In this document: positions 1-64,000 of the stretch, piece by piece | Layout of the letters: each line of letters starts with the position of its first letter | How positions within the stretch are numbered: the first letter of the stretch is position 1 | Assembly (NCBI GenBank): GCA_948144175.1 | Contig: CANXME010000202.1 | Location: forward strand, 1,203,253-1,267,252 | Length of the DNA: 64,000 bases | Origin: Closterium sp. NIES-65 | Taxonomy: Eukaryota; Streptophyta; Zygnematophyceae; Desmidiales; Closteriaceae | Direction: 5' to 3' | Program-made: the position numbers and the translations under genes | Notes under the pieces: generated by a model | Told to the model about the DNA's origin: nothing | Database searches by the model: none | The model's input: only the letters and a program-made list of their open reading frames with translations

Positions 1-490
1 CTGTCGCAGAGGGCGGAAATGTCCCAATTCGCCATGTCGGCGAATTTTTCCCCCATCTCCGCTAGCTCCACTGGCGAAAAATAGCGGGGGCGCTGCGGGG
101 CCGATCCTGACACGGGGTGGAGGGAAGAAGTCCGATGTCTGCGTGCACGACTCGATGTCGTTGATTGCTGCCGAGTTGGATTCTCATCCGTTAGATCGGC
201 ATCCAATGGCCCTGCACACCCCTCTGTTCCCGCTGTGGGTAAATTGGCTGTCCCAGGTCTTCTCCTCTCCGTCCCTACTCTTGTTGCCTCCGCTCCGTCG
301 CCTTCATCTTCATTTTCACTCTCTGGCTCCGCTTCCGCAGTATACGAGGGGTCATTTCTGTCCCCTTCTTCATTAGCCGCTACCAGAGCAATTAAAGCCC
401 GACGTCCCCCAGCCTGAAACCCATTCTCCGGCCCTCCGCCTGTTCCGCTAACCGCCTGCCTCCTCTCTTCCAGTGCTGCCCGACCTCGTG
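1..490. other. GC-rich stretch upstream of an unrecognised ORF
   Basis: No convincing gene is seen here. Short ORFs at 143-376 and 235-417 overlap in different frames and look like chance products of GC-rich DNA. A pyrimidine tract ending in CAG at 461-473 would serve as a splice acceptor just before the next ORF, so this stretch could be an intron or 5' UTR. The block shares its GC richness with 491-2100 and contrasts with the AT-rich DNA after 2130. Confidence 0.4.
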
Positions 491-1903
491 ATGGTGATTG
501 CTGGAGCTCCCGAGCCGTCGCCAGAGCGCGTTGCCGCCTGGTCGGCAGTGGTCGCCAAGCCTCAGTCTAAGACCGGAAAGGCGACCACGGCGATGAAGCC
601 CCAGGTGCCTCTGGCTCCGAAGCCCTCGACAACATCCGCTGAAAAGCCTCCTCGCCCCGAACCCGTGGCTCCCCTTACCGCAGCTGCCGCTCAGTCTGTG
701 GCCCCTGCTGGTGCTGAGCGGGCCGCCCCGTCCGCGCCAACTGCTCCCCAGGCTCCACTTGAAGCCCCGACAAGGTCTGACGCCGCACTCCCGGCTCCCG
801 CTTCCGTTGGGCCCCCAGCTTCTGGCCCCGAGCCGCAGACTTCTGCGCCTGCCTCGTCCCCGCAGCCGGCGTCCGCCACCACTGGCGGCCCGGCGCACTT
901 GATTGTGCCCCCTGCAGTGGACCCGGCTGCCCCTATTGCGCCTCCCGTGGCTCAGCAGACGCAGATAGCGTCGCAGTCTCGTCCTCCCTCGCCGGACCGT
1001 CGCCTATCTCGCCCCCATTCTCCAGCGCCCCAACAGGATCTGGCGTCCTCCCGCCGCCGGCGGAAATCTCCCCGGCGCAATCAACAGTCGGGTCAGTGGC
1101 AAGCTCACCGTGGCGGTCGCGGTGGCTGGTGGGGTCCTCGCGGTCGCAATGGTGGAGGACCGTATGATCCGCCCGTGAGGATGGCGGATCTCCAACGTGC
1201 GGTAACGACCGCGATGCGTGAGGAGAGGGCTGCTCAGACACAAGGCAGCTCGCACGTTGCCGTTGCCCATGCCGCTCAGCGTCAGGCGGCGCTTCCTGAG
1301 GTTCCGCTTCCTGCTGCACCCGTCCAATCTCGTGTTCCGGCCCCATCGCCTCCCCCTGCTGCTGCGTCTGCTCTTGTTCCAGGGTCGCGGTTGCATCTGC
1401 TGCTAGTCCCGCCCGTGGCAGGAGTAGAATTTGTGGTTGTGGTATGCGGAGCGGCGACGGCAGTTGGCCCGGCTCCTCTTGCCGTTGCGGAGCCATTCCA
1501 GTTCCTTGCGCAGGCGCTGCAACCCCCTCAGGCCCGTGTTCCGGAGGCGACCCTCGGCCAGCTCTTCCGTCTCGCAGAGAGCTTTCACGCACTGCTTCTG
1601 ATACAGGTTCTTTCACATTCGTCTCTCCCTGCGGCCCCCCCTGAGTTGTTCCTGGATCGTCAACGCGATTCTTGCCTGGACGCAGCCAATCAGCTTGCAG
1701 GGCTTCTGGCGCCCGTGCTGGCTGCGCCCGCCGAGGGAGGCGTTGCGGCGGCAGGGCCGCTAGATGAGGCTGTGCGCGGCTTGCGGCGCCATTTGCGTGC
1801 TGGGTCTGGAGCCGCCGCGATCGGCGCAAGCACGCATGTGGTTCGGGAGCTGTGGCACTCCCTGACGGGCGTTCTTCACGCCCTTCGAGCTCACCGCATG
1901 TAG
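491..1903 (+). CDS. Unrecognised Pro/Ala-rich protein with an RG-rich basic patch
   Basis: This is an open frame of about 470 codons on the + strand. The first ATG is at 491; the frame is also open from 473, just after a CAG that could be a splice acceptor. The N-terminal half is low-complexity Pro/Ala/Ser. A basic RG-rich patch, with SRRRRKSPRR followed by GGRGGWWGPRGRNGGG, lies near residues 190-225. The C-terminal third is Leu/Ala-rich and probably helical. No catalytic motif is recognised. The basic patch would suit nucleic-acid binding, for example a Gag-like or ORF1-like product of a retroelement, but this is only inference. The frame ends in TAG at 1901-1903 and two GC hairpins follow. 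It may be an exon of a host gene, an ORF1 remnant or chance coding in GC-rich DNA. Confidence 0.35.
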   Translation: MVIAGAPEPSPERVAAWSAVVAKPQSKTGKATTAMKPQVPLAPKPSTTSAEKPPRPEPVAPLTAAAAQSVAPAGAERAAPSAPTAPQAPLEAPTRSDAALPAPASVGPPASGPEPQTSAPASSPQPASATTGGPAHLIVPPAVDPAAPIAPPVAQQTQIASQSRPPSPDRRLSRPHSPAPQQDLASSRRRRKSPRRNQQSGQWQAHRGGRGGWWGPRGRNGGGPYDPPVRMADLQRAVTTAMREERAAQTQGSSHVAVAHAAQRQAALPEVPLPAAPVQSRVPAPSPPPAAASALVPGSRLHLLLVPPVAGVEFVVVVCGAATAVGPAPLAVAEPFQFLAQALQPPQARVPEATLGQLFRLAESFHALLLIQVLSHSSLPAAPPELFLDRQRDSCLDAANQLAGLLAPVLAAPAEGGVAAAGPLDEAVRGLRRHLRAGSGAAAIGASTHVVRELWHSLTGVLHALRAHRM

Positions 1904-2021
1904 GCGCGGGCTCCGATTGCACCTTCGATGCCATGCCTCTCTAGGTGCTTGACGAAACCGTCATTGTTTGTATTTCCATGCTTAGTATCTTTTGCGTATG
2001 TTTGATCTTGCCGCCCCTCGC

Positions 2022-2069
2022 GCGCGGCCGAAAGCCGCGCTGTCGAGCGTCGGCCGCCGAAGGCGGCCG
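2022..2069 (+). other. Two tandem GC-rich hairpins downstream of the ORF
   Basis: Two perfect inverted repeats lie side by side. The first has GCGCGGC (2022-2028) pairing with GCCGCGC (2034-2040) around CGAAA. The second has CGGCCGCC (2051-2058) pairing with GGCGGCCG (2062-2069) around GAA. Both have short, purine-rich loops. Placed about 120 bp after the stop of the GC-rich ORF, they could be a 3' UTR structure, perhaps a retroelement 3' end, but no partner sequence shows this. Confidence 0.5.
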
Positions 2070-2139
2070 GCGCGAGCCGCTCGGTTAGGAGAGCAAATGA
2101 ACGCTTGAACTGAATAATGAGGCTCAAGAGCCAGGTCCT

Positions 2140-2235
2140 AAGGCCTCTCTCTCTCTCTCTTTCTCCCTCTCTCTCACTCTTACTCGCACTCTCTATCTAT
2201 CTGTCTCTCTTACTCTCACTCGCACTCTCACTATG
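2140..2235 (+). repeat. CT-rich microsatellite
   Basis: Runs of CTCTCT with interspersed CTCACT and CTATCT mark the border between the GC-rich block and the AT-rich host DNA. Confidence 0.8.
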
Positions 2236-2727
2236 TCTTATAGTTGCTATCACGCATTCGTTTTGTTTTCTTGTACATCATCAAACTCTTCCATCTATTG
2301 ATTTTCCATTTCCTAGATCTTATATAACATTATCTCGCGCCTCTATTATCATACACGTAATGTATGTTTCCATCATTGTCATGTACGTTCTTGTCCATAG
2401 GCTAAGATGTGTCCGTTCATTTGTTCATGTACGTTCTTGTTGTACATATTTCTCTCAAGCTTGTACTCGTTTCTTGCGCGCATCGACGACCTTTGCTCTC
2501 TTCAGGATGCATCTATACTTCCTATCATTCATGCAACGTTTCATTGTTTATTATCGTAGGTGCATTCCACATAGAACACTTTCCCTCATACATTTCTTTC
2601 ATGTGACATTCACACATATTTTCTCTATATCCACATGTATTCTAAACCCTTAAAGCATACGGTTGTTGTTGTATGCACTGAATGCGATTACCATTTACGT
2701 GTGTTATATTTCTTCTTTTTGGAACAG
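2236..2727 (+). other. AT-rich DNA upstream of the first recognised host exon
   Basis: No coding feature is supported. The ORF at 2117-2653 is an artefact of pyrimidine-rich sequence. The stretch ends in a T-rich tract and AACAG at 2710-2727, a good splice acceptor, so at least its last part is probably an intron of the gene starting at 2728. Confidence 0.5.
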
Positions 2728-3004
2728 CGTCCCAGTGTTACAAATTTCTCCAAAATGATGACCCTTCTGACGGATTTCAAGGAACCTAGGAATTTCATGG
2801 TGTGCGCGAAGGTCGTTGATGCTCGGCCGCACGACATCGGCAAGGACATGGCGATGGAATTATTATGGAACTGGTGATGTGGGCGGAGACGAAGCCTCCT
2901 ACACCGTGGCCTGTAGAGAAGTGTTACAGGACAATTGGACAGTTCGTGCTTGGAGCGACATACGACATTTGCTCCATCAAATGCCGGCCATCCAAGAAAC
3001 CCGA
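2728..3004 (+). CDS. Host gene exon a (frame-shifted)
   Basis: The exon follows a T-rich acceptor ending AACAG and ends at the donor GTGAGT (3005). Its last part reads in the frame containing PVEKCYRTIGQFVLGATYD and leaves two bases that combine with the first base of the next exon. Its middle part reads sensibly only in another frame (FMVCAKVVDARPHDIG). Two offset indels around 2780 and 2850 would explain this. It is the most 5' block I can support. Confidence 0.5.
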
Positions 3005-3325
3005 GTGAGTGTATTTGGTTCATCGTGTTTTGTTAGTAAATGTAACTGTTCAAATTTATCGTGTGCACAATTTTTTATTTTTCTTTGCTATTCTCATTAA
3101 ACTATCTTTCCACAATGCATTTGAGTACTATTGTTATGATCTACCTACCATGTTCATGTAGTGCAACATGTTCATGTTCATGTTCATCTAGAGCATCATG
3201 TTCATGTAGAGCATCATGGTCATGTTCATGTAGACAAAATCTACACAATTCAAGCAATATCGCTGACAAGTATCATTGTATTCACGACGCATACACACTT
3301 TTTATGTTCCATACACATTCTTCAG

Positions 3326-3479
3326 ATATACCGTTGGAGAGTTGGGTGGTGAACTTTTGTGGGTGCACGGTAAATCGCATGCTCGCATGTCGCTCGAAGA
3401 AGACAACATTCCTTTGAGTCTCTTCACTCCCACGCCCCTGTCTGCACTGTTCTCATCCGATCCAATCGCACGTCGTCAG
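3326..3479 (+). CDS. Host gene exon b
   Basis: Acceptor TTCAG at 3321-3325 and donor GTTTGT at 3480. It encodes about 51 residues including YTVGELGGELLWVHGKSHAR and ends in phase 0 on CAG, matching the next exon at 10075 across the intron that E1 invaded. Confidence 0.65.
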
Positions 3480-3788
3480 GTTTGTGTTCATATCAAATCG
3501 TACAATCTAATGCAACATCATTATGTAATAGCATAATTTATTATGTCATTTTTCACACACTATGTAAGCCACATTATCTACTATAATGATGCGAAAATAT
3601 ATAGCATAGTTCTGTAACACACTTTCTTACGTTTCCCATTGATTGAGCCATTCTATAACTTTTTTATCCTCATTATAACACACATACTTATGCCAATGAG
3701 CTTAAATATAAGTTATGTTCATTAACCCATTTTTTCAATTTCCACCTTTTATACAAGATTGACACTCGTTTTACCTTGCACTTGTTTC
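3480..3788 (+). other. Host intron, left half (E1 target)
   Basis: AT-rich sequence with no coding signal. It ends with GTTTC (3784-3788), the left copy of the E1 target duplication. Confidence 0.7.
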
Positions 3789-3914
3789 TGTCAAACATTA
3801 TATATGTTGTTGTAGTTGTTTAGGCTACAGTGGGTTAGCCTATAGGGGGTACACATTTCTAGGTTTTCATACTTAAACTCATTTCACTGCTAGTTCATTC
3901 ATCCTTGTTCAACA
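3789..3914 (+). repeat. E1 5' LTR (126 bp)
   Basis: Starts TGTCAAAC and ends TTCAACA. A TATA-like ATTATATATG lies near its start, the likely core promoter. Confidence 0.93.
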
Positions 3915-3959
3915 TGGTATAGAGCAGGTCCTTCCTAGGACCGATTTTTTTTAGGGCCC
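3915..3959 (+). promoter_or_regulatory. E1 primer site, hairpin and GGGCCC palindrome
   Basis: TGGTATAGAGC resembles the complement of the plant initiator Met tRNA 3' end (TGGTATCAGAGC). It is followed by GGTCC (3927-3931) pairing with GGACC (3938-3942), a T-run, and GGGCCC at 3954-3959. The same order occurs in the sister elements. Confidence 0.75.
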
Positions 3960-4019
3960 ACCACCTACCTACCTACCTACGCCCTAGGGCGCCTCGGCTT
4001 TCACGCCCCTAGAGGCCCC

Positions 4020-4720
4020 ATCGGCCCCGCGCTCTAGCCCCTAGAGGCCCGTGTCGCCCCCGCGCTCGTCCTTAACGGCCTCGAAACGGCCTCGGCTTAA
4101 CCCTAGAGGCCCGCGTTGGCCCCGCGCTCGTCCCTTCCGGCTCCGATCAGCCCCGCGCTCGTCCCTCACGGCCCCGATAGGCCCCGCGCTAGCCCTTAGA
4201 GGCCCACGTCGGCCCCGCGCTCGTCCCTTATGGCCCTGATCGGCCCCGCGCTCGTCCCTTACGGCTCCGTTGGCCCCGCGCTCGTCCCTTACGGCCCCGT
4301 CGGCCCCGCGCTCGTCCCTTACGGCCCCGATCGGCCTCGATCGGCCCCACGCTCGTCCCTCACGGCCCCAATAGGCCCCGCGCTTGCCCTTAGCGCCCAC
4401 GTCGGCCCCGCGCTCGTCCCTCATGGCCCCACCCGCTCCCCGCGCTCGCCCTTAGCGGCCCCGAACGGCCCCACCCAGAACGAGTCGCCCGAACCGAGCA
4501 GCCCGGACCGAGCCGACCCGAGCCGCCCAGCCCTAACGGAACCGAGCCGCCCGACCCGAGCCGCCAGCCCTAACCGACCCGAGCCGCCCGAACCGAGCCG
4601 CCCGAACTGAGCCGCGCCGCCCGACCCGAGCCGCCCGAACCGAGCCGCGCCGCCCTACCTATACCGAGCCGCGCCGCCCTACCTGTACCGAGCCGCGCCG
4701 CCCTACCTACCCTACTGCTC
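4020..4720 (+). repeat. E1 leader minisatellites
   Basis: 4020-4440 repeats a unit around GGCCCCGCGCTCGTCCCTTA with varying spacers. 4480-4720 repeats GAGCCGCCCGACC-like units. ORFs here are products of the repeat. The region lies between the primer site and the gag start at 4747. Confidence 0.85.
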
Positions 4721-4746
4721 CTACTGCTTTTCCTACTGCTACTACC

Positions 4747-7700
4747 ATGGCTAGCCCTCCTGTGCTAGCCTTCAATGCTGAGGGCCGCCCAGTGAAGTTC
4801 GACACCTGGCTTGATGACCTACACCTGTTCCTACAGCTCACTGCCAAGGAAGACATCTCGCTGTACGATCACGCCTTAGGCCACGCTACTGCTCCTGCTG
4901 CTACTGCTGACAGCACTGCCCGCTCACAGTGGCAGACTCGTGACGCCCAAGCTCACTTTGGGCAGCACAAGACTGCACAGGCACAGTACACTGCTGTTGT
5001 TGCCCGCTACTCCTCACCGGCCTCTGCCGCTCTAGGCCGTCTCTCTCTTCCCTACCTCTTCCCCGACTTAGCTTCCTTCCACACTGTCGCTGATCTCATT
5101 ACCCACCTCCGCACTGGTGAGGCTCGCTTCCGCGCCGCTATGCCTGATGAGTTCCTTGCCAAGAACCCACCTCCCCTCGTTCTCTACGAACTTGGTGGCA
5201 GGTTGTGCACTCCAGGACGCGGGTGTTCACCAGTTCACCCCTGCCTACGAGCGTGTCACACACTGCACGTGTGCCCGTACAGGCCGCCACTTGGCTACCT
5301 TCACCCCGCAGCCGGGGTCGGACCTGTACACACTGACTACTGCCCCCCCTCAGGTCGCTGCGTCTGCATCTGCGTCTGCGTCAGGTCAGCTGTCCGCCCC
5401 CTGCTCGTGTCGCTCTCTAGCACACGAGACAGTCCTCTGGCACCACCGACTAGGCCACCCGTCTGTGCAGCGCCTTCGTGCCATGCACTCCCGGTACCTT
5501 GTCTCCGGTCTTCCCAGGGTCCTCCCTCCCCTCCCACCCTCGCCTGCTCCTCCCTGTCTTCCCTGTGTTGAGGGGCGGCAGAGCGCCGCTCCTCACTCCT
5601 CCTCGTTTCCCCCGACGACTGCTCCTTTGCAGACGCTCCACATGGACGTGTGGGGCCCAGCCCGCGTCCGTGGTCAGGGTCAGGAGAGGTACTTCCTGAT
5701 CATTGTTGACGACTACTCGCGCTACACCACGGTCTTCCCCTTGCGCACCAAGGGTGAGATCCCTGATGTTTTGATCCCTTAGATCCGCAGAGCTCGTCTC
5801 CAGCTCAGCGAGCGTTTCCGCTCGGAGTTTCCTGTCCTGCGCTTGCACTCTGATGGAGGTGGTGAGTTCTCCTCCGACCTCTTGGCAGCCTACTATGCTG
5901 AGCACGGCATAGAGCAGTCGTTCACGCTTCCGGCCTCTCCACAGCAGAATGGGGTTGCGGAGCGCCGCATTGGCCTGGTCATGGAGGTCGCTCGTACCTC
6001 CTTGATCCATGCGGCTGCCCCCCACTTTCTGTGGCCGTTTGCGGTCCGGTACGCTGCGCATCAGCTCAACCTCTGGCCCCGTGTCTCCTTGCCGGAGACC
6101 TCGCCCACACTGCTGTGGACGGGGGAGGTTGGCGATGCGTCGCGTTTCCGGGTCTGGGGATCTCGAGCTTTTGTCCGCGATTCATCTGCGGACAAGCTCT
6201 CCTCTCGTGCTGTTCCCTGCGTCTTCCTTGGCTTTGTTCCGGACGCGCCTGGTTGGCAGTTTTACCACGCCACCTCGCGCCGGGTCTTGCCCTCTCAGGA
6301 CGTCACTTTTGACGAGTCTGTCCCCTACTATCGCCTCATCCCCTACCGCACTGCCTCGCTCCCACCCCCGCCTCTCTTCCTCGCGCCAGGTCCTGCTGTC
6401 GTAGACCCCCTCCCCCCTCAGGGTGCCGCTCCCTCAGGTGTGTCCCAGGTAGACCCCGTCGAGCCTGTTGAGGTTGCTGTCGACTCTCGTCCTGCTGGGG
6501 GTGCTGAGCCAGGGGGTGCGGACTCTAGGGGTGCTGAGCCTGGGGGTGCGGACTCTGGGGGTGCTGAGCTTGGGGGTGCGGACTCTGAGGGTGCTGAGGC
6601 TGGGGGTACGGAGACTAGGGGTACTGAGCCTGGGGGTGCTGAGCCTGGGGGTGCGGTGCCTGGGGGTGCTGAGCCTGGGGGTGTGGTGCCTGGGGGTGCT
6701 GAGCCTGGGGGTGCTGGGTCTGGGGGTTCTGACTCTGGCGGTGCTGGTCCTGAGGGTACTTCACCTGGCCGAGACCTCTCCTCGGAGCAGTTGCGTGAGT
6801 GGTACTTACAGTACTGCAGCCTCCGGAGAGGTACCTATGGGACCAGGCGCACTACAGGGACTGGTGCTGGTACTTCTCCTCCTAGTCGGGAGCTCCCCTC
6901 TCGTGAGCGGATCCGTGAGTGGTACGAGCGCCGTTGCACACTTCGGAGTGGTGCGCCTCGTCTCACGGACCCGGCTGCTGCTGGTGCTCCGGACCCGGGC
7001 GTTGGAGCTGCGGCAGGTGCTGTGGACCCTGGTGTTGGAGGTGCTACTGGTGCTGAGGACCCGGGCGTTGGAGCTGCGGCTGGAGCTGTGGACCCTGGTG
7101 TTGGAGCTGCTGCTGGTACTGTGGACCTGGGAGTTGGAGGTGCTACTGGTGCTGAGGACCCGGGTGTTGGAGCTGCGGCTGGTGCTGTGGACCCTGGTGT
7201 TGGAGTCCCTACTGGTGCTGCGGACTCGGGCGTTGGTGCTGAGGTGGGTACTGAGGACCTTGGCGTTGGAGCTGCTGCTGGTTCTGGTACTGCCGTTGGG
7301 GGTACTGGTCCTGTCCAAGCTGTGTCTGGAGTCGCCGTGCGCCCTCAGCCGTACTTCGTTCCGCTCCTTCAGCAGGTTCTTGGTCTCTCGCCTCCTCCTG
7401 GTCCTCCTCCCTTAGCGTGTTCACGGCCTGTCCAGTCACAGAAATAGTTGCAGCCGGCCTCCCCACTGCCTGCTCCTTCTCCTTACACTAGTCCTACTGG
7501 TGGTCTTACTGAGCGTCGTGAGTCTGCATCTCGTCCTGTGTCGCCTGACAGTCCTGCTAGTGCTAGTGCTCGTACTTCGCGTCAGCGTCCTCCTCCTGTC
7601 CATGGCACGCACCGGATGTCTCTGCGTCCGTCTACTGCTCCTCTACGTGCCCCTTTGCCTTCACCTCCTGAGTCCTCTCTTCCTGTTCTTGCCGACCCGG

Positions 7701-9582
7701 AGTCGGACTCTCTCCGTGCTGCCAGTACTACTGTCACGCGTCTCCTTGATACTGTCGTCACTGACCCTTCTTTCGAGTCTACTGCTGCGTCTGCCCTTGT
7801 TACTGAGCTCGTCGACTTTGCTGCTCGCTGTCGTCTAGACTACGCTGCTAGTCTTGTCGCTGAGTCTCAGTCTGTCTGTCCTCCGTCCGTCGGGGGTGAG
7901 TGTGCCCTTGGCACGGACGTCCTTGAGGACAGGCCAGTGTCTGGCTGCTGCTTCACCTCATCTGGTGTCCGTACTGCTTACCCCTGAGGGAGACCCGGAT
8001 GCACTTGACATCCCGACTCCGCGCTCTTACGCGGAGGCGATAGAGGGTCCCTACTCCTCTCAGTGGCAGGCAGCATGCAGAGATGGCTTCCTGGAAGTCC
8101 ACAGGCACCTACGTTGACGCTGTTCCCCCTCCTGGGGCGAACATCCTCAGTGGCATGTGGCTCTTCAGGGTGAAGCGGCCGCCGGGTTCTCCGCCTGTCT
8201 TCAAGGCGCGTTACGTGGCTCGTGGCTTCAGTCAGCGGCAGGGAGTTGACTACTTTCAGACCTTCTCCCCCACCCCGAACATGACCACTCTTTGGGAACT
8301 GCTGCACGTTGCTGCTCACCGTGACTACGAGCTGCACTCGCTCGACTTCAGCACAGCTTTCTTGCAGGCAGCCTGCACGAGGAGATCTGGCTGCGCCGCC
8401 CACCTGGCTTCACTGGGTCTTTCCCTCCTGGTACCTAGTGGAGTCTCCGGCGTCCAGACTACGGTCTCCGCCAGGCGCCACGTGAGTGGCACGACACACT
8501 GAGGACTACACTTGCGGCTCTTGGGTTCGCTCCTTCTACTGCCGACCCGTCGCTGTTTCTGCGCACTGACACCTCTCTGCCGCCGTTCTACATCCTCGTG
8601 TACGTCGACGACTTGGTCTTTGCCACAGCTGACACTACTAGACTCGCCTACGTGAAGTCCGAGCTGCAGAAGAGACACACGTGCACTGACCTGGGTGAAC
8701 TGCGCAGCTACCTTGGTTTGCAGATCACCCGGGACAGAGCACGCCGCACCATTACCCTGACTCAGTCACACATGGTGTAGCAGGTCCTTTAGCGCTTCGG
8801 CTTCACGTACTCCTCGCCTCAAGCCACTCCTTTGTCCACTCGCCACTCGCTCTCAGCTCTGCCTTCGGATGAGTCCGTAGAGTCGAGTGGCCCGTACCCA
8901 GAGCTTGTTGGCTGTCTCATGTACTTGATGACCTGCACACGACCTGACCTTGCTTACCCTCTTAGCATTCTTGCACGCTATGTTGCTCCTGGGAGACACC
9001 GACCAGAGCACATGGCTGCAGCAAAGAGGGTATTGCGCTACTTGTGCAGTACGTGGGCATGGGACTAGTGCTTGGAGGGCGGAGTCCAGTGGTCCTCACT
9101 GGACAGGCAGACGCTTCTTGGGCTGACGACCAGGCTACGCAGCGGTCATCAGAGGGTTACACCTTCAGCCTTGGTTCCGGCTCTGTTTCGTGGCGGGCTA
9201 CTCGCTCGTCTTCTGTTCTCGGCTCCACTTGTGAGGCTGAGATCTACGCAGGGGCCATGGCTGCTCAGGAGCTTTGCTGGCTCACCTACCTGCTGACCGA
9301 CCTTGGAGAGCCGCCTCGTTCTCCTCCAGTCCTGTATGTCGACAACAAGGCCATGCTGGCCTTGTGTCGAGAGCAGAGACTGGAGCACAGAACAAAGCAC
9401 ATTTCTCTCCGCTACTTCCTTGCTCGTGAGCTACAGTAGCGTGGCCAGTTGCGACTTGCGTACGTGGCCTCTAAGGCCAACACTGCTGATGTCTTCACCA
9501 AGGCACTTCCGCCTTGTGATCATCAGCGCTGCTGTATCCAGCTGGGTCTTGTGTCTGTCTTGCCTCACTTGCTCTCCTCTTG
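4747..9582 (+). pseudogene. E1 gag-pol remnant
   Basis: Gag starts at ATG 4747 (MASPPVLAFNAEG) and runs to KNPPP near 5170. There the sequence jumps to the end of the protease region (FSTNLVAG). The following blocks are the HHCC and integrase core with HSDGGGEF and NGVAERRI near 5840-5970, a GGAEPGG-type repeat (6490-6770), a second Gly/Val/Ala repeat (6980-7290), reverse transcriptase (8080-8780; YVDD near 8600) and RNase H to about 9580. Frames change at least four times. TAG codons lie at 5780, 7445, 8778, 8790 and 9437; four of the five correspond to CAG in sister copies. No functional polyprotein can be made. Confidence 0.9.
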
Positions 9583-9794
9583 ACCCTCTTTGTACTGTTA
9601 CATATATATGTATATATTACTGCTCTTGCTTGTTTAGTCTTATATATATATGTTCTCCTGCATGTGAACTGGCCTTGTGGCCTTGAACTTGTGCTCGGAC
9701 TGTGTGGTGACATTGTGATCCACCCTGAGCTTGCTTTGCTTTACTTGACTGGTCTTGTGACCCCTTGTTCTCCCCCACTTCGCCTATGGGGGTG

Positions 9795-9921
9795 TGTCAA
9801 ACATTATATATGCTGTTGTAGTTGTTTAGGCTACAGTGGGTTAGCCTATAGGGGGTACACATTTCTAGGTTTTCATACTTGTACTCATTTCACTGCTAGT
9901 TCATTCATCCTTGTTCAACAG
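9795..9921 (+). repeat. E1 3' LTR (127 bp)
   Basis: Matches 3789-3914 apart from three substitutions and one inserted T. It is followed by the right target copy GTTTC (9922-9926). Confidence 0.93.
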
Positions 9922-9926
9922 TTTCT

Positions 9927-10074
9927 TAGTCCTTTTAAAAGTACACTTTTTTGTTCACAAATACTCGCAACCTCTTAGCATGCGTTGGCGTGTGTACACC
10001 CAGATTGTCTATCATAGTTTTGCAATCACATATGCATTCAGTCGTTTTCATGCATCCTTCATCGGCCTCTACAG
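9927..10074 (+). other. Host intron, right half after E1
   Basis: AT-rich intron sequence ending in the acceptor CTACAG. Confidence 0.65.
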
Positions 10075-10322
10075 GTGGCCTCTTTCATTGTCAAACTAAA
10101 GATTCGAAAAGTGGAGTCGGGTTTCATGTCGCGAGCCGTGTGTCAGGTTAGCGATGCGAGCGGATCGTACGGCCTAATAGCATTAGGTTCATCTGCGGAC
10201 TACATCATACGGCTGGTGGAGGAGGAGAAATCGCTGACCATGACTTCCCAGATGGAAACATCAGTCGTCATGTGGATCACTGAGCTCTTCCAGAACGACA
10301 AACAGATTATGACGACCAAAAG
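10075..10322 (+). CDS. Host gene exon c, OB-fold-like patch
   Basis: Acceptor CTACAG before 10075; the donor GTGCAT at 10323 is weak. It encodes 82 residues plus two bases, including SRAVCQVSDASGSYGLIALG, which resembles the strand and glycine pattern of nucleic-acid-binding OB domains. That resemblance is weak and by eye only. The phase joins perfectly to 10449. Confidence 0.7.
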
Positions 10323-10448
10323 GTGCATTAGTGTATAATACATCTGTGATGTCTATGTATTTCAAATTCGCTACATAGTAGTGCTTTATTTTCTCAGATT
10401 GATAATAAATTGTCTTATCGTGTCACTTACTCCATGCATTTATGTTAG

Positions 10449-10556
10449 GTCGAGGATCATCAAGATCACTGACAGCGCTGTCATTGCTCGTATTGCCCCA
10501 ACCGTCGACCCACTGCCCCTGCCTGCATCTCCTGTTGACTTCGGCATTGTCACATC
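10449..10556 (+). CDS. Host gene exon d
   Basis: Acceptor GTTAG and donor GTAAGT. It encodes SRIIKITDSAVIARIAPTVD and a Pro-rich end. Both ends are in phase with exons c and e. Confidence 0.7.
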
Positions 10557-10838
10557 GTAAGTTCATCCCACAGTTTCTTATATTTTCATACTCTTATGCA
10601 TTCCTGGGCTATTATGATGTTGTTACTCTTTGCTGTCTATTTTATCGTTCATACCAAATATGTCTAATTCTGTATCTGTCGTATGCATTGTTTACTTTGA
10701 CTATTTTTCTTTGTTCCTCGTTGTCTCTTTGCTAAAAAAAAGTTATGTATATCTTAAGTTAATTTGTACTTCTACTGTTATTTAATTATGTTGCTTGCAT
10801 AATTGCATATGTCATTCTTGTATACAATATTCAAACAG

Positions 10839-11039
10839 TGTGGGAGCAGTGACTAACAATGCTCTCGCATTGGGACGAGACGTCGTATGCACACTTAGCG
10901 TGGATATCCGCGACACTCGGACCACTACAGAGTGGACTTGTACATTCAGCCCACCAGAGGATTGCACGAAAGTGTGCCGTTTGCCTGCGGGTTGGGATTG
11001 CTCGAGTGATGCGTGGCTTTGCGATGACGGGCATATCAT
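10839..11039 (+). CDS. Host gene exon e, 5' part, cut by E2
   Basis: Acceptor CAAACAG before 10839. The frame continues from exon d and encodes a Cys-rich stretch with TCTFSPPEDCTKVC followed by WDC and WLCD, possibly a metal-binding site. E2 inserted at 11039/11040 with target duplication ATCAT. A diverged copy of this exon start and its upstream intron occurs at 35019-35137 and 36987-37075. Confidence 0.65.
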
Positions 11040-11172
11040 TGTCAGATGATTATATTGCTGATGCATATATTTAGGCTGTAGTGGGGTAGCCCATAGGGGG
11101 TACAACCCAATTAGGGTTGGTACTTGTACTCGTTTCATTTCATAGTGCACTCATTCCTCTCTCAACTCCACA
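11040..11172 (+). repeat. E2 5' LTR (133 bp)
   Basis: TGTCAGATGATT to CTCCACA. Contains a TATA-like CATATATTTAGG and the inverted repeat AACCC-AATTA-GGGTT seen in sister LTRs. Confidence 0.95.
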
Positions 11173-11214
11173 TGGTATAGAGCGGGTTCCCTGTGGGAAC
11201 TTCGCCTAGGGCCC
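11173..11214 (+). promoter_or_regulatory. E2 primer site, hairpin and GGGCCC palindrome
   Basis: TGGTATAGAGC, then GTTCCC (11186-11191) pairing with GGGAAC (11195-11200), then GGGCCC (11209-11214). Further down, GCGCGCCCC/GAGGCGCGC and GCGACC/GGGTCGC can also pair. Confidence 0.75.
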
Positions 11215-11509
11215 ACCGAAGCGCGCCCCGAGGCGCGCCAACTTTTTTTTCTCTTGCTCGAGCGACCCTCCGGGTCGCCCTTCCCTCGCGGCCCTGCCGC
11301 CCTCTCTGACGCGGCCCCGCCGCCATTTCAGCCGCGGCTCCGCAGCCCATCTTGAACGCGGCCCCGCCGCCTACTAAGACGCGGACCCGCCGCCCGCTCG
11401 GACGCGGCCCCGCCGCCTGCTTAGCCGCGGCCCCGCCGCCTGCTACAACGCGGCCCCGCTGCCTACTCACCCGCGGCACCGCCGCTCGCTACGACGCGGC
11501 CCCGCGCCG

Positions 11510-11879
11510 CTGCACCTGCCGGCCCACCGCTGCACCTGACGGCCCGCCGCTGCACCTGCCGGCCCGCCACAACACCTGACGGCCCGCCACTGCACCTGCC
11601 GGCCCGCCGCTGCACCAGACGGCCCGCCGCTGCACCTGACGGCCCCGCCGCTGCACCTGCCGGCCCGCCGCTGCACCTGCCGGCCCGCCGCTGCACCTGA
11701 CGGCCCCGCCGCTGCACCTGACGGCCCCGCCGCTGCACCTGACGGCCCCGCCGCTGCACCTGCCGGCCCGCCGCTGCACCTGCCGGCCCACCGCTGCACC
11801 TGACGGCCCGCCGCTGCACCTGCCGGCCCGCCACTGCACCTGACGGCCCGCCACTGCACCTGCCGGCCCGCCGCTGCAC
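11510..11879 (+). repeat. E2 leader minisatellite, left part
   Basis: About 18 copies of a 20-21-bp unit CCGCTGCACCTGCCGGCCCG, with TGAC/TGCC variants. The array is cut by E3 and resumes at 19440. Confidence 0.9.
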
Positions 11880-12012
11880 TGTGAAGATATGAAACAGGAA
11901 TGAGAATGACTAAGTCTGAAAGAAGTACAAATAGCAAACCCTAAGTGGGTTGTACCCCCTATGGGATACCCCGCTGTAGCCTACACAAACAGGTAAGCTA
12001 TATGTTCTGACA
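11880..12012 (-). repeat. E3 3' LTR
   Basis: 133 bp, identical to 19307-19439. Confidence 0.95.
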
Positions 12013-12216
12013 CACCCCCATAGGCAAAGTGGGGGAGAACAAGGGGTCACAAGACCAGTCAAGCAAAGCAAAGCAAGCTCGGGGTGGATCACAAAGTCAC
12101 CACACAGTCCGAGCACAAGAGCAAGGCCAAAGGCCAGTTCACATGCAAGAGTACAGACATATATATAAAGCAAGACAAGCAAGAGCAGGTATATATATGT
12201 CACAGTACAAGGAAAG

Positions 12217-15200
12217 TCAAGAAGAGAGCAAGTGAGGCAAGACAGGCACAAGACCCAGCTGGGTACAAAAGCGCTGATGGTCACAAGGCGCAAGTGCCTT
12301 GGTGAACACATCGGCAGTGTTGGCCTCAGAGGCCACGTACGCAAGTCGCAACTGACCACGCTGCTGCAGCTCACGAGCAAGAAAGTAGCGGAGAGCAATG
12401 TGCTTCGTTCTGTGCTCCAAGCGCTGCTCTCGACACAAGGCCAGCATGGCCTTGTTGTCTACGTACAGCACTGGAGGAGAACGAGGCGGCTCTCCAAAGT
12501 CAGTCAGCAGGTAGGTGAGCCAGCGAAGCTCCTGTGCAGCCATGGCTCCGGCGTAGATCTCAGCCTCACAACTGGAGCCGAGAACCGAAGACGAGCGAGT
12601 AGACCGCCACGAGACAGAGCCGGAACCGAGGCTGAAGGTGTAACCCTGCGACGACCGCTGCGTAGCCTGGTCGTCAGCCCAAGAAGCGTCCGCGTGGCCT
12701 GTAAGGACCACTGGACTCCGCCCTCCAAGCACTAGCCCCATGCCCGACGTACTGCACAGGTAGCGCAACACCCTCTTCGCTGCAGCCATGTGCTCTGGTC
12801 GGTGTCTACCAGGAGCAACATAGCGTGCAAGAATGCTCAGAGGGTATGCAAGGTCAGGTCGTGTGCAGGTCATCAGGTACATGAGGCAGCCAACAAGCTC
12901 CGCATACGGACCACTCGACTCTACGGACTCATCCGAAGGCAGAGCTGAGAGTGAGTGGCGAGTAGGCAGAGGAGTGGCCTGAGGCGAGGAGTACGTGAAG
13001 CCGAAGCGCTGAAGGACCTGCTGCACCATGTGTGACTGAGTCAAGGTAATGGTGCGGCGTGCTCTGTCCCGAGTGATCTGCAAGCCAAGGTAGCTGCGCA
13101 GTTCACCCAGGTCTGTGCACGTATGTCTCTTCAGCAGCTCGGACTTCACGTAGGCGAGTCCAGCAGTGTCCGCTGTGGCAAAGACCAAGTCGTCGACGTA
13201 CACGAGGATGTAGAACGGCGGCAGAGAAGTGTCGGTGCGCAGAAACAGCGACGGGTCAGCAGTAGAAGGAGCAAACCCAAGAGCCGCAAGCGTAGTCCTC
13301 AGTGTGTCGTGCCACTCACGCGGTGCCTGGCGGAGACCGTAGACTGGCCGTCGGAGGCTCCACTGGGTGCCAGGAGGGAAAGTCCCAGTGAAGCCAGGCG
13401 GACGGCGCAGCCAGATCTCCTCGTGCAGGCTACCCTGCAGGAACGCAGTGCTGAAGTCGAGAGAGTGAAGCTCGTAGTCGCGCTGAGCGGCTATGTGCAG
13501 CAGCACCCGAAGAGTAGTCATCTTCGGGGTGGGAGAGAAGGTCTGAAAGTAGTCAACTCCCTGCCGCTGACTGAAGCCACGAGCAACGTACCGCGCCTTG
13601 AAGACAGGTGGAGAGCCCGGCGGCCGCTTCACCCGGAAGATCCACATGCCACTGACGATGTTCGCCCCAGGAGGGGGAACCTCGTCAACGTAGGTGCCTG
13701 TGGACTTCCAGGAAGCCATCTCTGCATCCATAGCTGCCTGCCACTGAGAGGAGTAGGGACCCTCTACGGCCTCCGCGTAAGAACGCGGAGTCGGGATGTC
13801 TAGTGCATCCGGGTCTCCCTCAGGGGCAAGCAGTACAGACGCGAGATGAGGTGAAGCAGCCGCTAGACACTGTAACTCCTCCTGCCTGTCCTCTAGGACG
13901 TCCGTGCCAAGAGCACACTCACCCCCGACGGACGGAGGACAGACAGACGCAGACTCAGCAACAAGACTAGCAGCGTAGTCTAGACGACAGCGAGCAGCAA
14001 AGTCGACGAGCTCAGCGACAAGAGCAGACGCAGCAGTGGACTCAAAAGAGGGGTCAGTGACAACAGTAGCAAGTAGACGTGTGACAGTAGGACTGGCAGC
14101 ACGAAGAGAGTCCGACTCAGGGTCGGCAAGCGCAGGAAGAGAGGACTCAGGAGGAGAAGGCAAAGGGGCACGCAGAGGAGCAGTGGACGGACGCAGAGAC
14201 ATCCGGTGCGTGCCAGGGACAGGAGGAGGACGCTGACGCGAACTGCGACCACTAGCGCGAGCAGCACGAACAGGCGACGCGGGACGAGACGCAGGCTCAC
14301 GACGCTCAGCAAGACCTCCAGTAGGACCAGTGTAAGGAGAGGGAGCAGGCAGTGGAGAGGAAGGCTCTAGCAGGGACTGCGACTGGACAGGCTGTGGACA
14401 CTCTACTGGAGGAGAAAGACCAAGAACCTGCTGCAGGAGCGGAACGAAGTACGGCCGAGGCCGCGCGGCAGCTCCAGACTCAGCAGGGACAGCACCAGCA
14501 CCCTCAGCGTCAGCACCAGCGCCACCCACACCTCCAGCGGCAGGACCTCCAGCAGCACCAGCAGTAGAACCACCGCCAGGACCGGCAGCAGTAGTCTCAG
14601 CACCAACACCCTCAGCAGCTCCGGGACTAGCAGCACCAGCACCCTCGACGGGCGAAGAAGCACCAACTCCAGCTCCAGCAGCACCCCCAGAGTCAGCAGC
14701 ACGCCTCCAGCGGCGAGCGAACCACTCGCGCAGCTCCAGTGGAGAGAGGGGCTCCCGCCGAGGCGCAACAGGTGAGACCCCAGGCTCAGTAGCTCCAGAC
14801 GCCGCACCCCCAGGCCCAGTAGCTCCAGACGCCGCACCCCCAGGCTCAGCAGCTCCCAGCTCAGCACCCCCAGACCCAGCACCTCCAGGCACAGCACCCC
14901 TCGGCTCAGCACCCCCAGGCTCCGCACTCTCCGCAGCAGCACCCCCAGGCCCAGCACCCTCAGGCTCAGCTCCCCCGCGCACAGCACCCCCAGAGTCAGC
15001 ACCCCCAGGCTCAGCACCCGCAGCAGCACCAGAGTCACCAGTAACCTCGACAGGGTCAGCGGCGTCTACCTGGGACACACCTGAGGGAGCAGGAACCTGA
15101 GGGGGGAGGGGGTCTACCGGGGGGGGAAGCGGTACCAGGAAGTCCGGGGGAGGGGGGGGGGAGGGAGTACGGTAGGGGAAGAGACGGTAGAAGGGGACGG

Positions 15201-18123
15201 ACTCGTCGAACGTGACGTCCTGGGAGGACAGAACACGACGAGAGGAGGGGTGGTAAAACTGCCACCCAGGGGCGTCAGTGGGGAAGCCAAGGAAGACACA
15301 GGGAGCAGCACGAGGGGACAGCTTGTCCGCAGACAAGTCGCGGACAAACGCCCGAGATCCCCAGACACGGAACGCAGACGCATCGCCAACCTTCCCGGTC
15401 CACAGCAAGGCTGGGGACATCGCAGGCCTAGAGACCCGGGGGTGAAGGTTGAGCTGATGCGCCGCGTACCTCACAGCGAACGGCCACAGAAAATGGGGGG
15501 CAGCCGCATGCAGCATGGACGTACGAGCGACATCCATGACCATGCCAATGCGGCGCTCAGCAATCCCATTTTGCTGTGGTGAGTCCGGAAGCGTGAAGGT
15601 CTGGCGGATCCCCCGTGCACGACAGTAGTCTCGTAGAAGGCGAGAGGAGAACTCTCCACCTCTGTCTGAGTGCAGACGCAGAACAGGAAAGTCCGAGCCG
15701 AAGCTCTGCCTGAGCTGGAGACGAGCCTCGCGGATCCAGTCGATCAGCACCTCAGTGACCGCACCCTTGCTGCGCAAGGGGAGGACTGTAGTGTAACGCG
15801 AGTAGTCGTCAACCACCAACAGGAAGTAGCGCTCGTGACCCTGCCCACGGACGGGGGCTGGGCCCCACACATCCATGTGAAGCGTCTGCAGGGGAGCCTC
15901 TGTCGGGGGGAAGTGGGAGGAGTGAGGAGCAGCCCGGAGGCGACCCTCGACACAGGGGACACAGGAAGGTCCTGGCCCGGAGGGGAGAGGAGGGAGAGAC
16001 TGGGGAAGACCAGAGACAAGGACACGGGAAGCCATGCTCCGAAGACGGGGCAGGGAGGGGTGGCCAAGACGGTGGTGCCACAGGAGAGTCTCGTGAGACA
16101 GGAGACGGCAAGAACAGGGGGCAGACTCAGGACCTGACCGGGACGCTGCAGCAAGCTCCTGACCTGACGCAGCTACCTGACCGGACACAGGGACAGGAGG
16201 AGGCGAGGTGGTCAGGGTGTAGAGGCTCGACCCCGACCGACGCGAGAACGTGGCCAGGTGCCGGCCTGTGCGTGCGTCCGTGCAGTGGGTCACCCGCTGA
16301 CTCGCAGGAGTGAACTGGTGAACCCCCGCATCCTGTAGGGCCGCACCACTCACCAAGTTCGTCGAGAACGAGGGAAGGTACAGACCAGACAGGGCGCCCG
16401 AAGGGGCAGCCGGACACGGGAGGACAGTGGAGAAGTGAGACAGGACAGGACCCCCAGAGGGGTCCGCCAGGGAGACCGCAACCGGCCGGCCAAGAGGCGT
16501 AAGGGTAGTGCGGTCTCGAAAGAAGGAGCGAGAAGCTCCGGAGTCAAGTGTGAAAGTGAGGGAGGACGAGGGCGACTCAGTACCTGAAAGCGCAGTCTCA
16601 CCAGTACGTGAGAGCGCAGACGCACTGGCACCTAGAGCAGCAGCCTCACAAGCACCTAGCGCAGCAGTACCAATCCCCGGATCGGGCTGGAAACACCGGT
16701 AACCCTCATTCTCATCACTAATAGTCACAGCATACATAGCAGCAAGGATAGCATCAAAATCAAGATCAAAGATCGCAACACCAGCCCTAAGGAGCTCATC
16801 CCAACGAGGGATCTCACTGGCCCCGGGGAACTGCTGACGCCAGGCGTCCGTCAGGCGGCCAAAGCAGCGCGAGGTGGCGTGGGCACCCCCACACTGCTCA
16901 CCCGCGCGGTCGCCGGAACGAAGAACGTAGGTGCAGGGACCAGTACCCCCACCCCTCTGGCGCCCAGCGTACCACTCACGAAGCTGCTGGGGCGGAGGGA
17001 TGTCACGCGAGCGCTGCTGCTGCTGCCGCTGCGAGCGCTGGCCACCACCGCCGCCACTACGCTGCTGGGTGCCACCCCGGCCGGCTCCGCTCCCTCCACC
17101 ACCTCCTGCTCCTCTGCCGCCGCCTCCACCGCCTCCACCGCCTCCACCGCCTCCACCTCCTCCGCCCCCACCTCCGTCGCTGCCACCTCCACCACCGCCG
17201 CCACCACCACCACCGTCTCCGCCGCTGCTGCCATCACCACCACCACCACCACCACTACTCCCGCCGCCACCCCCACTCCCACCGCTGCCACCTCCGCCAC
17301 CTCCACCGCTCCCTCCAGCTCCACTCGCGCCCCTGCTTCCCCTGTTCCTGCTGGAGCGACGTCTCCCACTAGGGGCAGACGCCGCGCCGACCGACTCAAG
17401 ACCAAGCAGGTCGGCAGCGGCAGCCGAGGCAACAGAGGGCAGCAAGGGTGAAGGAGAGCACCCCTCAAAGATGGGGGTGCGAGGGTCACCACGAGAAGCC
17501 CCTACAGCAACTATGCTCTTCTCAGCTGAGAGGAGGGCCTTCTCGAGGAGGTCGACGGTGAGAGTGGTGCGACAGACAGCTAGGAACTGGTCCCTGACTG
17601 CACGAAGGGAGTCAGGGAGGCGCGCGACTACGTAGTAGAGAGTGATGTACATGGGGGGGGGGTTCTTAGCGCAGAACTCAGCAGGAAGGGCGGCGCGGTA
17701 GCGAGTGTCACTAGTGCGGAGGTGCGTAATGAGGTCAGCGACAGTGGGAAAGGCAGAGAGGTCAGGAAAGAGGTAGGGAAGCAGGAGACGAGTCAGTGCA
17801 GCAGTGGCAGGAGAGGAGTAGCGCGCAACTACAGCGTCGTACAAGGTCTGAGCACTCTTGTACTGACTAAAGTGCGCGCGCTCAGAGGTAGGGAGGTGGC
17901 GACGCACAGCAAGACGTGCAGCAGCATCGCGGGTGGCCCACTGAGAGCGGACAGTGGGATCAGCATCAGCAGTAGGAGCAGGAGAGGCGCCAGAGGTGAG
18001 GTCAAAGAGAGAAAGGCCGTCAGCTCTGTCGCACTGTAAGAACAGTTGCAGGTCATCTAGCCAGACCTCGAAATCAATGGCACGACCCTCAGCGTCAAAG
18101 GCTAGGACACTAGGGGTGGCCAT
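12217..18123 (-). CDS. gag-pol: E3 Gag-Pol polyprotein (Ty1/copia), intact
   Basis: 1,968 aa from the ATG at 18123 (MATPSVLAFDAEGRAIDFEV), the start shared by the sister copies; an in-frame extension to 18165 is not conserved. Order: Gag capsid-like region (1-255); Gly/Ser linker (about 258-350); zinc-knuckle-like C-x13-C-x3-H-x4-C at 397-420; protease with DSGA at 527; GAG-pre-integrase HHCC motif; integrase core with D751, D820 and E856 (35 residues between the last two); integrase C-terminal CVFLGF block; Ala/Gly/Pro repeats rich in GAEPGG; reverse transcriptase with YVDD at 1642; RNase H with catalytic Asp near 1812 and the closing EANTADVFTKAL block. Gag and Pol share one frame with no frameshift signal. 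Stop is TGA. Confidence 0.95.
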   Translation of the reverse strand: MATPSVLAFDAEGRAIDFEVWLDDLQLFLQCDRADGLSLFDLTSGASPAPTADADPTVRSQWATRDAAARLAVRRHLPTSERAHFSQYKSAQTLYDAVVARYSSPATAALTRLLLPYLFPDLSAFPTVADLITHLRTSDTRYRAALPAEFCAKNPPPMYITLYYVVARLPDSLRAVRDQFLAVCRTTLTVDLLEKALLSAEKSIVAVGASRGDPRTPIFEGCSPSPLLPSVASAAAADLLGLESVGAASAPSGRRRSSRNRGSRGASGAGGSGGGGGGGSGGSGGGGGSSGGGGGGDGSSGGDGGGGGGGGGGGSDGGGGGGGGGGGGGGGGGGGGRGAGGGGGSGAGRGGTQQRSGGGGGQRSQRQQQQRSRDIPPPQQLREWYAGRQRGGGTGPCTYVLRSGDRAGEQCGGAHATSRCFGRLTDAWRQQFPGASEIPRWDELLRAGVAIFDLDFDAILAAMYAVTISDENEGYRCFQPDPGIGTAALGACEAAALGASASALSRTGETALSGTESPSSSLTFTLDSGASRSFFRDRTTLTPLGRPVAVSLADPSGGPVLSHFSTVLPCPAAPSGALSGLYLPSFSTNLVSGAALQDAGVHQFTPASQRVTHCTDARTGRHLATFSRRSGSSLYTLTTSPPPVPVSGQVAASGQELAAASRSGPESAPCSCRLLSHETLLWHHRLGHPSLPRLRSMASRVLVSGLPQSLPPLPSGPGPSCVPCVEGRLRAAPHSSHFPPTEAPLQTLHMDVWGPAPVRGQGHERYFLLVVDDYSRYTTVLPLRSKGAVTEVLIDWIREARLQLRQSFGSDFPVLRLHSDRGGEFSSRLLRDYCRARGIRQTFTLPDSPQQNGIAERRIGMVMDVARTSMLHAAAPHFLWPFAVRYAAHQLNLHPRVSRPAMSPALLWTGKVGDASAFRVWGSRAFVRDLSADKLSPRAAPCVFLGFPTDAPGWQFYHPSSRRVLSSQDVTFDESVPFYRLFPYRTPSPPPPPDFLVPLPPPVDPLPPQVPAPSGVSQVDAADPVEVTGDSGAAAGAEPGGADSGGAVRGGAEPEGAGPGGAAAESAEPGGAEPRGAVPGGAGSGGAELGAAEPGGAASGATGPGGAASGATEPGVSPVAPRREPLSPLELREWFARRWRRAADSGGAAGAGVGASSPVEGAGAASPGAAEGVGAETTAAGPGGGSTAGAAGGPAAGGVGGAGADAEGAGAVPAESGAAARPRPYFVPLLQQVLGLSPPVECPQPVQSQSLLEPSSPLPAPSPYTGPTGGLAERREPASRPASPVRAARASGRSSRQRPPPVPGTHRMSLRPSTAPLRAPLPSPPESSLPALADPESDSLRAASPTVTRLLATVVTDPSFESTAASALVAELVDFAARCRLDYAASLVAESASVCPPSVGGECALGTDVLEDRQEELQCLAAASPHLASVLLAPEGDPDALDIPTPRSYAEAVEGPYSSQWQAAMDAEMASWKSTGTYVDEVPPPGANIVSGMWIFRVKRPPGSPPVFKARYVARGFSQRQGVDYFQTFSPTPKMTTLRVLLHIAAQRDYELHSLDFSTAFLQGSLHEEIWLRRPPGFTGTFPPGTQWSLRRPVYGLRQAPREWHDTLRTTLAALGFAPSTADPSLFLRTDTSLPPFYILVYVDDLVFATADTAGLAYVKSELLKRHTCTDLGELRSYLGLQITRDRARRTITLTQSHMVQQVLQRFGFTYSSPQATPLPTRHSLSALPSDESVESSGPYAELVGCLMYLMTCTRPDLAYPLSILARYVAPGRHRPEHMAAAKRVLRYLCSTSGMGLVLGGRSPVVLTGHADASWADDQATQRSSQGYTFSLGSGSVSWRSTRSSSVLGSSCEAEIYAGAMAAQELRWLTYLLTDFGEPPRSPPVLYVDNKAMLALCREQRLEHRTKHIALRYFLARELQQRGQLRLAYVASEANTADVFTKALAPCDHQRFCTQLGLVPVLPHLLSS
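14790..15040 (-). repeat. E3 GAEPGG-coding repeats
   Basis: Short imperfect 15- to 18-bp repeats coding GGA/AEPG pentads between integrase and reverse transcriptase. Confidence 0.85.
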
Positions 18124-18419
18124 GGCGACGACAGCGAAGCAGTGCAAGCAGTAGGGGAAGAGCAAGCAGTGACAGTGGGACTGTGCTCACCGGGCGGGGC
18201 AGATCGTGTAGCTCGACAGACAGGCAGCACGGCGACCGGGCGGCTCGGGTGCACAGCGGCTCAGCTCCCGGGCGGCTCGGCAGCAGGGCGGCTCGGGTGC
18301 AGGGCGGCTCGGCTCCGGGGCGGCTCGGCGACAGGGCGACTCGGGTGCAGGGCGGCTCGGCTCCCGGGCGGCTCGGCGGCTGAAGGGCGGCTCGGCTGCT
18401 GCAGGGCGGCTCGGCTGCT

Positions 18420-18970
18420 GTGTCGTGGCGGGGCCGGGACAAGAGACGGCAGGGCCGTCAGGGTGCAGCGGCGGGGCCGGGACAGAGGACGGCGGGGCCG
18501 TCAGGGTGCAGCAGCGGGGCCGGGACAGAGGACGGCGGGGCCGTCAAGTGGGACGGCGGGGCCGTCAGGTTGCAGCGGCGGGGCCGTCAATGTGCAGCGG
18601 CGGGGCCGTCAGAGGTGTAGCGGCGGGGCCGGGAAAGAGACGGGCGGAGCCGTCAGGGTGCAGCGGCGGGGCCGAGACTGGGACGGGCGGGGCCGGGACA
18701 GGAAGCGGCGGGGCCGTCAAGGTGCAGCGGCGGGGCCGTCTGAGGTGCAGCGGCGGGGCCGGGACAGGGACGGGCGGAGCCGTCAGGGTGCAGCGGCGGG
18801 GCCGAGACTGGGACGGGCGGGGCCGGGACAGGAAGCGGCGGGGCCGTCAAGGCGCAGCGGCGGGGCCGGGTCAGGGACGGGCGGGGCCGTTGACAGGGAC
18901 GGGCGGGGCCGTGGGGTGTAGCGGCGGGGCCGTCTGAGTTGTAGCGGCGGGGCCGGCCGGGCCGGGCCGT
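18420..18970 (-). repeat. E3 leader minisatellite
   Basis: Imperfect repeats of a unit around GCAGCGGCGGGGCCGTCAGG, placed between primer site and gag. The unit differs from that of every other element here. Confidence 0.85.
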
Positions 18971-19258
18971 CAAAAACCGAACGGCGGGGCCGTCAAAAGC
19001 AGGGCCCGCGGCCGCGACGAAGCGGCCGCGTGGCCGGTTCGAGGGCGGCGGGGCGCAGCCGGGCCGAAAGGGCGGCGCGGCGCAGCCGTAGAGCCCGCGC
19101 GACGTGGGCCCGAGCCGCGCGCGCTAAAAAAAAAATTTGCGCGCGCGACTCGCAGGGGCCCACACGGGCAGAGCGAACCGCACTAAGGGGGGGGGGAGGG
19201 GGGGGGGAGCGCGCCTCGGGGAGAGTAGGGCGCTCCGGGCAGAGCGAAATTCGTGGGT

Positions 19259-19306
19259 GGGCCCAAAAAAAAAAATCGGTCCTTAGGAGGGACCCGCTCT
19301 ATACCA
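19259..19306 (-). promoter_or_regulatory. E3 primer site, hairpin and GGGCCC palindrome
   Basis: Read leftwards from 19306: TGGTATAGAGCG, then GGTCC pairing with GGACC (19278-19294), a T-run, and GGGCCC at 19259-19264. Confidence 0.75.
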
Positions 19307-19439
19307 TGTGAAGATATGAAACAGGAATGAGAATGACTAAGTCTGAAAGAAGTACAAATAGCAAACCCTAAGTGGGTTGTACCCCCTATGGGATACCCCG
19401 CTGTAGCCTACACAAACAGGTAAGCTATATGTTCTGACA
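19307..19439 (-). repeat. E3 5' LTR
   Basis: 133 bp, identical to the 3' LTR. Flanked by TGCAC at 19440-19444. Confidence 0.95.
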
Positions 19440-19660
19440 TGCACCTGACGGCCCGCCGCTGCACCTGCCGGCCCGCCGCTACACCTGTCGGCCCCGCCGC
19501 TGCACCTGCCGGCCCGCCGCTGCACCTGCCGGCCCGCCGCTGCACCTGCCGGCCCGCCGCTGCACCTCACGGCCCCGCCGCTGCACCTGACGGCCCCGCC
19601 GCTGCACCTGACGGCCCGCCCCTGCACCTGACGGTCCCGCCGCTGAACCTACCGGCCCCG
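19440..19660 (+). repeat. E2 leader minisatellite, right part
   Basis: Continuation of the 11510-11879 array. It is followed by GAGCCGCC-type repeats to about 19870, then E2 gag. Confidence 0.88.
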
Positions 19661-19936
19661 CCGCCCCAGCAGCCGAGCCGCCGTGGCAGCCGAGCCGCCC
19701 CAGCAGCCGAGCCGCCGTAGCAACCGAGCCGCCCCAGCAGCCGAGCTGCCCTAGCAGCCGAGCCGCTCGAGCAGCCGTGCCCCCCGAGCCGCCCGAGCCG
19801 CCGAGTCGCCCGAGCCACCCAGCAGTCGAGCCGCCGAGCCGCCCGAGCCGCCCGAGCCGCCCGAGCCCTCCCTGCACTGCCCTGTCTGGTGAGCATTGAG
19901 CTTTACTCTACGCACTGCCCTCTCTCTACTGCTGTC

Positions 19937-22900
19937 ATGGCTACCCCCAGTATCCTCACTTTTGACGCTGAGGGCAGAGCCATCGACTTTGACGTGTGGG
20001 TAGACGACCTACTGCTTTTCCTACAGTGCGACAGAGCTGACGGACTCTCTCTCTTTGATCTCACTTCTGGTGCCTCTCCCGCCCCTGCTGCTACTGAGGA
20101 TGCTACTGTTCGCTCACAGTGGGCCACACGCGATGCTGCTGCACGTCTTGCTGTGCGTCGCCACCTCCCCCCTGCTGAGCGTGCACACTTTGGGTCGTAC
20201 AAGAGTGCTCAGACCTTGTACGACGCCGTTATTGCACGCTACTCCACCCCTGCCACTGCTGCACTGAGCCGCCTCATGCTACCGTACCTCTTTCCCGACC
20301 TTGCTGCTTTTGCCACAGTCGCCGACCTCATTACCCACGTGCGCACTAGTGACGCTCGCTTCCGCGCTGCGCTTCCTGCTGAGTTCTGCGCCAAGAACCC
20401 CCCCCCCCAGTACTTCACTCTCTACTACATTGTCACCCGCCTCCCTGACTCCCTTCGAGGAGTCAGGGACGACTTACTCTCTGTCTGCCCCACCACTCTC
20501 ACCGTTGAGCTCCTCGAGAAGTCCCTCCTAGCGGCCGAGAAGAGCATTCTCGCTGTAGGGGCCTCTCGTGGTGACCCACGCACCCCCATCTTTGAGGGGT
20601 TTTCCCCCTCCCCCCTCCTGCCCTCTGTCGCCTCTGCTGCCACGGCCGACCTCGTTGGTTTTGAGTCGGTCGGTGCGGCGTCTGCCCCCAGTGGGAGACG
20701 TCGCTCGGGCAAGAGCAAGGGGGGCAGGGGCGGTGGGGGAGGCGGCGGGGGCGGTGGAGGCGGCGGTGGAGGCAGCGGAGGAGGTGAGGTTGGTAGCGGG
20801 AGTGGTGGCGGGAGTGGAGGTGTCAGCGGCGGCAGTGGAGGCGGGGGCGGCAGTGGCGGTGGTGGTGGGGGTGGAGGCGGAGGCGGTGGTGGCGGCAGCG
20901 ATGGTGTAAGTGGCGGTAGCGGTGGAGGTGGTGGCGGCGGCGGCGGAGGAGGCGGCGGAGAGGGCGGCGGCGGTCGTGGCTCGTCGCGGAGGAGTGGCTC
21001 CGGTGGTGGTCAGCGCCAGCTGCAGCAGCGTGGTCAGGAGACCCTCTCCCCGCAGCAGCTCCGTGAGTGGTACGCTGCACGTTAGAGGGGTGGGGGTCCT
21101 GGTCCGTGCACCTACGTCCTGCGCACTGGTGACCGTGCGGGTGAGCAGTGTGGTGGTCCACACTCCGTCCAGCGCTGCTTCGGCCGCCGGACTGACGCTT
21201 GGCGCCGCCAGTTTCCTGACGCCTCTGAGATCCCTCGATGGGACCAGCTGTCTAGGGCAGGAGTAGCTATCTTTGATCTTGACTTTGATGCTATTCTTCG
21301 TGCCATGTATGCTGTGACTATTAGTGAGGAGGGTGACTGTTACCGGTGTTTCCCGCCCGACCCGGGCATTGGTACTGCGGCTCTAGGTGCTGTTGAGGCT
21401 GCTACTCCAGGTGCTGGTGAGGCTGTCGCTCTAGGTGCCAGTGAGTCTGTGTCCTCAGGTGCTGGTGAGTCTGCTCTCTCAGGTACTGCATCGGCTCCGC
21501 CCTCTCTCACCTTCACTCTTGACTCAGGGGCGTCTCGCTCCTTCTTTCGAGACCGCACCACACTCACGCCGCTCAGTCAGCCAGTGGCGGTCTCCCTGGC
21601 GGACCCCTCTGGGGGTCCTGTTCTGGCTCGCTACTCCACTGTCCTGCCGTGCCCTGCGGTCCCGTCTGGCGCCCTGTCCGGTCTCTACCTCCCCTCGTTC
21701 TCTACGAACTTGGTGGCGGGTGCTGACCTACAGGATGCAGGGGTTGACCAGTTCACCCCTGCGCGCAGACGGGACACCCACTGCACGGACGCGGACACGG
21801 GTCGACACTTGACCACGTTCACACGTGGGCCGGGGTTGAGCCTGTACACACTCACTGTTCTGTCTCCTCCTCCTGCGTCTGGTCAGGTAGCAGCGTCGGG
21901 CCAGGTGTTTGCTGCAGCGTCCAGGTCTGGTCCTGAGTCTGCCCCCTGCTCGTGTCGCCTCCTGTCCCACGAGACCCTCCTGTGGCACCACAGGATGGGT
22001 CACCCCTCCCTGCCTCGTCTCCGGGCCATGGCCTCTCGCCTTCTTGTCTCTGGTCTTCCCCGGTCCCTCCCTCCCCTTCCTCCGGGGCCTGGTCCTCCCT
22101 GTGTCCCCTGTGTCGAGGGTCGCCTGCGGGCTACCCCTCACTCCTCCCCCTTTCCTCCGACGGAGGCCCCGATGCAGACGCTTCACATGGACGTGTGGGG
22201 CCCAGCCCGCGTCCGTGGACAGGGTCACGAGCGCTACTTCCTGCTGGTGGTTGACGACTACTCGCGTTACACCACGGTCTTCCCCTTGCGCAGCAAGGGT
22301 GAGGTCACTGATGTGTTGATCGACTGGATCCGCGCAGCTCGTCTCCAGCTCAGGCGGAGCTTCGGCTCGGACTTTCCTGTTTTGCGTCTGCACTCGGACA
22401 GAGGCGGAGAGTTCTCCTCCGGCCTTCTGCGAGCCTACTGTCGTGCACAAGGCATCCGCCAGACCTTCACGCTTCCGGACTCCCCACAGCAGAATGGGAT
22501 TGCTGAGCGCCGCATCGGCATTGTCATGGACGTCGCCCGTACGTCCATAGTGCATGCGGCTGCCCCCCATTTTCTGTGGCCGTTTGCGGTGAGGTACGCC
22601 GCGCACCAGATCAACCTTCAGCCCAGAGTCTCCAGACCGGAGACCTCCCCAGCTCTGCTGTGGACGGGGAAGGTTGGCGATGCGTCGGCGTTCCGTGTCT
22701 AGGGATCTCGGGCGTTTGTCCGCGACTTGTCTGCGGACAAGCTGTCCCCTCGTGCTGCTCCTTGCGTCTTCCTGGGTTTCCCCCCTGACGCACCTGGGTG
22801 GCAGTTTTACCACCCCACCTCTCGTCGTGTTCTGTCCTCCCATGACGTCACGTTCGACGAGTCGGTTCCCTTCTACCAGCTCTTCCCCTACCGCACTCCC

Positions 22901-25900
22901 TCCCTTCCCCCACCGCCCCTCTTCCTGGTCCCCGGTCCCCCCCCGGTAGACCCCCTCCCCCCTCAGGGTCTTGCCCCTTCAGGTGTGTCTCAGGTAGACG
23001 CGGTCGAGCCTGTTGAGGTCACTGGTGACTCTGGTGCAGCTGCGGGTGCGGAGCCTCGGGGTGCTGAGCCTGGGGGTGCTGAGACTGGGGGTGCTGAGCC
23101 TGGGGGTGCTGCGACTGGGGGTGCTGAGCCTGGGGGTGCTGAGCCTGGGGGTGCTGAGCCTGGGGGTGCTGCGACTGGGGGTGCTGAGCCTGGGGGTGCT
23201 GAGCCTGGGGGTGCTGAGCCTGGGGGTACTGCGTCTGGGAGTGCTGCGCCTGCTGCTTCTCTTCCTGGTGGTTCGAGCCGCGAGCCGCTCTCTCCTCTGG
23301 AGCTGCGTGAGTGGTTTGCCCGGCGCTGGAGGCGTGCTGCTGGAGCTGAGGGTGCTGCGGGTGCTGGAGGTTCTGTTGCTGCTGAGGGAGCTGGTACCAC
23401 GGGTCCCGGAGGTGCTCGTACTGAGAGTACTGGAGCTGCCGGGCCCGGGGGTGCCTTTGGAGCAGGAGCTGCTGCAGGTGCTGGCGCTGAGACTATGACT
23501 GTCGGTCCTGCTGAGGGTACTTCTGGCGCTGCTGGAGGTGCTGGAGTTGGAGCTGCTACTGGTCCTGGTACTGCCTCTGGAGGTGTTGGTGCTGTCCCTT
23601 CTGTCTCTGGCGGTGCTGCGCGGCCTCGGCCGCACTTCGTTCCGCTCCTTCAGCAGGTTCTTGGTCTCCCGCCTTCCACTGGTCCTTCTCCTCCCATAGA
23701 GTGTCCACAGCCTGTTCCGTCACAGTCACAGTTACAGCCAGCCTCTCCCCTGCCTTCTCCTTCTCCCTACACTGGTCCTACTGGAGGTCTTGCTGAGCGT
23801 CGTGAGCCTGCGTCCCGCCCTGCGTCGCCAGTCCGAGCTGCTCGCCCTAGTGGTCGCGGTTCACGTCAGCGTCCTCCTCCTGTCCCTGGCACACACCAGA
23901 TGTCTCTGCGTCCGTCCACTGCTCCTCTGCGTGCCCCTTTGCCTTCTCCTCCTGAGTCTTCTCTTCCTACTCTTGCCGACCCAGAGTCGGACTCTTGCCG
24001 TGCTGCCAGTCCCACTGTCACGCGTCTTCTTGCTTCTCTTGTCACTGACCCTTCCTTTGAGTCCGCTGCTGCGTCTGCCCTAGTTGCTGAGCTGGTCGAC
24101 TTTGCTGCTGCGTGTCGTCTAGACTACGCTGCCAGTCTTGTTGCTGAGTCTGCTGAGTCTGCGTCTGCTGCGTCTGCGTCTGCCTGTCCTCCGTCCGTCG
24201 GGGGTGACTGTGCTGTTGGCACGGACGTCCTTGAGGACAGGCAGGAGGAGTTCCAGTGCTTTGCCGCCGCTTTGCCTCATCTCGTGTCCATGCTTGTTGC
24301 CCCTGAGGGAGACCCGGATGCTCTAGACATCCCGACCCCACGCTCTTACGCAGAGGCGATGGCCGGTCCCTACTCCTCTCAGTGGCAGTCAGCCATGGAC
24401 GCAGAGATGGCTTCCTGGAAGTCCACAGGCACCTACGTTGACGCTGTTCCCCCTCCTGGGTGGAACATTGTCAGTGGCATGTGGATTTTCAGGGTGAAGC
24501 GGCCGCCGGGTTCTCCGCCTGCCTTCAAGGCGCGCTACGTGGCTCGTGGCTTCAGTCAGCGACAGGGAGTTGACTTCTTTCAGACTTTCTCCCCGACCCC
24601 GAAGATGACCACTCTTCGGGTTCTGCTGCACGTCGCTGCTCAGCGTGACTACGAGCTACACTCTCTTGACTTCAGCACTGCTTTCCTGCAGGGTCGCCTG
24701 CACGAGGAGATCTGGCTGCGCCGCCCTCCTGGTTTCACTGGGTTGTTCCCTCTTGGTACCTAGTGGAGCCTCCGGCGGCCAGTCTACGGTCTCCGCCAGG
24801 CGCCGCGCGAGTGGCACGACACACTGAGGACTACACTTGCGGCTCTTGGGTTTGCTCCTTCTACTGCTGACCCGTCGCTGTTTCTGCGCACCGACACCTC
24901 GCTGCCGCCATTCTACATCCTCGTGTACGTCGACGACTTGGTCTTTGCCACTGCGGACACTGCCGCACTCGCCCACGTGAAGTCCGAGCTGCAGAAGAGA
25001 CACACGTGCACAGACCTGGGTGAACTGACAAGCTATCTTGGCTTGCGGATCACCCGGGACAGAGCACGCCGCACCATTACCCTGACTCAGTCACACATGG
25101 TGCAGCAGGTCCTTCAGCGCTTCGGCTTCATGTACTCCTCGCCTCAGTCCACTCCTCTGCCTACGGGACACTCGCTCTCAGCTCTGCCTTCGGATGAGTC
25201 CGTAGAGTCGAGTGGTCCGTATCCAGAGCTTGTGGGCCGCCTCATGTACCTGATGACCTGCACTCGACCTGACCTCGCATACCCTCTCAGCATCTTAGCA
25301 CGCTATGTCGCTCCCGGCCGTCACCGGAAGGAGCACATGGATGCAGCTAAGAGGGTGTTGCGCTACTTGTGCAGTACGTCGGGCATGGGGCTAGTGCTTG
25401 GAGGGCGTGAGCGGCCTGTGCTCACTGGGCATTCAGACGCTTCTTGGGCTGACGACCAGGCTACTCAGAGGTCGTCTCAGGGTTACACCTTCAGTCTTGG
25501 CTCTGGCTCTGTCTCTTGGCGCTCTACTCGCTCTTCTTCGGTTCTCAGCTCCAGTTGTGAGGCTGAGATCTACGCCACGGCCATGGCTGCCCAGGAGCTT
25601 CGCTGGCTCACCTACCTGCTGACTGACCTTGGAGAGCGGCCTCGTTCTCCTCCAGTGTTGTACGTCGACAACAAGGCAACCATTGCCTTGTGTCAGGAGC
25701 ACAGACTGGAGCACAGGACGAAGCACATTGCTCTGCGCTACTTCCTTGCTCGAGAGCTGCAGCAGCGTGGTCAGCTTCGCCTGCGTTTCGTGGCCACTAA
25801 GGCCAACACTGCTGATGTGTTCACCAAGGCACTTCCGCCTCGTGACCATCAGCGCTTTTGTACTCTGCTAGGCCTTGTGCCCACTGGGCCTCACTTGCTT

Positions 25901-25909
25901 ACCTCTTGA
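19937..25909 (+). pseudogene. gag-pol: E2 Gag-Pol frame with three TAG stops
   Basis: One frame of 1,991 codons from ATG 19937 (MATPSILTFDAEGRAIDFDV) to TGA 25907-25909, with no frameshift but TAG at 21083, 22700 and 24761. Compared with sister copies these replace Gln CAG, Trp TGG (preceded by C) and Gln CAG. Domains: Gag; very long Gly linker (20725-20975); zinc-knuckle-like motif just after the first stop; protease DSGA (residue about 529); integrase with first Asp about 752; GAEPGG repeats (23040-23260); reverse transcriptase YVDD (residue about 1664); RNase H. All catalytic residues I checked are present. Readthrough or trans-complementation cannot be excluded, but sister copies use none of these TAGs. 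Confidence 0.92.
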
Positions 25910-26124
25910 CCTTGCTTGTACTGCTGCATATATATATTCTTGCTCTTGCTTGTTTAGCACTGTTATATATATATGCTGCATGTGAACAGGCCTTGTGGCC
26001 TTGACCTTGTGCTCGGAATTTGTGTGGTATCCTTGAGATCCACCCTGAGCTTGCTTTGCTCTGCTTTGCTTTGCTTGACTGGTCTTGTGACCCCTTGCTC
26101 TCCCCCACTTTGCCTATGGGGGTG

Positions 26125-26257
26125 TGTCAGATGATTATATTGCTGATGCATATATTTAGGCTGTAGTGGGGTAGCCCATAGGGGGTACAACCCAATTAGG
26201 GTTGGTACTTGTACTCGTTTCATTTCATAGTGCACTCATTCCTCTCTCAACTCCACA
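26125..26257 (+). repeat. E2 3' LTR (133 bp)
   Basis: Identical to 11040-11172. Preceded by the purine tract ATGGGGGTG and followed by ATCAT. Confidence 0.95.
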
Positions 26258-26262
26258 ATCAT

Positions 26263-26302
26263 GCCAAACGCAACCGGGTCGTTGTGTTTGACACATCAAC
26301 AC
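26263..26302 (+). CDS. Host gene exon e, 3' part after E2
   Basis: The host sequence resumes after the second ATCAT copy and ends at the donor GTATGT (26303). The frame that joins the next exon reads AKRNRVVVFDTST; the frame arriving from 11039 is one base off. Either a base was lost near the insertion point or the exon structure is more complex. Confidence 0.55.
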
Positions 26303-26778
26303 GTATGTATTATGCTCCAATTCTTTGTTATTTGATCATTATATTCTTCTTTTTTTTTCTTGTCACATGCATATTTGTATATTTTTTGCATGCTCACTTC
26401 ATTCTTGTTTGTTTTATATTGCAATTTGAATTCTTTCATTTCAGATTGAACTGACGTGTTTGCTATTTCATAGTATGCCCTCTATTAATGCATTCTTTTT
26501 CGTTTGATTACACTCCGTTTCAAACATTCTATCATTTTTATAGTAACTGATTATCCACATTCTCGTTGGTACACATATTCTACCTCAACTTATATACTTC
26601 ACAAATGTCACTCTATTGTTTCCCTACTTCAAACCTTTTATTATTACTACCTCCAATAGCTTGTCCACATTCTGTTTGTCACAGATATTTTACCTCAAAT
26701 ATTTCTTCACAACCTTGTACTCTCACTCTTTCTGTCTATTAAAATTAACTATAACGTTCGCATACACCCCCTCTAAAG
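26303..26778 (+). other. Host intron
   Basis: AT-rich with long T-runs, no coding signal. Ends in the acceptor CTAAAG. Confidence 0.65.
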
Positions 26779-26936
26779 TTGGAAAGTCTGCTCGCACTGG
26801 TGTTCGTGCTTTTGCGAGTCTGAGTGCTCTCAAGAGTGGATTGGACAAATTCAGCATTGCGATATGGACCGCCGCTGCAGCTGATGAGAAGAAAGAGATC
26901 TTCTCGGGCTTGCTCAACAAGCGATGGCATATTCAG
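26779..26936 (+). CDS. Host gene exon f
   Basis: Acceptor CTAAAG and donor GTGACC. It encodes about 52 residues including ASLSALKSGLDKFSIAIWTA and KEIFSGLLNKRWHIQ, and ends in phase 0. E4 inserted 33 bp downstream, inside the following intron. Confidence 0.7.
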
Positions 26937-26973
26937 GTGACCCATAGCATTCCAAAATTCTACTATATCTTGT

Positions 26974-27107
26974 TGAGAAAGTACGAACGAGAAGTGAATG
27001 ACTATGAAAAAAGAAGTGGGTACAAATAGGAAACCCTAATTGGGTTGTACCCCCTATGGGATACCCCACTATAGCCTACAGAAATAAGTAAGCTATATGT
27101 TCTGACA
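26974..27107 (-). repeat. E4 3' LTR
   Basis: 134 bp, identical to 34464-34597. Confidence 0.95.
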
Positions 27108-27319
27108 CACCCCCATAGGCAAAGTGGGGGAGAACAAGGGGTCACAAGACCAGTCAAGCAAAGCAAAGCAAAGCTCAGGGTGGATCACAAAGTCACCACG
27201 CATTCCGAGCACAAGTTCAAAGGCCAGAAGGCCAGTTCACATGCAAGATCATATATAGAGATATACAAGAGTCAAGCAAGCAAGAGCAAGAGTATATATA
27301 GGTGAAGGTACAAGCAAGG

Positions 27320-30300
27320 TCAAGAGCAGAGCAAGTGAGGCAAGACAGGCACAAGACCCAACTGCGTGCAACAACGCTGATGATCACAAGGCGCAAGTGC
27401 CTTGGTGAAGACATCAGCAGTGTTGGCCTCAGAGGCCACGTACGCAAGTCGCAACTGTCCACGCTGCTGTAGCTCACGAGCAAGAAAGTAGCGGAGAGCA
27501 ATGTGCTTCGTTCTGTGCTCCAGTCGCTGCTCTCGACACAAGGCCAGCATGGCCTTGTTGTCTACGTACAGGACTGGAGGAGAACGAGGCGGCTCTCCAA
27601 GGTCGGTCAGCAGGTAGGTGAGCCAGCGTAACTCCTGTGCAGCCATAGCCCCAGCGTAGATCTCAGCCTCACAACTGGAGCCGAGAACAGAAGACGAGCG
27701 GGTAGCCCGCCACGAGACAGAGCCGGAACCAAGGCTGAAGGAGTAACCCTGTGACGACCGCTGCGTAGCCTGGTCGTCAGCCCAAGAAGCGTCTGCGTGC
27801 CCAGTGAGGACCACTGGACTGCGCCCTCCAAGCACTAGCCCCATGCCCGACGTACTGCACAAGTAGCGCAACACCCTCTTTGCTGCAGCCATGTGCTCTG
27901 GTCGGTGTCTCCCAGGAGCAACAAAGCGTGCGAGAATGCTAAGAGGGTATGCGAGGTCAGGTCGTGTGCAGGTCATCAGGTACATGAGGCAGCCAACAAG
28001 CTCTGCAAACGGGCCACTCGACTCTACGGACTCATCCGAAGGCAGAGCTGAGAGTGAGTGGCGAGTAGGCAGAGGAGTGGCCTGAGGCGAGGAGTACGTG
28101 AAGCCGAAGCGCTGAAGGACCTGCTGCACCATGTGTGACTGAGTCAGGGTAATGGTGCGGCGTGCTCTATCCCGGGTGATCTGCAAGCCAAGGTAGCTGC
28201 GCAGTTCACCCAGGTCAGTGCACGTGTGTCTCTTCTGCAGCTCAGACTTCACGTAGGCGAGTCCAGCAGTGTCAGCTGTGGCAAAGACCAAGTCGTCGAC
28301 GTACACGAGGATGTAGAACGGCGGCAGAGAGGTGTCGGTGCGCAGAAACAGCGACGGGTCGGCAGTAGAAGGAGCAAACCCAAGTGCCGCGAGCGTAGTC
28401 CTCAGTGTGTCGTGCCACTCACGTGGCGCCTGGCGGAGACCGTAGACTGGACGCCGGAGACTCCACTGGGTACCAGGAGGGAAAGACCCAGTGAAGCCAG
28501 GTGGGCGGCGCAGCCAGATCTCCTCGTGCAGGCTGCCCTGCAAGAAAGCTGTGCTGAAGTCGAGAGAGTGCAGCTCATAGTCACGGTGAGCAGCAACGTG
28601 CAGCAGTACCCGAAGAGTGGTCATCTTCGGGGTGGGGGAGAAGGTCTGGAAGTAGTCAACCCCCTGCCGCTGACTGAAGCCACGAGCCACGTAGCGCGCC
28701 TTGAAGACAGGCGGAGAACCCGGCGGCCGCTTCACCCTGAAAATCCACATGCCACTGACGATGTTCGCCCCAGGAGGGGGTACAGCGTCAACGTAGGTGC
28801 CTGTGGACTTCCAGGAAGCCATCTCTGCATCCATAGCTGCCTGCCACTGAGAGGAGTAGGGACCCTCTATCGCCTCCGCGTAAGAGCGCGGAGTCGGGAT
28901 GTCTGGTGCATCCGGGTCTCCCTCAGGGGCTAGCAGTACAGACGCGAGACGAGGTGAAGCGGCAGCCAGACACTGGAACTCCTCCTGCCTGTCCTCAAGG
29001 ACGTCCGTGCCAAGGGCACACTCACCCCCGACGGACGGAGGACAGGCGGACTCAGACTCAGTGACAAGACGAGCAGCGTAGTCGAGACGACAGCGCGCAG
29101 CAAAGTCGACAAGCTCAGTGACAAGGGCAGACGCAGCAGACGACTCGAAGGAAGGGTCAGTGACAGCAGTAGCAAGGAGACGCGTGACAGTAGGACTGGC
29201 AGCACGAAGAGAGTCCGACTCCGGGTCGGCAAGAGCAGGAAGAGAGGAAGCAGGAGGAGAAGGCAAAGGGGCACGCAGAGGAGCAGTGGACGGACGCAGC
29301 GACATCCGGTGCGTGCCAGGGACAGGAGGAGGACGCTGACGCGAACCGCGACCACTAGTGCGCGCAGGACGAACAGGCGACGCAGGACGAGACGCAGGCT
29401 CACGACGCTCAGTAAGACCTCCAGTCGGACCAGCGTAGGGAGAAGGAGCAGGCAAAGGGGAGGCAGGCTGTAGCTGTGGCTGTGACTGGACAGGCTGCGG
29501 ACCCTCTACGGGAGGAGGAGAAGGTGTAAGACCAAGAACCTGCTGAAGGAGCGGAACGAAGTAAGGTCGGGGCCGCGCGGCGACGCTAGAAACAGCTGGA
29601 ACAGTGCCAGCAGCCCCGGCCGGAGCACCCACTCCAGCAGCACCTCCAGCAGCACCACCAGAGGCCCCAGAAGCAGCACCAGGAGTACCCGCAGGCGGAC
29701 CGCCAGCGGCAGGCTCAGCGACAACACCCTCAGCAGTACCAGCTCCAGGAGAACTCTCAGACCCAGCAGCTCCAACACCCAAAGGACGAGCACCGTCGGG
29801 ACGCGCGACAGCAGTACCCTCTGCAGCCGAAGAACCACCAGCACCAGCAGCACGCCTCCAGCGCCTGGCAAACCACTCACGCAGCTCCGGTGGGGAGAGT
29901 GGCTCCCGGTGAGACGAAGCACCCCCAGGCTCAGCACCCCCAGGCTCAGTACCCCCAGGCTCAGCACCCCCAGGCTCAGCACCCCCAGGCACAGCACCCC
30001 CAGGCTCAGCACCCCCAGGCTCAGCACCCCCAGGCTCAGCACCCCCAGGCTCAGCACCCCTAGGCTCAGCACCAGCAGCAGCACCAGAGTCCCCAGTGAC
30101 CTCGACAGGCTCGACCGCGTCTACCTGGGACACACCTGAAGGGGCAGGACCCTGAGGGGGGAGGGGGACTACCGGGGGGGGGCCTGGGACCAAGAAGAGC
30201 GGGGGTGGGGGGAGGGACGGAGTGCGGTAGGGGAAGAGGCGGTAGTAGGGTACCGACTCGTCGAACGTGACGTCCTGGGAGGACAGAACACGTCGAGAGG

Positions 30301-33175
30301 TGGGGTGGTAGAACTGCCACCCAGGGGCGTCGGGGGGGAACCCCAGGAAGACGCAGGGAGCAGCGCGAGGGGACAGCTTGTCCGCAGACAAGTCGCGGAC
30401 AAACGCCCGAGATCCCCAGACCCGGAACGCCGACGCATCGCCAACCTTCCCCGTCCACATCAAGACTGGGGACATCGCGGGTCGAGAGACCCGGGGGTGA
30501 AGGTTGATCTGATGCGCGGCGTACCTGACCGCAAACGGCCACAGAAAATGGGGGGCAGCCGCATGCATCATGGACGTACGAGCGACGTCCATGACCATGC
30601 CAATGCGGCGCTCAGCAATCCCATTCTGCTGTGGTGAGTCCGGAAGCGTGAAGGTCTGACGAATGCCTCGCGCACGACAGTAGGCACTCAGGAGGCCAGA
30701 GGAGAACTCTCCGCCTCTGTCCGAGTGCAGACGCAAAACAGGAAAGTCAGAGCCAAAGCTCCTCCGAAGCTGGAGACGAGCTGCGCGGATCCAAACGATC
30801 AACACCTCAGTGACCTCACCCTTGCTGCGCAAGGGGAAGACTGTGGTGTAACGCGAGTAGTCGTCAACCACCAGCAGGAAGTAGCGCTCCTGACCCTGTC
30901 CACAGACGCGGGCTGGGCCCCACACGTCCATGTGAAGCGTCTGCAACGGGGCCTCTGTCGGAGGAAACTGGGAGGAGTGAGGGGCAGCACGCTGGCGCCC
31001 CTCGACACAGGGGACACAGGCAGGGCCAGGGCCCGGAGGAAAGGGAGGTAGGGACCGGGGAAGACCAGACACAAGGACTCGCGAGGCCATGCCTCTGAGC
31101 CGAAGCAGAGAGGGGTGGCCAAGGCGGTGGTGCCAGAGGAGGGTCTCGTGAGAGAGACGACGACACGAGCAGGGGGCAGACTCAGGACCGGACCTGGACG
31201 CTGCAGCAAACACCTGACCAGACGAAGGGACCCTACCAGACGTAGTACCTGGAGGAGAAGCAGTGGTCAGTGTGTACAGGCTCGACCCTGGCCGACGTGT
31301 GAACGTAGCCAGGTGGCGACCTGTATCCGCCTCAGTGCAGTGAGTCACCCGCTGACGAGCAGGGGTGAACTGGTGGACACCCGCATCCTGGAGGTCAGCA
31401 CCACTCACCAAGTTCGTCGAGAACGAGGGGAGGTAGAGACCAGTCAGGGTGCCAGAGGGGGCCGCCGGACACGGGAGGACAGTGGAGAAGCGAGACAGGA
31501 CAGGCCCCCCAGAGGGGTCAGCCAGGGACACCGCAACCGGCAGACTCAGTGGCGTGAGAGTGGTGCGGTCCCGAAAGAAGGAGCGAGACGCTCCAGAGTC
31601 AAGGGTGAAGGTGTGAGAGGCCGAAGCCGACACAGTACCTGAGAGGGCAGACTCACCAGCACCTGAGAGCATAGACGCACTGGCACCTAGAGCAGCAGCC
31701 TCACTAGTACCTGACGCGGCAGTACCAATGCCCGGGTCGGGCGGGAAACACCGGTAACAGTCATCCTCATCACTACCAGTCACAGCATACATAGCAGAGA
31801 GAATAGCATCAAAGTCAAGATCATAAATGGCTACACCAGCCCTAGACAGTTCCCCCCAGCGGGGGATCTCAGTGGCCTCCGGAAACTGTTGACGCCAGGC
31901 GTCGGTCAGGCGGCCAAAGCAGCGGCGCGCTGTGTGGGTGCCTCCACACCTCTCCCCCGCACGGTCGCCGGAGCGAAGAACGTAGGGGCAGGGACCAAAC
32001 GCACCACCACGCTGACGCTGCAAGTACCACTCACGGAGCTGCTGAGGGGCGGGGACGGTGCGAGACCGCTGCTGCTGCTGCTGCTGCTGCTGGCGCTGAC
32101 CACCCCCAGAGCTGCTCCGCTGGGACGAGCCACTCCGACCCCCGCCGCCTCCGCCACTCCCGCCTCCACCGCCATTCCCACCTCCACCGCCACCCCCGTC
32201 TCCACCGCCACCGCCCCCACCGGTACCCTCGCCCCCGCCTCCTCCGCTGCCGCCTCCGCCGCCACCTCCGCCTCCACCTCCTCCACCGGTACCCCCACTC
32301 CCGCCACCACCTCCACCGCCACCCCCACTCCCCCCGCCACCCCCACCTCCTCCGCCACTGCCTCCTCTAGATCCACCCGCTCCCTTGCCCCCCTTGCCCT
32401 TGCCAGAGCGGCGTCTGCCGCTGGGGGCAGACGCCGCACCGACCGACTCAAAACCAGCGAGGTCGGCCGTAGCAGCAGAGGCGACAGAGGGCAGCAGGGG
32501 GGAAGGAGAACACCCCTCAAAGATGGGGGTGCGAGGGTCACCCCTAGAGGCCCCTACAGCGACTATACTCTTCTCAGCCGCTAGCAGGGACTCCTCAAGG
32601 AGGTCGACAGTGAGGGTGGTGGGACAGACAGCGAGAAACTGGTCCCTAACGACACGAAGGGACTCAGGAAGACGGGTGACGAGAAAGTAGAGAGTGATAT
32701 ACATGGGAGGAGGGTTTGCGGCGCGGAACTCAGCAGGAAGGGCAGCGCGGTAGCGAGCGTCACTAGTGCGGAGGTGGGTAACGAGGTCAGCGACAGTGGG
32801 AAAGGAAGCGAGGTCAGGGAAGAGAAACGGTAGCATGAGGCGGCTAAGGGTAGCGGAGGAAGGAGAGGAGTAGCGTGCAACTACAGCGTCGTACAAGGCC
32901 TGAGCGGTCTTGCACTGACTAAAGTGGGCACGCTCGGAGGAAGGGAGGTGGCGACGCACAGCAAGACGTGCAGCAGCATCGCGGGTCGCCCACTTGGAGC
33001 GAACGGCAGAGTCAGCATCAGCAGGCGGGGCAGGGACAGCTCCAGAGACAAAGTCAAAGAGAGAGACCTCATCTATCGAATCACACAGTAAGTACAGCTG
33101 CAGGTCTTCAATCCAGACGGCAAAGTCAATGGCCCTCCCCTCAGCGTCAAAAGTAAGAACATTGGGGGTGGCCAT
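27320..33175 (-). CDS. gag-pol: E4 Gag-Pol polyprotein (Ty1/copia), intact
   Basis: 1,951 aa from ATG 33175 (MATPNVLTFDAEGRAIDFAV). Gag (1-260) is followed by a Gly-rich linker of about 90 residues and the zinc-knuckle-like C-x13-C-x3-H-x4-C. Protease DSGA is at 526. Integrase catalytic residues are at D750, D819 and E855, reverse transcriptase YVDD at 1625, and the RNase H block ends at the C-terminus. A run of GGAEP pentads separates integrase from reverse transcriptase and is shorter than in E6. No stop or frameshift is seen. E4 and E3 are clearly homologous but differ in linkers, repeats and leader, so they are separate subfamilies of one lineage. Stop is TGA. Confidence 0.95.
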   Translation of the reverse strand: MATPNVLTFDAEGRAIDFAVWIEDLQLYLLCDSIDEVSLFDFVSGAVPAPPADADSAVRSKWATRDAAARLAVRRHLPSSERAHFSQCKTAQALYDAVVARYSSPSSATLSRLMLPFLFPDLASFPTVADLVTHLRTSDARYRAALPAEFRAANPPPMYITLYFLVTRLPESLRVVRDQFLAVCPTTLTVDLLEESLLAAEKSIVAVGASRGDPRTPIFEGCSPSPLLPSVASAATADLAGFESVGAASAPSGRRRSGKGKGGKGAGGSRGGSGGGGGGGGGSGGGGGGGGGSGGTGGGGGGGGGGGGGSGGGGGEGTGGGGGGGDGGGGGGGNGGGGGSGGGGGGRSGSSQRSSSGGGQRQQQQQQQQRSRTVPAPQQLREWYLQRQRGGAFGPCPYVLRSGDRAGERCGGTHTARRCFGRLTDAWRQQFPEATEIPRWGELSRAGVAIYDLDFDAILSAMYAVTGSDEDDCYRCFPPDPGIGTAASGTSEAAALGASASMLSGAGESALSGTVSASASHTFTLDSGASRSFFRDRTTLTPLSLPVAVSLADPSGGPVLSRFSTVLPCPAAPSGTLTGLYLPSFSTNLVSGADLQDAGVHQFTPARQRVTHCTEADTGRHLATFTRRPGSSLYTLTTASPPGTTSGRVPSSGQVFAAASRSGPESAPCSCRRLSHETLLWHHRLGHPSLLRLRGMASRVLVSGLPRSLPPFPPGPGPACVPCVEGRQRAAPHSSQFPPTEAPLQTLHMDVWGPARVCGQGQERYFLLVVDDYSRYTTVFPLRSKGEVTEVLIVWIRAARLQLRRSFGSDFPVLRLHSDRGGEFSSGLLSAYCRARGIRQTFTLPDSPQQNGIAERRIGMVMDVARTSMMHAAAPHFLWPFAVRYAAHQINLHPRVSRPAMSPVLMWTGKVGDASAFRVWGSRAFVRDLSADKLSPRAAPCVFLGFPPDAPGWQFYHPTSRRVLSSQDVTFDESVPYYRLFPYRTPSLPPPPLFLVPGPPPVVPLPPQGPAPSGVSQVDAVEPVEVTGDSGAAAGAEPRGAEPGGAEPGGAEPGGAEPGGAVPGGAEPGGAEPGGTEPGGAEPGGASSHREPLSPPELREWFARRWRRAAGAGGSSAAEGTAVARPDGARPLGVGAAGSESSPGAGTAEGVVAEPAAGGPPAGTPGAASGASGGAAGGAAGVGAPAGAAGTVPAVSSVAARPRPYFVPLLQQVLGLTPSPPPVEGPQPVQSQPQLQPASPLPAPSPYAGPTGGLTERREPASRPASPVRPARTSGRGSRQRPPPVPGTHRMSLRPSTAPLRAPLPSPPASSLPALADPESDSLRAASPTVTRLLATAVTDPSFESSAASALVTELVDFAARCRLDYAARLVTESESACPPSVGGECALGTDVLEDRQEEFQCLAAASPRLASVLLAPEGDPDAPDIPTPRSYAEAIEGPYSSQWQAAMDAEMASWKSTGTYVDAVPPPGANIVSGMWIFRVKRPPGSPPVFKARYVARGFSQRQGVDYFQTFSPTPKMTTLRVLLHVAAHRDYELHSLDFSTAFLQGSLHEEIWLRRPPGFTGSFPPGTQWSLRRPVYGLRQAPREWHDTLRTTLAALGFAPSTADPSLFLRTDTSLPPFYILVYVDDLVFATADTAGLAYVKSELQKRHTCTDLGELRSYLGLQITRDRARRTITLTQSHMVQQVLQRFGFTYSSPQATPLPTRHSLSALPSDESVESSGPFAELVGCLMYLMTCTRPDLAYPLSILARFVAPGRHRPEHMAAAKRVLRYLCSTSGMGLVLGGRSPVVLTGHADASWADDQATQRSSQGYSFSLGSGSVSWRATRSSSVLGSSCEAEIYAGAMAAQELRWLTYLLTDLGEPPRSPPVLYVDNKAMLALCREQRLEHRTKHIALRYFLARELQQRGQLRLAYVASEANTADVFTKALAPCDHQRCCTQLGLVPVLPHLLCS
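29920..30085 (-). repeat. E4 GAEPG-coding 15-bp repeats
   Basis: About ten near-identical 15-bp units (GGTGCTGAGCCTGGG in coding sense). Confidence 0.9.
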
Positions 33176-33379
33176 GGCAGCAGCTGAAAGTCTCACCGGG
33201 CTGGAAGAGTCGGGTAGGTCAGCAGCAGAGGAACACAGCTCAGGGACAGCAGCACGGCTCCTCAGGTGGCTCGCGTGGCTCAGGCGGCTCGGGCGGCTCG
33301 GGCGGCTCGGGCGGCTCGCGCGGCTCGGGTGGCGTAGGGGCTGACGGGCGGCGCGGGCTGCTGGGGCTGCTCACGTGCA

Positions 33380-34350
33380 GTACGGCGGGCTGCAGCAGGG
33401 CCGGTGGTGGGCTGTAGCAGGGCCGGTGGCGGGCTGTAGCAGGGCCGGTGGCGGGCTGCAGCAGGGCCGGCGGCGGCTGTAGCAGGGCCGGTGGCGGGCT
33501 GTAGCAGGGCCGGTGGCGGGCTGTAGCAGGGGCCGGTGGCGGCTGTAGCAGGGCCGGTGGCGGGCTGTAGCAGGGCCGGCGGCGGGCTGTAGTAGGGGCC
33601 GGTGGCGGCTGTAGCAGGGCCGGTGGCGGGCTATAGCAGGGGCCGGTGCGGGCTGTAGTGGGGCCGACGAGGGGCCAAAGTGGGGCCTAGGCGGGCCGGC
33701 GGGCTGTAGGCGGGGCCGACGCGGCGGGCTGTAGCAGGGGCCGGTGGCGGGCCTAAGCGGGGCCAGCGCGGGGCCGACAGGGCGTAGGTGGGGCCGACGC
33801 GGGGCCGAAGAGGGGCCTAAGCGGGGCCGACGGAGCCTACGCGGGGCCGACACGGGGCCGAGACGGGGCCTGGGCGGGGCCTACGCGGGGCCGACGAGGT
33901 GTACGCGGGGCCGACGAGGTGTACGCGGGGCCGACGAGGTGTACGCGGGGCCGACGAGGTGTACGCGGGGCCGACGAGGTGTACGCGGGGTCGACGAGGT
34001 GTACGCGGGGTCGACGAGGGGTACGCGGGGCCGACGAGGTGTACGCGGGGCCGACGAGGTGTACGCGGGGCCGACGAGGTGTACGCGGGGTCGACGAGGG
34101 GTACGCGGGGCCGACGAGGGGTACGCGGGGCCTACGCGGGGCCGACGAGGGGTACGCGGGGCCTACGCGGGGCCTACGTGGGGCCGACGAGGGGTACGCG
34201 GGGCCTACGCGGGGCCGACGAGGGGTACGCGGGGCCGACGAGGGGTACGCGGGGCCTACGCGGGGCCGACGAGGGGTACGCGGGGCCGACGAGGGGCCTA
34301 AGCAGGGGCCGACGAGGGGCCTAAGCGGGGGGCCGACGAGGGGCCTAAGC
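33380..34350 (-). repeat. E4 leader minisatellites
   Basis: Two arrays. 33380-33740 repeats GTAGCAGGGCCGGTGGCGGG. 33800-34350 repeats the 20-bp unit GGGGCCGACGAGGTGTACGC, with at least 20 copies. Long ORFs on both strands here are repeat artefacts. Confidence 0.92.
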
Positions 34351-34419
34351 GTGAGCACGACGGGAGGGGCGACTCGGAGGGTCGCTAAAAAAAATGCGCG
34401 CCTCGGGGCGCGCTTCGGT

Positions 34420-34463
34420 GGGCCCTAGGAACAGGCCCTAGGAAGGGACCTGCTCTGATTCCA
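34420..34463 (-). promoter_or_regulatory. E4 primer site, hairpin and GGGCCC palindrome
   Basis: Read leftwards from 34463: TGGAATCAGAGC, then AGGTCCC pairing with GGGCCT (34433-34451, one G-U pair), then GGGCCC at 34420-34425. Confidence 0.75.
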
Positions 34464-34597
34464 TGAGAAAGTACGAACGAGAAGTGAATGACTATGAAAA
34501 AAGAAGTGGGTACAAATAGGAAACCCTAATTGGGTTGTACCCCCTATGGGATACCCCACTATAGCCTACAGAAATAAGTAAGCTATATGTTCTGACA
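34464..34597 (-). repeat. E4 5' LTR
   Basis: 134 bp, identical to the 3' LTR. Flanked by CTTGT. Confidence 0.95.
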
Positions 34598-34699
34598 CTT
34601 GTGATTTTATTTCAAACGTTTGTATTGTTTGATTTCAATGTGAATCGCTGGTTTGTTATTTTGGTAACAAACTAAGGTGGATGTTCTCTCTCACTGCAG

Positions 34700-34768
34700 A
34701 TGGTGACAAAGGCAGCTGGAAATCATTTTGAAAGAACCATCACATCGTTCTCGCTGATGTCTTCAAAT
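34700..34768 (+). CDS. Host gene exon g
   Basis: Acceptor CACTGCAG and donor GTGAGT. Exactly 23 codons, phase 0 at both ends, including KAAGNHFERTITSFSLM. Confidence 0.65.
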
Positions 34769-34942
34769 GTGAGTGCATTGTTTATTACTTGGCAATCAAA
34801 GATTGTCGCCTATATGTTGCAAGTACAATCATATCGATATTCCAAACTTATAAATGTTACTTATACACTTTTATAAATGTGACCTAGTTTCATTTTCATA
34901 AAACATTTCCTTTTTTTCTCCCTGTTTCCCTAGTTCTATTAG

Positions 34943-35018
34943 GATGAGCATGAGGTATCCATGAACGAACACAACAAGCGCACAGCAACAACTGCTCCTT
35001 CAAGTGTTCCACACAAAA
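34943..35018 (+). CDS. Host gene exon h, 5' part, cut by copied fragment
   Basis: Acceptor CTATTAG. It encodes DEHEVSMNEHNKRTATTAP and beyond. At the A-run around 35015-35020 the sequence switches to a copy of the intron and exon e start found at 10736-10943. Removing 35019-37075 restores an open frame into 37076-37111. Confidence 0.6.
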
Positions 35019-35137
35019 AAGTTATGTATATCTTAAGTTAATTTGTACTTCTATTGTTATTTAATTATGTTGCTTGCATAATTGCATATGTCATTCTTGT
35101 ATACAATATTCAAACAATGTGGGAGCAGTGACTGACA

Positions 35138-35356
35138 TGTCAAAGATAGTAGGAGTGCGGCCTAGGCTTAGTAGCCTAGGCCACAGTAGGACTAGGGCAA
35201 TGAGGCGCCAAGTACGAGCTAGGTTGTGTGAAGGGATGAAATTGAGAAGGAAGTGTGATGAACTAGCAAGCAGCAGGATACAAATAGCAAACCCTAAGGG
35301 GCTGTACTCACTATTGAGTGCCCCACTGCAGGCTACACAAACAACATATTCTGGCA
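35138..35356 (-). repeat. E5 3' LTR (219 bp)
   Basis: TGTCAAAGATAG to ATTCTGGCA (+ strand); the partner LTR ends CTGACA. Confidence 0.88.
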
Positions 35357-36767
35357 CACCCCCATAGCCAAAGTGGGGTGTAATCAGCACAGTAAGCAAA
35401 GCAGAACAAGCTCAGGGTGGATCACAATGTCACCACACATTCTGAGCACAATTACAAGAAGCAACAGTTGAAAGTTCACAGTTATGAGCAAAGCTAGTGG
35501 TAGTCACAGCGGACAAGTGAGGAGGAGGAGGGACTGTGAGAGGAGAGAAGATGGGAGACGACGGCTGAAGCTGCAGACACACGGGCAACAGGAGCGGCTG
35601 GCACAGTGGCTACCGGGACAGCGCCCCGGACTACTGGAGTAACTGGCTCATGGGCTACGACGAGCTACAGGAGCAACGGACTCACGGGCGACAAGCGCAG
35701 CAGGCTCTGTGGGCTACCAAGACAGCACCCTGGACTACAGGTGCTGCGCACGACTAGACGACAGTCTCCTCTCAGCCTCCCCAAGCAGTCCCACACCCCC
35801 CTACACACACCCCCAGTTTCACCCCTAGCTCCACTCCCACATCACCCCCATAGCTCCACTCCCCACAGCTCCCACACCTCCACCCCCCTCAGCGGCAGCT
35901 GCAGCAGTGGGAGATGAAAAAGGAGGAGGGGAGAACCCACATCGGTCACCCCCATGCTTGCCACCCCGCCCCCCAACCACCGCGGAGCACACGGCCGAAA
36001 GAGAGAATGGGCAGCACGGGGGGGGGGGGGGGGGGGGTGCAGGGACGACATCACGAGCAACTGCAGGGGCGGGCCGCGGGCTGCTGCAGGGGTCCAGAGA
36101 CGGCTGCTGCAAGCTGTGGGCGGCTCCAGGAGCTGCTGCTGTAGAGATGGGCAGCTCTAGGGGCGGCCGCTGCAAGTGAAAGGTAGGAAGGAGGTAGGAG
36201 GAGTTAGGAGGAGGGAGGGGCGCCCCGAGGGGCGACGAGCAAAGGGCCGCGCAGCCCCCCCACGGGGCGCCACGACGGGCACCAGAGAGGGTGCTGCGAC
36301 AGGCCTCCAGAGCCGCCTCGACGGGCGACGGGGAGGGCGCCGCGCACGGCCCCTGAAGACGCCTCGACGGGCGACGGGGAGGGCGCCGTGCACGGCCCCC
36401 GTGGTCGCCACGACGAGCGACGGGGAGGGCGCCGCGGACGGCCTTTGTGTCGCCACGACGGGCGACGGGAGGGGAGGCCGCGCGGGTCCCCGAGGTCGCC
36501 TCAACGGGCGACGGGAGGGGAGGCCGCGCGGGTCCCCGAGAGCACCTCAACGGGCGCTTCGACGGGAGGGGACCGCGGAGGCCCCCCCAAGGGCACCACG
36601 ATGGGCGCCACTGAAGGGAAACCCGCCAGGCGCCTCGAGCACGCGGCGGGCAGAAATTAGGGTTTCGCCGCCGCGCATCACGGGGCGCGCGGCGGACGGT
36701 GGGGCAGCGGAAGCAGATGGTGGGCCCATACACAGGAAGGCGGCGGACATGCCGCCCTCTGATACCA
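35357..36767 (-). other. E5 interior, non-coding
   Basis: Contains a G-run of about 18 near 36020-36037 and repeats around CGACGGGCGACGGGGAGGGCGCC at 36300-36530. The ORFs at 35825-36733 (-) and 36176-37264 (+) follow the repeat periodicity or cross the LTR and are not supported as genes. Confidence 0.6.
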
Positions 36768-36986
36768 TGTCAAAGATAGTAGGAGTGCGGCCTAGGCTTA
36801 GTAGCCTAGGCCAGAGTAGGACTAGGGCAATGAGGCGCCAAGTACGAGCTAGGTTGTGTGAAGGGATGAAATTGAGAAGGAAGTGTGATGAACTAGCAAG
36901 CAGCAGGATACAAATAGCGAACCCTAAGGGGCTGTACTCACTATTGAGTGCCCCACTGCAGGCTACACAAACAACATATTCTGACA
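36768..36986 (-). repeat. E5 5' LTR (219 bp)
   Basis: Nearly identical to 35138-35356. Preceded in element sense by host sequence AGACA. Confidence 0.88.
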
Positions 36987-37075
36987 AGACAATGCTCTTG
37001 CATTGGGACGAGACGTCGCATGCACACTTAGCGTGGATATCCGCGACGCTCGGACCACTACAGAGTGGACTTGTA

Positions 37076-37111
37076 GTTTCGATGAAAATCAATCGGCGCC
37101 ATGGTGGTCTT
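37076..37111 (+). CDS. Host gene exon h, 3' part
   Basis: Joined to 35018 this encodes SFDENQSAPWW and ends at a strong donor, GTAAGT, at 37112. The one base left over is completed by the next exon. Confidence 0.55.
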
Positions 37112-37339
37112 GTAAGTTACAAGCTATTCTTTTTTACTGCTATATTTTTTACTTATATGTTACATAGTCATTGTAGTTTGGTTTCTTTGTCGAATAATCT
37201 GTTGTGTTACAAGTGTCTTTCCCAAACAGCATATGGTGTTTGGCTAATTTATCATTATTCTTAAATTGGGTAACCTAATGTGTTAGTGACATTTTCTGAT
37301 CGAATTCTCAAGCAACCCCCCTTTTTTTTTCCTTTGCAG
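37112..37339 (+). other. Host intron
   Basis: GTAAGT to a T-rich tract ending TTTGCAG. AT-rich, no other feature. Confidence 0.65.
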
Positions 37340-37452
37340 CGCACATAAGTTCGACAGCCTCATGCTATGACGAGGATGAATACGAGCAGAAGATGAAAAC
37401 GAAGGGCGAGACAAGCAAAGGAGAGGAAATGGATAGCGGAAGGGGAAGATGA
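37340..37452 (+). CDS. Host gene last exon with stop
   Basis: A T-rich acceptor ends TTTGCAG. It encodes a charged tail (YDEDEYEQKMKTKGETSKGE) and stops at TGA 37450-37452. The hydrophilic acidic/basic end is typical of a disordered C-terminus. Confidence 0.65.
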
Positions 37453-37700
37453 ATACGTTTTTACACTGCTTTAAATATGGTAGTAGATTGTGATTGGGTT
37501 TGTTTGCTACTTAGTACGTTGTGCGTGATTTCTACGTCTCGTTAGAAATGAGTGTGTTGTCATGTTATAACAACGGTGCTTGCGTGCTGTTTGTGTCAGT
37601 TACGTCCGTGTGTCTGTGGTGTTTTGATTTTTATGTGCTTTTTTTTCTTGTTTTGTTTGTTGCACCCATGTGCATGTGTTTGTTGTGGGATATGGTGTTC
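37453..37700 (+). other. Likely 3' UTR and flank of the host gene
   Basis: AT- and GT-rich sequence after the stop codon. No gene is seen. Confidence 0.5.
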
Positions 37701-38148
37701 GTGTCTGTTTCGAAGTATGGTGCTAAGTGCCTCGTGTAAGCAACTGAGGTTGTGATCGTCGGTGGGGCAGCTTTGCTCGCCTCTTCCGTACCATATCAAC
37801 CACAGTTGCAGCATTGATGCATTTATCATTTGCTTCAGGACATTCACAATCACAATAATTGTTGTAATATGTTTTCGTACAAGTTTGCATGGTACCCGTC
37901 TGTGCGTGTTGTACAAGTTTGGGTGGTAACCGTCTGTGCTTGTTTCGGAGTATAGTGCTAAGTGCCTCGTGTATGCAACTGGGGTTGTGATCGTCGGTGA
38001 GGCAGCTTTGCTCGCCTCTTCCGTACCATATCAATCACAGTTGCAGCATTGATGCATTTATCATTTGCTTCTGGGCATTCACAATCACAATAATTGTTGT
38101 AGTATGTTTTTGTACAAGTTTGCGTGGTACCCGTCTGTGCTTGTTGTA
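37701..38148 (+). repeat. Tandem repeats of about 230 bp, units 1-2
   Basis: Two units, each starting near TTTCG(A/G)AGTAT and sharing GTGATCGTCGGTG..GCAGCTTTGCTCGCC, the TACCATATCAA region and a TTGTACAAGTTTG end. E6 splits the array. Units 3 and 4 follow at 45576-45891 and a remnant at 57981-58040. Confidence 0.85.
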
Positions 38149-38153
38149 CAAGT

Positions 38154-38283
38154 TGAGAAAACTGAAACGAGAATGATTCAACTATGAAAGAGTTGGGTAC
38201 AAGTACTAACCCTAATTGGGTTGTACCCCATATGGGCTACCCCACTACAGCCTACACAAATGTATAAGCTATATGTTCTGACA
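38154..38283 (-). repeat. E6 3' LTR (130 bp)
   Basis: Full-length family LTR with an AACCC-TAATT-GGGTT inverted repeat. Confidence 0.93.
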
Positions 38284-41097
38284 CACCCCCATAGGCAAAG
38301 TGTGGGAGAACAAGGGGTCACAAGACCAGTCAAGCAAAGCAAAGCAAAGCAAGCCCAGGGTGGATCACAAAGTCACCACACATTCCGAGCACAAGTTCAA
38401 GGCCATAAGGCCAGTTCACATGCAGGATTACATATATATGTAAGGCTAGACAAGCAAGAGCAGGTATACATATATGTAACAGTACAAAAAAGGTCAAGAG
38501 GTGAGCAAGTGAGGCAAGACAGGGACAAGACCCAGCTGAGTGCAGAAGCGCTGATGATCACAAAGCGGAAGTGCCTTCGTGAAAACATCAGCAGTGTTGG
38601 CCTCAGAGGCCACGTACGCAAGCCGCAACTGACCACGCTGCTGTAGCTCACGAGCAAGGAAGTAGCGGAGAGCAATGTGCTTTGTTCTGTGCTCCAGTCT
38701 CTGCTCTCGACACAAGGCCAGCATGGCCTTGTTGTCTACGTACAGGACTGGAGGAGAACGAGGCGGCTCTCCAAGGTCGGTCAGCAGGTAGGTGAGCCAG
38801 CGAAGCTCCTGTGCAGCCACGGCCCCGGCGTAGATCTCAACCTCACAACTGGAGCCGAGAACAGAAGACGAGCGAATAGCCCGCCACGAAACAGAGTCGG
38901 AACCAAGGCTGAAGGTGTAACCCTGGGACGACCGATGCGTAGCCTGGTCGTCAGCCCAAGAAGCGTCCGCGTGCCCAGTGAGGACCACTGGACTCCGCCC
39001 TCCAAGCACTAGCCCCATGCCCGACGTACTGCACAAGTAGCGCAACACCCTCTTCGCTGCAGCCATGTTCTCTGGTCGGTGTCTCCCAGGAGCAACATAG
39101 CGTGCAAGAATGCTAAGAGGGTATGCAAGGTCAGGTCGTGTGCAGGTCATCAGGTACATGAGGCAGCCAACAAGCTCTGGATACGGGCCACTCGACTCTA
39201 CGGACTCATCTGAAGGAAGAGCTGAGAGTGAGTGGCGAGTAGGCAGAGGAGTGGCCTGAGGCGAGGAGTACGTGAAGCCGAAGCGCTGAAGGACCTGCTG
39301 CACCATGTGTGACTGAGTCGGGGTAATGGTGCGGCGTGCTCTGTCTCGGGTGATCTGCAAGCCAAGGTAGCTATGCAGTTCACCCAGGTCAGTGCACGTG
39401 TGTCTCTTCTGCAGCTCGGACTTCACGTAGGCGAGTCCAGCAGTGTCAGCTATGGCAAAGACCAAGTCGTCGACGTACACGAGGATGTAGAACGGCGGCA
39501 GAGAGGTGTCGGTGCGTAGAAACAGCGACGGGTCGGCAGTAGAAGGAGCAAACCCAAGAGCCGCAAGCGTAGTCCTCAGTGTGTCGGGCCACTCACGTGG
39601 CGCCTGGCGGAGACCGTAGACTGGACGCCGGAGACTCCACTGGGTACCAGGAGGGAAAGACCCAGTGAAGCTAGGTGGGCGGCGCAGCGAGATCTCCTCA
39701 TGCAGGCTGCCCTGCAAGAAAGCTGTGCTGAAGTCGAGAGAGTGCAGCTCGTAGTCACGGTGAGCAGCAACGTGCAGCAGTACCCGAAGAGTGGTCATCT
39801 TCGGGGTGGGGGAGAAGGTCTCAAAGTAGTCAACTCCCTGCCGCTGACTGAAGCCACGAGCCACATAACGCGCCTTGAAGACAGGCGGAGAACCCGGCGG
39901 CCGCTTCACCCTGAAGATCCACATGCCACTGACGATGTTCGCCCCAGGAGGGGGGACAGCGTCAACGTAGGTGCCTGTGGACTTCCAGGAAGCCATCTCT
40001 GCATCCATAGCTGCCCGCCACTGAGAGGAGTAGGGACCCTCTATGGCCTCCACGTAAGAGCGCGGAGTCGGGATGTCAAGTGCATCCGGGTCTCCCTCAG
40101 GGGTAAGCAGTACGGACACGAGATGAGGTGAAGCAGCTGCCAGACACTGGAACTCCTCCTGCCTGTCCTCAAGGACTTCCGTGCTAAGGGCACACTCACC
40201 CACGACGGACGGAGGACAGACAGACTCAGACTCAGCGATAAGACTAGCAGCGTAGTCTAGGCGACAACGAGCAGCAAAGTCGACGAGCTCAGCAACTAGG
40301 GCAGACACAGCAGTGGAGTCGAAAGAAGGGTCAGTGACGACAGTTGCCAAGAGACGCGTGACAGTAGGACTGGCAGCACGAAGAGAGTCCGACTCCGGGT
40401 CGGCAAGAGCAGGAAGAGAGGACTCAGGAGGAGAAGGCTAAGGGGCACGCAGAGGAGCATTAGACGGACGCAGAGACATCCTGTGCGTGCTAGGGACAGG
40501 AGGAGGACGCGGACGCAAACCACGACCACTAGCGCGAGCAGCACGGACAGGTGACGTAGGGCGAGACGCAGGCTCAGAACGCTCAGCAAGACCTCCAGTA
40601 GGACCAGTGTAGGGAGAAGGAGCAGGCAAAGGGGAGGTAGGCTGCAACTGTAACTGTGACGGGACAGGCTGTGGACACTCTAAGGGTGGAGGAGGACCAG
40701 TAGAAGGTGGAAGACCACGAACTTGCTGTAGGAGTGGAACGAAGTACGGTCGAGGCCGCGTGGCGACGCCAGAAACAGCAAGGACAGCACCAGTACCTCC
40801 AGCAGGAGCACCCACTCCAGCAGCACCTCCAGCAGCTCCAGAACCTCCAGCAGCACCAGGAGCACCCCCAACTGGACCGCTAGTGGTAGTCTCAGCGCCA
40901 ACACCCTCAGCAACGCCAGCTCCAGTCGAACCTGCAGGCCCAGCAGCTCCAGTACTCCCAGGACGAGCACCTCCGGGACCTGCGACAGCAGCACCCTCAG
41001 TAGCCGACGAACCTCCAGCACCAGCAGCACGGCTCCAGCGCCGGGCAAACCACTCGCGCAGCTCCTATGGAGAGAGTGGCTCCCGGCGAGACGAAGC

Positions 41098-42189
41098 TGT
41101 CAACGGGAGTTGGGAATTGGCCCCGTCCTCGCTTGGGCGGAGCCGACTTCGTGGTCGGCTGTGAGGGGAGCAGCCGACCTTCGGCAGCGGGTGAGCTGGT
41201 CGACGAGGAGGTCGACCTGCACGGGGGACCACTGCACAGGCGCCGACTTCAGGGTGGCGCCGACTTCAGGGAGGTCGACTTGGGAGTCGACCTGCAGAGG
41301 ACGTCAACTTGGCAAAGCCGACTTCGGCAGTCGGCTTACGGACCTGGTGGTCGACGAAGGAGGGGCCGACGTTGACCTCGACTCAGGACGCCGTGCAGTT
41401 GGGCGTCGAGTAGCGGGGCGTCAACTTCGTGACGCCAGCTTTGGGTGGCCGACGTTGGTGGTCGGCCGACGACTGTGCTGGTCGACGAGGATCAGGTCGA
41501 CCAGAGGGGACGTCGACCTGGAGGAGGTCGACCGATGGTGTCGTCGACCTAGTGAGGTCGACGTAAAGGTGGTCGTCGACTTGGGAAGTCGACGGGCACG
41601 TACGGGAGCTGCTGGTCGACGTGGTTGCCTGGTCGACCAGGTTACCTGGGTGACGAAGTGCTGCGGAGGAGTGCGACGGTCACCCAGGCGAAGTTGGCGA
41701 GCACGACCTCGGTGGTGGTATCCCGAAGTCGTCGTGGCGGACCAGAGGCAGTCGTCAGGCCGAGGTTGACATGGAGTGTGCGCTGTACAGGTGACGGGAC
41801 TCTGCACGCCAATCAGCTGCGCACACCTGCGAAGCGGGTGCATTGCTGCCCTGCGTGAACAACGCTGGCACGCCGTCAACCTGCGACGTTGGCACGCAGT
41901 CGACCTTGCTTTGCTGGAGCGCGGTCGACCAAGTCGTGCTGGAACGCGGTCGACCAAGCTGCGTTGGCAGTTGGCCGACCTGAATGCTTGCTCTGATGTA
42001 GTCTTGCTATGCCAACTTGATTGTATCATTCTTCTGAACTTTTCCTAGTGAAACTCTTGCCAATTTTCCCCGTGAACTAGCAAGTAGTGTGCACACAAGG
42101 AAACGACTAAGGAACAGAGAACGCAGAGATCACATGAGCACACGTGCCTAGCCCGTAGCCTAGCTCCCGTTGCTGCAGTTATCTTCGCA
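41098..42189. mobile_element. E7: 1.1-kb insertion packed with GTCGAC hexamers
   Basis: Starts TG and ends CA. It is flanked by GAAGC at 41093-41097 and 42190-42194. The empty site is visible in the duplicated sequence at 42481-42500 (GACGAAGCACCCGGAGAACC), which confirms the boundaries. No LTR pair was found. About 18 GTCGAC sites lie between 41189 and 41960. CAACGGGAG near the left end occurs inverted near the right end. TTGCTCTGATG near 41985 faintly resembles an inverted primer site. No coding capacity is convincing. Probably an unclassified non-autonomous element. Confidence 0.7.
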
Positions 42190-42600
42190 GAAGCACCCGG
42201 AGAACCTCCAGGCTCAGCACCCCCAGGCCCAGCACCCCCAGGCAAAGCACCCCCAGGCATAGCACCCCCAGGCTCAGCACCCCCAGGCTCAGCACCCCCA
42301 AGCTCAGCACCCCCAGGCTCAGCACTCCCAGGCGTAGCACCCCCAGGCTCAGCACCCCCAGGCTCACCACCCCTAGGCTCAGCACCCCCAGTAGCCGAAG
42401 AACCTCCAGCACCAGCAGCACGGCTCCAGCGCCGGGCAAACCACTCGCCCAGCTCCTGTGGAGAGAGTGGCTCCCGGCAAGACGAAGCACCCGGAGAACC
42501 TCCAGACGGAGCACCTTCAGGCTCAGCACCCCCAGGCCCAGTACCCCCAGGCTCAGCACCCCCATGCTCAGCACCCTCAGCAGCACCAGAGTCACCAGTG
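42190..42600 (-). repeat. E6 GAEPG-coding 15-bp repeats
   Basis: At least 18 pentad units on either side of a REWFARRW block. Confidence 0.88.
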
Positions 42601-45114
42601 ACCTCGACAGGCTCGACTGCGTCTACCTGGGACACACCTGAAGGGGCAGGACCCTGAGGGGTTTAGGGGGTCTACCTGGGGGGGACTTGGTACAAGGAAG
42701 AGCGGGGGCGGGGGGAGGGACGAAGTGCGGTAGGGGAAGAGGCGGTAGTAGGTGACCGACTCGTCGAACATGACGTCCTGGGAGGACAGAACACGTCGAG
42801 AGGTGGGGTGGTAGAACTGCCACCCAGGCGCGTCAGGGGGGAACCCCAGGAAGACGCAAGGAGCAGCACGAGGGGACAGCTTGTCCGCAGACAAGTCGCG
42901 GACAAACGCCCGAGATCCCCAGACCCGGAACGCAGACGCATCGCCAACCTTCCCCGTCCACAGCAAGGCTGGGGAGGTCTCCGGCCTAGAGACCTTGGGG
43001 TGAAGGATGATCTGATGCGCCGCGTACCTCACCGCAAATGGCCACAGAAAATGGGGGGCAGCTGCATGCATCATAGACGTACGAGCGACGTCCATGACCA
43101 TGCGAATGCGGCGCTCAGCAATCCCATTTTGCTGCGGAGAGTCCGGAAGCGTGAAGGTCTGAGGGATGCCCCGTGCGCGACAATAGGCTCTCAGAAGGCC
43201 AGAGGAAAACTCTCCGCCTCTGTCCGAGTGTAGACGCAGAACAGGAAAGTCCGAGCCGAAGCTCCTCTTGAGCTGGAGACGAGCTGCGCGGATCCAGTCG
43301 ATCAACACCTCAGTGACATCACCCTTGCTGCGCAAGGGGAAGACTGTGGTGTAACGCGAGTAGTCGTCAACCATCAGCAGGAAGTAGCGCTCGTGACCCT
43401 GTCCACGGACGCGGGCTGGGCCCCACACGTCCATGTGAAGCGTCTGCAACGAGGCCTCTGTCAGAGGAAACTGGGAGGAGTGAGGGGCAGCACGCTGGCG
43501 CCCCTCGACACGGGGGACACAGGTAGGGCCAGGGCCCTGAGGAAGGGGAGGAAGGGACCGGGGGAGACTAGAAACAAGAAGACGAGAGGCCATGCCTCTG
43601 AGCCGAAGCAGAGAGGGGTGACCAAGGCGGTGGTGCCAGAGGAGAGTCTCGTGAGACAGGAGACGACACGAACAGGGGGCAGACTCAGGACCAGACCTGG
43701 ACGCTGCAGCAAACACCTCACCGGACGCAGCTACCCTACCAGACTCAGCAACTAGAGGAGACGCAATGGTCAGTGTGTACAGGCTCGACCCCGGCCGACG
43801 AGTAAACGTTGCCAGGTGTCGGCCTGTCCGAGCGTCTGTGCAGTGGGTCACCCGCTGACTTGCAGGAGTGAACTGGTGAACCCCCGCATCCTGCAGGTCA
43901 GCACCACTCACCAAGTTCGTAGAGAACGAGGGGAGGTAAAGACCAGACAGGGTGCCAGAGGGGGCCGCCGGACACGGGAGGACAGTGGAGAAGTGAGCAA
44001 GGACAGGGCCCCCAGAGGGGTCTGCCAGAGAGACTGCAATTGGCCGACCAAGCGGCGTGAGTGTGGTGCAGTCTCGAAAGAAGGAGCGGGAAGCCCCCGA
44101 GTCAAGGGTGAAGGTGTGAGGCCGGAGCCGACGCGGTACCTGAGAGAGCAGACTCACCCGCACCTGAGGAAGCAGACTCACTAGCACCTAGAGCAGTAGC
44201 CGCACCTGTACCTGGAGCAGGAGACACACTAGCACCCAGAGCAGCAGCCGCACCAGCAGCTAGAGCAGCAGGCTCTATACCCGGGTCAGGCGGTACGCAC
44301 AGGTTACCGGCACGGTCAGCACTAGTAGGCAATGCATACATGGCGGTGAGAATAGCATCATAGTCAAGAGTAAATATATCTACCCTCTGCCTTAGCAACT
44401 CCACCCAGTCGGGGAGCTCAGCCTCGTCGCCAATCTCGGTACGCCAGGCGTAGCTCAGACGGGCGAAGCAGCGGGACCGTGTGTGACTAGGCGTCCCACA
44501 AGGCTGACCAGTCCGAGCACCAGTGCGAATCACGTAAGAGCAGCGAACAGAACTGAGAGTCCCTCTACTCGGAGCGTACCACTCACGACGCTGCTGGGGC
44601 GTGAGAGACGCGCGTGGGCGTCGCTGGAGCTGCATCTGGCCGCCGCCAGTAGTAATAGCAGTAGTAGCGGCGCCACCCCTACAACCCCAACCAGCGTACC
44701 ACTCACGGAGCTGCTGGGGCGTGAGGGACTCACGCTGACGTTGCTGCGGCTGCATCTGGCTCTGCCAGTAGAAGCGGGAGCAGGAGTAGCAGCAGTACGG
44801 CAGGCAGCCAAGCAAGCGGCAGGCAGCGCGCTAGTAAGGCAGGGGCTCACCAGTGGTGGGAAGAGCAGGCTCGACGACTCGGCGACTCGGCGGCACGGCG
44901 GCACTGCAGCAACTGCGGCTCGGCGGCTCGGGCGACTCAGGCGGCTCGGGCGACTCGGGCGGCTCGGCGGTACGGCTGCTCGGCAGCAACTGCAGCTCGG
45001 CGGCTCGGCGACCTGGCGGCTCGGGCGGCTGAGGTGGCGCTGCGGCTCGGGCGGCTCGGATGGCTCGACACTAGCTCGGCGGCGCCGGCGGCTCGGTGGT
45101 GACGGCGGGGCCGC

Positions 45115-45300
45115 TTGGGGACGGCGTCGGGGCCGGGTGGAGCGGCGACGGGGCCAGCAGAGGTGGCGCCGGGGCCGCAGGGTAGGCGACCGGGCCAGCA
45201 GAGGCGGCGCCGGGGCCGGGAAGGGCGGCGCCGGGGCCGGGAAGGGCGGCGCCGGGGCCGGGAAGGGCGACGTCGGGGCCGGCAAGGGCGGCGCGACGCG
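45115..45300 (-). repeat. E6 leader minisatellite
   Basis: Repeats of GGCGCCGGGGCCGGGAAG and related units, about 18 bp, upstream of the truncated gag. Confidence 0.85.
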
Positions 45301-45416
45301 GCCGCTAGGGCGGCACGACGGGGTAGCGGGGCCGCGCGCCAGAAAGAAAATCGTCGCGCGCTAGGTCGCACGCCACGGGGCATGCGACAGATCGAGTAGC
45401 AGCGGAAGCAATAGTA

Positions 45417-45459
45417 GGGCCCTAGGAACAGTTCCCACGAGGGAACCTGCTCGATACCA
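45417..45459 (-). promoter_or_regulatory. E6 primer site, hairpin and GGGCCC palindrome
   Basis: Read leftwards from 45459: TGGTATCGAGCAG, then GTTCCC pairing with GGGAAC (45431-45446), then GGGCCC (45417-45422). Confidence 0.75.
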
Positions 45460-45575
45460 TGAGAAAACTGAAACGAGAATGATTCAACTATGAAAGAGTT
45501 GGGTACAAGTACTAACCCTAATTGGGTTGTACCCCACTACAGCCTACACAAATGTATAAGCTATATGTTCTGACA
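45460..45575 (-). repeat. E6 5' LTR (116 bp, internally deleted)
   Basis: Matches 38154-38283 except for a 14-bp deletion that leaves a single TACCCC at 45530-45535. Confidence 0.93.
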
Positions 45576-45891
45576 CAAGTTTGCGTGGTACCCGTCTATG
45601 CTTGTTTCGGAGTATAGTGCTAAGTGCCTCGTGTATGCAACTGGGGTTGTGATCGTCGGTGGGGCAGCTTTGCTCGCCTCTTCCGTACCATATCAATCAC
45701 AGTTGCAACATTGATGCAATTAGCATTTGCTTCAAAGCAAATGTATAAAACGTTGTCTTCTGTTTTTGTAATCATTTTTCTGTTATTTATGTGCTATCGT
45801 CTGTGCTTGATTCGAGGGTGTAGTGCTAAATGTATCGTGTATGCAACTAGGATTGTGATCGTCGGTGGGGCAGCTTCGCTCGCCTCTTCCG
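45576..45891 (+). repeat. Tandem repeats, units 3-4
   Basis: Continuation of the array broken by E6. The second unit here is diverged and is cut by E8 after CTCTTCCG. Confidence 0.8.
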
Positions 45892-46325
45892 TGTTGGGTT
45901 GAGGTGCCCAAGGATCTTTGTAGAGTTTAAAGTCTGAGTAGGATTGTAATAGCAGAAGCGTTGAATAAAGAGTCCTTGAACCACCTTGTGCTGGTATGTG
46001 AGGGCAAAGTAAGTTGATTAAAACAAGCAGATACAAAGGTTTATATAAGAGTACAAGGAAGACGAATAGATATAATTAAACTGTTTTGCTGTTGCGATTC
46101 GATACAGTGCGACTCTGGCAACTGCTCAATCTCGATTCAATTGTGTGTCCTTGCTGTCGCGCTGTATTTGTCAAGTCAAAGGTCGCTGACATTTGACCTT
46201 CGCGTAACCTCCAGCAGTTACCCTTACCTCCGAGGGTTGACTCGCGATGCTTTGATTTGAGCTGCTTCGCTTTGTGTCCTGAGTTTCGACACGACAGAGG
46301 CGCTTAAGACTTATTGTTCCCAACA
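45892..46325 (-). repeat. E8 3' LTR (434 bp)
   Basis: Perfect 7-bp inverted ends TGTTGGG/CCCAACA. The RNase H frame runs into it and stops at 46304. A purine stretch AACGAAGGGGAG precedes it in element sense. Confidence 0.93.
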
Positions 46326-49300
46326 CTCCCCTTCGTTTCTGGAGTGTCGCTGATGGTGACGTGGCTTTGTCCAGTCAGCAGCATGCAGTATTCAAACTTC
46401 TGTTTTCCGAGCTTCTTGGTCAAGTAGTCGGCTGCCATCTCGGACGTGGGACAGTAGGATAATTCGAGTTTCCCTTTCTCGATCTCGTCTTTCACGAAGA
46501 AGTATCGCAGAGTGATATGCTTCGTTCTGTTCGCAAATCCGCTTTTGTTGGCGATGCGAATTGCAGATTGGTTGTCGCAGAATAGGGTGAAGTTGGGTAA
46601 CTCGGCTAACTTTGCTTCTTCCAGTAGCTTGCGAAGGTAAAGTCCTTCCTTGGTGGCTGAGCAGACGGCGATATATTCTGCTTCAGCTGAAGAGAGGGCA
46701 ATTAGTTCCTGCTTGCTCGACTGCCAGGAGATAGGTCCGATAGGCTCGAGACGATAGAAATAGCCAGTGCGGGAGCGCCTGTTATCTGAATCGCCGGCAT
46801 GGTCGGCGTCGACGTAGCCGATTAGTTTCGTTGATGTAGCTTCGCTCTTGTAGTAAGTCAGACCGATCGTCGGAGTGCTCACGAAGTAGTGCAGTGCACG
46901 ATCGAGCTCCGCCAGGTGCTCTGCTTCGGGTTTCGTGAGGTAGGTAGCGAGTTGACTTGCGGAGTAGGATAGATCCGGGCGGCAGGTGACGGCTGCGAAG
47001 AGGAGGCAGCCCAGTTTCCTCTGGTAGTCTCGTATTCCGGCAGCTTTGAGTGGAGCGGAATTTCCTTTGTCACTTCCTGCCGTGTAACGGTATGGCGTGG
47101 CGATAGCGGTAGGTGTGAGCGAGAAACGCTTGGCGATAGTGTCGGCGTATTTCTCGGCGCTTAGGTAGATCGCATTCTCTTCTTCGCGGATGTTGAGCCT
47201 GAGGTACTGGGTGACGGTAGAAGAATCCGTGAGCGTGAGGTCCTTCTGTAGCTCCCCTTCGAACCAGGAGGTGACGTCGTCGGTGGAGCCGATGTAGAGT
47301 AGGTCGTCGACGTAGATGATCAGCAGGATGTAGTCTGCGTCTTTGGTGAATCGGTACATCCCTTGGTCGTGAGGTAGTTGGCGGAATCCGATGCGAGTGA
47401 GGCGGGTGTGTAGGTGCTGTTGCCATAGCCGCGGAGCTTGTTTGATTCCGTAGAGCGATTTCAGTAGCTGGCAGACCTGATTGGGGTTTCCGTGGGTACC
47501 GTGGGGGAGTTCGACGAAGATTTCAGCATCGACGGGTGCATAGAGGAATGCATTGGCGACATCAATTTGTCGAAGCTTCTTCTTCTTCATGGCGGCGACA
47601 GCGAGAAGAATTCGGAGAGAGGTATGTCGACTGACTGGGGCGAATGTCTCGGTGAAGTCTCGTCCTTGCTCCTGGTCGAATCCACGCACGACCCAGCGTG
47701 CTTTGAACTTCTCGATTGTGCCGTCTGCTTTCGTTTTGATGCGGAAGACCCGTTTCCCGGTGAGAATGGTCTTGTTCCTTGCCACGCTTGCGGGAACGAC
47801 CTTCCAGGTGTTGCGTTCTTCCAATGCCTTTAATTAGGAAGTGCGTTGCCGTGGACTGCGGTGACGAGGCCGAGGATTTGCAGCCCAGTCTGTGAGTATC
47901 GGGGGAGTGTTGGATCCACGAGATAAGCTGCTTCGTCTCCCGCTTCTGGGTCGGGTATGAAATTTGGCCCTATCCTTTCTGCTTCGTTTGTGTTGACTGT
48001 CGCAGGTGTTACGTAACCGTTGTCGGCGAAGTGATAGAAGACTTTGGCGTTGACACTGTTGCGAGGATTGTCTTCGTCCATGGGCACGTCGACGGAGCAG
48101 TACGGGAGAGGTCCGGCTTCTTCCGATGCGTTGTCGACGTTCTGTTCATCCCAGTCTGCTTCGTCCGCTGCTGAGGCGAAGGCTCGGTCACCACGAAAGC
48201 CACCTGTGGGATCCTGATTCTCGTGCAAGTTGGCGAGGTACGTTTGAAGGGTGAGTCGCTCGTAGAAGATCACATCACGTGCTGCTACTATTTCCTTTGA
48301 GTGGACGTCGAAGATTTTCAACGCGTTGTAATTTTTCTCGATGCCGAGGTGTAATCCCCACTGTGCCCGCTGTGAAAATCTTCCCGCTCGTGCTTCTGGG
48401 GGTCGGTACTGTACCATGCATCCGAAAACTCGTAACATTCTTGTGCTGCCCTGCTTTCCTGTCCACAGTAGATGCGGTGATGCGTTGTTCGGGAGTGAGG
48501 ACGACGACAGCAAGTTGTGCAGCATGACAGCATGGTCCATTGCTGTAGGCCACTGGTGGTTGGGTAGCCGCATGCCACGTAGTAGTTTGCGCATGCTGTT
48601 CTGCAGAGTCCTGTTCATTCTTTCCGCAACACCTTGCTGCTGATGGGCGTAGGGAAGGGAGAGGAGTTGCTTGATTCCCCTTTCCGCCAAGTACTGCTTG
48701 AAGCGCTGAGAGGTGTTTTTGCCTCCTCCGTCTGACTGGAAGCTTTTCAGCTGTGTTCCTGATTCTCTCTCTGCTACCGGTAGCCAAGCGGTGAACGCTG
48801 CGAGTGCCATGTCGGGGCTGGGTAGGTTTCGATGCCAGACGTATCAAGTGGCGGCATCGATGAAGGTTATCGTGTAATTGTAGGTAACTTTTCATGGTTC
48901 TCGATTGAAGAGGATGTCGCTGTATACTTTCTCGAGTGGTGCGTATGCAGGTGCGCTCGGGTTGTGGTGAGAAGAAAACGGTCGATGGGGTAAGTCGGCT
49001 TCGGGGCAGATGAGGCAAGTCCCTCGTGCCCGTTGAAGTTCTCTGCCGTCGGGTAGTAGTAGCGAATCCTTGTCTAGGACTCTTGCTCGTATTGTGTTAT
49101 TTAACACTGTATTGCTTGGATGTCCTGTGCGTGCGTGCAAGATGTCTTCAGAAGCGCGATGTCCGGGTGAGCGTTGATACGCGTCAGAGTTGGAGTAGAA
49201 GCTGGCGACGAAGTTGGCGCTTCGGTGGACTTCTCGTTGAGTCGGGTTCAATTGTTGTGCGGGTGTTGGTGGTGCTTCGTCGACGATGACTAGTGTCGTT

Positions 49301-50054
49301 GGTCCTGCTGGTGCCGATGATGTTTCTGCTGCTGTCGATGTTCTCTCTGCTGCTGCCGATGTTGTCTCTGCTGCTGCCGATGTTGTCTCTGCTACTGCCG
49401 ATGTTGTCTCTGTTGCTGCCGTTTGTTGAATCGTTGCTAACGCTCGTGTTCGTTCTGCTTCAGGGATGGTGTGCGAGTACCAGAAACCTCCCGGGCTGAA
49501 GTCGGATCGAGATCCGGGGGATGTGTCCAATCGGCGAAGTTGACGATGACGTCGCTATCTGCAGTGCCCAGGTCAGGGACGAAGTCGAGGACGAAGACGT
49601 TGTTCTTCAAAACTGCTCTTCCGATGTAGAGGCCGCCCTTCCCGTGGTACAGTTTAAACTCCTGGGTGGTGCTGTCGACACTGAGTAAGTTATAGCCGAG
49701 TCCCTCTGCGATAAGTACCTTTGACATGTGCAGTATGACGTTTGTTTCTCGCGACTGAAGTTGTACCACTCCTTGTCGTCGTGTGCGCAGGTTCTGATTG
49801 TTGGCGACCGTGATGACTACTTCTCGCTGGAGTCGATGTTCGCGTTGAACGAAACGTCCGGGGGAACACATATGTTGTCCGCAGCAACTGTCCAAGAACC
49901 AGGTGTCTTGCCCGGATGGTTCGCTTTGAGCGATGGCGGCGTACGTCGGATTTGGCTGGAGTGACTCGCGGCGAGGCGTCCTGTTGTCGAGCTCTTCTTC
50001 CGGTGAGTAGTGAGGTGGTGACTCGGTTGTGCAAGAATCGGTTATCTTCACCAT
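46304..50054 (-). pseudogene. pol: E8 pol remnant (copia, gag missing)
   Basis: 49437-50054 holds the protease, where the expected D-S-G reads LDSCCGQHM. 48892-49530 holds the HHCC block (HARTGHPSN, CLIC) and integrase start (VYSDILFN). TGA stops fall at 48892 and near 48845. 47830-48810 holds the rest of integrase (FQSDGGGKN, GVAERMNR). 46304-47824 is an open reverse transcriptase and RNase H block of about 506 codons with YVDD. Frames change near 49500 and 47826. The Gag frame is absent: only about 55 bp separate the protease-side ATG from the 5' LTR. Product non-functional. Confidence 0.9.
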
Positions 50055-50110
50055 GCAATTGACAATGTTTCTTGCTCCTTGTGCAGATTGTCCAGTTGAA
50101 GTCGTTGAAG

Positions 50111-50511
50111 CTTGGATTGAGGTGCCCTAGGATCTTTGTAGAGTTTAAAGTCTGAGTAGGATTGTAATAGCGGAAGCGTTGAATAAAGAGTCTTTGAACC
50201 ACCTTGCGCTGGTATGTGAGGGCAAAGTAAGTTGATTCAAACAAGCAGATACAAAGGTTTATATAAGAGTACAAGGAATACGAATAGATATAATTAAATT
50301 GTTTTTGCTGTTGCGATTCGATACAGTGCGACTCGGGCAACTGCTCAATGTCGAGTCAGTTGTGTGTCCTTGCTGTAGCGCTGTATTTGTCAAGTCAAAG
50401 GTCGCTGACCTTTGACCTTCGCGTAACCTCCAGCGGTTACCCTAACCTCCAAGGGTTGACTCGCGATGCTTCGATTTGAGCTGCTTCGCTTTGTGTCCTG
50501 AGTTTCGACAC
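50111..50511 (-). repeat. E8 5' LTR, main part
   Basis: Matches 45899-46295 closely. The terminal bases at the gag side are lost and no primer site follows. It is split from its remaining 33 bp (57943-57975) by E9. Confidence 0.9.
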
Positions 50512-50643
50512 TGTCAGAACATTATAGCTTACTTACTTGTGTAGGCTATAGTGGGGTATCCCATAGGGGGTACAACCCAATTAGGGTTTCCTATTTGTAC
50601 TCACTTCGTTCATAGTCATTTCATTCTCGTTCACTTATTCTCA
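50512..50643 (+). repeat. E9 5' LTR
   Basis: TGTCAGAACATT to TTCTCA, with AACCC-AATTA-GGGTT. Confidence 0.93.
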
Positions 50644-50686
50644 TGGTATCGAGCAGGTTCCCCTGTGGGAACTGTGCTTAGGGCCC
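50644..50686 (+). promoter_or_regulatory. E9 primer site, hairpin and GGGCCC palindrome
   Basis: TGGTATCGAGC, then GTTCCC (50657-50662) pairing with GGGAAC (50667-50672), then GGGCCC (50681-50686). A further hairpin GCCCGGAG-TGCG-CTCCGGGC follows a T-run near 50715. Confidence 0.75.
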
Positions 50687-50759
50687 ACCACCACTACCTC
50701 GAACTTTTTTCTGCCCGGAGTGCGCTCCGGGCTCTCTCTCTTCCTTCTCTTGACCGGCC

Positions 50760-51490
50760 CTTCGCCGCCAGCGCGCCGCCCTAGCCGCTAGCGCGCCGCC
50801 CGCCCTAGAGCCTGAGCCCCGCCATTAGCAGCCCGCGAGCCGCCCTTAGCAGCCCGCGCGCCGCCCTAACGCCCGCGCTCCGCTCGCCGCCCTAGCGCCC
50901 TAGCGCCCTAGCGCCCGCGCACCGCCCTACGCAGCCCGCGCGCAGCCCTTGTGAGCCGCCCGTGCGCCGCCCAGAGCCGCCCGTCAGCCGCCCTCAGCCA
51001 CTCGACTCGCCGCCCGTGCGCCGCCCTCTGCCGCTCGTGAGCCGCCCGTGCGCCGCCCGCGAGCCGCCCGACGCGCCGCCCGTGCGCCGCCCTCGGCTGC
51101 CCGTGAGCTGCACGTGCGCTGCACGTGCGCCGCTCGTCAGCCGCCCGTCAGCCGCCCGTGGGTGCTCGACGCGCCGCCCGTGCGCCGCCCTCTGACGCTC
51201 GTGAGCCGCCCGTGCGTCGCCCTCAGCCGCCCGACGCGCCGCCCGTGCGCCGCCTGTGAGCCGCCCGAACGCCACCCTCAGCCGCCCGTGAGCCGCCCTC
51301 AGCCGCCCGTGAGCCGCCCGTGCGCCGCCCTCAGCCGCCCAACGTGCCGCCCGTGAGCCGCCCGCGAGCCGCCCGTGAGCCGCCCGTCACGACGCCCGCG
51401 CCGCCCGTGCCTCCCGCGTCACCCGAGCCGCACGAGCCGCCCGAGCAGCAGAGCCGCCCGAGTCGCCTGTGCCGCTGAGCGCCCGAGCTG
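50760..51490 (+). repeat. E9 leader minisatellite
   Basis: Imperfect repeats of GAGCCGCCCGTGCGCCGCCC-like units up to the gag leader. Confidence 0.85.
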
Positions 51491-51639
51491 CCCGAGCCGC
51501 CCGAGCCGCCTCAGGTGCCGAGCTCCTGGTCCTGTGGGGCTGCTGCTGCTCCTGGGCCGGCGAAGTTGCTGTGCTGCCGTGTTGCTGTGCTGCTGAGCTG
51601 CTCGACCCTTCCTGTCTGGTGAGACTGTCGACTGCTATC

Positions 51640-54600
51640 ATGGCCACCCCTAGTGTCCTGGCTTTTGACGCTGAGGGTCGCGCCATTGACTTTGCGGTCT
51701 GGGTCAACGACCTGCAGCTGTATTTGCAGTGCGATTCGATAGATGACATTTCTCTCTTTGACTTTGCCTCTGGCGCTGTCCCTGCCCCTCCTGCTGATGC
51801 TGACCCCACTGTTCGCTCCAAGTGGGCCACACGTGATGCTGTTGCACGTCTTGCTGTGCGTCGCCACCTCCCTTCCTCCGAGCGTGCACACTTTAGTCAG
51901 TGCAAGAGTGCTCAGGCCTTGTACGACGCTGTAGTTGCGCGCTACTCCTCCCCTTCCTCTGCCACACTGAGCCGCCTCATGCTACCGTACCTCTTCCCTG
52001 ACCTTGCTGCCTTTCCCACAGTCGCTGACCTCTTTACCCACCTCCGCGCTAGTGACACTCGCTACCGAGCTGCGCTTCCTGCTGACTTCTGTGCCGCGAA
52101 CCCCCCTCCCATGTACATCACCCTCTACTTTCTAGTCACCCGTCTCCCTGAGTCCCTTCGTGTAGTTAGGGACCAGTTTCTCTCTGTCTGTCCGACCACC
52201 CTCACTGTCGACCTCCTCGAGAAGTCCCTGCTAGCGGCGGAGAAGAGCATAGTCGCTGTAGGGGCCTCTCGTGGTGACCCTCGCACCCCCATCTTTGAGG
52301 GGTGTTCTCCTTCCCCCCTGTTACCCTCTGTCGCCTTTGCTGCTGCGGCCAACCTCGTTGGTCTAGAGTCGGTCGGTGCGGCGTCTGCCCCCAGCGGTAG
52401 GCGCCACTCTGGCAAGGGCAAGGGGGGCAAGGGAGCGGGTGGAGCTAGCGGGGGCGGTGGCGGAGGAGGTGGGGGCGGCGGGGGGAGTGGGGGTGGCGGT
52501 GGAGGTGGTGGCGGGTGTGGAGGTACTAGTGGCGGCAGTTAAGGCGGAGGTGGCGGCGGAGGTGGCGGCGGAGGTGGCGGTGGGAGCGGCGGGGGCGAGG
52601 GTGGCGGTGGCGGCGGTGGCGGCGGAGGCGGGGGTGGAGGTGGTGGAGGTGGTCGGAGTGGCTCGTCCCAGCGGAGCAGCACTGGGGGTGGTCAGCGCCA
52701 GCAGCAGCAGCAGCCGCAGCAGCAGCAGCAGCAGCAGCAGCAGCGCTCTCACGACGTCCCCGCCCCTCAGCAGCTCCGTGAGTGGTACTCGCAGCGTCAG
52801 CGTGGTGGGGCGTTTGGTCCCTGCACCTACGTCCTTCGCACCGGCGACCGCGCGGGTGAGCAGTGTGGGGGCACCCACACCGCCCGGCGCTGCTTTGGCC
52901 GCATGACCGACGCTTGGCGCCAGTAGTTTCCGGAGGCCTCTGAGATCCCCCGCTGGGGAGAGCTGTCTAGGGCTGGTGTAGCTATCTTTGATCTTGACTT
53001 TGATGCTATCCTTGCTGCCATGCATGCTATGACTGTTAGTGATGAAGGTGACTGTTACCGGTGTTTCCCGCCCGACCCGGGCATTGGTACTGCTGCGCTA
53101 GGTGCCAGTGAGGCTGCTGCTCTAGGTGCCAGTGCGTCTGTGCTCTCAGGTACTGGTGAGTCTCCCCTCTCAGGTACTAGTGAGTCTGCACTCTCAGGTA
53201 CTGTGTCGGCTTCGCCTCTCACACCTTCACCCTTGACTCTGGGGCGTCTCGCTCCTTCTTTCGGGACCGCACCACTCTCACGCCGCTTAGTCGGCCGGTT
53301 GTGGTGTCCCTGGCTGACCCCTGTGGGGGTCCTGTCCTGTCTCGTTTCTCCACAGTCCTCCCGTGTCCGGCGGCTCCCTCTGGCACCCTGTCTGGTCTCT
53401 ACCTCCCCTCGTTCTCTACGAACCTGGTGAGTGGTGCTGACCTACAGGATGCGGGTGTCCAACAGTTCACTCCTGCTCGTCAGTGGGTGACACACTGCAC
53501 AGAGGCTCGCACAGGTCGCCTCTTGGCTACGTTTACACGTCAGCCAGGGTCGAGCCTGTACACACTGACCACTGCTTCTCCTCCTGTTGCTGAGTCTGGT
53601 AGGGTCCCTTCGTCTGGCCAGGTGTTTGCTGCGGCGTCCAGGTCTGGTCCTGAGTATGCCCCCTGTTTGTGTCGCCGTTTGTCTCACGAGACCCTCCTCT
53701 GGCACCATCGCCTTGGCCACCCCTCTTTGCTTCGGCTCAGAGGTATGGCCTCTCGTCTTCTTGTGTCTGGTCTCCCCCAGTCCCTCCCTCTCCTTCCTCA
53801 GGGCCCTGGCCCTGCCTATGTCCCCTGTGTCGAGGGGCGCCAGCGTGCTGCCCCTCACTCCTCCCAGTTTCCTCCGACAGAGGCCCCGTTGCAGACGCTT
53901 CACATGGACGTGTGGGGCCCAGCCCGCGTCCGTGGACAGGGTCAGGAGCGCTACTTCCTGCTCGTTGTTGTCGACTACTCGCGTTACACCACAGTCTTCC
54001 CCTTGCACAGCAAGGGTGATGTCACTGAGGTGCTGATCGACTGGATCCGCGCAGCTCGTCTCCACCTCAGGCAGAGCTTTGGCTCAGACCTTCGTGTTTT
54101 GCATCTGCACTCGAACAGAGGCGGAGAGTTCTCCTCCGGCCTCGTGCGTGCCTACTATCGTGCGCGAGGCATCCGTCAGACCTTCACGCTTCCGGACTCA
54201 CCGCAGCAAAATGGGATTGCAGAGCGCCGCATTGGCATGGTCATGGACGTCGCTCGTACGTCCATGATGCATGCCGCAGCCCCCCATTTTTTGTGGCCGT
54301 TTGCGGTCAGGTACGCGGCGCATCAGATCAACCTCCACCACAGGGTCTCCAGGCCGGAGACCTCCCCAGCCCTACTATGGACGGGGAACGTTGGCGATGC
54401 GTCTGCGTTCCGGGTCTGGGGATCTCGGGCGTTTGTCCGCGACTTGGCTGCGGACAAGCTGTCCCCTCGCGCTTCTCCCTGCGTCTTCCTGGGGTTCCCC
54501 CCCGACGCCCGCGGGTGGTAGTTCTACCACCCCACCTCTCGCCGTGTTCTGTCCTCCCAGGACGTCACGTTCGACGAGTCGGTGCCCTACTACCGCCTCT

Positions 54601-57589
54601 TCCCCTACCGCACTCCGTCCCTCCCCCCGCCCCCGCTCGTTCTTGTCCCAGGTTCCCCCCCGTTAGACCCCCTCCCCCCTCAGGGTCCTGCCCCTTCAGG
54701 TGTGTCCTAGGTAGACGCAGTCGAGCCTGCTGAGGTCACTGGTGACTCTGGTGCTGCGGGTGGTGCTGAGATGGGGGTGCTACGTCTGGGGGTGCTGAGC
54801 CTGGGGGTGCTGAGCCTGGGGGTGCTGAGCCTGGGGGTGCTGAGCCTGGGGGTGCTGAGCCTGGGGGTGCTACGCTTGGAGGTGCCTTGCCTGGGGGTGC
54901 TGGGTCTGGGGGTGCTGAGCCTGGAGGCTCTCTCGGTACTTCGTCTCGCCGGGAGCCACTCTCTCCACAGGAGCTGCGCGAGTGGTTTGCCCGGCGCTGG
55001 AGCCGTACTCCTGGTGCTGGAGGTTCGTCGGCTACTGAGGGTGCTGCTGTCGCGGGACCCGGAGGTGCTCGTCCTGGGAGTACTAGAGCTGCTAGACCTG
55101 CAGTTTTGACTGGAGCTGGTGTTGCTGAGGGTGTTGGCGCTGAGACTACCACTGGCGGTCCGGCTGGCGGTGCTTCTGGTGGTGCTAGAGGTTCTGGGGC
55201 TGCTGGAGGTGCTGCTGGGGGTTCTGGAGCTGCTGGAGGTGCTGCTGGAGGTGGTGCTGGCGCGGGTACTCCTGCTGGGGGTACTGGTACAGTCCCTGCT
55301 GTTTTTGGCGTCGCCACGCGGCCCCGACCGTACTTTGTTCCACTCCTGCAGCAGGTTCTTGGTCTTACACCTTCTCCTGGTCCTCCTCCTCCTCCTTCCT
55401 TAGAGGGTCCACAGCCTGTCTCGTCACAGTCACAGCTACAGCCTGCCTCCCCTTTGCCTGCTCCTTCTCCCTACGCTGGTCCTACTGGAGGTCTTACTGA
55501 GCGTCGTGAGCCTGCGTCTCGTCCTGCGTCGCCTGTTCGTACTGCGCGCGCTAGTGATCGCGGTTCGCGTCAGCATCCTCCTCCTGTCCCTGGCATGCAC
55601 CGGATGTCTCTGCGTCCGTCAAGTGCTCCTCTGCGTGCCCCTTTGCCTTCTCCTCCTGCGTCCTCTCTTCCTGCTCTCGCCGACCTTGCGTCGGACTCTC
55701 TTCGTGCTGCCAGTCCTACTGTCATGCGTCTCCTTGCTACTGCCATCACTGACCCTTCTTTCGAGTCTACTGCTGCGTATGCCCTTGTTACTGAGCTCGT
55801 CGACTTTGCTGCTCGCTGTCGTCTAGACTACGCTACTAGTCTTGTCGCTGAGTCTGCGTCTGCCTGTCCTCCGTCCGTCGGGGGTGAGTGTGCCCTTGGC
55901 ACGGACGTCCTTGAGGACAGGCAGGAGGAGTTCCAGTGCCTGGCAGCCGCTTCACCTCATCTCGTGTCCGTACTGCTCACCCCTGAGGGAGACCCGGATG
56001 CACTTGACATCCCGACTCCGCGCTCTTACGCGGAGGCGATAGAGGGTCCCTACTCCTCTCAGTGGCAGGCAGCTATGGATGCTGAGATGGCTTTCTGGAA
56101 GTCCACAGGCACCTACGTTGACGCTGTCCCCCCTCCTGGGGCGAACATCGTCAGTGGCATGTGGATCTTCCGGGTGAAGCGGCCGCCTGGTTCTCCGCCT
56201 GTCTTCAAGGCGCGTTACGTGGCTCGTGGTTTCAGTCAGCGGCAGGAAGTTGACTACTTTCAGACCTTCTCCCCGACCCCGAAGATGACCACTCTTCGGG
56301 TACTACTGCACGTCGCTGCTCACCGTGATTACGAGCTGCACTCTCTCGACTTCAGCACTCCTTTCTTGCAGGGCAGCCTACACGAGGAGATCTGGCTGCG
56401 GCGCCCTCCTGGCTTCACTTTGTCTTTCCCTCCTGGTACCCAGTGGAGTCTCCGGCGTCCAGTCTACGGTCTTGGCTAGGCGCCGCGTGAGTGGCACGAC
56501 ACACTTAGGACTACGCTGGCGGCACTTGGGTTTGCTCCTTCTACTGACGACCCGTCGCTGTTTCTGCGCACCGACACTTCTCTGCCGCCGTTCTACATCC
56601 TCGTGTACGTCGACGACTTGGTCTTTGCCACAGCTGACACTGCTGGACTCGCCTACGTGAAGTCCGAGCTGCAGAAGAGACACACGTGCACTGACCTGGG
56701 TGAGCTGCGCAGCTACCTTGGCTTGCATATCACCCGGGACAGAGCACGCCGCACCATCACCCTGACTCAGTCACACATGGTGCAGCAGGTCCTTCAGCGC
56801 TTCGGCTTCACGTACTCCTCGCCTCAGGCCACTCCTCTGCCTACTCGCCACTCGCTCTCAGCTCTGCCTTCGGATGAGTCCGTAGAGTCGAGTGGCCCGT
56901 ATCCAGAGCTTGTCGGCTGCCTCATATACCTGATGACCTGCACACGACCTGACCTTGCATACCCTCTTAGCATTCTTGCACGCTATGTTGCTCCTGGGAG
57001 ACACCGACCAGAGCACATGGCTGCAGCGAAGAGGGTGTTGCGCTACTTGTGCAGTACGTCGAGCATGGGGCTAGTGCTTGGAGGGCGCAGTCCAGTGGTC
57101 CTCACTGGGCACGCAGACGCTTCTTGGGCTGACGACCAGGCTTCGCAGTGGTCGTCACAGGGTTACACTTTCAGTCTCGGTTCCGGCTCTGTTTCGTGGC
57201 GGGCTACTCGCTCGTCTTCTGTTCTTGACTCCAGTTGTGAGGATGAGATCTACGCAGGGGCCATGGCTGCTCAGGAGCTTCGCTGGCTCACCTACCTGCT
57301 GACTGACCTTGGAGAGCCACCTCGTTCTCCTCCAGTCTTGTACGTAGACAACAAGGCCATGCTGGCCTTGTGTCGAGAGCAGCGACTGGAGCATAGGACA
57401 AAGCACATTGCTCTCCGCTACTTTCTTGCGCGTGAGCTGCAGCAGCGTGGACAGTTGCGACTTGCGTACGTGGCCTCTGAGGCCAACACTGCTGATGTCT
57501 TCACCAAGGCACTTGCGCCTTGTGATCATCAGCGCCTCTGCACTCAGTTGGGCCTTGTGCCTGTCTTGCCTCACTTGCTTACTTCTTGA
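51640..57589 (+). pseudogene. gag-pol: E9 gag-pol remnant
   Basis: Gag starts at ATG 51640 (MATPSVLAFDAEGRAIDFAV) and is open into the Gly linker, where TAA at 52540 stops it. TAGs at 52924, 54519, 54708 and 56477 replace Gln CAG. Frames shift near 53215 and between 54521 and 54890. The protease block is disturbed by the first shift. Integrase has lost one acidic residue: the HSDRGGEF motif reads HSNRGGEF near 54110. The RT and RNase H segment (56603-57589, 328 codons, YVDD) is open. The element cannot act on its own. Confidence 0.9.
54765..54950 (+). repeat. E9 GAEPG-type 15-bp repeats
   Basis: About ten GGTGCTGAGCCTGGG-like units near the second frameshift. Confidence 0.85.
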
Positions 57590-57800
57590 CCTTGCTTGTA
57601 CTGTCACATGTATATACTCTTGCTCTTGCTTGCTTAGCCTTTTGTATACCTATATGTGATCTTGCATGTGAACTGGCCTTCTGGCCTTTGAACTTGTGCT
57701 CGGAATGTGTGGTGATTTTGTGATCCACCCTGAGCTTTGCATTGCTTTGCTTGAATGGTCTTGTGACCCCTTGTTCTCCCCCACTTTGCCTATGGGGGTG

Positions 57801-57937
57801 TGTCAGAACATTATAGCTTACTTACTTGTGTAGGCTTTAGTGGGGTATCCCATAGGGCGTACAACCTAATTAAGGTTTCCTACAGTATTTGTACTCACTT
57901 CGTTCATAGTCATTTCATTCTCGTTCACTTCTTCTTA
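57801..57937 (+). repeat. E9 3' LTR
   Basis: Preceded by the purine tract ATGGGGGTG. Carries a CAGTA insertion and several substitutions relative to the 5' copy. Confidence 0.92.
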
Positions 57938-57942
57938 GAGAC

Positions 57943-57975
57943 GACAGAGGCGCTTAAGACTTATTGTTCCTAACA
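57943..57975 (-). repeat. E8 5' LTR, remaining 33 bp
   Basis: GACAGAGGCGCTTAAGAC through TTCCTAACA matches the end of 45892-46325 and proves that E9 split this LTR. Confidence 0.92.
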
Positions 57976-58920
57976 TTTCGTACCATATCAGTCTCAGTTG
58001 TTGCATTGATGTATTTGATATTCCCTTCAAAACATGTACGACGATACTTGTACACCAACGTTTTTGTGGTCATTTATGTACGAGTGTCTCTCGGTGGTAC
58101 TACAGTTTTTTTTTTTTTTTTTTTTTGGGTTGCGAAGCAACCTATTACAATCGTTATGTACAATTTTTTTTTTTCATCCTCTTTACTTCAAAAAATGAAG
58201 GATGAAGAAAAACTAGTGAACGGTAACAAAGCGACTGAGTGCCATGTATTTGCCACTGCAATTTAGCACACTCCCCTTACCTCATTCCTTCTCATTTCCC
58301 GGTTTGTTTTAACAGAACCCATACTCTATGGGTTGCCAAAATGATATTGTGAACGTGGGACTGCTTATTCCGTAACGCATATGCCAGATGATGTTATGCG
58401 TATATGATGTATAATGATGAAATGGTGATCTAAATATTAAATGGAAAATGCATTATTATATCGCATATATAACTATGGTAATGAAATGAATGCATAGTGA
58501 AAATGCGTCACAGTTAACTGACCCAGACGCTATGCTACCGCATCCCCTGCCTAGCATGGGGGGGAGCTCAATAGCATAGTTCCTGAGCCATCCAACTATG
58601 ACATAAAACAACACAATCTGTGCGATCTAAAAAAAAGGTCAATTCCATCAAATCCAGTTCGAATGGACACACTCACTGAGTGCGCAAAGAACCTTCTCGG
58701 AAATGATAGTTTGATCCTTTTTTTTTAAACCCACAGACATGTGTTATTAATGCAATGGAAGCATGAACAAAAGCACATACATACACAATACGACACATAC
58801 ACACACACGCACATGAACACATACAAACGCAGACACATGATCACACACATTCACACAAATAAAAAAACGCTCAATGCATCAACTGTTTTCAACAAAAAAA
58901 AACAGGAGCAAAATTAAACC
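57976..58920. other. AT-rich host DNA after E8
   Basis: 57981-58040 is the tail of a roughly 230-bp repeat unit. A T-run of about 22 lies at 58109-58130, followed by the small hairpin GGTTGC-GAA-GCAACC. 58165-58215 holds a longer inverted repeat (TTCATCCT and AGGATGAA). 58760-58860 is CA-rich simple sequence. No coding region is supported. Confidence 0.55.
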
Positions 58921-58989
58921 CTAGCAATAAGATATAATCCTACACGGAACCATCTGTATCTTTGCACCGTCCAGATTAACCTTCACTTC
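58921..58989 (-). CDS. Probable terminal exon of a - strand host gene
   Basis: Reading leftwards from an acceptor TTTTCTTCAG, 22 codons (EVKVNLDGAKIQMVPCRII and three more) end in TAG at 58923-58921. A pyrimidine-rich intron lies to the right and is invaded by E10 at 59121/59122, so the rest of the gene should lie beyond the window. The gene is not identified. Confidence 0.4.
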   Translation of the reverse strand, partial: EVKVNLDGAKIQMVPCRIISYC

Positions 58990-59121
58990 CTGAAGAAAAC
59001 AGCAAGGTCTGTTGGAAAGAATCAGCAATAGAAAGAAAAAAGAAAGACAAATGCGGAACAGTAAGGATAAGGTGCATAATTGTACCACAAAAACGCTAAG
59101 AATTCTAGCAATGATACAATA
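58990..59121 (-). other. Probable intron, cut by E10
   Basis: Pyrimidine-rich on the - strand. CAATA (59117-59121) should be the left target copy for E10. Confidence 0.4.
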
Positions 59122-59257
59122 TGTGAAATGAGTAAGCAGGAATGAATCAACTATGAATGAAAGCAGTACAAATATGAAACCCTAACTGGGTTGTACCCCC
59201 TATGGGATACCCCACTACAGCCTACACAGCAGTATAAGCTATAGATATGTTCTGACA
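59122..59257 (-). repeat. E10 3' LTR (136 bp)
   Basis: TGTGAAATGAGT to GTTCTGACA; AACCC-TAACT-GGGTT inverted repeat present. Confidence 0.88.
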
Positions 59258-59464
59258 CACCCCCATAGGCAAAGTGGGGGAGAACAAGGGGTCACAAGAC
59301 CAGTCAACCAAGACAAAGCAAAGCTCAGGGTGGATCACAAAGTCACCACACAGTCCGAGCACAAGAGCAAGGCCAAAGGCCAGTTCACAAGCAAGAGTAC
59401 ACACATATATATAAAGCTAGACAAGCAAGAGCAGGTATATATATATGTCACAGTACAAGTGAAG

Positions 59465-62400
59465 TCAAGAGGAGAGCAAGTGAGGCAAGACAGGCACAAG
59501 ACCCAGCTGGGTGCAGAAGCGCTGATGGTCACAAGGCGCAAGTGCCTTGGTGAACACATCAGCAGTGTTGGCCTCAGAGGCCACGTACGCAAGTCGCAAC
59601 TGACCACGCTGCTGCAGCTCACGAGCAAGGAAGTAGCGGAGAGCAATGTGCTTCGTTCTGTGCTCCAAGCGCTGCTCTCGACACAAGGCCAGCATAGCCT
59701 TGTTGTCTACGTACAGCACTGGAGGAGAACGAGGCAGCTCTCCAAGGTCAGTCAGCAGGTAGGTGAGCCAGCGAAGCTCCTGTGCAGCCATGGCCCCGGC
59801 GTAGATCTCAGCCTCACAACTGGAGCCGAGAACCGAAGACGAGCGAGTAGACCGCCACGAGACAGAGCCGGAACCAAGGCTGAAGGTGTAACCCTGTGAC
59901 GACCGCTGCGTAGCCTGGTCGTCAGCCCAAGACGCGTCCGCGTGGCCGGTAAGGACCACTGGACCCCGCCCTCCAAGCACTAGCCCCATGCCTGACGTAC
60001 TGCACAGGTAGCGCAATACCCTCTTCGCTGCAGCCATGTGCTCCGGTCTGTGTCTCCCAGGAGCAACATAGCGTGCAAGAATGCTCAGAGGGTATGCAAG
60101 GTCAGGTCGTGTGCAGGTCATCAGGTACATGAGGCAGCCAACAAGCTCCGCATACGGACCACTCGACTCTACGGACTCATCCGAAGGCAGAGCTGAGAGT
60201 GAGTGGCGAGTAGGCAGAGGAGTGGCCTGAGGCAAGGAGTACGTGAAGCCGAAGCGCTGAAGGACCTGCTGCACCATGTGTGACTGAGTCAAGGTAATGG
60301 TGCGGCGTGCTCTGTCCCGAGTGATCTGCAAGCCAAGGTAGCTGCGCAGTTCACCCAGGTCTGTGCACGTGTGTCTCTTCAACAGCTCGGACTTCACGTA
60401 GGCGAGTCCAGCAGTGTCCGCTGTGGCAAAGACCAGGTCGTCGACGTACACGAGGATGTAGAACGGCGGCAGGGAAGTGTCGGTGCGAAGAAACAGCGAC
60501 GGGTCAGCAGTAGAAGGAGCAAACCCAAGAGCCGCAAGCGTAGTCCTCAGTGTGTCGTGCCACTCACGCGGTGCCTGGCGGAGACCGTAGACTGGCCGTC
60601 GGAGGCTCCACTGGGTGCCAGGAGGGAAAGTCCCAGTGAAGCCAGGTGGACGGCGAAGCCAGATCTCCTCGTGCAGGCTACCCTGCAAGAACGCAGTGCT
60701 GAAGTCGAGAGAGTGAAGCTCGTAGTCGCGCTGAGCGGCTATGTGCAGCAGCACCCGAAGAGTAGTCATCTTCGGGGTGGGAGAGAAGGTCTGAAAGTAG
60801 TCAACTCTCTGCCGCTGACTGAAGCCACGAGCAACGTACCGTGCCTTGAAGACAGGTGGAGAGCCCGGCGGCCGCTTCACCCTGAAGATCCACATGCCAC
60901 TGACGATGTTCGCCCCAGGAGGGGGAACCGCGTCAACGTAGGTGCCTGTGGACTTCCAGGAAGCCATCTCTGCATCCATAGCTGCCTGCCACTGAGAGGA
61001 GTAGGGACCCTCTACGGCCTCCGCGTAAGAACGCGGAGTCGGGATGTCTAGTGCATCCGGGTCTCCCTCAGGGGCAAGCAGTACAGACGCGAGATGAGGT
61101 GAAGCAGCCGCTAGACACTGTAACTCCTCCTGCCTGTCCTCTAGGACGTCTGTGCCAATAGCACACTCACCCCCGACGGACGGAGGACAGACAGACGCAG
61201 ACTCAGCAACAAGACTAGCAGCGTAGTCGAGACGACAGCGAGCAGCAAAGTCGACGAGCTCAGCGACTAGAGCAGACGCAGCAGTGGACTCAAAAGAGGG
61301 GTCAGTGACGACAGTAGCAAGCAGACGCGTGACAGTGGGACTGGCAGCACGAAGAGAGTCCGACTCAGGGTCCGCAAGCGCAGGAAGAGAGGACTCAGGA
61401 GGAGAAGGCAAAGGGGCACGCAGAGGAGCAGTGGACGGACGTAAAGACATCCGGTGCGTGCCAGGGACAGGAGGAGGACGCTGACGCGAACTGCGACCAC
61501 TAGCGCGAGCAGCACGAACAGGCGACGCGGGACGAGACGCAGGCTCACGACGCTCAGCAAGACCTCCAGTAGGACCAGTGTAAGGAGAGGGAGCAGGCAG
61601 CGGAGAGGAAGGCTCCAGTAGGGGCTGCGACTGGACAGGCGGTGGACCCTCTACTGGAGGAGAAAGCCCAAGAACCTGCTGAAGGAGCGGAACGAAGTAC
61701 GGCCGAGGCCGCGCGGCAGCTCCAGACTCAGCAGGGACAGCACCAGCGCCACCCACACCTCCAGCGGCAGGACCAACAGCAGCAGGCTCAGCACGAACGC
61801 CCTCAGCAGCTCCAGCCCCAGGAGGACCTGCAGGGCCAGCAGCTCCGGGTCCGGCTGCACCCGCACCCTCGACGGTCGAAGAAGCTCCAGCTCCAGCTCC
61901 AGCAGCACCTCCAGACTCAGCAGCATGCCTCCAGCGGCGAGCGAACCACTCGCGCAGCTCCTGTGGAGAGAGGGGCTCCCGGCGAGACGCAGCAGCAGGA
62001 GAAACCCCAGGCTCAGCAGCTCCAGACGCAGCACCCCCAGGCTCAGCAGCTCCCAGCTCAGCACCCCCAGGCTCAGCAGCTCCCGACCCAGCACCCCCAG
62101 ACCCAGCACCTCCAGGCACAGCACCCCCCGGCTCAGCACCCCCAGGCTCCGCACCCTCCGCAGTAGCACCCTCAGGCCCAGCACCCCCAGCAGTAGCACC
62201 CCCAGGCTCAGCACCCCCGCGCACAGCACCCCCAGAGTCAGCACCCCCAGGCTCAGCACCCGCAGCAGCACCAGAGTCACCAGTAACCTCGACCGGGTCA
62301 ACGGCGTCTACCTGGGACACACCTGAGGGGGCAGGAACCTGAGGGGGGAGGGGGTCTACCGGGGGGGGAACCGGCACAAGGAAGTCCGGGGGAGGGGGGA

Positions 62401-64000
62401 GGGAAGGAGTGCGGTAGGGGAAGAGACGGTAGAAGGGGACTGACTCGTCGAACGTGACGTCCTGGGAGGACAGAACACGACGAGAGGAGGGGTGGTAAAA
62501 CTGCCACCCTGGGGCGTCAGTGGGGAAGCCAAGGAAGACACAGGGAGCAGCACGAGGGGACAGCTTGTCCGCAGACAAGTCGCGGACAAACGCCCGAGAT
62601 CCCCAGACACGGAACACAGACGCATCGCCAACCTTCCCCGTCCACAGCAAGGCTGGGGACATCGCTGGCCGAGAGACCCGGGGGTGAAGGTTGAGCTGAT
62701 GCGCCGCGTACCTCACCGCAAACGGCCACAGAAAATGGGGGGCAGCCGCATGCATCATGGACGTACGAGCGACATCCATGACCATGCCAATGCGGCGCTC
62801 AGCAATCCCATTTTGCTGTGGTGAGTCCGGAAGCGTGAAGGTCTGGCGGATCCCCCGTGCACGACAGTAGTCTCGCAGAAGGCGAGAAGAGAACTCTCCG
62901 CCTCTGTCAGAGTGCAGACGCAGAACAGGAAAGTCCGAGCCGAAGCTCTTCCTGAGCTGGAGACGAGCCTCGCGGATCCAGTCGATCAGCACCTCAGTGA
63001 CCGCACCCTTGCTGCGCAAGGGGAGGACTGTGGTGTAACGCGAGTAGTCGTCAACCACCAACAGGAAGTAGCGCTCGTAACCCTGCCCACGGACGGGGGC
63101 TGGGCCCCACACATCCATGTGAAGCGTCTGCAGGGGAGCCTCTGTCGGGGGGAAGTGGGAGGAGTGAGGAGTAGCCCGGAGGCGACCCTCGACACAGGGG
63201 ACACAGGAAGGTCCTGGCCCGGAGGGGAGAGGAGGGAGAGACTGGGGAAGACCAGAGACAAGGACACGGGAAGCCATGCTCCGAAGACGGGGCAAGGAGG
63301 GGTGGCCAAGACGGTGGTGCCACAGGAGAGTCTCGTGAGACAGGAGGCGACAAGAACAGGGGGCAGACTCAGGACCTGACCGGGACGCAGCAGCAAGTAC
63401 CTGACCCGACGCAGCCACCTGACCAGACGCAGGGACAGGAGGAGACTCAACGGTCAGGGTGTAGAGACTCGACCCCGGCCGACGTGAGAACGTGGCCAGG
63501 TGTCGGCCTGTGCGAGCCTCCGTGCAGTGGGTCACCCTCTGACGCGCAGGAGTGAACTGGTGAACACCCCCATCCTGCAGGTCCGCTCCACTCACCAAGT
63601 TCGTAGAGAACGAGGGAAGGTACAGACCCGACAGGGTGCCCGAAGGGGCAGCCGGACACGGGAGGACAGTGGAGAAGTGAGACAGGACAGGACCCCCAGA
63701 GGGGTCAGCAAGGGAGACCGCAACCGGCCTGGCGAGCGGCGAAAGGGTAGTGCGGTCTCGAAAGAAGGAGCGAGAAGCTCCGGAGTCAAGTGTGAAAGTG
63801 AGGGAGGACGAGGACGACTCAGTACCTGAGAGCGCAGTCTCACCAGTACCTGAGAGCGCAGACGCACTGGCACCTAGAGCAGCAGCCTCACAAGCACCTA
63901 GCGCAGCAGTACCAATGCCCGGGTCGGGCTGAAAACACCGGTAACCCTCATTCTCCTCACTATAATCCACAACATACATAGCAGTAAGGATAGCATCAAA
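59465..64000 (-). CDS. gag-pol: E10 Gag-Pol, partial, open to the window edge
   Basis: About 1,511 codons without a stop, beginning at the window edge inside the end of Gag (FDAILTAMYVV) and ending in TGA at 59465. It contains protease DSGA near 63785, the HHCC block, an integrase with HSDRGGEF and NGIAERRI, GAEPGG-type repeats (61990-62270), reverse transcriptase YVDD near 60440 and RNase H. All catalytic residues visible are kept. The ATG at 63979 is internal, not a start. Close to E3 in sequence; the GAEPGG region differs in repeat number. Confidence 0.92.
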   Translation of the reverse strand, partial: FDAILTAMYVVDYSEENEGYRCFQPDPGIGTAALGACEAAALGASASALSGTGETALSGTESSSSSLTFTLDSGASRSFFRDRTTLSPLARPVAVSLADPSGGPVLSHFSTVLPCPAAPSGTLSGLYLPSFSTNLVSGADLQDGGVHQFTPARQRVTHCTEARTGRHLATFSRRPGSSLYTLTVESPPVPASGQVAASGQVLAAASRSGPESAPCSCRLLSHETLLWHHRLGHPSLPRLRSMASRVLVSGLPQSLPPLPSGPGPSCVPCVEGRLRATPHSSHFPPTEAPLQTLHMDVWGPAPVRGQGYERYFLLVVDDYSRYTTVLPLRSKGAVTEVLIDWIREARLQLRKSFGSDFPVLRLHSDRGGEFSSRLLRDYCRARGIRQTFTLPDSPQQNGIAERRIGMVMDVARTSMMHAAAPHFLWPFAVRYAAHQLNLHPRVSRPAMSPALLWTGKVGDASVFRVWGSRAFVRDLSADKLSPRAAPCVFLGFPTDAPGWQFYHPSSRRVLSSQDVTFDESVPFYRLFPYRTPSLPPPPDFLVPVPPPVDPLPPQVPAPSGVSQVDAVDPVEVTGDSGAAAGAEPGGADSGGAVRGGAEPGGATAGGAGPEGATAEGAEPGGAEPGGAVPGGAGSGGAGSGAAEPGGAELGAAEPGGAASGAAEPGVSPAAASRREPLSPQELREWFARRWRHAAESGGAAGAGAGASSTVEGAGAAGPGAAGPAGPPGAGAAEGVRAEPAAVGPAAGGVGGAGAVPAESGAAARPRPYFVPLLQQVLGLSPPVEGPPPVQSQPLLEPSSPLPAPSPYTGPTGGLAERREPASRPASPVRAARASGRSSRQRPPPVPGTHRMSLRPSTAPLRAPLPSPPESSLPALADPESDSLRAASPTVTRLLATVVTDPSFESTAASALVAELVDFAARCRLDYAASLVAESASVCPPSVGGECAIGTDVLEDRQEELQCLAAASPHLASVLLAPEGDPDALDIPTPRSYAEAVEGPYSSQWQAAMDAEMASWKSTGTYVDAVPPPGANIVSGMWIFRVKRPPGSPPVFKARYVARGFSQRQRVDYFQTFSPTPKMTTLRVLLHIAAQRDYELHSLDFSTAFLQGSLHEEIWLRRPPGFTGTFPPGTQWSLRRPVYGLRQAPREWHDTLRTTLAALGFAPSTADPSLFLRTDTSLPPFYILVYVDDLVFATADTAGLAYVKSELLKRHTCTDLGELRSYLGLQITRDRARRTITLTQSHMVQQVLQRFGFTYSLPQATPLPTRHSLSALPSDESVESSGPYAELVGCLMYLMTCTRPDLAYPLSILARYVAPGRHRPEHMAAAKRVLRYLCSTSGMGLVLGGRGPVVLTGHADASWADDQATQRSSQGYTFSLGSGSVSWRSTRSSSVLGSSCEAEIYAGAMAAQELRWLTYLLTDLGELPRSPPVLYVDNKAMLALCREQRLEHRTKHIALRYFLARELQQRGQLRLAYVASEANTADVFTKALAPCDHQRFCTQLGLVPVLPHLLSS

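Follow-up and report, generated by a model that had tools for sequence, protein, structure and literature searches.

Nests of LTR retrotransposons are well known from plant genes and intergenic DNA, for instance in maize and wheat, where younger elements lie inside older ones, insertions are flanked by target-site duplications and the identity of paired LTRs serves for dating. In gymnosperms, LTR elements residing in introns lengthen genes many-fold. Zygnematophytes are the algal group nearest to land plants. The nest described here was found in a window of 64,000 nucleotides, the whole stretch of DNA analysed, from Closterium sp. NIES-65. In contrast to those of maize and wheat, it lies within one gene-like zygnematophyte locus, and four of its elements (E1-E4) have short LTRs of 126-134 bp. 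Unlike the lengthened gymnosperm genes, the locus has an element (E2) and a copied fragment carrying another (E5) in exons. At the maize p2/p1 genes, templated filler DNA of 50 bp was described at a repaired break (PMC2686159). The likeness is that a short nearby sequence was copied into a gene without a transposon; the copy in Closterium is 207 bp instead of 50 bp, and its mechanism is deduced solely from the outcome. Within the same genus as the present locus, variation in genome size and copy number, with 47-64% repeats in four assemblies, has been reported for the Closterium psl complex (PMC10407611). That article, which describes six strains, uses none of the terms LTR, Copia and pseudogene in its main text, and the portion consulted holds nothing on this locus. 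Our results suggest that a single intron-containing Closterium host gene, about 3.7 kb here, has been broken up and is now most likely a pseudogene.

The segment at 2728-37452 measures 34,725 bp, of which E1, E2 (with E3 nested within it), E4 and E5 make up 30,823 bp. Without the elements, and with each target-site duplication counted only once, the host DNA amounts to 3,882 bp, or to 3,675 bp when the 207-bp copied fragment is left out as well. The target-site duplications of E1 (GTTTC/GTTTC), E2 (ATCAT/ATCAT), E3 (TGCAC/TGCAC) and E4 (CTTGT/CTTGT) are all exact and 5 bp long, and the flanks of these four elements must therefore once have been contiguous. That of E5 (TGACA/AGACA) has one mismatch, and an empty site for this element is present elsewhere in the window, at 10736-10942. 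The junctions and this empty site give good support for a host segment that was once continuous and grew through serial insertion. The initial annotation had proposed a gene stretched from about 3 kb to 35 kb; the serial expansion agrees with the target-site duplications and the E5 empty site, and the original size would have been nearer 3.7 kb.

E1 (3789..9920, forward strand) is a degenerate Copia element, lies in intron 2 and has LTRs of 126 bp with 3 differences. E2 (11040..26257, forward strand; 15,218 bp counting E3) lies within exon 5, has identical LTRs of 133 bp and contains three in-frame TAG codons. E3 (11880..19439, reverse strand) sits between the left LTR and the coding region of E2, and E4 (26974..34597, reverse strand) in intron 6; their LTRs, of 133 and 134 bp, are identical within each element, and their open frames encode 1989 and 2016 aa, respectively. 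The paired LTRs of all four start with TG and end with CA. In E3 and E4 the domains GAG_pre-integrs, rve, SH3 and RVT_2 follow in this order in one frame each, and in E2 rve lies in an earlier piece and RVT_2 in a later one; in these three elements the integrase is ahead of the reverse transcriptase. RVT_2 was found in the single piece of E1 scanned. The coding order (for E1, RVT_2 only), the TG..CA LTRs and the exact 5-bp duplications in four of four cases support the assignment of E1-E4 to the Ty1/Copia LTR retrotransposons. A candidate primer-binding site stands by the left LTR (TGGTATAGAGC in E1, E2 and E3, TGGAATCAGAGC in E4), which we take to resemble TGGTATCAGAGC. E5 (35138..36986, reverse strand) is an LTR element of 1,849 bp with LTRs of 219 bp (3 differences) and ends similar to Copia LTRs, and two long frames overlapping it matched no Pfam family. 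With LTRs and a target duplication carrying one mismatch, and without a gag-pol domain, it is apparently non-autonomous. By its gag proteins the alga is Closterium-like, since among 2,643 matches all of the 120 listed carry the name Closterium.

In the host DNA, the exon pieces and splice sites of the initial annotation were borne out, giving 11 exon pieces on the forward strand. Exon 1 (2728..3004), bordered by AG and GTGAGT, contains one internal reading-frame break, as had been noted before; an ATG near 2755 is a possible start, or more exons may lie upstream. A cryptic intron spanning this break was considered and rejected, given that the 20 GT-AG pairs that fit all have a GC content of 0.53-0.58, unlike the other introns. 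Exon 2 (3326..3479), whose sole open frame is the one carried on from the latter part of exon 1, is followed by exon 3 (10075..10322), exon 4 (10449..10556) and the Cys-rich first part of exon 5 (10839..11039). Past E2, the remainder of exon 5 (piece 5b) extends over 26263..26302, or to 26306 with an alternative donor. Exon 6 (26779..26936), exon 7 (34700..34768) and the first part of exon 8 (34943..35014) come next, then the remainder of exon 8 (piece 8b, 37076..37111), the junction of which is ambiguous through microhomology, and finally exon 9 (37340..37452) with the stop codon of the earlier model. A second frame slip, proposed at the E2 site, proved unnecessary because the donor 4 bases further on enters the only open frame of exon 6. 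The coding phase, said to carry across the introns, does so at seven of them; for the eighth, which precedes exon 9, it does so in only one of three joins. Pieces 5b and 8b have more than one open frame, and phase agreement there therefore includes a choice. Splice sites, phase and open frames make it likely that the blocks belong to one gene.

The two parts of exon 8 are separated by the copied fragment, itself split by E5 into a left part (35015..35137) and a right part (36987..37075), whose first bases are the second copy of the E5 target duplication. Its uninterrupted source, 10736..10942 on the forward strand, runs from the last part of intron 4 into the first part of exon 5, doubles as the E5 empty site and is identical to the copy at 201 of 207 positions. 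Summed host bases indicate that, prior to the insertions, this source lay upstream of the copy by about 1.2 kb. Where the source has the splice acceptor AG, the left part of the copy has AA, and a stop codon lies inside the fragment, within exon 8. Whether the phase carries across the fragment, as had been claimed, depends on the share of an A run that is assigned to the target.

Searches for a homologue that covers at least two blocks, as the initial annotation had advised, reach fairly close relatives only and found none. The spliced protein had no relative in a 5.8-billion-protein database when the candidates with most shared words were scored (7,986 candidates, about 270-859 aa long, in one search and 7,996, about 540-1718 aa long, in another that used residues 60-420 only); such word-based searches reach relatives of an estimated 55% identity or more. 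The same database includes proteins named from six Closterium strains. Pfam and PDB sequences gave 0 matches at E values up to 10, those of OB-fold and RPA families included, and NCBIfam and PHROG gave none either. Blast against 120 Closterium proteins returned two chance-level matches only (E 4.8 and 8.7). Viral and bacterial/archaeal contigs yielded no match in scans that detect close relatives only and that may leave out records very close to the window. Exon 3 folded alone gave a low-confidence predicted model, and an OB-fold, nucleic-acid-binding role for the host protein is a guess. In the window, RNA families and tRNAs were absent at the thresholds used.

Composition and frame bear on the main alternative, which we regard as unlikely, namely that the host segment is contiguous but non-coding, or a very old degraded gene, and that the exon chain is a set of selected open stretches. 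Joined exons 1 (after the break) to 5 were open in just 1 of 20,000 per-exon dinucleotide shuffles, a result that argues for coding, as do the phase agreement across introns and the contrast in GC between the 11 exon pieces (0.41-0.56) and the ten intron stretches (0.29-0.40), all ten of which have more T than A. On the side of this alternative, exons 5b-8 were open in 674 of 20,000 shuffles. Both shuffle tests are lenient because the exon borders had been picked for openness. When the best spliced frame was sought without preset borders, significance was only moderate: 2 of 200 shuffles reached the score of the real sequence, and the top chain departs in places from the exon model. By codon-position composition, the declared frame ranked top in seven of ten exon parts (binomial p 0.02); the test failed in three, one of which, exon 3, was the longest of the ten, and set against its own shuffles the composition gave p below 0.05 in just two parts (exons 6 and 8). 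This weak part-by-part support, the lack of a homologue in the collections searched and the frame break in exon 1 also fit a non-coding segment.

The preferred reading is that the gene was an orphan and is now, most likely, a pseudogene that recently inserted Copia elements have broken up. Its coding frame is disrupted in three places, by E2 in exon 5, by the stop in the copy within exon 8 and by the break in exon 1; the earlier view of a gene caught while decaying stands on these, without the slip at E2. Since E2 and the E5-carrying copy are located in exons, the gene has probably been lost. Continued use, with E1 and E4 spliced out along with their introns, E2 removed like an intron or an intact copy kept elsewhere, and the copied fragment shortening only the tail, is very unlikely. 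It would be consistent with the intronic location of E1 and E4, with the dispensable frame slip at E2 and with a copied fragment that affects no more than roughly the final tenth of the protein. The extensive gene copy-number variation reported for the C. psl. complex (PMC10407611) points the same way. Against it, a 15-kb element splits exon 5, and the 20 GT-AG pairs able to skip the exon 1 break do not resemble the other introns in GC content. On elements in exons being spliced as introns, a narrowly worded literature search found no paper and a looser one found 37. It is scarcely credible that the open frames, for which no relative is known among host or other proteins, belong to some other mobile element or to a gene gained horizontally, as they are interrupted by eight T-rich introns, lack bounding repeats (host blocks against the window, 11-base words) and match no viral or bacterial/archaeal contig in scans limited to close relatives.

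The events that dismantled the probable pseudogene can be partly ordered. Taken together, the LTRs of E2, E3 and E4 have 0 differences in 400 positions, which suggests that these elements entered recently, probably through the usual Copia integration, which leaves target duplications of 5 bp, into exon 5, into E2 and into intron 6, respectively. Compared with them, E1 (3 of 126, p 0.013), E5 (3 of 219, p 0.044) and the copy (6 of 207, p 0.0015) have accumulated differences; copying before E2 taken alone is not significant (p 0.085). The older events, in a proposed order, are the copying of the 207-bp piece into exon 8, where it probably served as filler in double-strand-break repair, the entry of E1 into intron 2 and that of E5 into the copied piece.

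One may imagine a lineage-restricted, multi-domain Closterium protein, perhaps with an OB-fold and binding nucleic acids, that some strains still make with the retroelements spliced out. We hold this to be improbable; if true, the locus would be a relatively dated, stepwise record of how an orphan gene is dismantled. Taken alone, the locus changes no view of gene loss. At a single locus it clearly illustrates gene dismantling in a zygnematophyte: Copia elements with short LTRs, a relative that is apparently non-autonomous and a templated copy hit the same gene, at times that can in part be told apart. A further suggestion is that gene predictors applied to Closterium could miss or fuse such genes.

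Sequence comparison indicates that the host DNA between 2728 and 37452 (+ strand) is a single former stretch, be it a gene or not. Five LTR elements lie within it: E1 (3789–9920, +) in intron 2, E2 (11040–26257, +) in exon 5, E3 (11880–19439, −) nested in E2, E4 (26974–34597, −) in intron 6, and E5 (35138–36986, −) inside a copied fragment, the 207-bp duplicate of 10736–10942 (end of intron 4 and start of exon 5) that sits in exon 8. Elements were called by self-comparison, LTR alignment and direct reading of the sequence. The 5-bp target duplications are exact at E1, E2, E3 and E4, that of E5 is TGACA/AGACA, and an empty site for E5 is present in the window, namely 10736–10942, which is unbroken at the E5 position and agrees with the copied fragment in 201 of 207 positions. 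Given these duplications and the empty site, the host blocks, 3,882 bp when joined and 3,675 bp once the copied fragment is left out, were formerly contiguous, as the initial annotation had held in proposing one host gene enlarged by serial insertions.

E3 inserted after E2, and E5 after the copied fragment, as their nesting shows; all ages here are relative, not absolute dates. The paired LTRs differ at 0/133 positions in E2, 0/133 in E3, 0/134 in E4, 3/126 in E1 and 3/219 in E5, and between the copied fragment and its source there are 6/207 differences, every one a transition. Judged by their excess of differences over the pooled young LTRs of E2, E3 and E4 (0/400), the copied fragment (p 0.0015), E1 (p 0.013) and E5 (p 0.044) predate these three elements. 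The copied fragment did not differ significantly in age from E5 (p 0.33) or from E2 alone (p 0.085).

The exon model comprises 11 pieces (1,476 nt), with introns bordered by GT..AG. GC is 0.41–0.56 in the exon pieces versus 0.29–0.40 in ten intron stretches, all ten with more T than A. One open frame runs from exon 1, after the break in it, through exon 5. When each exon was shuffled 20,000 times with the chosen borders kept, and any open frame counted, 1 shuffle was open for this set, 6 for exons 2–5, 674 for exon 5 3′ of E2 (5b) to exon 8 and 761 for exons 6–8, figures that flatter the model because its borders were chosen to be open. Among the registers compared, 4 of 81 gave an open frame for exons 1–5 and 2 of 27 for exons 5b–8. 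With borders free, the best spliced frame scored 2,259 (shuffle mean 1,889, s.d. 171; equalled or passed by 2 of 200 shuffles), its chain departing in places from the model. Codon-position composition, trained on Copia frames whose base composition differs from that of the exon parts, put the frame of the model on top in 7 of 10 parts (p 0.02), the exceptions being exon 3, exon 7 and the part of exon 1 that follows its break; against their own shuffles, only exons 6 and 8 reached p below 0.05.

Besides the interruption of exon 5 by E2, the reading frame changes within exon 1, as initially described; 20 GT-AG pairs could formally skip this break, all with GC of 0.53–0.58, unlike the other introns. 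The frame slip also proposed at E2 is not needed, because a donor 4 bases further on joins exon 5 to exon 6 in frame; the slipped frame is likewise open from 5b into exon 6, so either may have been used. The copied fragment has lost the splice acceptor present in its source and introduces an in-frame stop codon in exon 8. Past it, the reading varies with where the junction is placed, three placements yielding three different ends. The main point of the initial annotation is sound, with details such as the E2 slip and the reading past the copied fragment corrected.

No close relative of the predicted host protein was found among database proteins, named Closterium records included, which argues against a widespread intact gene. 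Alternatively, the gene could be unpredicted, annotated at less than ~270 aa, too diverged for the search, or absent.

Intact frames of 1989 aa in E3 and 2016 aa in E4 show the domain order of Copia elements. This order recurs in E2, there spread over several pieces, and a Copia reverse transcriptase is present in one piece of E1. E2 has three in-frame stops (within 19721–25909), all TAG, despite identical LTRs; translations compared by eye place Q, W and Q at these positions in E3 and E4. Probably the template of E2 was itself defective and the element was mobilised in trans. E3 entered a ~20-bp tandem repeat (11500–11880 and 19440–19680) between the left LTR and coding region of E2. Since the two long frames overlapping E5 gave no Pfam domain and its ends resemble the LTRs of the other elements, E5 is most simply read as their non-autonomous relative. 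A protein search with the gag part of E4 gave 2,643 matches (E up to 0.001), of which the best 120 all carry the name Closterium (NIES-53, -54, -64, -65, Naga37s-1, Yama58-4), the top one being 79% identical across 61% of the query. The window accordingly comes from Closterium or a near relative.

Outside the gene, a 235-bp tandem repeat (37706–38154, 45575–45892) lies directly downstream, interrupted by E6 (38154–45575, −; target duplication CAAGT), with diverged pieces at 57976–58029. E7 (~45892–57975, −) is a Copia element unlike the others, its LTRs longer than 400 bp and ~95% alike; E8 (~50512–57936, +) sits in an LTR of E7, its target duplication (TTCCG/TTTCG) having one mismatch, and E9 (−) runs from ~59129 to the window end. 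Upstream, 1–2100 is GC-rich; long open frames run along each strand, none matching Pfam, and the stretch may represent an upstream gene or one more element. Between it and exon 1 lies T-rich sequence containing CT repeats.

In a published survey covering six assemblies of Closterium, four have 47–64% repeats, mean introns of 485–554 bp and mean intergenic regions of 10–16 kb (PMC10407611). The modelled introns without insertions, ~130 to 480 bp, are somewhat below those means. The locus gives a clear view of an ordinary process in a lineage that is understudied.
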